Shown: positions 1-64,000 of the stretch, piece by piece
Numbering within the stretch: position 1 is the stretch's first letter
Layout: each line of letters begins with the position of its first letter
NCBI GenBank assembly: GCA_001910725.1
Contig: MJGA01000014.1
Coordinates: 855,980 to 919,979 of the forward strand
DNA length: 64,000 nucleotides
Direction of reading: 5' to 3'
Origin: Phanerodontia chrysosporium
Taxonomy: Eukaryota; Basidiomycota; Agaricomycetes; Polyporales; Phanerochaetaceae
Notes under the pieces: generated by a model
Database searches by the model: none
What the model was told of the DNA's origin: nothing
The model's input: only the letters and a program-made list of their open reading frames with translations
Made by a program: the position numbers and the translations under genes

Positions 1-575
1 GCCCACACCCGGCGCCTGGCCATCCAGCGCCTGCGCCCTGATGGCGCATCACCCCTAGACGCCAGCGCATCCCGCTGCGCGCTCAGACACTGCCCGGACC
101 ACCGGTTCCCTGGATCGCTGAGAAGGCACTGTCATCCCTGATGACTCCCCTCGCCGAGACACGCCGAGCTGATCAGCCTGATGACACAGCCTCGGCCCGA
201 CGCAGCCTCGAGACACTGCCAGCTGACACAGCCTCGTGACATAGCCCCAGCACAGCCTCGCCGCGCAGCCCGCGTCGCAGCCTCGCTGGCTATGCCGAGC
301 ACTGCCCATCAGCTTATGTAATCGTACAGCCTGCCCTGAACTCTTGTAGTATATATAGGTAGCACCTCTCGCTCCTGTCCGTCATCTCGACCTCTTGGTC
401 AATACGGACAGGTAAGCCCATCGTTTGTACTGTAGTATACAACACTAATACAACTTGGTCAATACGGACAGCTGAACAAGTTTGTTCGTCGCTGCGTGAC
501 TCGCTCCGCCGCGCCTCGTCGTCGACCTCCCCACTTGCCCTCCCTCGTGAAGCGTTGAGCCCTAGCTCCGCGACA
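1..575 (+). mobile_element. gypsy-1 5' LTR (5' end outside window)
   Basis: This stretch is the reverse complement of 42563 to about 43137, so it is one of two LTRs of the same element. The full LTR is 679 bp, starts TGTCACGG and ends CCGCGACA. The first ~104 bp lie left of the window. A TATA-like stretch (tatatatagg) is at 350-359. Paired LTRs plus gag downstream identify a Ty3/gypsy retrotransposon. Confidence 0.93.
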
Positions 576-730
576 TTAGGTCGAGATCTCTTGGGTGCCC
601 TAGGCAATTCTTTCCCTACCGCTCCCCCAAAATACCGTTTAAAAAAGTTTATTCCCTCCGCTTAAAGCGAGTACGTCGTAGTCGAGCAGCCTGCTCACTC
701 CGTACACGTTGCTAAGGCCCTTGCTTTGCA

Positions 731-3094
731 GTGCCAAAAGACGTCCGGCTCAAGGACCACATCCCCCAGCGCATCTTCGACCGCCTCCAACGTCGTCGCG
801 AGGCTGGTAACCCTGTCAAGTGGACGGACCGCAAAGTCAAGGCGGTCATCAAATACGTCTCCACGCTCCCGACACCTCCGCCTTCCGTTCCCTCCATCAA
901 CTGGACCGCCGTTCGTGAAGCTCGCGAAGCCGAACAACGCGTAGGCAACCGCATCCGCGAGCAGCGCCAACGAGAGGCGCAAGAAGCCCAGGCCGCCGTA
1001 GTCGCCTCCTCCTCGAAGCTCAGTTTGGCAGAGCGCCTCAGCGCCGCCCCGACATACGAGCCCATCACCCGCAAGCCCGTCGGCATCGACATCCCCAAGT
1101 ATTCCCCCACCGACCTCGTCGGCATCTTCACGCCTAAGCTCGACGCGACTATCAAGCGTCTCAAGGCCGTCGAGGAAGTCGACCTCTTCCACCTCGTAAA
1201 CAGCGACCACGCACGCGGCGTCTGCCAGCTGATCGAGCGCCTCCAGCAGATCCGCGCCGAGCTCGTCCGCCTCGCCCCAACCACCACGTTTAAGGAGTGG
1301 CACCAATACGAGCTAGGTCTCGCTCAGATTGGTGACATTTCGTTTGTCGGTTTAAGGCGCAACTTTCGCCGCATCGTGGGAGAACTAGATATTGTGTATC
1401 GGGCTGGATATTTTGAGTAGTCTATAAATACATCTCGTGCCGCTCTGGATTCCGATTGCTCGAATCGACCGCACTTCTTTGCGCGAAATCTCGAGGATTA
1501 TACAGTTCGCGATAGCCACCTCATCGATCGAGGGGAAGATTGGCAATTCGCTCTCTGTGACGAACAACCCTGTCCACATCGAGAAAGCGCTCCAGCGGCC
1601 CCACAACTCCCGCCGAACACTCGAGAAATCCAATTCGAGCACCCTCACTTCGCGCAGCGGCTAGAATTTGCCCGCGCTTCCGCCACTACTCCGAATACTC
1701 CCGACCGCAGTCCCCCGGACAGCAGCCACCACTCATCTCCCGAGACATCGCTCGGCTCCGTCCTCTCCGACCACGAACCCGCTCCCTCGCCGTTTAATCT
1801 CTCCCGCGCTCAATCAGGAGCCAACACTCCCCGTCCCCCCAATATGTCGAGCACTCCCGGTGGAGCGCCTCCTGGCCCGACTCCCCCCGACCCCATCTCT
1901 GCTGCCCTCCTGCAAATGGCCCAGGCGATGACACAGCTTACAAACACGGTTAACACTCTGGCCCAGACTATTGGCGCCAATCGGGCAACGGTCAACGCAA
2001 CGGTCAATGCCAACAAGGAGCTCCCCTTCGTCGAGAAGCCCATGCCGTTCAAAGGAAAGGGTTCAGACACGGCCCGACTCTTCCGCGCCGCCTATCGCAT
2101 CTACGCCGACGGACAGCCGGAGAAATTCGGCAAGCGCGACGTCAACGGTAACCTCGAGCGGGACGCAAACACCGGCAAGATCTTGGTAGACGGCCAGAAG
2201 TGGATCGTCGGCGCTCTCTCCTTCATGCAGGATGAAGCGGCGGAGTGGGCACGGCAGTACATCGAGCAAGCGGCAGACGGCACTCAGATATTCGACGGCT
2301 CTCGCGCTACGTTCTGGGAGGCTTTCAAGAACCGGTTCGAGCCCATGGACGAGAAGGCCGAGGCTCTCAGCAAGCTGCAGGCATGTACGCAAGGCAACCG
2401 CCGGTTCGCAGAGTTCTTTGCGGAGTTCCAAGCCCTCGCCGGCCGCACGAAGCTCACCCCGGAAGACCTGGCAGCCCGGCTACGGACGAAGTTTAATAAA
2501 GACTACCTCGAACGGATCTCGTACATGGTCAACCCCGCTACCGGCAAAGGCCCCGAAACGTACGACGAGCTCAAGAACGCGGGTTTCGCCGTCGACCGGT
2601 CGAAGGACAAGCTCTCGCAAGACCTCCTGGCACAGCAAGGCAAGACGTCCTCGACTCCGGCTAGCTCGTCAGCGCGCGCCTTCCGCGACCCGAACGCGAT
2701 GGACATTGACGCTGCGAACATTGACGAGCTGTTTAAGGGTCTCACTGGCACGGATCTCAAGCGCCAGTTCGACGCCGTCATGAAGGATCGCTGCAAGGTC
2801 TGCGGCTCGAAGTCCCACAAGTCCACGGACCCCGTTCACCGTGATTCGGTCTGCAACCACTGCGGCAAGAAAGGTCACTGGTCCCGCGTCTGTCGTGCCC
2901 GCCTCGAGGGCAAGCCAAAAACCGCCCCTGCTACCGCCGCCGTTCGCGCCTCGTCTTCGGATACCCCGTCACAGGATTCCTCGTCTCCGGCCTCCTCGTC
3001 TTCTGGCAGCTCGTCTGACGACCAAGCTGCCGCGCTCGCCGCCCTCCGCGATCAGCTGGCCCTGATCCAGAAGCAGCTCGGGGGTTTTGCTTAA
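731..3094 (+). CDS. gag: gypsy-1 Gag, one frame broken by a single TAG
   Basis: One reading frame runs from 731 to the TAA at 3092-3094 and is interrupted only by TAG at 1418-1420. The part after the stop has an ATG at 1844 and encodes a 416-residue Gag: a retrotransposon Gag core, then a zinc knuckle CX2CX4HX4C (CNHCGKKGHWSRVC) near residue 345, preceded by another Cys/His cluster, then a Ser-rich tail. The 229 residues before the stop are basic and unfamiliar. There is no ATG at 731, but the bases just before it (tttgcag) look like a splice acceptor, so an upstream leader exon is possible. After the stop at 3094 another frame stays open to 3172, where pol should follow. The rest of pol was carried away by the inversion to 43280-46954. 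The TAG could be a nonsense mutation or a readthrough site; I cannot tell which. Confidence 0.85.
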
Positions 3095-3171
3095 GGGGCC
3101 GGAGTGACGCCGCATCGTCGGTCCCCGTTTCGTCAAGCCCGGATTCAACTCCGGCACCGTTGCTAGAACCA

Positions 3172-3173
3172 CG
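3172..3173. other. Inversion breakpoint, left
   Basis: Left of this point the sequence is gypsy-1 between gag and pol. From 3173 on it is identical to 30567 onward, inside the last codons of a SAM-like gene. The partner breakpoint is at 46954/46955. Joining 3172 to the reverse complement of 46954 restores pol, and joining the reverse complement of 3173 to 46955 restores the gene. Confidence 0.9.
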
Positions 3174-3485
3174 TCGAGAAGCGTCATCCCAATATCATGA
3201 CGGAGCATCTTCAAATAATTATCCTCACCTAGATTCGCCACCGCGCACAAATCCTCCTCCGTCCGAATACCTGCCTCCAGGAACCGATCGAGGTACGTGT
3301 CAAGCGGGAGCTGCAGGTTTCGGAGAAACTCCAGGACAGCCCCACCTGACTCGACTGGAGCGCTCGCATCCTGAGTAGCCATGCTACTCCCGACCTCCTC
3401 AGGCTCATCAGCCTGCATCGTCTCCATCACCTTGCCATCCTTGCTTCCCTGAGCCTGCTCGTCCTCCTCCTCAACAAGTTCATCT

Positions 3486-3522
<37 letters not shown>

Positions 3523-4035
3523 TCTTCTCCTCCTCGTCCTCCTCCTCGTCCATAGGTTCTTCATTCTCCTCCTCACTCTCTTTCGCCTTGCGCCCCTTGC
3601 CTTTTTTCTTCAACGATTGTTCAGCCCGCCACTGCTGGCTCGTCACGTGTGCTCGTAGATACACCTCCAGCGGCCACCCCTCCTCGTACCGTCCAAGGAA
3701 CGGGCATCTCTCCATCACCTATATCGTACATCAGCACCTCGCTATATTTCTATCTTTGCCTTCCAATTCAGCCTACTCAGCACTCACTTTGTTCCGCAGT
3801 GACTCGTATTCTGCTGCAGACCGATCACCCCAACGCCTCTCCACAGGGATGAACCGTGGATACTCCTCCCTCGCCACCTTCTGCACATTCAACAACAATA
3901 TTTCAATTAGCTTTTCAATCGACCCTCCAAGTTCCTTCACCAACGCACGATCAGTTCCCTCCTCTCTCCCGCCGTCATTCCTTCAATCGAAGTGAGCCCG
4001 CGGAACTTCGATGTCGACTTTGGAACCAAAATCAT
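3173..4035 (-). pseudogene. SAM-like acidic protein, copy A1, C-terminus cut off by inversion
   Basis: The exons, by comparison with the intact copy at 30522-31429, are 4035-3949, 3880-3788 and 3718-3173. The protein has an N-terminal basic segment, a conserved block (PFLGRYEEGWPLEVYLRAHV), a Lys-rich stretch, a long Glu/Asp tract, and a C-terminal helical domain ending in LGEDNYLKMLRHDIGMTLL that resembles a SAM (sterile alpha motif) domain. The last 14 codons and the stop are now at 46956-47000 on the plus strand. The minus-strand frame instead reads into antisense gag. Confidence 0.85.
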
Positions 4036-4189
4036 CGTGGTCCGTGAAAGAGAAGGGGGGAGGGGGGCGAACAGAGAGCTTCCTGTCGCCTACCATCCAC
4101 AGTAACAGTACAATAAAGAAAGAGCGCCAAGCATGTACAATCTAATCTTGGGCCCTGTCCACTCATATGAATTTCTCACATGACACTCC

Positions 4190-4312
4190 ATTGATCACAC
4201 GCCAGGAAGACGCGACAGCGGAACACGCACGGTTTGATTGCTTCACGGATTGACAGATTCTGACCATCCCATCTCATTCTGCGCTTCCTGACCCTCCTCT
4301 CGTTTAAACAAG
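4190..4312 (-). pseudogene. MAKK-type small gene relic (C-terminal half only), copy A1
   Basis: The minus strand is alignable by eye with the second half of the MAKK genes of units B1 and B2 (RMRWDGQNLSIREA against RMRWEGRNLPIREE). The lysine-rich N-terminal half is missing. Homology stops near 4312, about 120 bp before the end of the inverted-repeat module at 4432. No intact frame remains. Confidence 0.6.
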
Positions 4313-4431
4313 GCCCAATTTTGTTATTTAGCATTCATGCAGACGGCCCGCCCTTCTGGTGTCAGCCGACCGGGGAAGCCGCAACTTCCATCCATTCCCT
4401 CCATTGAATTCAATTATTAAACTCTTCAAAA

Positions 4432-5396
4432 TTTTATAGCGGTTTTTTACCGGTACCTCAGCGCCTCGGTCACCCTCCAGGCTTTGACTTTTATTTTTTT
4501 GCAAAGTAAAAGGGGGTATCCTCGACACATTCCAGTCTATGTCGAATTACGTAAGCGGAAAATACAAATTATTTATGCTACAAAGATGAGATCGACCGTA
4601 TGAAACGTGACTGAGTCTCCGATGGCTGCTCGACCAGCGATCGGAAACGGTCCAGTCATGGCAGCTAACACTGTGTAGAACCAGTGTTACGGCCCGATCA
4701 CTGCTCGAACAGCGATCGGGTGGCGACAGCTGACGAGATTGGTAGGACCACCCGATTGCTGTTCGAGCAGCGATCGGGAAGCACCGACAATCGAAGGCAG
4801 CAAAGGGAGCGAGTATACCCATGAGCCCCGATCGCTGCTCGAGGAGCGATCGGAGTGAGGGCTTCATTGCACAGAAGGCACTTCGATCACACCCCATAGC
4901 AGGCAAAGTGACAACAACTTGTCATACGCAAGCCACAACAGTCTGCATATCATGACATGCTGGTTTTCAAGTTACCAGTCCCTCAATCATGTAACCACCA
5001 ACAGAGATCGTGAATAAATGTCAGAAGTGTTTACGCCTCGAATAAATCGCCCTCAGTTCAGGATAGATGTTGGGTTCAGAATGGGTTAGAGGTTCAGAGG
5101 GTTCAAAGAGGAGTTGACGAAAAGGCATTTGTGCCACGACCAATTTTACAGATGTTTGTGTCGGTCACATAGTAGAGATCATACTATCTGGGATGTCAGA
5201 AATTGCGTATGTCTGCCACAAACATATTTAAAAAAACAAATGCAAAGGCGGGAATGTCCATTCCACCGCCATCAGCTGGTCGATCTATCTGCAAACAGGT
5301 GCATACAACATGTGATCAAATTCTTATCAGTAGCGATCTCGCGCAAGGGCAGTGCTGAGCGACTTGAAAGACAACCACCACCACCCCCTCATCATA
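4432..5396. repeat. Left arm of the ~3.9 kb inverted-repeat module (A1)
   Basis: This arm is an imperfect reverse complement of 7425-8339. Both outer ends carry the same motif set: TATA.CGG or CCAGTATAAT, a GGTACC box and GGGTGACC. It holds four copies of the 26 bp palindrome (4617-4852) and a degenerate telomere-like stretch (5030-5110). The inner end reaches the upstream region of the small gene at 5397. Confidence 0.8.
4617..4852. repeat. Palindrome cluster, 4 units
   Basis: Four copies of the roughly 26 bp palindrome (half-site CCGATCGCTGCTC) lie 58-76 bp apart. Half-sites carry single mismatches (atggctgctc, atcactgctc). Confidence 0.9.
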
Positions 5397-6064
5397 ATGT
5401 CCACAAACGCTCCATCTCGTGCCGTGAGCGAAGAGGTCGACGATGGAGAGCGTGCCTCATCTCATGTAAGTAAGGTTTTCGCTGAAGTGAAGAGGGTACT
5501 GATGAAGAGTTTGGCAGAATCGACGTGGGAGGATGCTCCGCGAGGTACAATACGCGATTGAGCGATATTGGGACTTCAATGGTTTGTCTGGGGAGAAGTA
5601 CCACGAACGAGATCGGGACAACTTCGAGGGGGATTTCGCAGAGTACGCTCGGCAAAACGATGATGCCCGGGACGTCAAGAGGGCCAGGTTCGTGCGCATA
5701 CTCACCAGCGCGCGGTCGATTGCTGGCCAGATCCTGAGGATGAACCTGGATATCAACGGAATGACTTCCGGCGACCCGGCATGGACCGCCCTCCGCGATT
5801 TCGCGGTGAGTTGATGGACGATCATGATGCATAGTGCGACAGCGAGCTCACTGTTGAACCCAGCCGGAGTGTATCCAGAAATACGGAGAGACTGCGTGGG
5901 AAATTGTCATGCGTCACCTCGTGTGGAGTCATGGTCTGCGGATGCTTTTGATGTTCAACCGCGAGTTCAAGTATGAGTGGTCCGGTGACTACGCGCTCCC
6001 GTTTGAGGACTCAATCCACCAGGAGCTCTCTCAGATCGAAAGGTGCATCTGCGTCTATGAATAA
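5397..6064 (+). CDS. YGAW-family small protein, A1 gene 1 (three exons)
   Basis: The exons are 5397-5465, 5518-5805 and 5864-6064. Both introns (52 and 58 bp) are GT..AG in phase 0. The product is about 185 residues. Exon 2 carries FNGLSGEKYHERDRDNFEG and RFVRILTSARSIAGQILRMN; exon 3 carries QKYGETAWEIVMRHLVWSHG. The same exon layout and motif (YG..AW....H......GL) recur in at least four distinct genes here, so the model is well supported by comparison. It converges on a paralogue at 6769-7424. No signal peptide, membrane segment or known domain is visible. Function is unknown. Confidence 0.8.
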
Positions 6065-6426
6065 CTCATTGCTATGTGCGTTATCTGCTGTACAAATCGG
6101 TTTCAAACGTATCCAGTCTATTCCGAGGAAGAGAAATAATTTGTGTGATTTATGGTGCGCTTTGAGATAAGCTCACATTCGTATAAACTGCTTGTATTCT
6201 AACATCGATGATGAAAGGCGACTTGTTGTCTTCCAGCAGTCACATTTGCATACTACTGACACTGATTCACAATCTCTGTTTGTTGTTACATAACTGAGGC
6301 ACCCGTAACTTGAAACCTAGCATGTCGTAATATGAAGACTGTTGTGGCTTGCGTGTGATAAGTGGTTGTCACTGTGCCTGCTATGGGGAGTGATCGAAGT
6401 GCCTTCTGCACAATGAATGCCTCTCT

Positions 6427-6664
6427 CCGATCGCTGCTCGAGCAGCGATCGGGGCCCATGTGTATACTCCCTCTCTCCAATGCCCTCAACTGTTGGTGGT
6501 TCCCCGACCGCTGCTCGAACAGCGATCGGGTGACCTTACCAACCTCATTATCTGTTGTCACCCGATCGCTGCTCGATCAGCAATCGGATGGCCACACTGG
6601 TTCTATTCGTGGTCACCTCTCATCAGTGTACGCTGTCCGATCGCTGCTCGAGCAGCCATCGGAG
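6427..6664. repeat. Palindrome cluster, 4 units, between convergent genes
   Basis: Four palindromes, 58-78 bp apart, lie in the spacer between the 3' ends of the two convergent YGAW genes. One has a full half-site pair; the others have one mismatch each. The remainder of 6065-6768 holds nothing else I recognise. Confidence 0.9.
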
Positions 6665-6768
6665 ATTCAGTCGCTTTTCATGTGTTTGATCTCATTGTTG
6701 CAGCATACATAACTGACCCCGAGTTGTAGATTTTCACGACCAAACATGCCAATAACGAGGGATACTAG

Positions 6769-7424
6769 TTACAAGTAGCGACATTTCTCGCGCTGCGCGA
6801 GCTCCTGATGCAATGTGAACTCAAAGTCGAAACTCTCGGACATAGTAAAAATGAAATCGCGCTGAAAGGTCCTAAGCCAGTGCAGACCATGACTCCGCAC
6901 GAGGTGATACATCGCAATGTTCCAGGGACTCGGTCCGAAATGCTCCCGACAATACGTCTGGATTCGATAGTAAGCCCGCTTTCACACTATGCATCAATGT
7001 CATTCACGAACTCACCCCGGTGTCACGGATCGTCGTCCAGGCCTCGTCACCCCGCGACATGTCGTTGATATTCAGGTTCATCCTCAGGATCATTCCAGCA
7101 ATCGCCCGCGCGCTGTGGAGTATGCGCACGAACCTGGCCTTCTTGACGTCCTCAGCGTCATCGTTCTGCCGTGCGTACTCTGCGAAATCTCCCTCGAAGT
7201 TGTCCCAATTTCGATCGCGGTAGCACGGCCCAGACAAACCCTCGAACTTCCAATGCTCCTCAAACACGTATTGTCGGTTGCGCACCGGGCTCCCATCTCC
7301 GTTCTGCCAAACTCTTCATCAGTACCATCTTCAACTCGGCGAAAACCTTACTTACGCCAGGTGAGGCATGCTCCCCATCCTCGACCTCTTCGGGGACGGC
7401 ACGCGAATCGGTAGTGCTGGACAT
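6769..7424 (-). CDS. YGAW-family small protein, A1 gene 2 (three exons)
   Basis: The exons are 7424-7356, 7303-7016 and 6957-6769. Introns are 52 and 58 bp, GT..AG, phase 0, the same sizes as in the convergent partner at 5397-6064. The product is about 181 residues. Exon 2 is about 70% identical to the partner (FEGLSGP.YRDRNWDNFEG, ARFVRILHSARAIAGMILRM). Exon 3 is more diverged and begins TYCREHFGPSPWNIAMYHLV. The gene pair plus inverted flanks suggests the module arose by an inverted duplication. Function is unknown. Confidence 0.8.
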
Positions 7425-7966
7425 TACGAGGGTGGATGGTGGTGGTGGTCTTTCAAGTCGCTCAGCACTGCCCTTGCGCGAGATCGCTACTGATAAGAAT
7501 TTGATCACATGTTGTATGCACCTGTTTGCAGATAGATCGACCAGCTGATGGCGGTGGAATGGACATTCCCGCCTTTGCATTTGTTTTTTTAAATATGTTT
7601 GTGGCAGACATACGCAATTTCTGACATCCCAGATAGTATGATCTCTACTATGTGACCGACACAAACATCTGTAAAATTGGTCGTGGCACAAATGCCTTTT
7701 CGTCAACTCCTCTTTGAACCCTCTGAACCTCTAACCCATTCTGAACCCAACATCTATCCTGAACTGAGGGCGATTTATTCGAGGCGTAAACACTTCTGAC
7801 ATTTATTCACGATCTCTGTTGGTGGTTACATGATTGAGGGACTGGTAACTTGAAAACCAGCATGTCATGATATGCAGACTGTTGTGGCTTGCGTATGACA
7901 AGTTGTTGTCACTTTGCCTGCTATGGGGTGTGATCGAAGTGCCTTCTGTGCAATGAAGCCCTCACT

Positions 7967-8146
7967 CCGATCGCTCCTCGAGCAGCGATCGGGGCTCATG
8001 GGTATACTCGCTCCCTTTGCTGCCTTCGATTGTCAGTGCTTCCCGATCGCTGTTCGAGCAGTGATCGGACAGTAACACTGGTTTTACGCAGTGTTACCTG
8101 CCATGACTGGACCGTTTCCGATCGCTGCTCGAGCAGCCATCGGAGA
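7967..8146. repeat. Palindrome cluster, 3 units
   Basis: Three palindromes. The homologous cluster at 35367-35602 has four. The middle unit here is a hybrid of the second and third there, as expected from recombination between adjacent palindromes. Confidence 0.88.
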
Positions 8147-8297
8147 TTCAGTCATTTTTTATAAGTTTGATCTCATGCTTGCAGCATACATAATCGATCC
8201 CGATTCATGGATTTCCACGTTCCATAATTTCACACAGGTTGAAATGTGTCGGGGATACCCCTCGTTATTTCGCAAAAATAAAAGTCAAAGCCTGGAG

Positions 8298-8339
8298 GGT
8301 GACCTAAGCCCTAAGGTACCAGTAAAAAACCAGTATAAT
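8298..8339 (+). other. Unit terminus (CCAGTATAAT end), copy 1
   Basis: The sequence is identical to the A2 unit up to CCAGTATAAT and then unrelated, entering a 5'-truncated reverse transcriptase frame. The same end occurs at 20269, 35797 and 40570, each time against a different broken sequence. Read on the minus strand it starts ATTATACTGG and contains TTAGGGCTTAGG. Confidence 0.85.
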
Positions 8340-9753
8340 GACTGCTAACAAGCGGCTAGTTATACAATTCGGCGACGAGTATGCAGAGCAGATCCGGGGC
8401 CTGGCTATGGGCATTGCCTGTAGCCCGGACTTGGCTAACCTCTACGGTTCTCACTACGAGAACCCTATACTCGCCAGACCCGACATGAAATCGAAGTTTG
8501 CCTTCTTCGGTCGGTATCTGGACGACGTACTCGGCATAGTCTATGCTTCGTCAGCAGAGGAGGCTATGTCGTATGCAAACGAAATTCGCTACGACGGCGT
8601 CGAAATCGAGTGGTCAGTGTCGGAGTACCACACTCCGTTCTTGGATCTTTTCCTCTATCTCGATCCAGTCGAGAAGAGGTTACATTGGAAACCTTATTCT
8701 AAACCACTGAACCACCGTGAACGCATACCATGGGCATCTCACCACCCGAAAGATGTTAAGAAAGGCACCTTTATCGGCGAGATGTCTCGTCTGGCCACGC
8801 TTTGTAGTAAACTGGAACACTACAGAGACGCCATATCAGACCTGAGTAATCTGTACTTGGCACGTGGATATCCAGACGATGCGGTGAGGAGTTGGGTTAA
8901 AGCTCACTTTTCACAAAGATGGGAACGAAGGCTTGGTGAGCCAATCGTACGGGATGAAGTCTTTGTGCTTAAATCCCACTTCAATCCCGCTTGGTCTGCG
9001 TTCAACGTCCACGGCTTGTCTGAAGTCGTCGTTGAATCCTGGTTGTCCAGCCTGAGTAAGCTCGACGGAGCTAATCAATCTCAGGACCGTACGTGGCACG
9101 CCGCAGAGAGCACTGATGGGTCCGAGCTGAAAATCTTTCGGCAGACGACTCTCGGTCAGTTCCAAGGCGAGCAGAGCAGTCTATATCCCGGTGAGAGTTG
9201 CCCTGAAGGGGTGGCCGGCCGAGTGGGCGTAGCCAATGTTGCGAAACCCCGTGTGACCTACGATCCCAGGGATGTCATGGACGTTGACGAGCTTGTAGCT
9301 CTCAGCGAACCCAGCTTCTCGGCACACGACCTCAGTGTTGTGTGGACTGACAACGCGTTACGAGTACCTAAATCCCTACGAATACGATACGCAATGGCCG
9401 AGCCTCGGTTAGATGCGGATCCGCAGGTAAATCCTGCCCTCCATGTACCTTTGGGAGTGGAGGACCAGGTCGGTGACCTCGGACCCGCCTCAGATACGGA
9501 GTCGGTTGCTAGCGGAGATGACGGCACAACGAATAGTAAGCCCTATCGTATTTGTACGGCGAAGAAGGACTCGGGAATCGTCCAGGAGGATCTGGATATA
9601 CGGTCCATTGGATTCCACGACCGCACCTGGCTTGTCTCCCGAAAGAAAATTCGCAATCTCGGGGACATAGTCAATAGCTGGAAGAAGGACATCATTCAAG
9701 CAGCATTGAACAGTGACTCTGTTCAACACATGCACGTGGACGAATGGCAGTAA
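8340..9753 (+). CDS. Coprina-type Penelope-like reverse transcriptase, 5'-truncated
   Basis: The open frame of 471 codons begins at the junction: its first codon ATG is made partly of the terminus, so the start is an accident. It carries RT motifs: QIRGLAMGIACSPDLANLYG, then the catalytic FGRYLDDVLGIV, then FLDLFLYL and a long C-terminal block (HWKPYSKPLNHRERIPWASH, ARGYPDDAVRSW) of the kind seen in Penelope-like elements. The fingers, the first catalytic Asp and everything upstream are missing. No GIY-YIG endonuclease follows. That agrees with the telomere-attached, endonuclease-lacking Coprina elements of basidiomycetes, as do the hammerhead ribozyme and CCCTAAA repeats directly downstream. 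A domesticated rvt gene is less likely for that reason. Confidence 0.82.
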
Positions 9754-10630
9754 TGCGATTCGATAACTGCTGGCCGTAATGGTCAGAGGATATTTACTTA
9801 GCGGCATACACTTTGGTTCAAACCCAAAACCCCTAAACTAAGCCCTAAGCCTAAATATTCATTAGCGTCTCCCTCACAGGCCTAAACCCCCTGAAGCGGA
9901 GTTGTACCCGTTGAACGGTACAGCCAGCAGTTATAGAGTATTTTGTTGTACAGCGTCATTATTTAATGGATGCAATGAGCGCCCGCCTTCGTGGCGTGGG
10001 CGCTTCGGTGATCGCCGTGACGGCCGCGCACGTGTCCCACGTGTTCGTCTCGTGGCTGCTAATAGCGTCTGTGATCATGTGATCTTCGACCCAGGGCTGC
10101 GGTTAACTCTGGATTCGATGCGCATGTTAATAACCGGCCCGAATCCGGGTCGGCTCCGAACTGACTCCGCTAGGTTCGGGAGACTTTTGCCGGGGTGGCT
10201 GCGTGCCGGACTTCGTCCGGGCACTTTGTGGCGTTGATCCGATCAGATCGAGATCTCGAGACTTCGAAAGGTGACTTTTCGGTAGTCCGCTGCTCGCTGG
10301 GGTGTTGTTGGCCCCTTCCGCATGACCTGTACATTCAAAACCTTCATACTTTCGCCGAGAAAGAGTCCCTTAAGGGGATTTGTTGCTCCCGACCTCGGGA
10401 GACGTTTCTCCGCGCCAATCGCATTACCGCCGACGAGCGACATTTCGCCTCTCGTCGGCCCGCCAGTCCCTTCGGGCCTGGCGGTTGCAAGGGGTATATA
10501 TCCCAGTAGGAAACCGCTGATGAGTCTTCACGACGAAAGCTCAGCGCGACACAACAGTGTCGGCTGCCTTCGGTTTTCCTGTGAAGCATTCCGCGCTCGC
10601 CGCTCGCTACGCTCGCGTCTCGCGCCCCCC
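9754..10630 (+). mobile_element. 3' region of the Coprina-type element
   Basis: Non-coding sequence between the RT stop and the telomere repeats. It includes a degenerate telomere-like stretch (9823-9870), a GC-rich segment, and a hammerhead ribozyme core at 10505-10580. Its last ~85 bp recur in reverse orientation at 63916-64000, which defines the 3' end of the element. Confidence 0.8.
10505..10582 (+). ncRNA. Hammerhead ribozyme of the Coprina-type element
   Basis: The core CTGATGA is at 10517-10523, stem II GTC/GAC with loop ttcac at 10524-10534, and GAAA at 10535-10538. Stem I pairs AGGAAACCG (10508-10516) with CGGTTTTCCT (10571-10580). Stem III is 10539-10568, closed by GACAC/GTGTC. In the second copy at the window end, stem III is a perfect 10 bp hairpin (CAGCCGACAC/GTGTCGGCTG). 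The predicted cleavage site is after 10570. Hammerhead ribozymes are known in Penelope-like elements. The site dinucleotide UU is less usual than the common GUC. Confidence 0.8.
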
Positions 10631-10650
10631 AAACCCTAAACCCTAAAAAC
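10631..10650 (+). repeat. Interstitial telomere repeats, CCCTAAA type
   Basis: Two exact CCCTAAA heptamers plus a partial one join the Coprina 3' end to the interrupted P1' gene. The C-rich strand follows the element's 3' end, the arrangement expected when reverse transcription is primed by a G-rich chromosome end. Confidence 0.9.
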
Positions 10651-13600
10651 CGACCGGGCTAGACGTCGTCGGAGTCGAGCGTCCCGCTCTCTCTTTTGCG
10701 CTGCAACGCGCTCGTCCAGCTCCTCCTGAGAACGCGCAGAGGCCTCAGAGCCGTCACCATCGTTCTTCTTCTGCCTCTTCATAGCGGCCTGCGCCATGAA
10801 CTGCTTCAACTCGTCGTCGAGCTCGATCGCGTCGTCTCCGCTCTCGAACGCGGCCGAGGAGACATCGGAAGAGCCCTCGCTGTCGCCACCCACGTCTTCA
10901 TACTCGTCTGAGGAATCGGATGCCCAGTCATCCCCACCAACAACATAGCCTGTGGAACCACGAGCTTCACGTCGACGAGATGAGTAGTCGACGACTTCCT
11001 CCTCCTCCTCAGGCTCCGCTCTCCGCTTAGGCTTGGGCTTAGGCTTGGGCTTGGGATTGGAGGTAGGCGTTGCATTATCATCGCCCTTGGCCTTGCCCTG
11101 GGGTTTGCCGGCTGCATCATCTTCGCCCTCGCTGTCCTGCACTACCTGCTCGTTCATCTCGATGTCCTCGCTGACCTGGTCTCGATCCTCATTCGCGGCG
11201 ACGAGTTCGCTGTCGCCATCGCTGGCCTCCTCATGCGGCTCCCTTTCGTAGCGCGCCTTCTTCTTGTCCGGAGAGCGAACGATGGACCCGCTCCTGGCCA
11301 ATCTCGAAGCCGGGGTCTCAGACCTTTCGAGCGGCGAAGAGGAGGTGGCAAACTTTCGCTTCTTCGGAGTCGAAGGGGCCTCCGCGACAGCCGTGTCCTC
11401 GCTCTGCTGGGCAGCTGCGTCCTGCACGAAGACGCGCGGTTGGCCGACGAACACCTCAAACGACCTTGGCACGACGCGAGTCGTGCTCGCGGCCCCTTCG
11501 CTGGCCTGACCAGTCCCGGTGGATGTTGATGCCGATGGCGCTGCGGGTGGGGTATAGGTGAATGGGAGTCGAGGGGGACCATCTGGATTGGGAGACGTGA
11601 GGGCGTTGAGATTCCAAGGACAGTTGTTGTCGTAGTCGACGACAGTTCGAAGACCCTGCGTGGGCAACTCGAACATGTTCCAAAACTTCGTGGGGTCAAA
11701 GTATTTGGACTCGTCGAGCTTCTTCTGGAGGACGTCCTTGCGCTCCTTCTCAGGGTGCTTGTCGAGCAGCTGAAGACGGATCTTCTCGATCTCGTGCTTG
11801 TGCTGCATGTTAGCCATGAGAGCCTATGTTCACCTTCAGAGAACGTCTCAAGAAATCACATGGAGAAAGGTCTTACTGCGAAAAACGCCTGCGCGGCAAA
11901 GAAAACACCTTGCGAAACAGAGCGGGGCATGACCTGCAAGGTCTCGGGGTTGAAGGCAGAGGCGGCGGCGAGACTGAGTGCCTTCTGGACGGGAGCCAAG
12001 ATCCGCTCCTTCTCAGCGACAATCAACGCACGGCGAGTGAGCCAAAAGGTGGCTTCGTGAGAGACGGGCGCCGCCCAGTCGACCTCTTGCTCGGTCAAAA
12101 TGACGCGCTCGTCATCTGGCCAACGCCATTCGCGTGCTGTGATCATGACACGGCCTCCGCGTTTGAGAGTGGACCTGCAGTACTTGTCGAGCGCATCCTG
12201 CAGGAGGTCGCGGGTCTTGCGGAATTGTATGGTGTCCTTCATCTTCTTGAGGACGATCTTCCAGTACGCGTGTTCGAAATGCAGGGAGATGAGCAAGTCC
12301 TTGACGATACTGCGAGCGGAGTTACTGCCAATAGCCGGATAGTTGTAATGAATGCGGAGTAACCACTGCGCAGGGACGCTGTTGGGAAGAGGCGAGTAAA
12401 TGTGAGATTCCTTCCAGCGTCGTTCAGCAGCTCTGCCGACGATGAAGCTGTCGATGATCGACTTGCAGGTTTTGATGTCCTCGGCGATGGCCTCGACCGT
12501 CTTCAGCAGAGGGAGGTTGTTTGGGTTGATCCATTCGCGATAGGGGGCGATGTCGACGAACCCAGACTCGGCAACGAAGTCGCGCTCGTCCTTGGCGTCG
12601 TCCTTCGCTTTGCCCTTGCCCTTCGCCGGGTTGGTCTTGGTAACCTCCCTGGACGCGCCGGGTTTGGCCGCAGACCGCTTGCCCGAGGTCGAGCTACTTG
12701 CGGTCGTCGGAAACGAGGTTGCTTTACTCGACGCCGTGGCTTTAGATGACGTCGCCATCTTCACGCCAGGCATCTTCTGCCGAACCGCCGCTTTCTGACT
12801 GGAGCTCTTCCTACGCTCTGCCTTCGCCTTTCCCGTTGGCTTCTCGATATCGATGTCCATGTCGTATTCGTTCTCGTTCTCGTCCGCGAGCTCGTCCTCG
12901 CCCTCGTCCATGTCGTCGTCTTCGTGCTCATCGACAGCGGGCTCGTCGTCGTCGCTGCTACTGTCGGCTTCCCCCTCACTGGTCACGTCCCCTTCACCAT
13001 TGTCGACGATCTTGGGCTCGACGCCAGGAACGTAGTCATCGTCTGGGTTGACGACGTTAACGTCGGGGACGATGCCGAGTTCCTCCTTCTTGCCAGCTTT
13101 CCGCCGATTGAGGTTGAAGATAGAGGCGATGGCCGCGTTGTACCGGTCGTTCATTATGGACTGTTCTGCGCGACGGCGAGTATACATTTGTTTGCCCTCG
13201 TTGAGGTCGATGTCTGGGCTGAGGATCCAACGATCCATCAGGACGTTGACTTGGACCTTCCTGTCGACGAGGCGCGGGGGCAACTTGTCAGCCTCGATGG
13301 TGAGCTCGTAGAGCACGATAGGGCATGCGTTGAATAATGTCCATAGTAGCTACGCTCAATGTGATTAAACCAATGATAGTTGGTTTCATATGATAGGAAG
13401 GTGCTTACTTCTTTTCGCGCGCGATCGCTTGCACGAAGTTCGATGCCGCTATTCGGGTTCATGAGAGCGCGACCGGCGGCATCCGAGACATCGCGCGCGA
13501 CGAGAGGGGAGCTGTTGGATTTGCGGACGAGCGTAGGGATACTCGGGTCAATCATGGTGCAGGCCTTGTTCGGGATACGAAGTTAGCTCTCCAATTCAGA

Positions 13601-16285
13601 TGGTACGTGCAACTAAACAGCGAAAAGGCAAGGCATCCCCGACCGCTGCTCGAACAGCGGTCGGGAAATGTGTCCTATTGTGCAGTACGAGACAGTGGGT
13701 ATCGCTCCGACCGCTGCTTGAGCAGCGATCGGGCAAATACATCGTCACGCGACTTGGCGAAACGACATCGTGTCCCCGACCGCTGCGCGAACAGCGGTCG
13801 GGGTAATCGACCGCCATGACACTCTCGTGGAATGGTGTATGTGCCCGACCGCTGCACGAGCAGCGATCGGAGTGATGCCTTCGATTCGTGTCACAGTCGA
13901 GGACTACAAACGAGATGACTCACCAGTGCGATACCTTCTTGCGCAAGGTCAAGTCGACGCATGATGTCCTCAATGAAGCTGTAGGACGGCAGGGGCATCC
14001 TCGCGACGTAGCTCTCAGGGTACCCAGAGAGAGACGTGAAAACGTGCACCTTCGATGGCACCTGCCTCCACAACCGCTTGTGCATCTCCGTGTACTGCCT
14101 CTCCTCGTCGTCGAGGTGGTCGATCACTTCGTTGACACCTTCCAGGACCTTCTTCCTGTACTCGTCCATGTCGCGGTCGACCTTCTTCGCCTCTCCGAGC
14201 AACTGTCCGGCGTCGCCAGTGATCGCCATGATCGTTTCGTTCGGCTCACCCACAGCGTCTCGTGGAAACGCGGAGAGGTACGCTCTGTCAACGACCTGCA
14301 GCAGCTCCTCAAGGATGTCGTAGCATGGCTGCTCCCGCAGGTTCCCGAAGTATCGCAGCCAGCATGCGCGCTGCTCCTCCTCGTTCTCCCGGAGCTCGTC
14401 GACGTCGCTGCTCCTGCTCTTCAGAAGAAGGTTGCTCACCGTCTCCACAACCTCGTCGTATGACGCGCAGTCGTCGACGACTCGCCCCATTGCGTCCATC
14501 CTCTCCCACAGCGTGTCCACTATTTCAGATGTAATCTGCGCCCCATAGGCTGTGCTTCAGTTCGTCGTCGTCGTCGACCCGAAATATCACTCACCGCTCC
14601 AGACGTCCCAAGCAAGTGTACGAACAAATCAGAGATCTTCCAGATCGGATGACCCGACAACGCCCGCCGCCCGCGAACCACGCGAATGAAGAACGTAATC
14701 GCATGTACGGATCGCAGCAGGCCTGCCACCGGCCCTGCCTTGTTCACCGCCTTGTCGCTAGAACGCTTGTGCAGCTTGTCCATGACGCTTTTCGACTTCT
14801 CCTTCTGCTCGGAGATCGCCTTCGCCGAGTCCTTGAGCTGCAGCTGGTCCGCTTTCTGCGCCGCACGGTCTGCCTCCGCCATCGCTTCGGCCGCCGCAAC
14901 CTTGGCTTCAGCAAGCTTCTGCTTCTGCGCCCGGACGTCGTGCTTCGCCTTCTGCAGCATCTTCAGCTCTGCCTCCAACCTCTTCACCTCGTCTTCCGCC
15001 TTCTGAGCCTCCTCCCGCAGCCGCTTCTTCTCCATCACCGCCAACGGTACGCCCTCCAGCTCGCTTTGCACCACCGCCAAACTCGCCGCTGTCACTTCCT
15101 CGCCAACCTTCCCTTCACCGTACACCTGCTTGTCTCGCATCTGCGCCACACGCACCATCGTCATGTTCACGAACTCCTCGTTCGTCTCGCAGTATTTCGG
15201 GTCCGTCTCGTTCCTCGACATATCGTACAAGTCATCAGTATCCAGTCGATCTGTTTCACTCCGTCATCAGCGTTCACCCTTCCTTAACAAACGTTTTTCG
15301 CGATATTCGAACTCACCAGCATCGTACAGAGCAATAGTCCACATCCGCCGTCTTTTCGAATCCTCTCCCACTTCGCTGCGGACACCAGCAACGCCTCCTT
15401 CTCCTCCTCGAGGAAGAGCTTCTGGCGCATCGCGGGCTGCTCGGCACCGACCTCGTTCGAAGCAAGGTCTTCCTGCTGTGCCTTCTCCGTCAACACAGCG
15501 ATCTCCGCGTCGATAGCCACGATCCGCTGCAGCGCGCTCGAAACTTGCGTGTTCGCCTGTGCCAGGACCTCACGAAGCGCAGCTTGACGATGCTGCCCAC
15601 CGCACGACGGTAACATCTTCACTTCGGGCTTCACGAGCGACTCGATCCTCGGCCACTCTTCTTCGCTTGCGTCCGTGATCGACAGGTCGCGCAGGTTGTC
15701 GAGGTTCCTGCACCTCGCCAGCCTCTCGACCGCACCGGGCTTGAGCTGCGTGCTCACATGAACCGGTACCATGATCACAGACGTGAGGTCGCAGCGCCGC
15801 ACGCCGCTCGCAGCCATGTTCGCCTTCAGGTCGCGCGTAGCGGGCGGGTGGACCTGCCGCGTGTTGTAGATCCCGTGTTCGAGCTGAACGGGGGCGTCGT
15901 CCGTCAAGTCCATCCGCGCATACCCAAGGAGAGCCTGCTGGGTGGCCTTGAAAAGCGCCTGCATGCGCTCCGCGTGCGTCTTCTCTAGCTCTTCTGCTTT
16001 CTTCTGCACGTCATTGGTAAGTTTTTGCTTCTATCCAAAACGTCAGTTATACCTCAAACACTTGTAGGGTCATTTCCCATGACGTATCAGGCGCACCGTG
16101 GATTCGTCGATCGTGACCGTTTCTTTGCCTTTTCCTTTTCCTTTTCCTTTTCCTTTTCCTTTTCCTTTTCCCTTCCCGGAGGCCCTCACAGTCCCTTTGC
16201 CCTTCGCGGCCGACGTGGCCGCTTCAGGAGGGGCATCAGTCGCCGCCGTCGCCGTCGCTGCAGTTTTTTTCGTTCTCGGTGCCAT
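10651..16285 (-). pseudogene. P1': diverged, 3'-truncated large gene
   Basis: Paralogue of P1 (roughly 55-60% identical protein) with the same exon plan: 16285-~16073, 16030-15317, 15250-14595, 14535-13924, 13564-13409, 13349-11877 and 11823-~10651. Exon 1 has a (Lys-Gly)n run. Exon 2 carries the ParB/DGQHR-like block with GGQHRQAAL. Exon 3 is a coiled coil rich in Ala/Glu/Lys. Exon 6 has an acidic tract and a conserved globular block (WLLRIHYNYPAIGSNSARSI). Exon 7 is acidic and Lys-Pro rich. The final exon is lost: the frame runs into the telomere repeat and stops there. The 3' end of exon 2 (near 15335) has one base fewer than P1, which shifts the frame. A pseudogene is the safer call. Confidence 0.8.
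13637..13871. repeat. Palindrome cluster, 4 units, in a P1' intron
   Basis: Four palindromes (GACCGCTG..CAGCGGTC type) fill the intron between exons 4 and 5 (13565-13923). The homologous intron of P1 carries seven, although the rest of the intron has no visible similarity. Confidence 0.9.
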
Positions 16286-16636
16286 TTTTTGTCGTTTCTG
16301 ATATCTGTATGCAAGAAAAAACTACAGCATCGTTAGACAACTTGGAATAGATACCAGAACTTGACTCACTCTCTGTTCTGGTTGCGGATCTCGTTTCTGG
16401 AACTAATTCAGAGTTCGTGGTGGTAGTCGAGGGAGGGTAGAACGGGTCGCCTCTCGATCGGATACCGATCGATCGCACGCCTGCTAGAAATGGAAATAAT
16501 AAAATAATTATTTTAACTGATAACCCCCGTTCTGGAGATGTAATACAACCTGCGTGCGCTCGGTTTCTGTGAAGACATCGCTGGAATGATTTATAATGTC
16601 ATGTTCATCACGAAGGCGAAGCCACACGACCATTTC
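16286..16636. other. Upstream region of P1'
   Basis: An AT-richer spacer with no convincing gene. It contains a short repeat of tcgatcg elements (16456-16475) and a run of A/T near 16496-16520, plausibly promoter and leader of P1'. Confidence 0.3.
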
Positions 16637-16804
16637 CCCGATCGCTGCTCGAGCAGCGGTCGGATAGATGTACCTCTCGCTCGAATGCGCCGCATCGTTA
16701 CATTTCCCCGATCGCTGCTCGAACAGCGATCGGATAAATATGTCTCTTGCTCAGATGTGCCGTATCATTGCATTCCCCCGATCGCTGCTCGATCAGCGGT
16801 CGGG
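16637..16804. repeat. Palindrome cluster, 3 units
   Basis: Three palindromes spaced about 70 bp apart lie upstream of P1'. This is the same position as the clusters at 28917-29243 and 48281-48603 relative to P1. Confidence 0.9.
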
Positions 16805-16873
16805 AAGCCTGCTCTGACAAGGAATATCAACGATGCCTGTTGATGTATGCCTCTGGCCGGTCTTTCGGATTAC

Positions 16874-17035
16874 ATCCTTCGAGATGCTGCAAGAAGTTGA
16901 TGATGGGTGGAGTGACTCGCACAAGAGATCCTGGGGCCCCGCCTGAGAGTGCATGTCTGCACTCTCAGTCACAGCCCCAGGATTCATGTGCAGTCACTCT
17001 ACCCATCATCAACTTCTTGCAGTATCTCGAAGGAT
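16874..17035. mobile_element. Foldback (MITE-like) element, 162 bp
   Basis: Imperfect inverted repeat with arms of roughly 75-80 bp and almost no loop. The outer ends are ATCCTTCGAGAT and ATCTCGAAGGAT. No coding potential. No clear target duplication is visible. It lies just downstream of a YGAW exon fragment. Confidence 0.6.
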
Positions 17036-17106
17036 ATCGTCCCGCTCCTTGCACGACTGTTGTCTTCTTCCTGCTTCCATATCACCCAATCGTGTTCTGT
17101 ATTGGG

Positions 17107-17307
17107 TCATACATCAAGGCCTCCAGCGCTCGCATCAGTCACGTAGCTCAATAAGTGCACGAGCAACGTCCTCGAAACCGTACACGCATGCTCAGCAAAG
17201 TTAAATTCTAGGGAGAACTCCTTCAACCGTTCGAGCCTATGGTATCCAATGACGTGGCGCATTGCGACATGCCACGCAAGCCGCCCGTACTCTTCAACCC
17301 ATTGGTC
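17107..17307 (-). pseudogene. YGAW-family exon 3 fragment
   Basis: A single exon of 201 bp, exactly the size of exon 3 in the genes at 29532 and 47334. It is preceded by a splice acceptor (tgcag) and encodes VEEYGRLAWHVAMRHVIGYH and a downstream tail, ending at TGA. Exons 1 and 2 are missing: homology to another unit begins at 17326. It is followed by palindromes and P1' in the same order as in the intact units. Confidence 0.75.
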
Positions 17308-17325
17308 CTGCAGTTCAATCTACCT

Positions 17326-17386
17326 CGAACTTTGCAATCCAGAGTCGTGTCGGGAGATGTATCATCTTCAAAGTGTTTGGTCGTAA
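17326..17386 (+). pseudogene. Tail of a YGAW gene exon 3 (unit B1)
   Basis: Identical, apart from a few bases, to the last 61 bp of the gene at 37058-37684, including its TAA. The upstream part is cut off at 17326, so this marks the end of the B1/B2 duplication. Confidence 0.8.
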
Positions 17387-17585
17387 CCCTGTACCTATAG
17401 TATTTCTTTTGACCCGTGGACTTTGTAAATGAAAGATTTTCCTTGGCTCACACTCTGAACCCCTACGGGAGATGTAAGTCGCCCCCTCGGTGCTCGAGCA
17501 CCGTCCGGCGGCCCGTCGATGGTTCCGACGCTGAGCGTTCATGGGGGATCTGATGCCTGACGTTTCGCAGATATCAACGTCTCTT

Positions 17586-17824
17586 CCCCGATCGCTGCTC
17601 GAGCAGCGATCGGGGACATACCCACCTCAACCGTTGTGTGTCAGATCGGTATGTGGTCCGATCGCTGTTAAAGCAGCGATCGAAGATAACCCGCTTGTGG
17701 CATAATATGAAGTAACTGTGTCTCTCCCCGATCGCTGCTCGAACAGCGATCGGATAACAATCAGTTTCTGGCAGAGAGCGCAGTAACTGCACGTCTCCCC
17801 GATCTCTGCTTGAGCAGCGATCGG
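17586..17824. repeat. Palindrome cluster, 4 units (B1)
   Basis: Four palindromes, one with a degenerate centre (ctgttaaagcag). Identical to the cluster at 37884-38122. Confidence 0.9.
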
Positions 17825-17919
17825 AGTATTCTACAGTTTGACATTAAACACTCGTAAATCATCCAACAATATTTTATGTCATAGTACACACAGTAAGCTC
17901 TTGTTACAAAACCCGGCAC

Positions 17920-18880
17920 TTAGTGAGGATACAATTCGCGCAACCGAGACTCAACAATGCGGGAGTCTAGAGATGTCATACCAAGATCATGACGGAGCAT
18001 CTTCAAGTAATTATCCGCACCTAGATTCGCCACCGCCCACAAATCCTCCTCCGTTCGGATACCCGCCTCCAGGAACTGATCCAGGTACCTCTCCAGTGGA
18101 AGGTGCACATGTCGAAGAAACTCCCGGATAGCCTCGCCTGACTCGTCCAGAGAGCTGGCATCCTCAGTAGCCATGGCACCCCCCACGTCGCCAGGCTCGT
18201 CAACCTGCATCGTTTCCTTCCCCTTGCCTGTCTCGCTTCCCTGAGCCTCCTCCTCCTTCTCGTCCTCGTCCTTCTTCTCCTCCTCATCATCAAGTTCGTC
18301 CTCCTCGTCCTCCTCGTCCTCCTCGTCCTCCTCGCCCTCCTCGTCCTCCTCGTTCTCTTCGTCCTCCTGCTTCTTGTTCTCCCTGTTCTCCTGCTCCTCG
18401 TCCTCCTCCATAGCTTCTTCATTCTCCTCCTCATTCTCTTTTGCCTTGCGCCCCTTGCCTTTTTTCTTCGACGAATGCTCCGCCCGCCACTGCTGGCTCG
18501 TTACGTGTGCTCGAAGGTACACCTCGAGCGGCCATCCCTTCTCGTACCGGCCGAGGAACGGGCATCGCTCCATCACCTGTACTGTACATCAGAACCTTGC
18601 TACATTTCCATCTTCACCGTCCGGCGCACTCACTTTGTCCCGCAGCGATTCGTATTCAGCTGCAGACCGATCACCCCAACGCCTCTCCAGAGGGATGAAC
18701 CGCGGATACTCCTCCCTCGCCACCTTCTGTGCATTCAAAACCAACATGTCAATTAACATTCCAATTGACCCTCCAAGTTCAATCATCAACGCACAATGAG
18801 TTCCCTCCTCTCTCCCGCCGTCATCCTTCAATCGCACTCAGGCCTCGGAACTTCGACGTCGACTTTGGCACTGGAATCAT
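17920..18880 (-). pseudogene. SAM-like acidic protein, copy B1, frameshifted
   Basis: The exons are ~18880-18795, 18726-18634 and 18576-17920. The last exon encodes 218 residues: PFLGRYEKGWPLEVYLRAHV, a Lys-rich patch, a long Glu/Asp tract with Asn/Gln, then the SAM-like C-terminus (LGADNYLKMLRHDLGMTSL). Exon 1 lacks one C compared with copy B2 (near 18826), so it hits TGA after 19 codons. Apart from that the copy is almost identical to 38218-39179. Confidence 0.75.
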
Positions 18881-19030
18881 TATTGTCTGTGAAAGAGATG
18901 GGGGGACAGAGGAGCTTCCTGTCACCTACCGTGCGCAGTAACAGGACAATAGATAAAGAGCACCAAGCATGTACAATCAAATCTCAGCCGATGTCCTGTC
19001 ATATCCATTTCTCACATGACAGGCCATTCA

Positions 19031-19410
19031 TCACACGCCCGAGCAACCAACGCGATAGCGCAAGATGCATGTATTTATCTCTTCACGGATTGGCAGATTC
19101 CGCCCTTCCCATCTCATTCTACATAACCAGCCCTCATCTCGTTCAAGCGAGGCCGGATCGGCGGGCCCATATTCAGTCTTGACACGCTGGATATGATAGA
19201 TCTCCCCCGGGGGGCGCTCTTGCCTTGTGATGCCAATGCCAATAGACCTGGAAAGTACCAGCCTCATCGGCGAATGTGCTCCGTGTCATCGATCGGCTCT
19301 GACGTCGCCACCTCGGTGCCTTCGTTCTGAGCCTTCGCTTCAGTCGCCGTCTTCACCTTCTCGTTCTTGCCCTTCCCTCCCCTCTGTCTCTTCTTTCCCT
19401 TCTTTGCCAT
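19031..19410 (-). pseudogene. MAKK small basic protein, copy B1, frameshifted
   Basis: It starts MAKKGKKRQRGGKGKNEKVK, very Lys/Arg rich, and would continue to a conserved half (IRRMRLVLSRSIGIGITRQE, then RMRWEGRNLPIREEINTC) ending ...GCSGV at TGA (19031). One C is missing near 19268 compared with B2, which breaks the frame between the two halves. The intended product is about 130 residues. Function unknown; the basic N-terminus suggests nucleic acid binding or nuclear location. Confidence 0.65.
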
Positions 19411-19701
19411 TTTTTCTAACGAGCTCTATGTCATATTGGATTCCTCGCACTCAATATCTTGTAATATACTTACAACTGTTTTGATCAAATTGGTGATATC
19501 TTATAGCTGTCGTGGATGGGGTAGAGGATGGAGAGCAACGCATTGTCTACCAGCAATCGCGCTTAAATACGACAGATATTGATTCGCAATAAACGCCTAA
19601 GGTTATATTAAGTCACGAGTAACTTGAAGCATGTGATAATGAATATGCCGGTCACTGCTCCCAAGAGCAATCAAACTGCTTTCTGCGAAATGAAGCCTTC
19701 A

Positions 19702-20073
19702 CTCCGATCGCTCCTCGAGCAGCGATCGGGAACATTGGGTATACCCTCTCCCCTTCGCTTCTGCAACCCAATGGTGTGTTCTCCGATCGCTGCTCGAGGA
19801 GCAATCGGAGTGAAGGCTTCATTTCGCAGAAAGCAGTTTGATCGCTGTTCGAGCAGCCATCTGAGGATAACACTAGGCCTTCTTAGAGTTGCCTGATCCA
19901 GCTGCACCTTTCCCGATCGCTGCTCGTGGGGCGCTCGGGGTGGCTTTCATGAAACCACGGAATAACCCTTCCTGTCCGATCGCTGCTCGAACAGCGATCG
20001 GAGACTTTAAGTCCGTTTCATCTTTGACAATTATCAGCCTATTTCCCCGACCCCTCTTCGAACAGCGATCGGG
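19702..20073. repeat. Palindrome cluster, 6 units (B1)
   Basis: Six palindromic units, several decayed on one side (for example the unit at ~19912, whose right half is ggggcgctcgg). They lie between MAKK and the unit terminus. Confidence 0.85.
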
Positions 20074-20227
20074 GGGATTGCTTCTTTCGCATGTTTTACG
20101 TGAGTCAGTACGCTCAAATTGCACTATTCTTTTTAATCACTTCATCTGTCACTTTGAGCTTAAGCGCCTTTACTATGCTAATTCATATATGAACTGGTTC
20201 TCCAAACATGCGAGGCTATGCCTTAAG

Positions 20228-20269
20228 GGTGACCTAAGCCCTAAACAACCAGTAAAAACCCAGTATAAT
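20228..20269 (+). other. Unit terminus (CCAGTATAAT end), copy B1
   Basis: GGGTGACCTAAGCCCTAAAC..CCCAGTATAAT, followed at once by the interior of gene P2. Alignment with the intact P2 at 57170-57180 fixes the junction to within two bases (shared AT). On the minus strand the terminus contains an exact TTTAGGG. Confidence 0.88.
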
Positions 20270-21122
20270 CGCTACAAGTAACGTCTGAGATTCCGCGCTT
20301 GCGCATAACGAAAGCGAGCCAGATGCATGCGTAGTACCAGTGTATATGTGAGAGCCTGGGATCGCCAGACATGGTGCCCGGAGGTTTGTACTCGATTTGG
20401 GGGTCGTCGCGAAAGAAGTCGTTAGGAGCGAAGACGAGCCAGAGATCCTCGTCGTTTGCGGTGCCGATGTAAAGCATGGAGCCGACGGGGTCGAAGCCGA
20501 GCCTTGCATGTTTGTTTGCGAAGAAGCGAGCACGGGTGATGAACAGCTTCCAACACCAATGAAGTCCGGCGATAGTGTTTGGAATAACTGCGCCGAAGCC
20601 GGGCTGACGAGGGACGCAGAATTTGAAGTCCATGGTGCCAGACGACATATCGAGAGCGATGGAAGCATGGCTCGCGGGGCGGATGTAGTGATCGTCGATG
20701 ACGACCTTGTGGCGTGAGGTGAGGAGGCGTATCTTGTCAGATACGGTGCCCTTTTTGTAGATGTAACGGAGCTTGGATAGAACTACTTCTTTGCGACGGG
20801 AGTCATGGAAGTCGCGATCGTCGTGCGAGCGATCGTACAAACGCAAGAAGTTGTTGACGTCGTTCTGAGGGACGGCGTCGTTTGCGAGAAAGGCGAAGGG
20901 AGGTGCAGCGAGGTCGACCTCTACTTCATTGACAGGACGAGAAGAGCTATGAATGAGGAAGTCGATTGGACAGAGTTAGCGATGGATGTCGAAGAGCATA
21001 GAGAGGAGAATGTACGGATCTGCAAGCATGGCGTCCATTGCGAGCGCCTGCTGGACTTGGGATGAGCGTCGATCAGGAGCGAGTTGCCTATGGGTCACAG
21101 AGGTGGGTTTGACAGGAGGCAT
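20270..21122 (-). pseudogene. P2, copy 1, truncated after its second exon begins
   Basis: Matches 56322-57176. It keeps the start codon and most of exon 2 (KEVVLSKLRYIYKKGTVSDK, GLHWCWKLFITRARFFANKH, WYYACIWLAFVMRKRGI) and is cut off by the B1 terminus at 20269. About 80% of the gene is missing and is nowhere else in the window except in the intact copy. Confidence 0.85.
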
Positions 21123-21688
21123 ATTGTGTTGTGTCGTCTGCGCAAGGAAGAGATGTGCGATTTCAAAGGAGGTGATGAGAGGGAGGAGGGGAGGGGGGGG
21201 TGCGCGCGGGTGAAATGACTTTGGCAAGGATTAAAAACCGGAAAATTGCTGCGCGATAATCCGTTGATGATGGGGAAAAACATGTAAACGGAGCGATATC
21301 GATTGATGTGACTCGATATGGTTGTAAGCGAGGTGTAAAACGCATTAGTGTGGTGTACCTCATGTCATGGGGGAGGGGAGGGTGGGAACGGAAGAGAGGG
21401 AGCGAAGACACAGACCGGTGCTATATCTAAAGGCCCAGGGAGGACGTTGCGAATTTGTGGGTAGTGGCTAAGGGAATGAAGTGGCTTACCTGAGCGTTGC
21501 GGAGACAGCACGAGTGTTTTGAGGGAGAAAAATGATGAGAAAGCGAGAATGAAATTATACGATAGAAATAGTGCAGTAAAAGTACATGTAATCTATGGAC
21601 GATGATGACGAACGCGCGATGTACTCATGGGACATGGAGGGCGGGGGACGGTGACGGTGACGGGCGGGAGTGGAGGGACGAGTGAAGT
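21123..21688. other. Intergenic region between P1 copy 1 and P2 copy 1
   Basis: About 570 bp, identical to 55756-56321. It is C/T-rich on the coding (minus) strand near the P2 start (ctcccctcc tracts around 21180-21200), as is usual for fungal promoters. I see no gene in it. Confidence 0.4.
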
Positions 21689-24600
21689 TTACCGCCTCTG
21701 ATGCTTGGTACGAGATGACGAGGGGCGAAGAGGTTCCATGGTGATCGGGGCGCGCGACGCCCTCTGCCTGGTGGTTGGACCTGGTGGGAAGTCTTCGACA
21801 GGCGACGAGCGTGACTCTTCCTCCTCGTGGTGCATTTCGACGTCGTCATCGTGTGAGGGTTGAGAGGTTTGTGCGAATGCGGGGGAGGTGGGTTGCGTGC
21901 GGGAGGGAGTGTGAGGTGAGGGAGCGGCGGGCGTCGATGATCTGGTGGCAGCGGAGGGGCGATGCGACATGGCGGGGGTGGGGCCTTGTGAGAAGGAGAG
22001 GGCCGACGATTGGGGCAGTTCGTCGAAACGCGCGGCGTCGAGCTCAAGTTCGCGCTGGGCAGCGTACTGGCGGTCGAACTCTTCGGTTGGGGGCGGGACG
22101 AACAACTCTTGACCATGGCGAGGGTAGCGTCTGGGCTGTGAGGGCGGAGGGGGATGGAGCGATGACTCGGGTGCGGGAGGTGCGAGGGACGATGAACGGC
22201 GAGTGGGCGGAAGGGACGACAGACTGGACTCCGAGCTCGTGCGACTGTGGCGGACGACGCCAGGGAATGACGGAGTTGCATCGGTGATCGACGAGGACGG
22301 GGGCTGTGACGGGGGCAACGTGAGCTGTGACGAAGCAGCGATGTCGGCAGGGTTGTCGTATGCGAGCGATTGGTCGGGCTCTGGGGAAGGAGACTGCGAG
22401 CCTTCAGGAGCTGATGGTCTGCCATCGCTATCGGAGCCGCTGCCGTCCTGGTCATGGTCCTGGTGCTCGTCCTCGTCCTCGGTATCGCCGTGGACGTCGG
22501 GGTCGTCGTGCTCGTCATTGGCATGAGGGTCGAGGAGCACCTCCCTCTCCTCCTCGGAGTTGAGCATGTCTACGTCATCTGGTGAATGGAAGCAATTAGT
22601 CTACAATACGTGAAGACGAGAAGAGTGCAGATTCCCGATGGCTGTTCGAGTAGCGATCGGGGAAACGTTGGTTCTCGACAGAAGATTGAGAACTCGTACG
22701 TTATCCGATCGCTGCTCGAGGAGCAGTCGGGAAAGGAGTACACAATCCGACCGCTGTTCGAGGAGCGATCGGATAAAGCCTACGCAACCCGATCGCTCTT
22801 CGAACAGCGGTCGGGAAAGACGTATGCAACATCCGATCGCTGCTCGAAGAGCAGTCGGGGACGGCGCACACCACCCGATCGCTCTTCGAAGAGCAGTCGG
22901 GGATGGCGCACAACACCCGATCGCTCTTCGAAGAGCAGTCGGGGAAAGCTGGAAGCACCCGATCGCTCTTCGAACAGCGGTCGGGGCTAGCGTGCAGCAC
23001 CCGATCGCTGCTCGAGCAGCGATCGAAGGAGGGGTACATCGAAGCGGGCGAACTCACCAGAGACATTTCGCGCCGCGACCTGCTCCTGTCCCCTTCGACG
23101 TGAGAGCCGCTTCTCCCTGCGCAGCTGGCGTTCCCGTTCTTGAGCCTCAGCCCGACGATGGAGATCGTCTTGCGTAGCTTGAGACGCAGCCGCAGCGTGC
23201 ATCAGAGCCAACTCCTTTCCCTTCTTCTTCGCGAGTGCCTCGGCGACGTACTGCCGCAGCTCGGGGTCATCCGAAAGCTGGTCGTCGGACTCGGAGACTC
23301 CCTCGTCAGAGGTGGGCAGCTCGCTGCTCGACCCATCGTCAGCGTATTCATCCGAGGAGCCCGAGCCCCAGTCTTCACCGGGCATGGTGTACTGCGCCGT
23401 TTTTGACGCAGCTCGCCGAGGGCGGGGCTTGGGCTTGGAAGCGGAGGTCGACGCAAGATTGGTCGAAGGCTCCTCGGCCTCGTCCATCTCGACGTCTTCG
23501 TCCACGGCCGAGACCTCACCCTCGTCGTGGCGGGCCTTCTTCTTCACAGGTGACTGAACCACGGAACCACTCCTCGCCAACCTCGTCGAGGGGGTCTCGC
23601 CGGTGGAACCGCTCTGCGGCGAAGACGTCACGTTGTGTTTCCGCTTCTTGGGCGTCGAGGGAGCTGCTTCCGGAGACGTCGTTGCCGCAACTTCCTGAGC
23701 TGAGGGTGGGGTATACGTGCGCTTTTGACCGACATAGACCTCGAACGACTTGGGTACGATGACGAGCTCGTTGTTGTCGATCTCGATCGCGTCTGAAGTC
23801 GCGCCCTTGCCAGCCGAGTCTGATCCCGAGTTGGCCGGAGGCGTCCTCGTCAACGGAACGCGAGGTGGGCCATCTGGATCGAAGGAGGTCAGCGCGTTGA
23901 GGTTCCAGGGTGATGCCTTGTCGTAGTCAACCACGGTTCGAATCCCTTCGGTCGGCAGCGGATACATGTTCCAGTACTTCGACGGGTCGAAGTACCGTTC
24001 CTCCTCGAGCCTCTTCTCGAGGACTTCGCGCGTCTCCCTCTCCGGGTGCTGGTTCCGCAACTGGAGCCTGATCTTCTCGATCTCGTACTTGTGCTGCATG
24101 TTACCCATGAGTGCCTGTACGAAGGGTGAGCAAGTAACGCGGCGAGACGGCTTCAGGATTCTCACCGTGAGGAATCCTTGCGCAGCGAAGAAGACGGACT
24201 GTGAGACGGACCCAGGCATGACCTGAGAGGTCTCGGGGTTGAATGCCGACGCAGATGCGAGCCCAAGGGCCTTGAGAATGGGCGCGAGGACTTTCTGCTT
24301 CTCGCTGGCGATCGTCGCGCGGCGGACAAGCCAGAACTTCGTGTCGCTTGCGGATGGGGCGCACCAATCGTAATCGGCGTCGTTCAAAGTGACGCGGTAT
24401 CTGTCTGGCCACTGCCATTCGCGCTGACTGACGAGGAGGAGCTGGTCGCGTGTGAGGGATGGGCGGCAGTACTTGTCGAGCACGTCCTGGAGGATGTCGC
24501 GGGTCTTGCGGAAAACGATCATGTCCTTGATTTTTGAGAGCACGACCGTCGAGTATGCGTATTCGAAGTGCAGGGCGATGAGAAGGTCACGGACGATGAC

Positions 24601-27600
24601 GCGCGTTGAGTTGCTGCCGATGGCGGGATAGTTGTAGTGAATGCGCAGCAGCCACTGCGCGGGGATGGATGAGGGAACGTTTTCGCGGAGGTGGGAGTCT
24701 TTCCAACGACGCTCTGTCGTCTTGCCTACGACGAATGAGTCGATGATGGGCTTGCAGAACTGGAGGTCGTCGACGATATTCTGAACTACCTCGAGGAGGG
24801 GGAAGTTCGTCGGGTTCAGCCATTCGCGGTAGGGAGAAATGTCGACGAAACCGGAGTCGGCAACGGGAGCAGGGTCCTTGTCCTTGTCCTTGCCCTTGCC
24901 CTTACCCGTGCCCTTGCTTTTTCCGGCCTTGACTTCCTTGCCCTTGCCCTTGGCCTTGGCCTTGCCCTTGCCCTTGACGCCCTTGGTGACGTCTGTCTCG
25001 ACGGGTTCATCCAAGACTGTCGCACGTGCCTTGCCCTTCGCACGCGAGGTGGACGGCCTCGGCCCCCTGGTCGCAGTGGTCTTTTTGGGCCTGGATTTGA
25101 GCGCGGACTTCTTCTGCTTCTGCTTGTGGGCGGGCTCCTCGTCGCTGTCGTCGTCGTCTTCATCCATGTCGTTCTCGTCCTTCTCGGTGGTATCGTGTTC
25201 GTCCAGCGCATCGTCATCGTCGTTCTCGTCGTCGCGGTCGTCGTCACCCTCGTCGTCGTTGTCGTTGTCGTCGTCGCCGTCGTCGTTGTCATCGTCGCTG
25301 GGATCGATCTCGTCGCCGTCGTCGAAGTCCTCGCCGTTGTCGGCTACGATGGCATCTGTGCCAGGGACGTAGTCGGCATCCGGGTCGACGACGTCTTTGT
25401 CGGGAACGATTCCGAGATCTTCTACCTTCGAGGCGCCTCGTTTGTTGATGCCGAAGAGAGTTTTGATAGCCTTCATATATTTCTGGTTCTTGAGGGAGGT
25501 ATCGGCGCGACGGCGGGCGTACAACTGTTTGGCTTCGTTGAGGTCGATGTGGGGGCTGAGAGTCCAACGATCCATGAGGACATTGACCTGGACCTTCCTG
25601 TCGACGAGACGCGGTGGCATCTTGTCTGCCAAGAAGGTGAGCTCGTACAAGGTGACGGGGCAGGCGTTGAATAGCGTCCAGAGTAGCTGGGAACATGAAG
25701 TGAGCCGTTGTACGGTATGACGGATTATGTACAAACCTCTTTCCGAGCGCGTTCGTCTGACCCAAACTTGATGCCGCTATTGGGATTCATGAGCGCGCGT
25801 CGGGCAGCATCCGAGACATCGCGGGCGACGAGAGGTGAGCTGTTGGACTTCCTGACGAGGGTGGGGATACTGGGGTCAATCATCGAACACGCCTGTGGGA
25901 CATTGATTAGTGTTGGGTCGAGATAGACTGAGGATTGTGCATAGTAAGTGAGCTCCCCGACCGCTCCTCGAGGAGCGGTCGGGGCGAGGTGTAGGTGCGC
26001 GAGGAGCTGTCGGGGAACGAGTACGCATGCCTCGCCCCGACCGCTGCTCGAGGAGCGGTCGGGGAACGAGTACGCACGCCTCGCCCCGACCGCTGCTCGA
26101 GGAGCGGTCGGGAAACGAGCACCTGCACCTCGCCCCGACCGCTGCTCGAAGAGCGGTCGGGGAACGAGCACCTGCCCCTCGCCCCGACCGCTGGTCGAAG
26201 AGCGGTCGGGGACCGAGCACCTGTGCCTCGCCCCGACCGCTGCTCGAGGAGCGGTCGGGGAAGGACAATGTGTGGTGAACGTGGATACGAAGTGTCGAGC
26301 AGTACTCACCATCGCGATACCGCTTTGGCTCAGATCGAGCCGACGCATCAAGTCCTGGATGAAGCTGTACGACGGCAGAGGCATACGCGGCACGTAGCTT
26401 TCGGGAAACCCAGCCAGCGTCGTGAAGACGTGAACCTTCGCCGCGACCTGTCGCCACAAAGCCTTCTGCGACTCCGAGTATCGCGTTTCCTTCTTGCCGA
26501 ACCTCTCGACCACCTTCTCGATCTTGTCCAACAGCGTGTTCCGGTAGTGATCCATCGCCTTCATCACCATCTTCTGCTCGCCCAGCGATTGACTTCCATC
26601 CGCCGTCAGCGCCATGATCGCGTCGCTCGGCTCGCCGTCCGATGTACGAGGGAACGCCTCCAGGTACGCCTCGTCGATCACCGGCAGCAGGTCCTCGAGG
26701 ATGTCGTACGACGGCTTCTGGCGAGGGTTCCCCAGGTACCGCAGCCAGCATCCACGCTGCTCCTCCTCGTTCTGCTTCAACGCCTTCTCGTCCAGCGTGT
26801 CGCTCTTCTCGACGAGGCTCTGCACCCACGTCCTCACCTCCTGCTGCGAGCCGCACTCCGCCACCATTCGCCCCATAGCGTCCATCCGCTCCCATAGCGT
26901 GTCGACTATTTCCGATGTAATCTGCCCGCACAAATACATTATCTCAGTTCGTTCGCACGAAAAGAAAAAATTCCCAAACTCACCGCTCCAGACGTTCCAA
27001 GCAGATGCGCGAACAACTCCGGGACCTTCCACAGCGGATGCCGAGCCAGCGCACGGCGTCCACGCACCACACGGATCAAGAACGCGACCGCATGCTCGCA
27101 ACGTACCAGGCCTATGACAGGGCCCGGTTTATTGCCAGCCCTGTCGTTCGCCTTCTGCTTCAGCGTGTCCATGACGCCCCGCGACTTCGTGTTCTTCTCC
27201 TTCATCGCGGCCTCCGTCTCCTTCACCCGCGCTGCTTCAGCTGCCGCGACTGCCTCGTTCGCAGCAGTCTTCGCCTCCGAAGCCTCGACCTTCGCCGCCG
27301 CGAGCTCCTGCTTCAACGCCGACACGTCTTGCCTCGCCTTCGACGCGGCCTTGATCTTCGCCTCGAGTGTCTTCACCTCCTCCATCGCAAGCCGCGCCCT
27401 CTCCTTGAGCCGATTGCTTTCTTGGACCGCGTGCGGCACACCCTCCAGTTCGCTTGCCGCAGTAGCCATCGCCGCCGCCGCCGCCGCCTCGCCGTCCTCG
27501 CCTTCGCCGTAGATGTAGCAGTCCCGCATCTGCGCCACCTGTACCATCAGCATGTCCAAGAACTCCTCGTTCGATTCCACGTATTTGGGGTCCGCCTCGT

Positions 27601-28668
27601 TCCTTGCCATAGCGTACAAATCGTCCATAGCCAATAAATCTGTTGCGCACAAATTTTAGCTCCCTCGAGACGCGTTCCACTCGAGCCTCGCACTCACCAG
27701 CGTCATACAAAGCCACAGTCCAGAGCCCGCCATCCTTCCGGATCCTCTCCCACTTCGCCATCGACATGAGCAGTTTGTCTCTCTCCTCCTCCAGGAAGAT
27801 CTTGCGCCGTGCCGAAGGCTGCTCTGCGCCGATCTTCTCGCTCGCGAGGTCTTCTTTCAAAGCCTGGTCCTGAAGCGTCCCCAGATCGGCCTCGATCGTC
27901 GCGTAGCGTTGCATCGCCGCCGCGATCTGCGTCTCCACAGTTTTCAGAACCGCACGCAGCGCCGCTTGACAGTGCTGTCCGCCACAAGAGGGCAACATCT
28001 TGACGTCCTCCTTGACGAGCGACTCGACCGTCGGCCACTCTTCTTCGCTTGCCTCTGAGATCGACAGCTCGCGCAGTCGGTCGAGGTCCCGGCACTTGCT
28101 CAGCCGCTCGACCGCGTCGGGCTTCAGCTGCGTCTTGACGTGGACCGGAATCAGAATCACCGACGTCGCGTCGCAGCGCCGGATGCCAGCCTCGATCATG
28201 CCGTTCTTGAGATTCTGCGTAGCCTGCTTCAGGAGCGCGTGCGTGTTGTAGATACCGTGTTCGAGCTCGACCAACGCGCCTTCTGACAAGTTCATCCGCG
28301 CATGTCCGAGCAATGCCTTCTTCGCCGCCTTGGACAACTGCTGCAGCCGCTCTGTGTGCGTCCTCTCCAGCTCGCTTGTCTTTTTCTGGATCTCCGCGTC
28401 AACCTTTTGCTTCTGTTCATCACGTCAGCACTTCATTTTACCCTGCAGGGAACTCCCAACAGGAGTTCCCATGACGTATCAAGCGCACCGTAGTTTCGTC
28501 GATCGTCACGTTCTTGCCTTTTCCCTTCCCTTTTCCTTTGCCTTCCGATCCTCCACGGCGATCTCCCGCCACGTTGCTGCCGCGCCCTGTCGCCGACGAC
28601 CCGGCCTCAGGTGCAGCTGCGAGAGACGACCTCGCCTTCCGTGTACCAGATTTCGATTTTTCAGACAT
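21689..28668 (-). CDS. P1, large protein with ParB/DGQHR-like motif, copy 1 (eight exons)
   Basis: The exons are 28668-~28478, 28412-27698, 27640-26984, 26921-26310, 25892-25737, 25686-24166, 24114-23058 and 22578-21689, about 1,930 residues in all. Order of features: Lys/Gly-rich N-terminus (KGKGKGKGK); a ParB/DGQHR-like block in exon 2 (PVHVKTQLKPDAVERL ... MLPSCGGQHCQAAL); an Ala/Glu/Lys coiled coil in exon 3; helical exon 4; a highly conserved short exon 5 (MIDPSIPTLVRKSNSS); exon 6 with VDRKVQVNVLMDRW, a very long Asp/Glu tract, a Lys-Gly run and a globular block; exon 7 with acidic and Pro-rich parts; exon 8 Ser/Pro-rich. The exon 1/2 junction is unsure. Introns 4 and 7 are filled with palindromes. 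The frame is intact, but Arg of the GGQHR motif is Cys here. No known family is recognised beyond that motif. Confidence 0.72.
22636..23027. repeat. Palindrome cluster, 9 units, P1 copy 1 intron 7
   Basis: Nine palindromes 42-72 bp apart occupy the intron 22579-23057. The same intron in copy 2 (54469-54860) has seven, and is 87 bp shorter. Several have the CTCTTCGAAGAGC centre. Confidence 0.9.
25954..26261. repeat. Palindrome cluster, 7 units, P1 copy 1 intron 4
   Basis: GACCGCT..AGCGGTC-type palindromes up to 30 bp long (flanks CCCC/GGGG) lie about 60 bp apart with related spacers (cgaggcgtgcgtactcg type). One unit (near 26005) has only a right half. Confidence 0.92.
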
Positions 28669-28916
28669 GTTTCCTAGGGCGACCTTCCCTGTCAGACTTG
28701 CTCTGCACCCTAATGACAATGTCCCACTTACTGTTGTTGTTGCTGTTGTTGTTGCTGTTGCTGTCGTTCGCGAGTTTCTCGACCGAGTGGTGGTTGAGTG
28801 AGTAAAAAACGCCTCGATCAGCATGCGATCGATTGCACGCCGTCCAGATTTGGAATTAACACAACTAATTAATTTATTTGATAAGGCTCAATGTGGACAT
28901 AACTTTTTGTGTCTTC
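28669..28916. promoter_or_regulatory. P1 copy 1 upstream/leader region
   Basis: On the coding strand the leader has a CAACAACAG-type triplet repeat just before the start (28733-28772). Copy 2 has one more CAGCAA unit. An A/T-rich stretch (ttaattaatttatttgat) lies at 28863-28882. Confidence 0.4.
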
Positions 28917-29243
28917 CCGATGGCTGCTCGAGGAGCGATCGGGAGCATTCAGGAATGGCGAGAATGCAATTTCGATGCGTGTTTGGCTGTCACTACGCTG
29001 TCCAATCAAATTCACCTCGCTCTTCCGACCGCTGGTCGAGCAGCGATCGGATTGAGCAGGAATTTGGGCATCCTGCCTGACTCCCCGATCGCTCCTCGAC
29101 CAGCGGTCGGTGACACCTCTCAATTCAATCCTGCGCCAATACGGTGCCTCTTTTCCGATCGCTGGTCGAGTAGCGATCGGATGATTGCATCCATTCTCGT
29201 TGTGCCACTCCGATCGCTACTCGTCCAGCGATCGGGAGAATAT
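28917..29243. repeat. Palindrome cluster, 5 units
   Basis: Five palindromes between P1 and the YGAW gene, with centres CTGCTCGAGGAG, CTGGTCGAGCAG, CTCCTCGACCAG, CTGGTCGAGTAG and CTACTCGTCCAG. Confidence 0.9.
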
Positions 29244-29531
29244 TCTATCTCTGCAAACGCTCCGTCTGCAAACATGGCCATTTCTGTGAATGGTTTGTTT
29301 TGACTTTGGTCTTAACTCGCAAGCTCTGCTCGGGCGCCTGTATCACGCTTCACATCCTGTCAGGCCATCCCATTCACACTGGCCCGCAGTCTGCAGACCT
29401 TAGCCAACCCCGTCCTTTTCTTCACAAATTTGAAATCTCGTCTCATTTCTTTCTCTTCGTCCGATATGAAATAGAACACAATGAAATTTATTATTGAATT
29501 GAGTTTCGATGATGGATACCCATAATAAAAT

Positions 29532-30188
29532 TCACTCTCGACGTTCGTAGCAGCGGTCATCCCGTTCCATAAGCGTTCGCGCGATCCTTCGGTATCCATG
29601 AACAATTCCCACCTCAGGATCGAAGTGGAAAGCCGCTGGGAACTGGCCCAATCGCTCCAGTCCATGAAACTCGATTGCATGAGAGGCAGCCAGCTGCCAC
29701 GCATGCATTCCGTATCGAGCAATGGACTGCCTCTGTCCACAACCACCGCTCCGTCAGTCCTCCATCAATGACTTTCAGTCCTCCAGTCACTTACGATTTC
29801 ATGTTGGACTACCAACCAAGTCAGATCTCCTGCCTGCATATCAGGGATCAACTTCTCCAGCTCTAGCAACCTCGACGTAATCTGCCAAGCACTTGACACG
29901 ATTCGCCTCAGCCTCGCCTTCTTCAAAGCAACTTCTCGTTCCTCGGCGTTCCCAACCATGTTGTCCTCGCTTATACCGTCCGCCAGGTCATATGCTTCCT
30001 CTCCATAAGCTTCACCTGATAGCCCGTCAAAGGCCGATTCCCTCCCATCGTTGGACATCGCTGCCTCCTCCCCCAAAGCCTATCCTACCACGTTAACCTC
30101 AATAACCTCATTTAGCTTAATGGCTCACCGCTCTCCTCGCCTCGGGCTCTCCTCCGTTTAATCCCTCGCCTTGGTTGTTCTGTGCCAT
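29532..30188 (-). CDS. YGAW-family small protein next to P1, copy 1 (three exons)
   Basis: The exons are 30188-30129, 30079-29795 and 29732-29532; introns are 49 and 62 bp. The product is about 181 residues. Exon 2 is acidic (LSGEAYGEEAYDLADGISED) then RRIVSSAWQITSRLLELEKL. Exon 3 carries SIARYGMHAWQLAASHAIEF and ends YERRE. It is the same gene as 47334-47990. It lies between the SAM-like gene and P1, all in one direction. Function unknown. Confidence 0.8.
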
Positions 30189-30348
30189 ATGAACTAACTT
30201 CGATGAGGTGATGGTACTCTTGAAGCTGCGTTCGACAGCGAACGGGCGATGTGACGATTTGTAATCTACTAATTGTTCCCACGCTTGATAGCCGAAGCAC
30301 GTGTTTATCGTTCCTGCGCACTGTCTTGAACTGAACGGTAGTGCCTCT

Positions 30349-30433
30349 CCGATCGCTGCTCGAACAGCGATCGGGGGACTTAGCACCAATCTCAATGTCC
30401 GCCATCCCCCGATCGCTACTCGAGCAGCCATCA
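30349..30433. repeat. Palindrome pair
   Basis: Two palindromes between the YGAW gene and the SAM-like gene. The same pair is at 47092-47174. Confidence 0.9.
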
Positions 30434-30521
30434 GAGTCTCGCACCGTTCAACAGTAAACTCTCGTAAGTTGGCCAACAATATCTACTACAAACAGACAAC
30501 TATTGTTACATTACATGGCAC

Positions 30522-30879
30522 TTAGTGAAGATACAATTCCCGCAACCGAGACTCAACACGGCGGGAGTCGAGAAGCGTCATCCCAATATCATGACGGAGC
30601 ATCTTCAAATAATTATCCTCACCTAGATTCGCCACCGCGCACAAATCCTCCTCCGTCCGAATACCTGCCTCCAGGAACCGATCGAGGTACGTGTCAAGCG
30701 GGAGCTGCAGGTTTCGGAGAAACTCCAGGACAGCCCCACCTGACTCGACTGGAGCGCTCGCATCCTGAGTAGCCATGCTACTCCCGACCTCCTCAGGCTC
30801 ATCAGCCTGCATCGTCTCCATCACCTTGCCATCCTTGCTTCCCTGAGCCTGCTCGTCCTCCTCCTCAACAAGTTCATCT

Positions 30880-30916
<37 letters not shown>

Positions 30917-31429
30917 TCTTCTCCTCCTCGTCCTCCTCCTCGTCCATAGGTTCTTCATTCTCCTCCTCACTCTCTTTCGCCTTGCGCCCCTTGCCTTTTT
31001 TCTTCAACGATTGTTCAGCCCGCCACTGCTGGCTCGTCACGTGTGCTCGTAGATACACCTCCAGCGGCCACCCCTCCTCGTACCGTCCAAGGAACGGGCA
31101 TCTCTCCATCACCTATATCGTACATCAGCACCTCGCTATATTTCTATCTTTGCCTTCCAATTCAGCCTACTCAGCACTCACTTTGTTCCGCAGTGACTCG
31201 TATTCTGCTGCAGACCGATCACCCCAACGCCTCTCCACAGGGATGAACCGTGGATACTCCTCCCTCGCCACCTTCTGCACATTCAACAACAATATTTCAA
31301 TTAGCTTTTCAATCGACCCTCCAAGTTCCTTCACCAACGCACGATCAGTTCCCTCCTCTCTCCCGCCGTCATTCCTTCAATCGAAGTGAGCCCGCGGAAC
31401 TTCGATGTCGACTTTGGAACCAAAATCAT
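30522..31429 (-). CDS. SAM-like acidic protein, copy A2, intact (three exons)
   Basis: The exons are 31429-31343, 31274-31182 and 31112-30522, phase 0 introns of 68 and 69 bp, the first with a gctaatt branch-site-like sequence. The product is 256 residues: MILVPKSTSKFRGLTSIEGM, then EEYPRFIPVERRWGDRSAAE, then PFLGRYEEGWPLEVYLRAHV, a KKKGKGRK patch, a Glu/Asp tract with an (Asp-Glu)n run, and a C-terminal helical domain (FLRNLQLPLDTYLDRFLEAG ... DSRRVESRLRELYLH). The last part has the length and pattern of a SAM domain, a protein or RNA interaction module. That assignment is by eye only. The basic patch suggests nuclear location. Confidence 0.8.
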
Positions 31430-31599
31430 CGTGGTCCGTGAAAGAGAAGGGGGGAGGGGGGCGAACAGAGAGCTTCCTGTCGCCTACCATCCACAGTAAC
31501 AGTACAATAAAGAAAGAGCGCCAAGCATGTACAATCTAATCTTGGGCCCTGTCCACTCATATGAATTTCTCACATGACACTCCATTGATCACACGCCAG

Positions 31600-31710
31600 G
31601 AAGACGCGACAGCGGAACACGCACGGTTTGATTGCTTCACGGATTGACAGATTCTGACCATCCCATCTCATTCTGCGCTTCCTGACCCTCCTCTCGTTTA
31701 AACAAGGCCC
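31600..31710 (-). pseudogene. MAKK-type gene relic, copy A2
   Basis: Same truncated relic as at 4190-4312, identical in sequence, lying between the SAM-like gene and the inverted-repeat module. Confidence 0.55.
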
Positions 31711-31831
31711 AATTTTGTTATTTAGCATTCATGCAGACGGCCCGCCCTTCTGGTGTCAGCCGACCGGGGAAGCCGCAACTTCCATCCATTCCCTCCATTG
31801 AATTCAATTAATAAACTCTTCAAAATAAAAA

Positions 31832-32796
31832 TTTTATAGCGGTTTTTTACCGGTACCTCAGCGCCTCGGTCACCCTCCAGGCTTTGACTTTTATTTTTTG
31901 CGAAGTAAAAGGGGGTATCCTCGACACATTCCAGTCTATGTCGAATTACGTAAGCGGGAAATACAAATTATTTATGCTACAAAGATGATATCGAACGTAT
32001 GAAACGTGACTGAGTCTCCGATGGCTGCTCGAGCAGCGATCGGAAACGGTCCAGTCATGGCAGCTAACACTGCGTAGAACCAGTGTTACCGCCCGATCAC
32101 TGCTCGAACAGCAATCGGGTGGCGACAGCTGACGAGATTGGTAGGACCACCCGATTGCTGTTCGAGCAGCGATCGGGAAGCACCGACAATTGAAGGCAGC
32201 AAAGGGAGCGAGTATACCCATGAGCCCCGATCGCTGCTCGAGGAGCGATCGGAGTGAGGGCTTCATTGCACAGAAGGCACTTCGATCACTCCCCATAGCA
32301 GGCAAAGTGACAACAAATTGTCATACGCAAGCGACAACAGTCTGCATATGATGACATGCTGGTTTTCAAGTCACCAGTCCCTCAATCATGTAACCACAAA
32401 CAGAGATCGTGAATAAATGTCAGAAGTGTTTATGCCTCGAATAAATCGCCCTCGGTTCAGGATAGATGTTGGGTTCAGAATGGGTTAGAGGTTCAGAGGG
32501 TTCAAAGAGGAGTTGACGAAAAGGCATTTGTGCCACGACCAATTTTACAGATGTTTGTGTCGGTCACATAGTAGAGATCATACTATCTGGGATGTCAGAA
32601 ATTGCGTATGTCTGCCACAAACATATTTAAAAAAAACAAATGCAAAGGCGGGAATGTCCATTCCACCGCCATCAGCTGGTCGATCTATCTGCAAACAGGT
32701 GCATACAACATGTGATCAAATTCTTATCAGTAGCGATCTCGCGCAAGGGCAGTGCTGAGCGACTTGAAAGACAACCACCACCACCCCCTCATCATA
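31832..32796. repeat. Left arm of inverted-repeat module (A2)
   Basis: Near-identical to 4432-5396. Its outer flank has a small insertion (aaataaaaa type) compared with A1. Partner arm is 34825-35797. Confidence 0.8.
32017..32254. repeat. Palindrome cluster, 4 units (A2)
   Basis: Same positions as 4617-4852, with single-base differences at palindrome arms (for example cagcaatcggg against cagcgatcggg). Confidence 0.9.
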
Positions 32797-33464
32797 ATGT
32801 CCACAAACGCTCCATCTCGTGCCGTGAGCGAAGAGGTCGACGATGGAGAGCGTGCCTCATCTCATGTAAGTAAGGTTTTCGCTGAAGTGAAGAGGGTACT
32901 GATGAAGAGTTTGGCAGAATCGACGTGGGAGGATGCTCCGCGAGGTACAATACGCGATTGAGCGATATTGGGACTTCAATGGTTTGTCTGGGGAGAAGTA
33001 CCACGAACGAGATCGGGACAACTTCGAGGGGGATTTCGCAGAGTACGCTCGGCAAAACGATGATGCCCGGGACGTCAAGAGGGCCAGGTTCGTGCGCATA
33101 CTCACCAGCGCGCGGTCGATTGCTGGCCAGATCCTGAGGATGAACCTGGATATCAACGGAATGACTTCCGGCGACCCGGCATGGACCGCCCTCCGCGATT
33201 TCGCGGTGAGTTGATGGACGATCATGATGCATAGTGCGACAGCGAGCTCACTGTTGAACCCAGCCGGAGTGTATCCAGAAATACGGAGAGACTGCGTGGG
33301 AAATTGTCATGCGTCACCTCGTGTGGAGTCATGGTCTGCGGATGCTTTTGATGTTCAACCGCGAGTTCAAGTATGAGTGGTCCGGTGACTACGCGCTCCC
33401 GTTTGAGGACTCAATCCACCAGGAGCTCTCTCAGATCGAAAGGTGCATCTGCGTCTATGAATAA
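32797..33464 (+). CDS. YGAW-family small protein, A2 gene 1
   Basis: Exons 32797-32865, 32918-33205 and 33264-33464, identical in sequence to 5397-6064 over the coding part. It is convergent with 34169-34824. The identity argues for a recent duplication or gene conversion between the A1 and A2 units. Confidence 0.8.
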
Positions 33465-33826
33465 CTCATTGCTATGTGCGTTATCTGCTGTACAAATCGG
33501 TTTCAAACGTATCCAGTCTATTCCGAGGAAGAGAAATAATTTGTGTGATTTATGGTGCGCTTTGAGATAAGCTCACATTCGTATAAACTGCTTGTATTCT
33601 AACATCGATGATGAAAGGCGACTTGTTGTCTTCCAGCAGTCACATTTGCATACTACTGACACTGATTCACAATCTCTGTTTGTTGTTACATAACTGAGGC
33701 ACCCGTAACTTGAAACCTAGCATGTCGTAATATGAAGACTGTTGTGGCTTGCGTGTGATAAGTGGTTGTCACTGTGCCTGCTATGGGGAGTGATCGAAGT
33801 GCCTTCTGCACAATGAATGCCTCTCT

Positions 33827-34064
33827 CCGATCGCTGCTCGAGCAGCGATCGGGGCCCATGTGTATACTCCCTCTCTCCAATGCCCTCAACTGTTGGTGGT
33901 TCCCCGACCGCTGCTCGAACAGCGATCGGGTGACCTTACCAACCTCATTATCTGTTGTCACCCGATCGCTGCTCGATCAGCAATCGGATGGCCACACTGG
34001 TTCTATTCGTGGTCACCTCTCATCAGTGTACGCTGTCCGATCGCTGCTCGAGCAGCCATCGGAG
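33827..34064. repeat. Palindrome cluster, 4 units (A2)
   Basis: Copy of the cluster at 6427-6664, in the spacer between the convergent gene pair. Confidence 0.9.
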
Positions 34065-34168
34065 ATTCAGTCGCTTTTCATGTGTTTGATCTCATTGTTG
34101 CAGCATACATAACTGACCCCGAGTTGTAGAGTTTCACGACCAAACATGCCAATAACGAGGGATACTAG

Positions 34169-34824
34169 TTACAAGTAGCAACATTTCTCGCGCTGCGCGA
34201 GCTCCTGATGCAATGTGAACTCAAAGTCGAAACTCTCGGACATAGTAAAAATGAAATCGCGCTGAAAGGTCCTAAGCCAGTGCAGACCATGACTCCGCAC
34301 GAGGTGATACATCGCAATGTTCCAGGGACTCGGTCCGAAATGCTCCCGACAATACGTCTGGATTCGATAGTAAGCCCGCTTTCACACTATGCATCGATAT
34401 CGTTCACGAACTCACCCCGGTGTCACGGATCGTCGTCCAGGCCTCGTCACCCCGCGACATGTCGTTGATATTCAGGTTCATCCTCAGGATCATTCCAGCA
34501 ATCGCCCGCGCGCTGTGGAGTATGCGCACGAACCTGGCCTTCTTGACGTCCTCAGCGTCATCGTTCTGCCGTGCGTACTCTGCGAAATCTCCCTCGAAGT
34601 TGTCCCAATTTCGATCGCGGTACCACGGCCCAGACAAACCCTCGAACTTCCAATGCTCCTCAAACACGTATTGTCGGTTGCGCACTGGGCTCCCATCTCC
34701 GTTCTGCCAAACTCTTCATCAGTACCATCTTCACCTCGGCGAAAACCTTACTTACGCCAGATGAGGCATGCTTCCCATCCTCGACCTCTTCGGGAACGGC
34801 ACGCGAATCGGTAGTGCTGGACAT
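34169..34824 (-). CDS. YGAW-family small protein, A2 gene 2
   Basis: Exons 34824-34756, 34703-34416 and 34357-34169, matching 6769-7424 with a few substitutions (for example GP.Y with W in place of C in exon 2). Splice sites and frame are kept. Confidence 0.8.
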
Positions 34825-35366
34825 TACGAGGGTGGATGGTGGTGGTGGTCTTTCAAGTCGCTCAGCATTGCCCTTGCGCGAGATCGCTACTGATAAGAAT
34901 TTGATCACATGTTGTATGCACCTGTTTGCAGATAGATCGACCAGCTGATGGCGGTGGAATGGACATTCCCGCCTTTGCATTTGTTTTTTTAAATATGTTT
35001 GTGGCAGACATACGCAATTTCTGACATCCCAGATAGTATGATCTCTACTATGTGACCGACACAAACATCTGTAAAATTGGTCGTGGCACAAATGCCTTTT
35101 CGTCAACTCCTCTTTGAACCCTCTGAACCTCTAACCCATTCTGAACCCAACATCTATCCTGAACTGAGGGCGATTTATTCGAGGCATAAACACTTCTGAC
35201 ATTTATTCACGATCTCTGTTTGTGGTTACATGATTCAGGGACTGGTAACTTGAAAACCAGCATGTCATGATATGCAGACTGTTGTGGCATGCATATGACA
35301 AGTTGTTGTCACTTTGCCTGCTATGGGGAGTGATCGAAGTGCCTTCTGTGCAATGAAGCCCTCACT

Positions 35367-35602
35367 CCGATCGCTCCTCGAGCAGCGATCGGGGCTCATG
35401 GGTATACTCGCTCCCTTTGCTGTCTTCGATTGTCGGTGCTTCCCGATCGCTGCTCGAACAGCAATCGGGTGGTCCTACCCATCTCATCAGCTGTCGCCAC
35501 CCGATTGCTGCTCGAGCAGTGATCGGACGGTAACACTGGTTCTACGCAGTGTTACCTGCCATGACTGGACCGTTTCCGATCGCTGCTCGAGCAGCCATCG
35601 GA
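35367..35602. repeat. Palindrome cluster, 4 units (A2)
   Basis: Four palindromes where the A1 unit has three (7967-8146). It shows that units are gained or lost between otherwise nearly identical copies. Confidence 0.9.
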
Positions 35603-35755
35603 GATTCAGTCACGGTTTATAAGTTTGATCTCATGCTTGCAGCATACATAACCGATCCCAATTCATTGATTTTCACGTTCCATAATTTAACATAGGTTGG
35701 AATGTGTCGGGGATACCCCTCGTTATTTCGCAAATTTAAAAGTCAAAGCCTGGAG

Positions 35756-35797
35756 GGTGACCTAAGCCCTAAGGTACCAGTAAAAAACCAGTATAAT
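35756..35797 (+). other. Unit terminus (CCAGTATAAT end), copy A2
   Basis: Identical to the terminus at 8298-8339. The flank here is the dUTPase part of gypsy-2. That A1 and A2 are the same up to this base and differ after it defines the end. Confidence 0.88.
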
Positions 35798-36187
35798 GGT
35801 GGAAAGACACCATCCAAGAGCACTACCGAGGCAGCAGGCTGGGACCTGTATGCAGCAGAAGATGCAACAATTCCAGCAGGAGACCGCAAACTCATCAGCA
35901 CTGGCATTCACATCCGAGTTCCAACTGGGACCTATGGACGAATTGCACCGCGATCAGGACTAGCACTCAAAGGCATTCATGTCGGCGCAGGCGTTATCGA
36001 CCGGGACTACACAGGTATCGTCAAAATACTACTCCTTAACACAAGCGACAGTGACTTCACAGTCACGACTGGAGATAGGACGGCTCAATTGATCCTGGAG
36101 AAAATTGCCGATGCCGATATAGAAATCGTCGAAACGCTACAGTCAACCGATCGTGGATCAGGCGGGTTTGGATCCACTGGAAAATAA
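35798..36187 (+). pseudogene. dUTPase domain at the C-terminus of gypsy-2 polyprotein, 5'-truncated
   Basis: About 130 codons with the five dUTPase motifs in order: AAGWDLYAAE (1), APRSGLALKG (2), GVIDRDYTG (3), GDRTAQLIL (4) and RGSGGFGSTG (5). The frame has no start of its own; it begins at the unit terminus. It is followed by a purine tract (gaagaggggg) and an LTR, so it is the C-terminal dUTPase of a retrotransposon polyprotein and not a host gene. Everything upstream (gag, protease, RT, integrase) is gone. Confidence 0.88.
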
Positions 36188-36226
36188 AAGTCTTCTCTCG
36201 GGAGTTCGAATCTGAAGAGGGGGTAC

Positions 36227-36758
36227 TGTCACAGTTTTCTAATTCCCTACGGTTTTATTCTCGTAAAACGCCCAGTAGGCGCTAGGGGTTAGGGTTATGG
36301 ACTAGGGTTAGGACAGGCACGCGTCAGAACGCGGTCACGTGTTGGTCACGTGCTGGGAATGGACTCAGAGTCATGTGAGGATCTTATCTTTATCTTATCT
36401 ATGATGTAGACGCTCCGGTACAAGGGTATAGTAGGTAGCCGGACCCAGGGTCCGGGTAGTGTATTCTAGAATAGCGTAGAAGGTTCCGGACACATCTGGT
36501 ACTTGGCTCTAGACTTCGCCGAGCCCGGAGTGTCTTGGCAAGTATCGCACCATCATCACGCCATCGCGCATGTGATGGGCAGTATCAAGGGTCTCGGGTA
36601 GTACCAGGGGTCCTCCCCTTCATGTATATATACCGGGCTCTGCTGGGCTTAAGTCCCCAGCATCATCTACCTCGTCTTTCACCCACTTCACTCGCAACTC
36701 GCAGTCAAGTCCAACCCCACTTAAGCTACTAAGGTAAGTAGCGGGGTTTACTTTGACA
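36227..36758 (+). mobile_element. gypsy-2 3' LTR
   Basis: It starts TGTCACAG directly after the purine tract and ends CTTTGACA, about 532 bp. It has a TATA box (tatatata at ~36624) and a GATAA-rich stretch (36385-36402). It contains telomere-like GGGTTAGGG motifs (36288-36316). It has no similarity to the gypsy-1 LTR. Confidence 0.82.
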
Positions 36759-37057
36759 CACTGGAGCCGTCCACGTAACCTGTACGACCTTCCCATCATG
36801 TGACCCACATTCTAATGTAGCTATCCACTTGCCATTTGCAGATTCATTCCAACCGCTTGCATATGTGCTACATGCTGAACCACTTCCACCCCACTTCCCT
36901 TAAGTATTGTAATAGTCGGTCTTCACAGTTCCCATCAATCATATGATGTTATCCCTTATCTCCCCTATCATTCGATAATATATACAACGCACCCTCCATT
37001 TCCCCTTCACTGTTCACTCTTCCTTCGCTCTGTCCCCACTTCCGCTTCTTGGAACGT

Positions 37058-37684
37058 ATGTCCACTCAACAAAACAACTCCCCAGCCCCATCCTGCCCCA
37101 GACCTGCCTCAACGGCACCTTCTGTACGTCGCTTCAAACAACACCTAACAGATTAAACCTAACAACGACACTACAGTCTACTTCTCGTGTCCGTACCCCG
37201 GAGGATGAACTCGAGAGGTTGACCGATGAGGAGGTCCCCAAGCCACTGCCCGCAGAGGTCGGCGACCCCAATGTCGTAACCAAAGAACATCGCTTCCGCG
37301 TCATCCTGGACAACGTCCGTTACCTCTGCGGCGTCCTTCTCTGTACCGAGACAGAGTTGCGCAACATGGTCGCTGGTGACAAAACGTGGACGGACTTGTG
37401 CCTTGCATATGTAAGTTCTTCCTATATCTCTGCAATTCGCTTTGTCGTCCCGAAGCTCACCCACTGTCCAGCACACGCTCTGCCAGTGCTATGGCGCTCG
37501 AGTCTGGAACGTCGCCCTCTGTCATCTCATGTGGAACCACAATCTCCCGGTGTTGGCGAGCTTTGCCAACGACCTCAACTTCGTTCCCAGCATCGTTCAC
37601 GAGTTCAAGAGGACTGCTCACCGCGAACTTTGCAATCCAGAGTCGTGTCGGGAGACGTATCAGCTTCAAAGTGTTTGGTCGTAA
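37058..37684 (+). CDS. YGAW-family small protein, unit B2 (three exons)
   Basis: Exons 37058-37123, 37177-37410 and 37472-37684; introns 53 and 61 bp, phase 0. The product is about 170 residues: a Pro/Ser-rich start (STQQNNSPAPSC), RFRVILDNVRYLCGVLLC in exon 2, and CQCYGARVWNVALCHLMWNH in exon 3. It is diverged from the other family members but keeps both intron positions and the YG..W motif. It reads in the opposite direction to the neighbouring SAM-like and MAKK genes. An ataatatataca stretch at ~36977 may serve as its promoter. Confidence 0.78.
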
Positions 37685-37883
37685 CCCTGTACCTATAGTA
37701 TTTCTTTTGATCCATGTAATTTGTAAATGAAACATTTTCCTTGGTTCACACTCTGAACCCCTACGGGAGATGTAAGTCGCCCCCTCGGTGCTCAAGCACC
37801 GTCCGGCGGCCCGTTGATGGTTCCGACGCTGAGCGTTCATGGGGGATCTGATGCCTAACGTTTCGCAGATATCAACGTCTCTT

Positions 37884-38122
37884 CCCCGATCGCTGCTCGA
37901 GCAGCGATCGGGGACATACCCACCTCAACCGTTGTGTGTCAGATCGGTATGTGGTCCGATCGCTGTTAAAGCAGCGATCGAAGATAACCCGCTTGTGGCA
38001 TAATATGAAGTAACTGTGTCTCTCCCCGATCGCTGCTCGAACAGCGATCGGATAACAATCAGTTTCTGGCAGAGAGCGCAGTAACTGCACGTCTCCCCGA
38101 TCTCTGCTTGAGCAGCGATCGG
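37884..38122. repeat. Palindrome cluster, 4 units (B2)
   Basis: Identical to 17586-17824. Confidence 0.9.
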
Positions 38123-38217
38123 AGTATTCTACAGTTTGACATTAAACACTCGTAAATCATCCAACAATATTTTATGTCATAGTACACACAGTAAGCTCTT
38201 GTTACAAAACCCGGCAC

Positions 38218-39179
38218 TTAGTGAGGATACAATTCGCGCAACCGAGACTCAACAATGCGGGAGTCTAGAGATGTCATACCAAGATCATGACGGAGCATCT
38301 TCAAGTAATTATCCGCACCTAGATTCGCCACCGCCCACAAATCCTCCTCCGTTCGGATACCCGCCTCCAGGAACTGATCCAGGTACCTCTCCAGTGGAAG
38401 GTGCACATGTCGAAGAAACTCCCGGATAGCCTCGCCTGACTCGTCCAGAGAGCTGGCATCCTCAGTAGCCATGGCACCCCCCACGTCGCCAGGCTCGTCA
38501 ACCTGCATCGTTTCCTTCCCCTTGCCTGTCTCGCTTCCCTGAGCCTCCTCCTCCTTCTCGTCCTCGTCCTTCTTCTCCTCCTCATCATCAAGTTCGTCCT
38601 CCTCGTCCTCCTCGTCCTCCTCGTCCTCCTCGCCCTCCTCGTCCTCCTCGTTCTCTTCGTCCTCCTGCTTCTTGTTCTCCCTGTTCTCCTGCTCCTCGTC
38701 CTCCTCCATAGCTTCTTCATTCTCCTCCTCATTCTCTTTTGCCTTGCGCCCCTTGCCTTTTTTCTTCGACGAATGCTCCGCCCGCCACTGCTGGCTCGTT
38801 ACGTGTGCTCGAAGGTACACCTCGAGCGGCCATCCCTTCTCGTACCGGCCGAGGAACGGGCATCGCTCCATCACCTGTACTGTACATCAGAACCTTGCTA
38901 CATTTCCATCTTCACCGTCCGGCGCACTCACTTTGTCCCGCAGCGATTCGTATTCAGCTGCAGCCCGATCACCCCAACGCCTCTCCAGAGGGATGAACCG
39001 CGGATACTCCTCCCTCGCCACCTTCTGTGCATTCAAAACCAACATGTCAATTAACATTCCAATTGACCCTCCAAGTTCAATCATCAACGCACAATGAGTT
39101 CCCTCCTCTCTCCCGCCATCATCCCTTCAATCGCACTCAGGCCTCGGAACTTCGACGTCGACTTTGGCACTGGAATCAT
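38218..39179 (-). CDS. SAM-like acidic protein, copy B2, intact (three exons)
   Basis: Exons 39179-39093, 39024-38932 and 38874-38218; 278 residues. It starts MIPVPKSTSKFRGLSAIEGM. It is the same architecture as the A2 copy but with a longer acidic tract and diverged C-terminus (FLRHVHLPLERYLDQFLEAG). Intron 1 has a gttaattgac branch-site-like sequence. Compared with B1 it keeps the C that B1 lost, so it is the working B copy. The clear A/B divergence with kept exon structure suggests the gene was under selection. Confidence 0.8.
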
Positions 39180-39329
39180 TATTGTCTGTGAAAGAGATGG
39201 GGGGACAGAGGAGCTTCCTGTCACCTACCGTGCGCAGTAACAGGACAATAGATAAAGAGCACCAAGCATGTACAATCAAATCTCAGCCGATGTCCTGTCA
39301 TATCCATTTCTCACATGACAGGCCATTCA

Positions 39330-39711
39330 TCACACGCCCGAGCAACCAATGCGATAGCGCAAGATGCATGTATTTATCTCTTCACGGATTGGCAGATTCT
39401 GCCCTTCCCATCTCATTCTACATAACCCAGCCCTCATCTCGTTCAAGCGAGGCCGGATCGGCGGGCCCATATTCAGTCTTGACACGCTGGATATGATAGA
39501 TCTCCCCCGGGGGGCGCTCTTGCCTTGTGATGCCAATGCCAATAGACCTGGAAAGTACCAGCCTCATCCGGCGAATGTGCTCCGTGTCATCGATCGGCTC
39601 TGACGTCGCCACCTCGGTGCCTTCGTTCTGAGCCTTCGCTTCAGTCGCCGTCTTCACCTTCTCGTTCTTGCCCTTCCCTCCCCTCTGTCTCTTCTTTCCC
39701 TTCTTTGCCAT
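39330..39711 (-). pseudogene. MAKK small basic protein, copy B2, frameshifted
   Basis: The first half is intact from MAKKGKKRQRGG through IHQ-like and LERDEGW (to ~39420), where an extra C compared with B1 (plus-strand cataaccc against cataacc) shifts the frame to an early stop. The conserved second half (RMRWEGQNLPIREEINTC) continues in another frame to 39330. B1 and B2 are thus broken at different places. Confidence 0.65.
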
Positions 39712-40002
39712 TTTTTCTAACGAGCTCTATGTCATATTGGATTCCTCGCACTCAATATCTTGTAATATACTTACAACTGTTTTGATCAAATTGGTGATAT
39801 CTTATAGCTGTCGTGGATGGGGTAGAGGATGGAGAGCAATGCATTGTCTACCAGCAATCGCGCTTAAATACGACAGATATTGATTCGCAATAAACGCCTA
39901 AGGTTACATTAAGTCACGAGTAACTTGAAGCATGTGATAATGAATATACCGGTCACTGCTCCCGAGAGCAATCAAACTGCTTTCTGCGAAATGAAGCCTT
40001 CA

Positions 40003-40377
40003 CTCCGATCGCTCCTCGAGCAGCGATCGGGAACATTGGGTATACCCTCTCCCCTTCGCTTCTGCAACCCAATGGTGTGTTCTCCGATCGCTGCTCGAGG
40101 AGCAATCGGAGTGAAGGCTTCATTTCGCAGAAAGCAGTTTGATCGCTGTTCGAGCAGCCATCTGAGGGTAACACTTGGCCTTCTTAGAGTTGCCTGATCC
40201 AGCTGCACCTTTCCCGATCACTGCTCGTGGGGTGCTCGGGGTGGCTTTCATGAAACCACGGAATAACCCTTCCTGTCCGATCGCTGCTCGAACAGCGATC
40301 GGAGACTTTAAGTCCGTTTCATCTTTGACAATTATCAGCCTATTTCCCCGACCCCTCTTCGAACAGCGATCGGGGAG
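40003..40377. repeat. Palindrome cluster, 6 units (B2)
   Basis: Copy of 19702-20073 with a few base changes in the arms (gatcactgctcgtgggg). Confidence 0.88.
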
Positions 40378-40528
40378 ATTGCTTCTTTTGCATGTTTTAC
40401 GTGAGTCAGTACGCTCAAATTGCATTATTCTTTTTAATCACTTCATCTGTCACTTTGAGCTTAAGCGCCTTTACTATGCTAATTCATATACGAACTGGTT
40501 CTCCAAACATGCGAGGCTATGCCTTAAG

Positions 40529-40570
40529 GGTGACCTAAGCCCTAAACAACCAGTAAAAACCCAGTATAAT
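40529..40570 (+). other. Unit terminus (CCAGTATAAT end), copy B2
   Basis: Identical to 20228-20269, but the flank is now a fragment homologous to 7437-7790. Confidence 0.87.
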
Positions 40571-40830
40571 GAGGGGGTGGTGGTGGTTGTCTTTCAAGTC
40601 GCTCAGCACTGCCCTTACGCGAGATCGCTAATGATAAGAATTTGATCACATGTTGTATGCACCTGTTTGCAGATAGATTAACCAGCTGATGGCTGTGGAA
40701 TGGACATTCCTGTCTTTGCATTTGTTTTTTTTTTTCTAATATGTTTGTGGCAGATATATGCAATTTCTGACATCCCAAATAGTATGACCTCTACTATGTG
40801 ACCGACACAAAAGTCTGTAAAATTTGTCAT
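40571..40830 (+). repeat. Truncated fragment of an A-type unit
   Basis: About 75-85% similar to 7437-7700 (upstream region of a YGAW gene, with tcaagtcgctcagcactgcc and the ttgatcacatgttgtatgca stretch). The gene itself is missing; the break coincides with the B2 terminus. Confidence 0.75.
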
Positions 40831-40839
40831 GGCACAAAT

Positions 40840-41300
40840 TTCTTCTTTAACCCCTCTTTTAACCCTCTCGACACCTGTCAATTCTCATCTGCGTTCTGGG
40901 CCCCCCAATGCCGCGCCTGTCTCAGAACAGTCGCGGCTGACCCACGTCCATATGGGTCCATCACTCATCATCACCTCAGTCCGCCGCGAGTGTCTCAGAA
41001 CATTCGCGGCTGACCCATGTCCATATGGCTCCATCATCATCCATGTCAGTTTGCCGCGAGTGTTTCAAAACATTCGCGGCGCATAGGCTGTCTCAACACC
41101 ACTTCACATTCCTTACCTTCAACCCTATCAAAACCTTACATATACCCTTCTTTTACCTACCCAGGACCCATATTAGACCCTGTACCCCTTCCGTAACCAT
41201 AACCTACCTGTACCATACTTATATCCTAGTTAAACCCACCTTAACCCTCTAATAACCATGAACCCGTACTTAGCCCCATCCTGAACCCAACATGTACCCT
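40840..41300 (+). repeat. Degenerate telomere-like sequence and short tandem repeat
   Basis: Scattered aaccct/taaccc motifs occur throughout. Inside, 40905-41085 holds three imperfect ~70 bp repeats, each with gccgcgagtgtctcagaaca and gacccatgtccatatgg. No gene seen. Confidence 0.6.
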
Positions 41301-41355
41301 AAACCGACAGCAAGAATCTAGGCATAATGCCGCCGTCCTTTTATTGCCCTCCATG

Positions 41356-42562
41356 CGCTCGATAGCGACAATGACTCAGATTCTCAGCCACTCGCTGCCA
41401 AGATCATCACAGCACCAAAAAGGTCCTCTTCAGCAAAAGATGTGGCCCCTGCAACGCACGAGAAGCCGCAGGCCTCAGTAACACTGTCCAGCATGTCATC
41501 TCACACCACCAGCGTTGCCCTGCCACTCGCCGCGCCACCGAAGAAGTCTGCCAAGGAGAACTCGAAGACTCGCCGCGATGATGAGGATGACACCTCTTCG
41601 TCCGACGAGCTTTCCTCTTCCGAAGATGACACGCCTCACTTTGTCGGCCTGACCCCCAGCGATGAGTCAGATGCATCGGAAAGTGAGTACACGTCGCACT
41701 CTGACGGAGATGGAGACTCGGAAGACAGCGACGCTAGCATGGGGCAAGCATATGGGGGCGTCTGAGTTGAACTCAAGGTATGCACTCACCATATGTCTTT
41801 TGTATGTTACAGGCTAACCTCTGTTCGCTTGCAGGACTTATCTGAAGATACCACTACTGACAAGAGAGCACGGTCGGCAGCGCCCCCGAGAAAGCTCAAA
41901 CGCACAGAGCCTTCTGAGGAAAGCAACGATGTAGATGGACGGCAAAAGAAGCGGAGTAAAGCGGACCTGACGGCAGATGCAATTGAGGTACGCACTTGTA
42001 CTCCCCTGCAAGCTGTTCTGACGATGTTGCTTCTCCCGCAGCGTCCTACTTTCTGGACACCTTAGATGTCTCTGGCAACTCCAAGTCGGGTCACTCCAGC
42101 CAGTGCTGCCACCAAGTTGGCTGCAGACCACAGCGCCGTGAACTTCAAGATCGAAGACGCCAGCCAGCCCTCAACAATCCATGCAGGGAGAACGCTGGAC
42201 GCACTTCGTGCGTGGGAAGGGTGTTTCCATCCAAGCACCCAGCTTGTGTACAGCCCGAAGCGTGAAGTGCGCCTCACTGACCAACAACTGCACATCGCAG
42301 CACTCATGCACGACACGGCAAATCACGTCGCGGCATTCGTTGCCTTCAATTGCGGTACACTGACCATAACATCTTACACTCCTAAGTTTGATGCTCATTT
42401 GGCTACATCTCAGCTCTTCAGGAGAGCCCCGAGCGAACCAAGCAACAGCAAGAAATCATATTGCAGGGGGTGATCGCTCTCGGTGAAGAGTACACGGCCA
42501 TTGTCCAGTGCTTGATGAGCAACTACCACTACATGAAGGTTTTCACCGATTTCGTACGCATC
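41356..42562 (+). pseudogene. Gene C: acidic protein fragment, interrupted by gypsy-1
   Basis: Exons by splice signals: ~41356-41777, 41835-41987, 42042-42354 and 42414-42562. The N-terminal part is Ser/Asp/Glu-rich (DDTSSSDELSSSEDD), then basic (RSAAPPRKLKRTEP), then a better ordered part (VRLTDQQLHIAALMHDTANH, VIALGEEYTAIVQCLMSNYH). There is no start codon, and in-frame TGA (41763) and TAG (42063) lie at exon joints, so it is probably decayed. The 3' part is cut by the LTR at 42563. The rest should lie left of the window. Function unknown. Confidence 0.55.
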
Positions 42563-43241
42563 TGTCGCGGAGCTAGGGCTCAACGCTTCACGAGGGAGGG
42601 CAAGTGGGGAGGTCGACGACGAGGCGCGGCGGAGCGAGTCACGCAGCGACGAACAAACTTGTTCAGCTGTCCGTATTGACCAAGTTGTATTAGTGTTGTA
42701 TACTACAGTACAAACGATGGGCTTACCTGTCCGTATTGACCAAGAGGTCGAGATGACGGACAGGAGCGAGAGGTGCTACCTATATATACTACAAGAGTTC
42801 AGGGCAGGCTGTACGATTACATAAGCTGATGGGCAGTGCTCGGCATAGCCAGCGAGGCTGCGACGCGGGCTGCGCGGCGAGGCTGTGCTGGGGCTATGTC
42901 ACGAGGCTGTGTCAGCTGGCAGTGTCTCGAGGCTGCGTCGGGCCGAGGCTGTGTCATCAGGCTGATCAGCTCGGCGTGTCTCGGCGAGGGGAGTCATCAG
43001 GGATGACAGTGCCTTCTCGGCGATCCAGGGAACCGGTGGTCCGGGCAGTGTCTGAGCGCGCAGCGGGATGCGCTGGCGTCTAGGGGTGATGCGCCATCAG
43101 GGCGCAGGCGCTGGATGGCCAGGCGCCGGGTGTGGGCGGCTAGGACTCCAGACGGCGCGAGGGCTGCTCGCCCGTTGGATTAATCGAGGAAAACAGCCAA
43201 AAATCGGCGAAAAATAGGGCAGCACCGTCACATCCGTGACA
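42563..43241 (-). mobile_element. gypsy-1 3' LTR
   Basis: Read on the minus strand it starts TGTCACGG after a purine-rich tract (ttttaggagggggg at 43242-43257) and ends CCGCGACA at 42563. It is 679 bp and matches 1-575 in reverse orientation. The flank gcatc just left of it should be the target duplication. Confidence 0.93.
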
Positions 43242-43279
43242 TTACCCCCCTCCTAAAACCGAGCGTCCTCGCGAGGTCG

Positions 43280-46200
43280 TTAGAGGTGACGCCCCTCCTC
43301 CCAATCGAGATCGGCCTTGGCGCAATCAGAGGCAGAAAGGTGGGAGACGTCGACTTCGGTGACGAACGGGCGAAAAGAGGCGGCGAGGGCTTCGAAGGCG
43401 GTGGCAGCGAGCTTGCGGGGCGCTTCCGGATTTTCGCGATGGAATTTGTTGACCAGAGCTTTGGCGTGTTTGAGGTTGTCTGCCTTTTCCCACGTGTCGC
43501 CGGCTTGGCCGTAGCCTTTCCAGCGGACCTTGTACTGCAGTTGTCGGCGGTATATGCGGCTGTCGAGGACTTTCTCGACGACGTATTCCTCTTCGCCGGC
43601 AACCTTGACAGGTTTGGGTGGCAGGGGCTTCTCAACGCCCTGATCGTGCCACGGGCTGAGGCGGTTGACATGGAAAACCGGGTGGATTTTCAGCCAGCTC
43701 GGGAGCTCGAGCCGATAGTCCAGATCGCCGATCTTTTCCAGAATCTTAAACGGACCCAGCTGGCGGGGGCCGAGCTTGGGCGAGGGCTGATCGATGCTGA
43801 GGTCCTTCGTGCTGAGCCAAACCTGATCACCGACCTTGAAGGAGTGGGCGCGTTTCTTCGCGGCCTCGTACTCTTCTTTCATGTGGGCTTTGGTTAGGCG
43901 CAGGGCAGCTTCGGCCTCTTTGCGGACGTGAGCCATGCGGTCTAGGCGCTCGTCGAGGGCGGGAACGTTGGTGTGTTTACCGGCTGGGATCGTGAAGTCC
44001 GGTGTGTAGCCGTAAACAATCTCGAAGGGCGTGCGCTCGGTAGCACTGGACACGTGTGAGTTCAGGGTGAACTCGGCCATCGGGAGCCAATCGACCCAGT
44101 CATCTTGGCGCTGGGAGACGAAGAGACGCAGGAATTTCTCGACTTCCTGGTTCTTGCGCTCGACCTTGCCATTGCCTTCGGGGTGATACGCCGTGGTGAG
44201 GCCGGTAGCGATGCCGAGGCGCTTGTACAACGCTCGCATGTACTGGGCTGCAAACTGGGGTCCTCGATCAGAGAAGATCTTGCGTGGGAGGCCGTGAAGA
44301 CGGAAGATGTCCGTGTAGTGGACGTCGCCCATGCCGGCAGCGGTGATCGTCGAGTCGACCGGCACAAGGTGGCACTGGTCCGAGTAATGGTCCACGTAGA
44401 CCGCGATCGAGTCCTTTTTGGTCTTGGCGTCGCGCGGGAGTTGTGTGATGAGATCCACGCCGACGTGTTCCCAGGGCCCTGAAGGGACATCGTGGGGCTG
44501 CAGGGTGGCTTTCGGATGTGGGGCGGACTTGTACCGTTGACATTGATCACAGCCGAGCACGTAGCGGCTAACATCGGCAGAGATGCGCGGCCACCAATAG
44601 TACCGAGAGACCAACTCAAGGGTGGTGTGTTTCCCAGGGTGTCCGGCAGTCGGCGCGTCGTGACAAGACTTGATGACGTCGTTGCGCAGCGCGGCACTGT
44701 TCGGGACATAGACTTTCCCATGGTAGTACAGAAGGCCGTTGTCCTCTTCCCATTCGAGAACGCCGTTGCGCAGCTTGCGGGGCCCCTTGGTCCGGAGAGT
44801 CTGCAGGGCGTCTGCGACTTCCTTTTCCTTTTCGGAGCAGTCGCGAATGCGCTTCTCGAGGGGGGAGGGGCTTGCGAAGGCTGCCGTGGTGGCTATCTTA
44901 AACAGCTCTGGCTTCAATACTACCTGCGAGCGATTGTCTTCCTCGTCGGAGACATGCAGCGAGGAGGGCCGGGAGAGCGGATCAGCGAGGAGATGGGTCT
45001 TGCCGGGGCGGTGGATGATGCGGAAGTCGTACTCGGCGAGGTAGGAGGCCCACCGGGCTTGTCGCCGCGTGAGATTCTGCGCAGTCTTCCAGTACTGGAG
45101 ATTCTGATGATCGGTCCAGATCTCAAAAGGCTCCGGGAGACCTTCGAGGAACTGGCGCCAGTCCTTGAGAGCTTCGATGATTGCAAGCATCTCACGGTCC
45201 CAGATCTCGTAGTTCCGCTCGGCGGGGCTCATGGTCTGCGAGCGATACGCGATTGGATGCCAGAGACCATCTTCAGGGTTGCGTTGGACTATCACTCCGC
45301 CAGTGGCGTAACCAGAAGCATCGGTCTCGACGCGAGTTGGCCGATCAATGCTCCACATGACGAGCACGGGCTGAGTCGTGAAAGCGCGCTTGAGCGTCTC
45401 GAAGGCTTCTGCCTGTGCGGGACCCCAATTAAACGGAGTATCCTTCTTCGTCAGATCGTGCAGCGGGCGGCAGATCTTTGAGAAGTCTTTGATGAAACGG
45501 CGATAGAAGTTGGCGAACCCGACAAAGCCTCGTACGTCTTTGAGGTTCTTCGGGGTCGGCCACTCGGCTACTGCCTTAACCTTGCCGGGGTCCATGCCGA
45601 CTTGTCCCTCGCTGATGAGGAGCCCGAGATACTCGATCTCTGAGCGCTCGAACTCGCACTTCTCGGGCCGAAGATACAGATCGTATTTGGCGAGGCGTGC
45701 CAAGACTTCGTGAACAATCTTCCGATGTGAAGCGAGATCGTTCGACCAGATGAGAATGTCGTCGAGGTAAACTGCGACCTTGCTCTCAGCGATGAGGTCG
45801 GCGAAGATGTGGTTCATGAGGGCCTGAAACGTGGCAGGGCTGTTGCACAGACCGAAATACATGACTCTGGGCTCGAAGAGGCCACGGTTGGTGACGAAGG
45901 CGGCTTTCCACTCGTCACCTTCCTTAATCCGGACGTTGTTGTAGCCCCAACGGACGTCGAACTTGGTGAAGATCTTAGCGCCCTGGAGCTTCCCGATGAT
46001 GTCGGAGGCGAGCGGAAGGGGGTAGCGATTCTTCACAGTGATGTCGTTGAGCTTGCGGTAGTCCTGAATGAACCGGAGCTTGCCGTCCTTTTTCTTAATG
46101 AAGAAGACGGGGGAAGCGATCGGAGACTTGCTGGGGACGATGTAGCCCTTGGCGAGTGCGTCGTCGATGAACCGCTGTAGTTCTTCATTCTCGATCGGGG

Positions 46201-46954
46201 ACATGGGATAAACCTTCGATTTGATCGAGGCCGGGGCGTCCGGGACGAGATCTATCGCGTGATCCCAGGGCTGGTGCTTCGGAAGGCGGTGCGATTCTTC
46301 TTCAGAGAACACCTTCTTGTGTCGGTGGTACTCCTTGGGAACCAGCTCCTCAAACGTCTTGGTGTACTTCTCGCGATTGGCTTCGACAGCGATCGCTTGC
46401 GAGTAAGTGTAGCCGGCGAGGATCCAGACTTCGTCCTTGGCATCCTCAACAATGCCTGCTCGAAGCCATTCACGGCGTTCGGAGCGGTTGGCGTCAATCT
46501 GATGGATACCGAAAACCGGGGTGTCCTCAGCTCCGCCGCGGAGCTGAAACTGGACATCTCCCGTTTCCCAGTCGATGTTCGGATTCCATTTCTTGAGCCA
46601 CGGAAGTCCGAGGATGACGTTTTCGGGACCGATGTTCGTGACAAGAAACTCCTCCTTAAACGTGTAAGAACCCACAGTGAGCTGGAGCCTGGCACGACGT
46701 GTGATAGACCCTGCTTCATTCTTAGTTCCGTCGATGTTGTACAGTGTGATCTCCTTCTTGAGCGGTGCCGTGAGGATCTTATGCTGCTTACAGAAATCCT
46801 CGTGGATGAACAGCGAAGTCGCACCGGAGTCAATCATTGCAGGCGTGCGAATAGTTTTATTGATTCCGGTGAGCTTTACTGGTACACGGTAATGATTCGA
46901 AAACAGATCTAACACTGATATTGTACATGAGCGGATGGTATCTGAAAGGTCCTG
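43280..46954 (-). CDS. pol: gypsy-1 Pol: protease, RT, RNase H, integrase, chromodomain
   Basis: Open frame from the breakpoint at 46954 to the stop at 43280. In order: aspartic protease (MIDSGATSLFIHEDF, ~residue 30); reverse transcriptase with FTKFDVRWGYNNVRI and the catalytic YLDDILIWS (~380); RNase H (VETDASGYATGGVI ... EMLAIIEALKDW); integrase with the HHCC zinc finger (AGHPGKHTTLELV ... CDQCQRYKSAP) and the DDE triad (GVDLITQL, FSDRGPQF, EGNGKVERKNQE); and a C-terminal chromodomain (YVVEKVLDSRIYRRQLQYKV ... WKGYGQAGDTWE). This is a chromovirus. There is no internal stop, so the element was young when split. The N-terminal few dozen codons are at 3095-3172 on the plus strand. Confidence 0.95.
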   Translation of the reverse strand, partial: QDLSDTIRSCTISVLDLFSNHYRVPVKLTGINKTIRTPAMIDSGATSLFIHEDFCKQHKILTAPLKKEITLYNIDGTKNEAGSITRRARLQLTVGSYTFKEEFLVTNIGPENVILGLPWLKKWNPNIDWETGDVQFQLRGGAEDTPVFGIHQIDANRSERREWLRAGIVEDAKDEVWILAGYTYSQAIAVEANREKYTKTFEELVPKEYHRHKKVFSEEESHRLPKHQPWDHAIDLVPDAPASIKSKVYPMSPIENEELQRFIDDALAKGYIVPSKSPIASPVFFIKKKDGKLRFIQDYRKLNDITVKNRYPLPLASDIIGKLQGAKIFTKFDVRWGYNNVRIKEGDEWKAAFVTNRGLFEPRVMYFGLCNSPATFQALMNHIFADLIAESKVAVYLDDILIWSNDLASHRKIVHEVLARLAKYDLYLRPEKCEFERSEIEYLGLLISEGQVGMDPGKVKAVAEWPTPKNLKDVRGFVGFANFYRRFIKDFSKICRPLHDLTKKDTPFNWGPAQAEAFETLKRAFTTQPVLVMWSIDRPTRVETDASGYATGGVIVQRNPEDGLWHPIAYRSQTMSPAERNYEIWDREMLAIIEALKDWRQFLEGLPEPFEIWTDHQNLQYWKTAQNLTRRQARWASYLAEYDFRIIHRPGKTHLLADPLSRPSSLHVSDEEDNRSQVVLKPELFKIATTAAFASPSPLEKRIRDCSEKEKEVADALQTLRTKGPRKLRNGVLEWEEDNGLLYYHGKVYVPNSAALRNDVIKSCHDAPTAGHPGKHTTLELVSRYYWWPRISADVSRYVLGCDQCQRYKSAPHPKATLQPHDVPSGPWEHVGVDLITQLPRDAKTKKDSIAVYVDHYSDQCHLVPVDSTITAAGMGDVHYTDIFRLHGLPRKIFSDRGPQFAAQYMRALYKRLGIATGLTTAYHPEGNGKVERKNQEVEKFLRLFVSQRQDDWVDWLPMAEFTLNSHVSSATERTPFEIVYGYTPDFTIPAGKHTNVPALDERLDRMAHVRKEAEAALRLTKAHMKEEYEAAKKRAHSFKVGDQVWLSTKDLSIDQPSPKLGPRQLGPFKILEKIGDLDYRLELPSWLKIHPVFHVNRLSPWHDQGVEKPLPPKPVKVAGEEEYVVEKVLDSRIYRRQLQYKVRWKGYGQAGDTWEKADNLKHAKALVNKFHRENPEAPRKLAATAFEALAASFRPFVTEVDVSHLSASDCAKADLDWEEGRHL

Positions 46955-46955
46955 C
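46954..46955. other. Inversion breakpoint, right
   Basis: Below this point is gypsy-1 pol. From 46955 on the sequence is the reverse complement of 30567 and downward. At most one or two bases are shared at the junction, with no loss or gain apparent. Confidence 0.9.
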
Positions 46956-47000
46956 TCCCGCCGTGTTGAGTCTCGGTTGCGGGAATTGTATCTTCACTAA
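46956..47000 (+). pseudogene. Severed C-terminus of the A1 SAM-like gene
   Basis: Encodes SRRVESRLRELYLH and TAA, exactly the residues missing from 3173-4035. Confidence 0.88.
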
Positions 47001-47091
47001 GTGCCATGTAATGTAACAATAGTTGTCTGTTTGTAGTAGATATTGTTGGCCAACTTACGAGAGTTTACTGTTGAACGGTGCGAGACTCTGA

Positions 47092-47174
47092 TGGCTGCTC
47101 GAGTAGCGATCGGGGGATGGCGGACATTGAGATTGGTGCTAAGTCCCCCGATCGCTGTTCGAGCAGCGATCGGA
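47092..47174. repeat. Palindrome pair
   Basis: Reverse-complement copy of 30349-30433. Confidence 0.9.
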
Positions 47175-47333
47175 GAGGCACTACCGTTCAGTTCAAGACA
47201 GTGCGCAGGAACGATAAACACGTGCTTCGGCTATCAAGCGTGGGAACAATTAGTAGATTACAAATCGTCACATCGCCCGTTCGCTGTCGAACGCAGCTTC
47301 AAGAGTACCATCACCTCATCGAAGTTAGTTCAT

Positions 47334-47990
47334 ATGGCACAGAACAACCAAGGCGAGGGATTAAACGGAGGAGAGCCCGAGGCGAGGAGAGCGGTGAGCC
47401 ATTAAGCTAAATGAGGTTATTGAGGTTAACGTGGTAGGATAGGCTTTGGGGGAGGAGGCAGCGATGTCCAACGATGGGAGGGAATCGGCCTTTGACGGGC
47501 TATCAGGTGAAGCTTATGGAGAGGAAGCATATGACCTGGCGGACGGTATAAGCGAGGACAACATGGTTGGGAACGCCGAGGAACGAGAAGTTGCTTTGAA
47601 GAAGGCGAGGCTGAGGCGAATCGTGTCAAGTGCTTGGCAGATTACGTCGAGGTTGCTAGAGCTGGAGAAGTTGATCCCTGATATGCAGGCAGGAGATCTG
47701 ACTTGGTTGGTAGTCCAACATGAAATCGTAAGTGACTGGAGGACTGAAAGTCATTGATGGAGGACTGACGGAGCGGTGGTTGTGGACAGAGGCAGTCCAT
47801 TGCTCGATACGGAATGCATGCGTGGCAGCTGGCTGCCTCTCATGCAATCGAGTTTCATGGACTGGAGCGATTGGGCCAGTTCCCAGCGGCTTTCCACTTC
47901 GATCCTGAGGTGGGAATTGTTCATGGATACCGAAGGATCGCGCGAACGCTTATGGAACGGGATGACCGCTGCTACGAACGTCGAGAGTGA
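47334..47990 (+). CDS. YGAW-family small protein next to P1, copy 2 (three exons)
   Basis: Exons 47334-47393, 47443-47727 and 47790-47990. Coding sequence matches 29532-30188. The acceptor of intron 1 must be the second AG (gatag), because the first leaves an in-frame TAG. Confidence 0.8.
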
Positions 47991-48280
47991 ATTTAATTAT
48001 GGGTATCCATCATCGAAACTCAGTAATAAATTTCATTGTGTTCTATTTTATATCGGACGAAGAGGAAGACATGAGACGAGATTCCAAATTTGTGAAGAAA
48101 AGGACGGGGTTGGCTAAGGCCTTCAGACTGCAGGCCAGTGTGAATGGGATGGCCTGACAGGATGTGAAGCGTGATACAGGCGCCCGAGCAGAGCTTGCGA
48201 GTTAAGACCAAAGTCAAAATAAACCACTCACAGAAATGGCCATGTTTGCAGACGGAGCGTTTGCAGAGATAGAATATTCT

Positions 48281-48603
48281 CCCGATCGCTGGACGAGTAG
48301 CGATCGGAGTGGCACAACGAGAATGGATGCAATCATCCGATCACTACTCGACCAGCGATCGGAAAAGAGGCACCATATTGGCGCAGGATTGAATTGAGAG
48401 GTGTCACCGACCGCTGGTCGAGGAGCGATCGGGGAGTCAGGCAACATGCCCAAATTCCTGCTCAATCCGATCGCTGCTCGACCAGCGGTCGGAAGAGCAA
48501 GGTGAATTTGATGGGACAGCGTAGTGACAGCCAAACATGCTGCGAAATTGCATTCTCGCCATTCCTGAGTGCTCCCGATCGCTCCTCGAGCAGCCATCGG
48601 GAA
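48281..48603. repeat. Palindrome cluster, 5 units
   Basis: Reverse-complement copy of 28917-29243, with scattered point differences in arms and spacers. Confidence 0.9.
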
Positions 48604-51264
48604 GACACAAAAAGTTATGTCCACATTGAGCCTTATCAAATAAATTAATTAGTTGTGTTAATTCCAAATCTGGACGGCGTGCAATCGATCGCATGCTGAT
48701 CGAGGCGTTTTTTACTCACTCAACCACCACTCGGTCGAGAAACTCGCGAACAACAGCAACAGCAACAGCAACAACAACAGCAACAACAACAGTAAGTGGG
48801 ACATTGTCATTAGGGTGCAGAGCAAGTCTGACAGGGAAGGTCGCCCTAGGAAACATGTCTGAAAAATCGAAATCTGGTACACGGAAGGCGAGGTCGTCTC
48901 TCGCAGCTGCACCTGAGGCCGGGTCGTCGGCGACAGGGCGCGGCAGCAACGTGGCGGGAGATCGCCGTGGAGGATCGGAAGGCAAAGGAAAAGGGAAGGG
49001 AAAAGGCAAGAACGTGACGATCGACGAAACTACGGTGCGCTTGATACGTCATGGGAACTCCTGTTGGGAGTTCCCTGCAGGGTAAAATGAAGTGCTGACG
49101 TGATGAACAGAAGCAAAAGGTTGACGCGGAGATCCAGAAAAAGACAAGCGAGCTGGAGAGGACGCACACAGAGCAGCTGCAGCAGTTGTCCAAGGCGGCG
49201 AAGAAGGCACTGCTCGGACATGCGCGGATGAACTTGTCAGAAGGCGCGTCGGTCGAGCTCGAACACGGTATCTACAACACGCGCGCGCTCCTGAAGCAGG
49301 CTACGCAGAATCTGAAGAACGGCATGATCGAGGCTGGCATCCGGCGCTGCGACGCGACGTCGGTGATTCTGATTCCGGTCCACGTCAAGACGCAGCTGAA
49401 GCCCGACGCGGTCGAGCGGCTGAGCAAGTGCCGGGACCTCGACCGACTGCGCGAGCTGTCGATCTCAGAGGCAAGCGAAGAAGAGTGGCCGACGGTCGAG
49501 TCGCTCGTCAAGGAGGACGTCAAGATGTTGCCCTCTTGTGGCGGACAGCACCGTCAGGCGGCGCTGCGTGCGGTTCTCAAAACTGCGGAGACGCAGATCG
49601 CGGCGGCGATGCAACGCTACGCGACGATCGAGGCCGATCTGGGGAGCCTTCAGGACCAGGCTTTGAAAGAAGACCTCGCGAGCGAGAAGATCGGCGCGGA
49701 GCAGCCGTCGGCACGGCGCAAGAACTTCCTGGAGGAGGAGAGAGAGAAACTGCTCATGTCGATGGCGAAGTGGGAGAGGATCCGGAAGGATGGCGGACTC
49801 TGGACTGTGGCTTTGTATGACGCTGGTGAGTGCGAGGCTCGAGTGGAACGCGTCTCGAGGGAGCTGAAAGTTGTGCGCAACAGATTTATTGGCTATGGAC
49901 GATTTGTACGCTATGGCAAGGAACGAGGCGGACCCCAAATATGTGGAATCGAACGAGGAGTTCTTGGACATGCTGATGGTACAGGTGGCGCAGATGCGGG
50001 ACCGCTACATCTACGGCGAAGGCGAGGACGGCGAGGCGGCGGCGGCGGCGGCGATGGCTACTGCGGCAAGCGAACTGGAGGGTGTGCCGCACGCGGTCCA
50101 AGAAAGCAATCGGCTCAAGGAGAGGGCGCGGCTTGCGATGGAGGAGGTGAAGACACTCGAGGCGAAGATCAAGGCCGCGTCGAAGGCGAGGCAAGACGTG
50201 TCGGCGTTGAAGCAGGAGCTCGCGGCGGCGAAGGTCGAGGCTTCGGAGGCGAAGACTGCTGCGAACGAGGCAGTCGCGGCAGCTGAAGCAGCGCGGGTGA
50301 AGGAGACGGAGGCCGCGATGAAGGAGAAGAACACGAAGTCGCGGGGCGTCATGGACACGCTGAAGCAGAAGGCGAACGACAGGGCTGGCAATAAACCGGG
50401 CCCTGTCATAGGCCTGGTACGTTGCGAGCATGCGGTCGCGTTCTTGATCCGTGTGGTGCGTGGACGCCGTGCGCTGGCTCGGCATCCGCTGTGGAAGGTC
50501 CCGGAGTTGTTCGCGCATCTGCTTGGAACGTCTGGAGCGGTGAGTTTGGGAATTTTTTCTTTTCGTGCGAACGAACTGAGATAATGTATTTGTGCGGGCA
50601 GATTACATCGGAAATAGTCGACACGCTATGGGAGCGGATGGACGCTATGGGGCGAATGGTGGCGGAGTGCGGCTCGCAGCAGGAGGTGAGGACGTGGGTG
50701 CAGAGCCTCGTCGAGAAGAGCGACACGCTGGACGAGAAGGCGTTGAAGCAGAACGAGGAGGAGCAGCGTGGATGCTGGCTGCGGTACCTGGGGAACCCTC
50801 GCCAGAAGCCGTCGTACGACATCCTCGAGGACCTGCTGCCGGTGATCGACGAGGCGTACCTGGAGGCGTTCCCTCGTACATCGGACGGCGAGCCGAGCGA
50901 CGCGATCATGGCGCTGACGGCGGATGGAAGTCAATCGCTGGGCGAGCAGAAGATGGTGATGAAGGCGATGGATCACTACCGGAACACGCTGTTGGACAAG
51001 ATCGAGAAGGTGGTCGAGAGGTTCGGCAAGAAGGAAACGCGATACTCGGAGTCGCAGAAGGCTTTGTGGCGACAGGTCGCGGCGAAGGTTCACGTCTTCA
51101 CGACGCTGGCTGGGTTTCCCGAAAGCTACGTGCCGCGTATGCCTCTGCCGTCGTACAGCTTCATCCAGGACTTGATGCGTCGGCTCGATCTGAGCCAAAG
51201 CGGTATCGCGATGGTGAGTACTGCTCGACACTTCGTATCCACGTTCACCACACATTGTCCTTCC

Positions 51265-51568
51265 CCGACCGCTCCTCGAGCAGCGGTCGGGGCGAGGCAC
51301 AGGTGCTCGGTCCCCGACCGCTCTTCGACCAGCGGTCGGGGCGAGGGGCAGGTGCTCGTTCCCCGACCGCTCTTCGAGCAGCGGTCGGGGCGAGGTGCAG
51401 GTGCTCGTTTCCCGACCGCTCCTCGAGCAGCGGTCGGGGCGAGGCGTGCGTACTCGTTCCCCGACCGCTCCTCGAGCAGCGGTCGGGGCGAGGCATGCGT
51501 ACTCGTTCCCCGACAGCTCCTCGCGCACCTACACCTCGCCCCGACCGCTCCTCGAGGAGCGGTCGGGG
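51265..51568. repeat. Palindrome cluster, 7 units, P1 copy 2 intron 4
   Basis: Same as 25954-26261 in reverse. The whole intron (51214-51630) is 417 bp, divisible by three, and has no stop in the frame of the flanking exons. Confidence 0.92.
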
Positions 51569-54497
51569 AGCTCACTTACTATGCACAATCCTCAGTCTAT
51601 CTCGACCCAACACTAATCAATGTCCCACAGGCGTGTTCGATGATTGACCCCAGTATCCCCACCCTCGTCAGGAAGTCCAACAGCTCACCTCTCGTCGCCC
51701 GCGATGTCTCGGATGCTGCCCGACGCGCGCTCATGAATCCCAATAGCGGCATCAAGTTTGGGTCAGACGAACGCGCTCGGAAAGAGGTTTGTACATAATC
51801 CGTCATACCGTACAACGGCTCACTTCATGTTCCCAGCTACTCTGGACGCTATTCAACGCCTGCCCCGTCACCTTGTACGAGCTCACCTTCTTGGCAGACA
51901 AGATGCCACCGCGTCTCGTCGACAGGAAGGTCCAGGTCAATGTCCTCATGGATCGTTGGACTCTCAGCCCCCACATCGACCTCAACGAAGCCAAACAGTT
52001 GTACGCCCGCCGTCGCGCCGATACCTCCCTCAAGAACCAGAAATATATGAAGGCTATCAAAACTCTCTTCGGCATCAACAAACGAGGCGCCTCGAAGGTA
52101 GAAGATCTCGGAATCGTTCCCGACAAAGACGTCGTCGACCCGGATGCCGACTACGTCCCTGGCACAGATGCCATCGTAGCCGACAACGGCGAGGACTTCG
52201 ACGACGGCGACGAGATCGATCCCAGCGACGATGACAACGACGACGGCGACGACGACAACGACAACGACGACGAGGGTGACGACGACCGCGACGACGAGAA
52301 CGACGATGACGATGCGCTGGACGAACACGATACCACCGAGAAGGACGAGAACGACATGGATGAAGACGACGACGACAGCGACGAGGAGCCCGCCCACAAG
52401 CAGAAGCAGAAGAAGTCCGCGCTCAAATCCAGGCCCAAAAAGACCACTGCGACCAGGGGGCCGAGGCCGTCCACCTCGCGTGCGAAGGGCAAGGCACGTG
52501 CGACAGTCTTGGATGAACCCGTCGAGACAGACGTCACCAAGGGCGTCAAGGGCAAGGGCAAGGCCAAGGCCAAGGGCAAGGGCAAGGAAGTCAAGGCCGG
52601 AAAAAGCAAGGGCACGGGTAAGGGCAAGGGCAAGGACAAGGACAAGGACCCTGCTCCCGTTGCCGACTCCGGTTTCGTCGACATTTCTCCCTACCGCGAA
52701 TGGCTGAACCCGACGAACTTCCCCCTCCTCGAGGTAGTTCAGAATATCGTCGACGACCTCCAGTTCTGCAAGCCCATCATCGACTCATTCGTCGTAGGCA
52801 AGACGACAGAGCGTCGTTGGAAAGACTCCCACCTCCGCGAAAACGTTCCCTCATCCATCCCCGCGCAGTGGCTGCTGCGCATTCACTACAACTATCCCGC
52901 CATCGGCAGCAACTCAACGCGCGTCATCGTCCGTGACCTTCTCATCGCCCTGCACTTCGAATACGCATACTCGACGGTCGTGCTCTCAAAAATCAAGGAC
53001 ATGATCGTTTTCCGCAAGACCCGCGACATCCTCCAGGACGTGCTCGACAAGTACTGCCGCCCATCCCTCACACGCGACCAGCTCCTCCTCGTCAGTCAGC
53101 GCGAATGGCAGTGGCCAGACAGATACCGCGTCACTTTGAACGACGCCGATTACGATTGGTGCGCCCCATCCGCAAGCGACACGAAGTTCTGGCTTGTCCG
53201 CCGCGCGACGATCGCCAGCGAGAAGCAGAAAGTCCTCGCGCCCATTCTCAAGGCCCTTGGGCTCGCATCTGCGTCGGCATTCAACCCCGAGACCTCTCAG
53301 GTCATGCCTGGGTCCGTCTCACAGTCCGTCTTCTTCGCTGCGCAAGGATTCCTCACGGTGAGAATCCTGAAGCCGTCTCGCCGCGTTACTTGCTCACCCT
53401 TCGTACAGGCACTCATGGGTAACATGCAGCACAAGTACGAGATCGAGAAGATCAGGCTCCAGTTGCGGAACCAGCACCCGGAGAGGGAGACGCGCGAAGT
53501 CCTCGAGAAGAGGCTCGAGGAGGAACGGTACTTCGACCCGTCGAAGTACTGGAACATGTATCCGCTGCCGACCGAAGGGATTCGAACCGTGGTTGACTAC
53601 GACAAGGCATCACCCTGGAACCTCAACGCGCTGACCTCCTTCGATCCAGATGGCCCACCTCGCGTTCCGTTGACGAGGACGCCTCCGGCCAACTCGGGAT
53701 CAGACTCGGCTGGCAAGGGCGCGACTTCAGACGCGATCGAGATCGACAACAACGAGCTCGTCATCGTACCCAAGTCGTTCGAGGTCTATGTCGGTCAAAA
53801 GCGCACGTATACCCCACCCTCAGCTCAGGAAGTTGCGGCAACGACGTCTCCGGAAGCAGCTCCCTCGACGCCCAAGAAGCGGAAACACAACGTGACGTCT
53901 TCGCCGCAGAGCGGTTCCACCGGCGAGACCCCCTCGACGAGGTTGGCGAGGAGTGGTTCCGTGGTTCGGTCACCTGTGAAGAAGAAGGCCCGCCACGACG
54001 AGGGTGAGGTCTCGGCCGTGGACGAAGACGTCGAGATGGATGAGGCCGACGAGCCTTTGACCAATCTTGCGTCGACCTCCGCTTCCAAGCCCAAGCCCCG
54101 CCCTCGGCGAGCTGCGTCGAAGACACCGCAGTACGCTATGGCCGGTGAAGACTGGGACTCGGGCTCCTCGGACGAATACGCTGACGATGGCTCCAGCAGC
54201 GAGCTGTCGACATCGGACGACGAGGGAGTATCCGAGTCTGACGACGAGCTTTCGGACGACCCCGAGCTGCGGCAGTACGTCGCTGAGGCACTCGCAAGGA
54301 AGAAGGGAAAGGAGTTGGCTATGATGCACGCTGAGGCTGCGTCTCAAGCTGCGCAAGACGATCGCCATCGTCGGGCTGAAGCTCAAGAACGAGAACGCAA
54401 GTTGCGCAGAGAGAAGCGGCTCTCACGTCGAAGGGGACAGGAGCAGGTCGCGGCGCGAAATATCTCTGGTGAGTTCGCCCATTTCGATGTCCCTCCT

Positions 54498-54804
54498 TCG
54501 ATCGCTCCTCGAGCAGCGATCGGATTGCGTACGCTTCCCCCGACCGCTCCTCGAGCAGCGATCGGATTGCGTACGCTTCCCCGACCGCTCTTCGAGCAGC
54601 GATCGGATGTTGCATACGTCTTTCCCGATCGCTGTTCGAACAGCGATCGGGTTGCGTAAGCTCTATCCGATCGTTCTTCGAACAGCGATCGGATTGTGTA
54701 CTGCGTTCCCGACTGCTCCTCGAGCAGCGATCGGATAGCGTACGAGTTCTCAATCTTCTGTCGAGAACCAACGTTTCCCCGATCGCTATTCGAACAGCCA
54801 TCGG
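54498..54804. repeat. Palindrome cluster, 7 units, P1 copy 2 intron 7
   Basis: Seven palindromes in intron 54469-54860; copy 1 has nine in a longer intron. Confidence 0.9.
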
Positions 54805-55755
54805 GAATCTACACTCTTCTCGTCTTCAAGTATTGTAGGCTAATTGCTTCAATTCGCCAGATGACATAGACATGCTCAACTCCGAGGAGGAGAGGGAGGT
54901 GCTGCTCGACTCTCATGCCAATGACGAGCACGAGGACCCCGACGTCCACGGCGATACCGAGGACGAGGACCAGGACGAGGACCAGCACGAGGACCAGGAC
55001 GGCAGCGGCTCCGATAGCGATGGCCGACCATCAGCTCCTGAAGGCTCGCAGTCTCCTTCCCCAGAGCCCGACCAGTCGCTCGCATACGACAACCCTGCCG
55101 ACATCGCTGCTTCATCACAGCTCACGTTGCCTCCGTCACAGCTCCCGTCCTCGTCGATCACCGATGCAACCCCGTCATTCCCAGGCGTCGTCCGCCACAG
55201 TCGCACGAGCTCGGAGTCCAGTCTGTCGTCCCTTCCGCCCACTCGCCGTTCATCGTCCCTCGCACCTGCCGCACCCGACTCATCGCTCCATCCCCCTCCG
55301 CCCTCACAGCCCAGACGCTACCCTCGCCATGGTCAAGAGTTGTTCGTCCCGCCCCAACCGAAGAGTTCGACCGCCAGTACGCTGCCCAGCGCGAACTTGA
55401 GCTCGACGCCGCGCGTTTCGACGAACTGCCCCAATCGTCGGCCCCCTCCTTCTCACAAGGCCCCACCCTCGCCATGTCGCATCGCCCCTCCGCTGCCACC
55501 AGATCATCGACGCCCGCCGCTCCCTCACCTCACACTCCCTCCCGCACGCAACCAACCTCCCCTGCATTCGCACAAACCTCTCAACCCTCACACGATGACG
55601 ACATCGAAATGCACCACGAGGAGGAAGAGTCACGCTCGTCGCCCGTCGAAGACTTCCCACCAGGTCCAACCACCAGGCAGAGGGCGTCGCGCGCCCCGAT
55701 CACCATGGAACCTCTTCGCCCCTCGTCATCTCGTACCAAGCATCAGAGGCGCTAA

Positions 55756-56321
55756 ACTTCACTCGTCCCTCCACTCCCTCCCGTCACCGTCACCGTCCCT
55801 CGCCCTCCATGTCCCATGAGTACATCGCGCGTTCGTCATCATCGTCCATAGATTACATGTACTTTTACTGCACTATTTCTATCGTATAATTTCATTCTCG
55901 CTTTCTCATCATTTTTCTCCCTCAAAACACTCGTGCTGTCTCCGCAACGCTCAGGTAAGCCACTTCATTCCCTTAGCCACTACCCACAAATTCGCAACGT
56001 CCTCCCTGGGCCTTTAGATATAGCACCGGTCTGTGTCTTCGCTCCCTCTCTTCCGTTCCCACCCTCCCCTCCCCCATGACATGAGGTACACCACACTAAT
56101 GCGTTTTACACCTCGCTTACAACCATATCGAGTCACATCAATCGATATCGCTCCGTTTACATGTTTTTCCCCATCATCAACGGATTATCGCGCAGCAATT
56201 TTCCGGTTTTTAATCCTTGCCAAAGTCATTTCACCCGCGCGCACCCCCCCCTCCCCTCCTCCCTCTCATCACCTCCTTTGAAATCGCACATCTCTTCCTT
56301 GCGCAGACGACACAACACAAT
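55756..56321. promoter_or_regulatory. P1-P2 intergenic region with pyrimidine-rich P2 leader
   Basis: About 570 bp without a gene. Just upstream of the P2 start is a CT-rich stretch (cccccctcccctcctccctc at ~56246-56265). Confidence 0.4.
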
Positions 56322-59300
56322 ATGCCTCCTGTCAAACCCACCTCTGTGACCCATAGGCAACTCGCTCCTGATCGACGCTCATCCCAAGTCCAGCAGGCGC
56401 TCGCAATGGACGCCATGCTTGCAGATCCGTACATTCTCCTCTCTATGCTCTTCGACATCCATCGCTAACTCTGTCCAATCGACTTCCTCATTCATAGCTC
56501 TTCTCGTCCTGTCAATGAAGTAGAGGTCGACCTCGCTGCACCTCCCTTCGCCTTTCTCGCAAACGACGCCGTCCCTCAGAACGACGTCAACAACTTCTTG
56601 CGTTTGTACGATCGCTCGCACGACGATCGCGACTTCCATGACTCCCGTCGCAAAGAAGTAGTTCTATCCAAGCTCCGTTACATCTACAAAAAGGGCACCG
56701 TATCTGACAAGATACGCCTCCTCACCTCACGCCACAAGGTCGTCATCGACGATCACTACATCCGCCCCGCGAGCCATGCTTCCATCGCTCTCGATATGTC
56801 GTCTGGCACCATGGACTTCAAATTCTGCGTCCCTCGTCAGCCCGGCTTCGGCGCAGTTATTCCAAACACTATCGCCGGACTTCATTGGTGTTGGAAGCTG
56901 TTCATCACCCGTGCTCGCTTCTTCGCAAACAAACATGCAAGGCTCGGCTTCGACCCCGTCGGCTCCATGCTTTACATCGGCACCGCAAACGACGAGGATC
57001 TCTGGCTCGTCTTCGCTCCTAACGACTTCTTTCGCGACGACCCCCAAATCGAGTACAAACCTCCGGGCACCATCTCTGGCAATCCCAGGCTCTCACATAT
57101 ACACTGGTACTACGCATGCATCTGGCTCGCTTTCGTTATGCGCAAGCGCGGAATCTCAGACGTTACTTGTAGCGATGAGATGTATTGGAACCTGGACGAT
57201 CCCTCCTTGGATTCTCTCAAGGAGATAACCAACATCCTGTGAGTACATTGTCCTTGTCTTTGTCTTTGCCATTGTCGTCGTCCGTTTCCCCCTGCCGCTC
57301 TTGCGGCATCATGATAACGTTGACTTTGTCAGCCACTTCATGCCCAGTCATCGCGAACCACGATCGCTCTTCGAGCAGCGATCGGTGCAACTCGGTCCCT
57401 CGACCCCTCGTCGTCGCCGACACCCCGATCGCTGCTCGAGCAGCGGTCGGAGTTACCCCCCTCATTCTCGGTCCCTCGACCCCTCGTCGTCGTCGATGCC
57501 CCGATCGCTGCTCGAGCAGCCGTCGGAGTTACCCCCTCATTCTCGGTCCCTCGACCCCTCGTCGTCGTCGATGCCCCGATCGCTCTTCGAGCAGCGATCG
57601 GTGCAACTCGGTCCCTCGACCCCTCGTCATCGTCGATGCCCCGATCGCTGCTCGAGCAGCCGTCGGAGTCACCCACCTCATTTCAACGTGGCGTCCTCCA
57701 TGCCACTTTCACCGACCGCTGCTCGAACAGCGATCGGGGAGCCCCTCCCCTGAACTCTCTTCACCTCCGTCTCCAGCACTATTTCACTGACATAAATATT
57801 TCCTCCAGTGAGGGCGGTCGAACCCTACAGCTTGATGCTGTCGTCAAACTTCATGATCACTGGAACAACGACTATGAAGACTTCCGACACAGACTGCCCG
57901 AGAACGTCAGCGACTGGTTCGCAAAGCGCAAGCCTATGGTCATCTGCTCTCGCTACGGTCAGAACAAACCCATCAGCACTGCTCCCGACACACTCGAAGC
58001 TTACGCGCAAGAGTGGCGGACCCTCCACAAGTTCGAGAACATCAAGTTTCTCTCACTCGCTCTCTCCACCGATGTCAGGTCAGTTATTCCACTACCACAC
58101 CCCATCCGTTTCCACTTTCCCTCAATTCATCCATCACCTGTTCTAACCGCCACCTCCCCTCAGAGCCGACTTCGTCGACACCTACCATGCCATCCCCGAC
58201 GAAGAGATCTACCAAGATCACCCAGAGCTATACACCCATTGGGACCCCGAGGTTCGCCAACATCTAGAGCTCGACGACCTCCTCGCGCTCCCTCTCGCAG
58301 ATGAGGACAACAACCAAATTCACATCTACGACGCTGACGGCTACCTCGTTCCTCGCACCGTCTCTGTCCCTGCTTCCCCCGCTGCCATGCTCGTCAACTT
58401 CAAACGAATCGACGACCTTTTCATCAGCTCCGCCCAGCACACATCGCGTTCCTACACCCATGACGACGGCGAAATCAACTCAGGCCGTCCCAGCCTCTAC
58501 ACAATCTATCCTCAAGCTTGCCTCCATCACCTCGGCCACCTCCAGGCCACTGTCCTCCCGCGCCCTCATCGTAACTTCGTCAGCAACCTGAACAGGGCCA
58601 TCGGACTCACTCATTGGGTCGACGAGGGCGAGTTCGCAGACTCCAGCGATGACGACGAGCTCGAGCGCCGTAGCCAGGCAAGCCTTCATCCTCACCAGGA
58701 AAAGATCACCGAGTCCCCCATTACCACCAGTGCTCTTCAAATTTACGCCCTTCCCATGCATCGCAGCAGACGCACCGCCAAACACCACGACGTTCAACGC
58801 GGTCAAATAACCGCTTCCCTCGCCTACCATTACGTCACGTCCACTCCCGAGACCAAGACCCTCAATAACATCAAGGATCAGTTCAAGGCCGGCCTTCCGC
58901 ATCAACGCTTCAAAGAGAAGATCAACACCCCGGAATTGCCTCGAGAGTTGCGCATCGAAGTTGTCTATCACTTTGACATGTGCAAGCTTGAGGACAAGTA
59001 TTACGACGGCGCGTAAGTTCCCTCTCACCTACTCGTTCCTCGCCCGCATACTCACCCCACCTCCAACCCTTCTCTCCCCCATTTCTCACGTCGCTACATC
59101 CCTCAGCGTATTCTTCAAGGAAATTGTCTCACCCCTCATCCGCTCCTGGTCGCACGGCAGCCTGAGAGAAGATATTATCCCACATTTCACAGCTATCGAC
59201 ACCAAGGTAAGTATCAACCTTTTGCTGCCGTATTCCCGAACCATCGTTCATAGAGTCCCTTCATCGACCTCAATCGTACGCTAGGTCTACCCCCAGCTTT

Positions 59301-61883
59301 ACAACTGGACAACTCAGGGCTTGACCACTCTGCTCGAGCACCTTCATGACCAAGGCACCATGACCGAGGGCGCCGGTACTCATGTTCCATCACATTTCAT
59401 CGATCTTGTCGCCAATCTAGAGCGCGCCCTCAGTTATTGCCACACCGGCATCGCACGCGTCATGACTCGAAGTACCATGGACCCCCTCTGGCTGTCCACA
59501 AGCCTGCTCATCGACGGTATGCCGTGTCTGAACCCAGACATTGTCTCCATTACTTTCCCAAACGGCCTACCCAAAGTCGACGTTTCCCTCCACAATTGGC
59601 CTTGCGAAGACAACGGAATAGTCCCAAAGTCTGCCGCCCGCGCAGGTCTGATCTATCACTATGGCGTCGATTTATGTGCCGTGAGTAAACATTTTGTTCT
59701 CTGCTCTTCACCGTCGAATCGCACTTCTGTTCTCTCCAATCACTTCATTTCCGTCGTCGTGTTCATGTTCATTGTTTCCCACTGGTGTCCACCGATCGCT
59801 GCTCGAGGAGCGGTCGGTTTCTCCCCGTGCTTTCACCCCCTTTCACCTTCGTTCCCGATCACTCTTCGAGAAGCGATCGGCTCTCCTCTCTCCCTACCTC
59901 ACGCCTCTCCGTTTCCGATCCCTGCTCGAGCAGCGGTCGGATTTCGCCTCTCCCTACCACACGCCTCTCAGTTTCCGATCCCTGCTCGAGCAGCGGTCGG
60001 ATTTCCCAGCCCCTCACACACTCCCCTTCGTTTCCGATCCCTCCTCGAGCAGCGGTCGGGTTACCCTCCCTCGCGACGGAGTCAGTAACATGTACTACAT
60101 CCTACCCCCTCATACAACCCCATGGCTTTCAACCTCCTTCTGGATGGATACTGATTGTCCATCATCCTCCAGCGTTTTCAAGCCACCTTCTCCCTCGAAA
60201 TCCTTGGCGCGAGGTCCGCTTTCAATGTGAGTGATCCATCAAAGACCGTCTCATCGGCATCTCGCGCCTTCGACCTCTGCGTCGCCTTCTGGCGCGTGTT
60301 CGAGCAGGAGACAGTTGCTTGGCTCCTCAATGAACTCGAGCAAGACATTCAGAGACAATCTCGCTCCCACCAAGCCCCCGGTGACAACGATATCCCCCCG
60401 AAGATCGCAAAGAAGCTCTTCGTTTTCTCTCCCAAAATTGCGAACATCCCCTTTCCCTCGCTGGAAGCGCTCACCTCTTGAACGTCGTCGCAACAACGAA
60501 CGACGCTCGTCTCGACTACTTGCCCGCTAGTTCCACCCTCCCTCAAACCACCCGTTTCGAACTCTGTTGGAATCTCATCAACAGTTGCCTCGATAACGAC
60601 AAGCCCCCCACCGCTCCGTTCACCTCCACCTCGTTCGCATACCGCCTCCTCCTTCGCCTCTATCACTCTCTTCCATCTCTCTACCCCGACTTCTTTCGTG
60701 ACCCCACAAACAACAAAAAGGCTATCTGTCACCTTCTCCAATCCTCTCTTTTCGAAACCGGCATCGTCTATCTCCCTTTCTTCGACACTCCGTCTGGCAA
60801 CCGCGGCATGTGGTCCAGACAGAAGCCCACTTGCACCCACTTCGTCCGTCTTCTCGATCCGCTTCAGCCCCGACCGTCCTCCTCCAATCCTCTTCGAAGA
60901 CGCGTCGATGAAGTCGTCGAGATCTCTGACAACGATGACGATCTACCCTCCTCCTCTCAGTCTGTTCGTCGCGCTCGCAAACGCGCCCGCCAGATTCTCC
61001 TCTCCGACCCCGAAGCGCCTTGGTCTGCCATCGGCTGGCCTCTCTCTCAGCTCGACACCTACTCCAACAAATCTGTCGTTCCCATCGAGTTCACCTACAG
61101 GAACGCTGACTTGCCCGCCGACAAATCCTGCCCTGCCGACCCGAACAAACGTGAGATATGGCTCATCTATGACTGGGTCTTCAAGAACTTTTCAATGAAC
61201 AACAAGTGTCACCGCCTCGCCATGTTCATCGCCATCATAGTCACTCGCCTGCTTCCCCAGATCTCCATCTCTGTCGATGGCGTCGTCCTGCCTCCAGCCC
61301 TCGCCTCTGACCCAGAGGCAATTCGAACTCACCTCCGGACCCATTGTCCACTCTTCGTTCAGCCATCAAGAGGCGGTCGTTCCAAAGCCCATCCCTTCAT
61401 CACAGCTATCCCAACCATCGCCATTTCCATGTGGTCCGAACACTCCCCTCTCCGCCAATTGTTCCGGCCCAAGGCTGACGGCAGCTCGGGTCGCCGAGGC
61501 CCTGGTAAAACTTGGACCAACAAGCACAGTACGTACAGCATCCCTCCTTCGTTTCAATCCACGTTCGAATAAGATAAATGTACTAAATCGACTCTTCCAT
61601 CCCTCCTAACCCAGGTATGAAAGGGTTGAACCCCTGGTTCATGACCTTTATCAACGTCTTCAAGCCTACGCATGCCATTTACACTTCCCCTCCTCACTTC
61701 GGGACTACCTACGTCGTACCTACCAGTGATGAGCTCGACGAGCTTCACGATCAGTTCTTCGACACATTGCTCTCCGACGACCCATACAAGTTCTATCACG
61801 CTGTTCGGTTGATCGTCGGACACGATCTCGCGAAGGAGTTGGGTGAATCGCATGGATACAAAACCCCTTCATGGGCCCATTGA
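56322..61883 (+). CDS. P2, large protein of unknown function (about nine exons)
   Basis: Proposed exons: 56322-~56465, 56498-57238, 57809-58078, 58164-59012, 59107-59206, 59285-59680, 60173-~60480, ~60478-61528 and 61615-61883; about 1,350 residues. The exon 1/2 junction is unclear, as the frame meets TAA with no GT donor before it. Recognisable stretches are KEVVLSKLRYIYKKGTVSDK, AGLHWCWKLFITRARFF, SDDDELERR, a basic VRRARKRAR (possible nuclear signal) after an acidic VEISDNDDD, and WLIYDWVFKNFSMNNKCHRL. At ~60480 the frame changes by one base (ALTS then NVVATTNDARLDY), which looks like an indel or an unrecognised splice. Two introns hold palindromes. It follows P1 in the same direction. I recognise no known domain. 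Confidence 0.65.
57359..57738. repeat. Palindrome cluster, 7 units, in P2 intron 2
   Basis: Palindromes alternate with a repeated spacer (ctcggtccctcgacccctcg), so the unit here is palindrome plus spacer, about 55-65 bp. The intron is 570 bp, ten times the usual length here. Confidence 0.9.
59791..60061. repeat. Palindrome cluster, 5 units, in P2 intron 6
   Basis: Five palindromes with altered left arms (CCGATCCCTGCTC). Intron 59681-60172. Confidence 0.88.
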
Positions 61884-62057
61884 AACGGTACCGTCACTTG
61901 TGGCCGATCCATGTGTGCGCAGGGATAGTTTTGAGAATTAAATAGTTGGTTGTTCAGCTGCTTGGTTAGAAAGTTTGAATGCATTCATTGTTTATGCTGC
62001 CTCAATGGCGTCCTGTCTGTCGGTATCTCCCATGCCCCCCCCCCCCCTTCCTCCTTT

Positions 62058-62442
62058 CGATCGCTCCTCGAGCAGCGATCGAGAGAACCGCAGGAAAAAT
62101 ACGTGTCGCTGTTGTTTTTCAGTGTAAATCCGATCGCTCTTCGAGCAGCGATCGGATAATCGAAGGTAAATACGTGTCGCTGTTGTTTTTCACTGTAAAT
62201 CCGATCGCTCTTCGAGCAGCGATCGGATAATCAAAGATAAATACGTGTCGCTGTTGTTTTTCACTGTAAATCCGATCGCTCTTCGAGCAGCGATCGGATA
62301 ATCGAAGGTAAATACGTGTCACCGTCATTTTTCAGTGTAACTCCGATCGCTCTTCGAGCAGCGATCGGAAAATCAAAGGTAAATACATATCGACGTTATT
62401 TTGAGGTGAAACTCCGATTGCTCTTCGAACAGCGATCGGAGA
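62058..62442. repeat. Tandem palindrome array, 6 units of ~80 bp
   Basis: Palindromes of CTCTTCGAGCAG centre are separated by a conserved AT-rich spacer (taaatacgtgtcgctgttgt type). The period is about 79-80 bp. It follows P2 and a poly-C run (62035-62049). Confidence 0.92.
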
Positions 62443-63300
62443 GTTCCATACAGGAATGCTATCGTGATTTAGCCACCTCTATCTGCGAGGTTCTGACGAT
62501 ACGGTCTCAAAACAAACGTACATAAACCATCCATGTCATTGGCACTAATATTTTCTGCACCGTACATTGGTATTTCCTTGTTCAAGCGATCAGGTATTTC
62601 GAGGCTAATATGCTCTTGCTGTTCATTTTATCCTGAGCTCCGGATTTGGGAGCATCTTGCAAGACTGTCTGGTGAGAACGATCTACAATTCAGGATGCCG
62701 TCTCTGCGAGTCACAGGGTATGATGTATAAATGTGAATGTTCCTTGTGTCCCTGAACGGTAACAAATCAGGTGTCAATATTATTCATATGTTTTGTTTAA
62801 CCCTAAACCCTAACCCTAAGCCTACACGCTACCGTGAGTTCATAAAAATAACTTCGCTTAACCCTAACTCTAACCCTCTAAACTCTGAGGTAACCTATAA
62901 CTTTGCCTCTCTTAACCCGCCACCTTTTCTGTCTCTCTACTAGCCTTCACCAAATTTATAAATACAAATTTAGGAGGCAAAGAATATGAATAGCTCATGC
63001 AGGGTGCAACATGGGGTACATGAACATGGTCCCTTGAGAATATAGCCTTATCGGCTTTTTAGCAAGTGATTTTCACTTGTTTCACAGAAGCAGACAGTTG
63101 TCAGAAGTAAAGTTGCACTTTAGCAATACCATGCCAGTCTTCACCAGCAATAAAAGGCAGTTAGTTATGCAATGTGACTTGTACATGAATAGCTGATTGT
63201 GCAAGAAGATTGCTGAAAACCTTGTTCGCTTTTTCTGCGATTTTTGGCCTGTTCGTTGTAGCTCTTCTCGATGTAGTTGGAGATTAAATCTCAGCCTCAA
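62443..63300. other. Gene-free stretch with telomere-like motifs
   Basis: AT-rich. 62797-62825 reads aaccctaaaccctaaccctaag and 62860-62885 has further aaccctaactctaaccc. I see no gene. Confidence 0.5.
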
Positions 63301-63302
63301 GT

Positions 63303-63570
63303 GGCACAGATGTGATGGGGTAGCCCTATCTTGTTGCTCATTTCCAGCTATGTTTCTTGATTAATCCAACGAGGGAGCAAACCTGGTACAGTTTCACGAC
63401 ACGGCCTTGTTGGCTAAGCTGAGCATTGCCCATCAGCTTATGAAGCTGTACAGTCTATTCTTAAGTACTGTAGTATTGATAAGACTAGCTCTTCTTGCTC
63501 CTAACTGTCATCTTGACCTCTTAGACAATACAAACAGGTGAGCCTGTTGTTTATAATTGTAGATGCATTG
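63303..63570 (+). repeat. Decayed gypsy-1-type LTR relic 1
   Basis: Matches the LTR start (gatgtgatgg..tagcc, ttgattaatccaacg) and, after an internal deletion, the region around gcccatcagcttatg and gacctcttggtcaatacggacagg. Most CpG sites of the young LTR read TG or CA here. Confidence 0.75.
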
Positions 63571-63893
63571 TGTCATGGATGTGATGGTGTAGCCCCATAT
63601 TTTGCCTAATTTTGGCTATTTTCCTTGATTAATCTAATGAGCGAGTAGCCCTCATGTCGTGTGAAGCCCTGGTCACTGACACTCAATGCCTGGTCACTTG
63701 GCACCAGCACTCTGATGGCACATCACTTCTAGATGCCAGTACACTCCACTGCACACTCTACCACTGCCTGGATCACTGGCTTGCCTTGGAACTTATTCTC
63801 TGGATGGCTGAGAAGACACTGTCATTTCTGCTGAGGCACTCTGAGCTGATCAGCCTGATGATGCAGCCTCGTGACACAGCCTTGGTACAGCCT
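63571..63893 (+). repeat. Decayed gypsy-1-type LTR relic 2, cut by telomere repeats
   Basis: Starts TGTCATGGATGTGATGG against TGTCACGGATGTGACGG in the young LTR. It ends at gtacagcctgg, where TTTAGGG repeats begin, so about half the LTR is missing. Confidence 0.8.
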
Positions 63894-63915
63894 GGGTTTA
63901 GGGTTTAGGGTTTGG
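63894..63915 (+). repeat. Interstitial telomere repeats, TTTAGGG type
   Basis: GGG(TTTAGGG)2TTTGG joins the broken LTR relic to a Coprina end in reverse orientation. The direction is opposite to 10631-10650. Confidence 0.9.
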
Positions 63916-64000
63916 GGGGCGCGAGACGCGAGCGTAGCGAGCGGCGAGCGCGGAATGCTTCACAGGAAAACCGAAGGCAGCCGACACTGTGTGTCGGCTG
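63916..64000 (-). mobile_element. 3' end of a second Coprina-type element
   Basis: Reverse complement of 10545-10630 with few changes. It includes the 3' strand of hammerhead stem I and a perfect stem III hairpin. The rest is right of the window. Confidence 0.85.

Follow-up and report, generated by a model that had tools for sequence, protein, structure and literature searches.

Telomere-facing gene units joined at AT in the chromosome ends of Phanerodontia chrysosporium: a probable superfamily of one-ended mobile elements

Chromosome ends of Phanerodontia chrysosporium carry multi-gene units that begin at a defined terminus, ATTAT, and face the telomere. Each such terminus is probably the fixed proximal end of a one-ended, multi-gene, telomere-capped mobile element; together these elements would form a superfamily in which the telomere serves as the other end. 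Replacement of chromosome ends by such units is well supported. The route, whether cutting at AT followed by DNA copying or copying from RNA, is one that we infer. The evidence comes from a window of 64,000 nt, the whole stretch of DNA analysed here, and from a genome census in which all counts refer to a single assembly.

Termini and units in the window and the genome

The 5' ends of ATTATACTGG fall at 8339, 20269, 35797 and 40570 of the window, exclusively on the minus strand, and a pattern search of the window places the start of TTAGGGCTTAGG 25 bases inside each. A fifth terminus, of the D sort, at 41328, was missed by the initial annotation. A telomere-like tract (TTAGGG or TTTAGGG) lies about 25 bases within the A, B and D termini. 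The termini and the RT-like element are as follows.

8298..8339, minus strand: A-type terminus (ATTATACTGG..TTAGGGCTTAGG..), abutting a truncated RT-like ORF
20228..20269, minus strand: B-type terminus, abutting a truncated P2 gene; ATGAGATG at the break in intact P2
35756..35797, minus strand: A-type terminus, abutting a truncated dUTPase ORF; ATCTAG in the intact relative
40529..40570, minus strand: B-type terminus, abutting a fragment of unit-A interior; ATCATA in the intact relative
41304..41328, minus strand: D-type terminus, ATTATGCCTAGATTCTTGCTGTCGG
8340..10650, plus strand: 5'-truncated RT-like element, with an ORF to 9753 and a GC-rich 3' end (about 10600-10640) that abuts telomere-like CCCTAAACCCTAA

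The initial annotation described four truncated sequences ending at one common terminus, and all four were found at the positions above. Three of the interrupted neighbours it named were recovered as well: P2 at 20269, a dUTPase ORF at 35797 (PF00692, E=5e-42), and at 40570 a fragment that shares about 90% identity with unit-A interior sequence. The fourth, at 8339, showed only reverse transcriptase (RT) matches below cut-off (ORF 8326-9753, plus strand; RVT_1, E=0.13; Drt3a, E=0.0035). This ORF may be Coprina, one of the endonuclease-deficient Penelope-like elements. No Rfam family, hammerhead included, matched the window at gathering score.

Much of the window is inverted relative to other subtelomeres. 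After re-inversion of 3173-46954, 600-bp probes across both joins align with other subtelomeres over their full length (93-99%); in the as-assembled order each join probe matches over one half only. Undoing the inversion rejoins both broken elements and points the units at the contig end, in line with the earlier proposal that the four termini, once re-inverted, point to the telomere. The units are arranged as follows.

3173..46954, no strand: 43.8-kb inversion relative to other subtelomeres, with breaks within a gypsy element and the acidic ORF of unit A
3173..8339, minus strand: A unit copy 1, proximal part; resumes at 46955 after re-inversion
46955..63893, plus strand: A unit copy 1, distal part, followed by TTTAGGGTTTAGGGTTTGGGGGG
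20270..35797, minus strand: A unit copy 2, 15.5 kb long as measured from its terminus to the start of the next (B) unit within P2
10651..20269, minus strand: B unit; on its distal side come telomere-like repeats and the RT-like element's 3' end; distal limit approximate
37620..40570, minus strand: second copy of the B unit, 99% to 17322-20269
4434..8338, no strand: inverted-repeat module of A units, arms 4434-5939 and 6882-8338, its inner end a degenerate inverted terminus

Terminus matches in the genome number 65, comprising 32 of the A/B sort (ATTATACTGG), seven of the C sort (ATTATATGGG) and 26 of the D sort (ATTATGCCTAG). Reversed-pattern controls gave 0 for each sort, and ATTAT is the common start of all the sets. 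Bare ATTATACTGG was listed 53 times, and a 21-base pattern told the family apart from chance 10-mers; ATTATACTGGNTTTTTACTGG, with up to three mismatches, matched 32 times in 39 Mb against 0 for its reversed control. Among copies of unit A found by an internal probe, 25 of 27 start at ATTAT; the copy at C79 starts about 21 bases inward. At C117 the foldback end has ATAAT in place of the full start, owing to a C unit that starts within it. Identity among A units is mostly 95-99%. A and C share short stretches of DNA similarity, and the termini of C and D match A over the first five to six bases alone.

All 19 termini on the six contigs that end in TTTAGGG arrays face the telomere. Termini are one-directional in 15 of the 16 contigs with two or more of them; an inverted foldback end accounts for the remaining contig. 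The pattern named in the initial annotation as refuting, many internal copies that have intact empty sites and duplicated targets, was not found: everywhere outside the window, with its inversion, a terminus match lies at most 117 kb from the end that it faces. The telomere repeat of this genome is TTTAGGG (five tandem copies of TTAGGG gave 0 matches), a repeat also described for Stropharia rugosoannulata (PMC8874372).

Junctions, distal ends and the proposed route

The proximal join is specific. In 38 of 41 testable cases the best intact relative of the interrupted DNA has AT precisely at the join, compared with 14 of 152 controls. The other three read AC, AC and GT, and two of these show AT in another relative. 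A few of the AT cases depend on alignments that span just 40-50 bases, and for L030, also among the 38, the relatives are ones in which the RT-like element starts at that point. At all 61 distinct junctions, non-telomere DNA immediately precedes ATTAT, and telomere repeats are absent from the joins. Upstream, A is depleted, occurring at -1 in three of 61 (p=1.2e-4) and at -2 in five of 61. At the breaks shown, acceptor and unit share no homology beyond AT. The AT at the join suits recognition of an AT site, and an alternative is that eroded ends whose final two bases chance to be AT may have received the units. Past the AT, no clear preference is seen in the host sequence, so cutting of intact DNA is a candidate step.

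The distal path was read at 14 junctions, with a usable relative at eight. At five of these eight (C55, C64, the second of C60, and the first and third of C116) the interrupted sequence does not resume distally; the first three were followed up to the telomere and the two of C116 for 12 kb to the contig start. At the remaining three, matches to the continuation sit inside later whole units. The earlier claim that the missing half is never found on the distal side stands for 20269 and 40570 in the sense that no isolated second half occurs, the matches belonging to other whole units; 8339 and 35797 lacked a relative suited to this distal comparison. TTTAGGG caps units at 3291, 4727, 22610 and 22771 bp from the terminus. 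In the two longest A units, terminus and telomere are 22.6-22.8 kb apart, and shorter units are capped at other lengths; a second, distal element end may lie past 22.8 kb. C116 shows a stack of A on A on C, and at L036 a terminus shortened to about 31 bp is followed by the end of the RT-like element.

We propose that proteins of the element would recognise AT in a subtelomere, where a cut would expose a 3' end in A or AT. At that site a donor unit's copy would be joined or primed, starting exactly at the ATTAT terminus, and copying would run off the donor's chromosome end, telomere included. DNA distal to the target would be lost, and the copied unit would become the new chromosome end. Later units inserting on earlier ones would produce head-to-tail stacks that are truncated distally.

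This proposal keeps part of what the initial annotation inferred. Defined units do become the chromosome end, as the 19 of 19 telomere-facing termini and the caps at varied lengths indicate, but AT in 38 of 41 cases speaks against addition at arbitrary eroded points. Break-induced copying in its plain form would not make 25 of 27 A copies start on an identical base. The inverted-repeat module, also suggested as a route, is not needed, because the 1.5-kb arms present in A are absent from B, and the C and D termini, which diverge after five to six bases, yet follow the same AT rule. By the same comparison of A and B, inverted repeats in every copy, the mark of a TIR or foldback DNA transposon, were not found.

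Alternative explanations and known systems

Copying from RNA is an unlikely alternative. A long RNA antisense to the unit genes, transcribed inwards from the telomere and with ..CCAGUAUAAU-3' at its end, would be reverse transcribed onto chromosome 3' ends finishing in AT through two-base pairing, perhaps by the neighbouring element's RT-like protein acting in trans. The fixed start, AT junction and head-to-tail distal truncation recall the telomere arrays of retroelements. These subtelomeres also house an RT-like element whose 3' end abuts telomere-like repeats, and the tract inside the A, B and D termini is itself telomere-like. However, the unit ORFs scanned yield no RT match, the unit genes are antisense to such an RNA, and the junctions are free of telomere repeats. 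The C and D termini resemble A in their first five to six bases only, the 3' end of the RT-like element (GGGGGGCGCG..) is unrelated to the unit termini, depletion of A at -1 and -2 is unexpected from simple pairing, and the window has no Rfam match such as a hammerhead. We think it less probable still that the units are two-ended, Helitron-type DNA elements that entered at A^T and that, as chromosome ends erode, regularly lose their distal end together with the host remainder. AT is the Helitron insertion dinucleotide (PMC4289320), and the genome holds 17 Helitron_like_N (PF14214) matches, several with long open frames. None of the 17 is on a unit, though, and the units start with T-TAT or ATTAT, not TC, with no CTRR end seen. 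The host remainder is missing at five of eight testable junctions and not isolated at the other three, and the two longest A units reach telomere repeats at near-equal length. Two Helitron copies that we compared to define Helitron ends were identical across all 3.1 kb.

Ordinary subtelomere exchange, in which break-induced replication or microhomology repair spreads blocks of host subtelomeric genes, with ATTAT as a fragile point, seems very improbable. Failed telomeres of Pyricularia oryzae do capture subterminal sequence duplicatively (PMC8381367), and the high identity among A units fits such exchange. It does not sit well with the base-exact start of 25 of 27 A copies, with C and D termini that differ in the rest of their sequence yet start with ATTAT and obey the AT rule, or with breaks at which acceptor and unit share nothing beyond AT. 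An assembly artefact or collapsed repeats could be suspected from the 43.8-kb inversion and from a pattern search in which four tandem copies of TTTAGGG appear on plus strands only, but 61 distinct junctions on many contigs, with three terminus sorts and a single rule, make this explanation hardly credible.

The one-ended elements proposed here have partial counterparts. HeT-A, TART and TAHRE of Drosophila are defined units with one fixed end that are added terminally, and are non-LTR retrotransposons of an insect without telomerase. Unlike them, the present units occur with TTTAGGG telomeres, and their coding direction is the reverse of that in HeT-A. Yeast Y' elements are gene-bearing subtelomeric repeats common to many ends, and fungal RecQ/TLH elements are described in the same terms (PMC7473861). 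In contrast to both, the units here have a precise, non-homologous proximal boundary and follow the AT rule, and no helicase was seen in the unit ORFs scanned. Terminons, built on endonuclease-deficient Penelope-like elements (Athena), are giant multi-ORF telomeric units in head-to-tail arrays, 5'-truncated by telomere repeats (PMC6431247). Like terminons, our units are telomere-associated and co-oriented, in distally truncated arrays. Terminons carry RT, whereas none of the Penelope/telomerase clade was recognised in the unit ORFs scanned; terminons have reverse-complement telomere repeats at their ends and are attached to telomere repeats that are G-rich, whereas our units join at AT with no telomere repeats at the joint. 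The unit genes point to the telomere, unlike those of terminons, and the terminon hammerhead ribozyme has no Rfam counterpart in the window. MoTeRs and FoTeRs are also mobile elements of fungal chromosome ends but are telomere-repeat-associated non-LTR retrotransposons; the present units show no RT in the ORFs scanned and a joint without telomere repeats. Helitrons and Helentrons share the AT target (PMC4289320), found here in 38 of 41 cases, but have TC/CTRR ends, a RepHel protein and two-sided insertion; the units showed neither a TC start nor RepHel, and of a second side, the host remainder was absent at five of eight testable junctions. Searches of an open-access literature library listed no comparable element.

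None of the unit ORFs scanned revealed a known transposon enzyme, so the units may be a new kind of mobile element. Quite possibly, though we say so tentatively, they form a new class, with a single element end plus the telomere, whose own proteins would cut at AT, join ATTAT and copy to the end; each jump would replace the chromosome tip, spread a selected gene set and supply a ready-made telomere. If so, an autonomous element with sequence specificity, distinct from telomerase and from any recognisable retroelement, would be able to remake chromosome ends. The stacking and truncation of these subtelomeres would be explained, with ATTAT at AT marking each past end-replacement, and the existence of unknown enzymes working at AT and capping ends of DNA would be implied. 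Species bearing homologues should have ATTAT and AT in common, however divergent otherwise.

Genes carried by the units

Unit genes read towards the telomere. Those identified in unit A are listed below.

30522..31112, minus strand: acidic ORF; B homologue 17920-18588; no Pfam match
48979..51219, plus strand: G1, three exon-like blocks; also 26304-28544, minus; B homologue 13918-16155, minus
51747..54659, plus strand: G2; also 22987-25776, minus; B homologue 10636-13349, minus
56469..57242, plus strand: P2, intact frame, passing 57176; truncated copy 20270-20975, minus
58147..59016, plus strand: G5; homologue in C and in public data (P0002)
59285..61572, plus strand: further co-directional ORFs, 59285-60088 and 60385-61572

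Gene order is conserved, with G1-G2 collinear in A, B and C, and P2-G5 collinear in A and C. Between A and B, five G1/G2 blocks have dN/dS values of 0.22-0.33, against 1.16 and 1.22 in frame-shifted controls; between A and C, dN/dS is 0.39 for P2 and 0.16 for G5. Judged by these ratios, the collinear genes that A, B and C share are under purifying selection. In-frame stops occur in G1 matches of D type, five to six in each, and once each in three of C type, and represent either introns or decay. The nine P2 and 24 G1 matches all lie on contigs shorter than 55 kb or at most 76 kb from a contig end.

The collinear A/B/C genes have no Pfam match above cut-off. Among the unit ORFs scanned, which included only three of C and none of D, no nuclease, polymerase, helicase, RT or transposase matched above cut-off. 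Protein searches with the G2 ORF returned no relatives, PDB sequence searches gave nothing useful, and no relatives of P2, G5 or G1 were confirmed among IMG/VR viral contigs. The P2 profile found one relative, P0001 (77%), in ENA, where it bears the precomputed label PF26608, absent from our own scan; the G5 profile likewise found one, P0002 (38%). Structure models of P2 and the first G1 block were poor (mean pLDDT 38 and 57). By eye, G1 looked ParB-like (GGQHRQAALR) and the acidic ORF SAM-like; Pfam and NCBIfam gave no support for the first impression, nor Pfam for the second, and both were dropped. Further unit ORFs of C55 and C116 were inspected by eye.

Termini and their orientation

The window closes contig C44 on the right, taking up positions 855980-919979 of its 919979 bases, in a 39.0-Mb genome assembled in 145 contigs. 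A search of the window returned A and B termini at exactly the four positions of the initial annotation. These two closely related sorts have about 42 bases in common and diverge beyond them.

A and B termini in the window
8339, minus strand, A sort
20269, minus strand, B sort
35797, minus strand, A sort
40570, minus strand, B sort

A gypsy element lies in two pieces, on the plus strand at 1-3172 and on the minus strand at 46955-42563; its breakpoints are also those of the split acidic ORF of unit A. Once 3173-46954 is turned back, a 600-bp probe across the gypsy join finds a full-length match in C60 (93%), and a 600-bp probe across the acidic-ORF join has matches of 98-99% in C60, C55 and C64; in the orientation as assembled, just one half of each join probe matches. 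Because the re-inverted joins match other subtelomeres, the window units originally faced right, toward the contig end, which bears out the orientation initially proposed. The 43.8-kb inversion, with sharp breaks in the gypsy element and the acidic ORF, is either a real rearrangement or an assembly error. In C88 (L023), the best match of the A unit is in reverse orientation, an arrangement that looks as if the inverted-repeat module (window 4434-8339) had been flipped via recombination between its arms.

Genome-wide, the A/B terminus has at least 32 matches at three or fewer mismatches. The C terminus, ATTATATGGGAAAATCGACTGTGGG, noticed at break-off points of A units, has at least 7, and the D family, reached through unit gene G1 and with proximal end ATTATGCCTAGATTCTTGCTGTCGG, at least 26; controls gave 0 in each case. 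The total is at least 65 matches across 27 contigs, all counts being lower bounds by the nature of the search. The telomere repeat is TTTAGGG, and its arrays terminate contigs C55, C57, C60, C63, C64 and C121. Collection of terminus occurrences with their orientation, as the initial annotation had proposed, found 19 of 19 on these six contigs facing the telomere. Fifteen of the 16 contigs that carry more than one terminus are unidirectional; the lone exception, C117, has a single inverted end, part of a foldback A copy. The five C44 termini face away from the contig end because of the inversion alone, and with C44 excluded every terminus match lies within 117 kb of the end it faces.

TTTAGGG arrays are present on C21 and C51 too, while five tandem copies of TTAGGG had no match in the genome. 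Four tandem copies of TTTAGGG were found on plus strands only (94 vs 0, contig ends L039 and L040 included), as if left contig ends had been trimmed during assembly. The tract in C21 (25750 bp), at 15754-15809 and about 10 kb internal, is an internalised telomere. Beyond it, at 23342, lies a G1 match with 34% identity to C, like A copies; a unit was possibly added onto the internalised telomere.

A fixed start joined to AT

Sixty-one distinct junctions were collected (30 A/B, 26 D, 5 C), with junctions inherited by duplication merged solely if their flanks were identical. Each flank was compared with all sequences gathered, and in 41 of 61 an uninterrupted relative reaches the junction, a few aligning across only 40-50 bases. 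The best such relative reads AT at the break in 38 of 41. The same procedure applied 20, 37, 55 and 80 bases upstream gave AT in 0, 4, 5 and 5 of 38. The exceptions read AC at L017/L046, AC at L066 (a second relative has AT) and GT at L019 (another relative has AT). For L030, one of the 38, the RT-like element in the relatives (L014, L073) begins at that very point. A is depleted before the break (3/61 at -1 and 5/61 at -2; background 24%), and no clear base preference follows the AT among 42 listed relatives.

An A-specific probe inside the terminus identified 27 copies, 25 of which start with ATTAT. In C117 the copy is the foldback end, its terminus interrupted by the start of a C unit; the C79 copy is joined about 21 bases inside the terminus. 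From these starts, together with AT at the breaks, units have a fixed start and AT as their target, and either letter of the AT could come from host or unit.

Unit genes and distal ends

In the C55 A unit, long gene-like ORFs point to the telomere, with overlapping opposite-strand frames too. DNA similarity between the C unit of C116 and A is limited to two stretches of about 115-125 bp (75-79%), and the C unit encodes relatives of the A/B genes in conserved order: G1, G2, P2, G5 (A-C identity 36%, 34%, 38% and, for the best block of G5, 53%). In the A-B comparison, five G1/G2 blocks have dN/dS of 0.22-0.33 and the acidic ORF has 0.43, against 1.16 and 1.22 in two frame-shifted controls; A-C values are 0.39 for P2 and 0.16 for G5, with synonymous sites near saturation. 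The genes thus have the look of functional ones. None of the ORFs scanned matched a Pfam or NCBIfam family above cut-off. In D, G1 is the sole gene found (50% to C), and its 5-6 in-frame stops per best match point to introns or decay. Each of the 24 G1 and 9 P2 matches is on a contig shorter than 55 kb or no more than 76 kb away from the end of its contig. P2 and G5 relatives exist in public data, so the gene set is not confined to this genome.

C55 and C64 each carry a single A unit running from ATTATACTGG to TTTAGGG (22771 and 22610 bp). The two are for the most part collinear, also with the window, whose counterpart unit (8339-3173 plus 46955-63893; 22.1 kb) terminates with TTTAGGGTTTAGGGTTTGGGGGG, the RT-like element's 3' end. 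The C57 unit is capped at 4727 bp, within the acidic ORF, and that of C60 at 3291 bp. Other units are truncated by the next unit or by the RT-like element: A runs for just 141 and 276 bp in C116, for 612 bp in C112 and for 907 bp in C85, and only about 31 bp of A terminus are left in C117. A D terminus is joined to an A body in C63 and C116, showing that bodies are exchanged behind termini.

Distal continuation was followed along six paths with 14 junctions; at 8 of these the interrupted sequence had a relative that could be used, at 6 it had none. For the four window termini, the initial annotation had reported that the missing part is absent on the other side. Over the six paths, the continuation was absent distally at five of the eight: C55, C64 and the second C60 junction, read to the telomere, and the first and third C116 junctions, followed for 12 kb as far as the contig start. 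At the other three (two in C44, one in C116), continuation matches do occur, within later, whole units.

The RT-like element ends in GC-rich GGGGGGCGCGAGACGCGAGCG attached to telomere-like repeats (window 8340-10650 and 63894-64000; L014, L021, L022, L036), and is probably a telomere-attached retroelement inhabiting the same subtelomeres as the units.

Possible routes of addition and related systems

The units, in several families, have a fixed start, AT at the joint and the telomere as their other end; distal DNA is lost where testable, and the genes of A-C are under selection. We infer that an element enzyme would recognise AT, and that a donor unit would be copied from its terminus to the donor chromosome end. 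The donor strand that begins with ATTAT naturally finishes as the 3' end of the telomeric G-strand, and nicking it at the terminus would therefore free precisely one unit together with its telomere. An antisense RNA ending in ..AUAAU-3' and primed by a 3' AT is another possible route and fits most of the facts. Two observations argue mildly against it: A is avoided upstream of the break, and no RT was recognised in the units. About 25 bases within A, B and D termini lies a telomere-like tract, which may, as L036 suggests, serve as a seed for telomerase once a unit is eroded.

Terminons and HeT-A share end addition and stacked truncated units with this system, and Helitrons the AT target, but defining features of each were looked for and not found here. 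No description of such an element was found in the open-access literature searched.

A palindrome like CCGATCGCTGCTCGAGCAGCGATCGG is frequent in the window (e.g. 22705-23015, 62058-62440), inside and outside units, and often tandem at a spacing of 42-71 bases. Two Helitron copies in C91 (1825800-1828900 and 1849672-1852772), 24 kb apart, are identical throughout the 3.1 kb compared and therefore belong to a larger duplicated segment.
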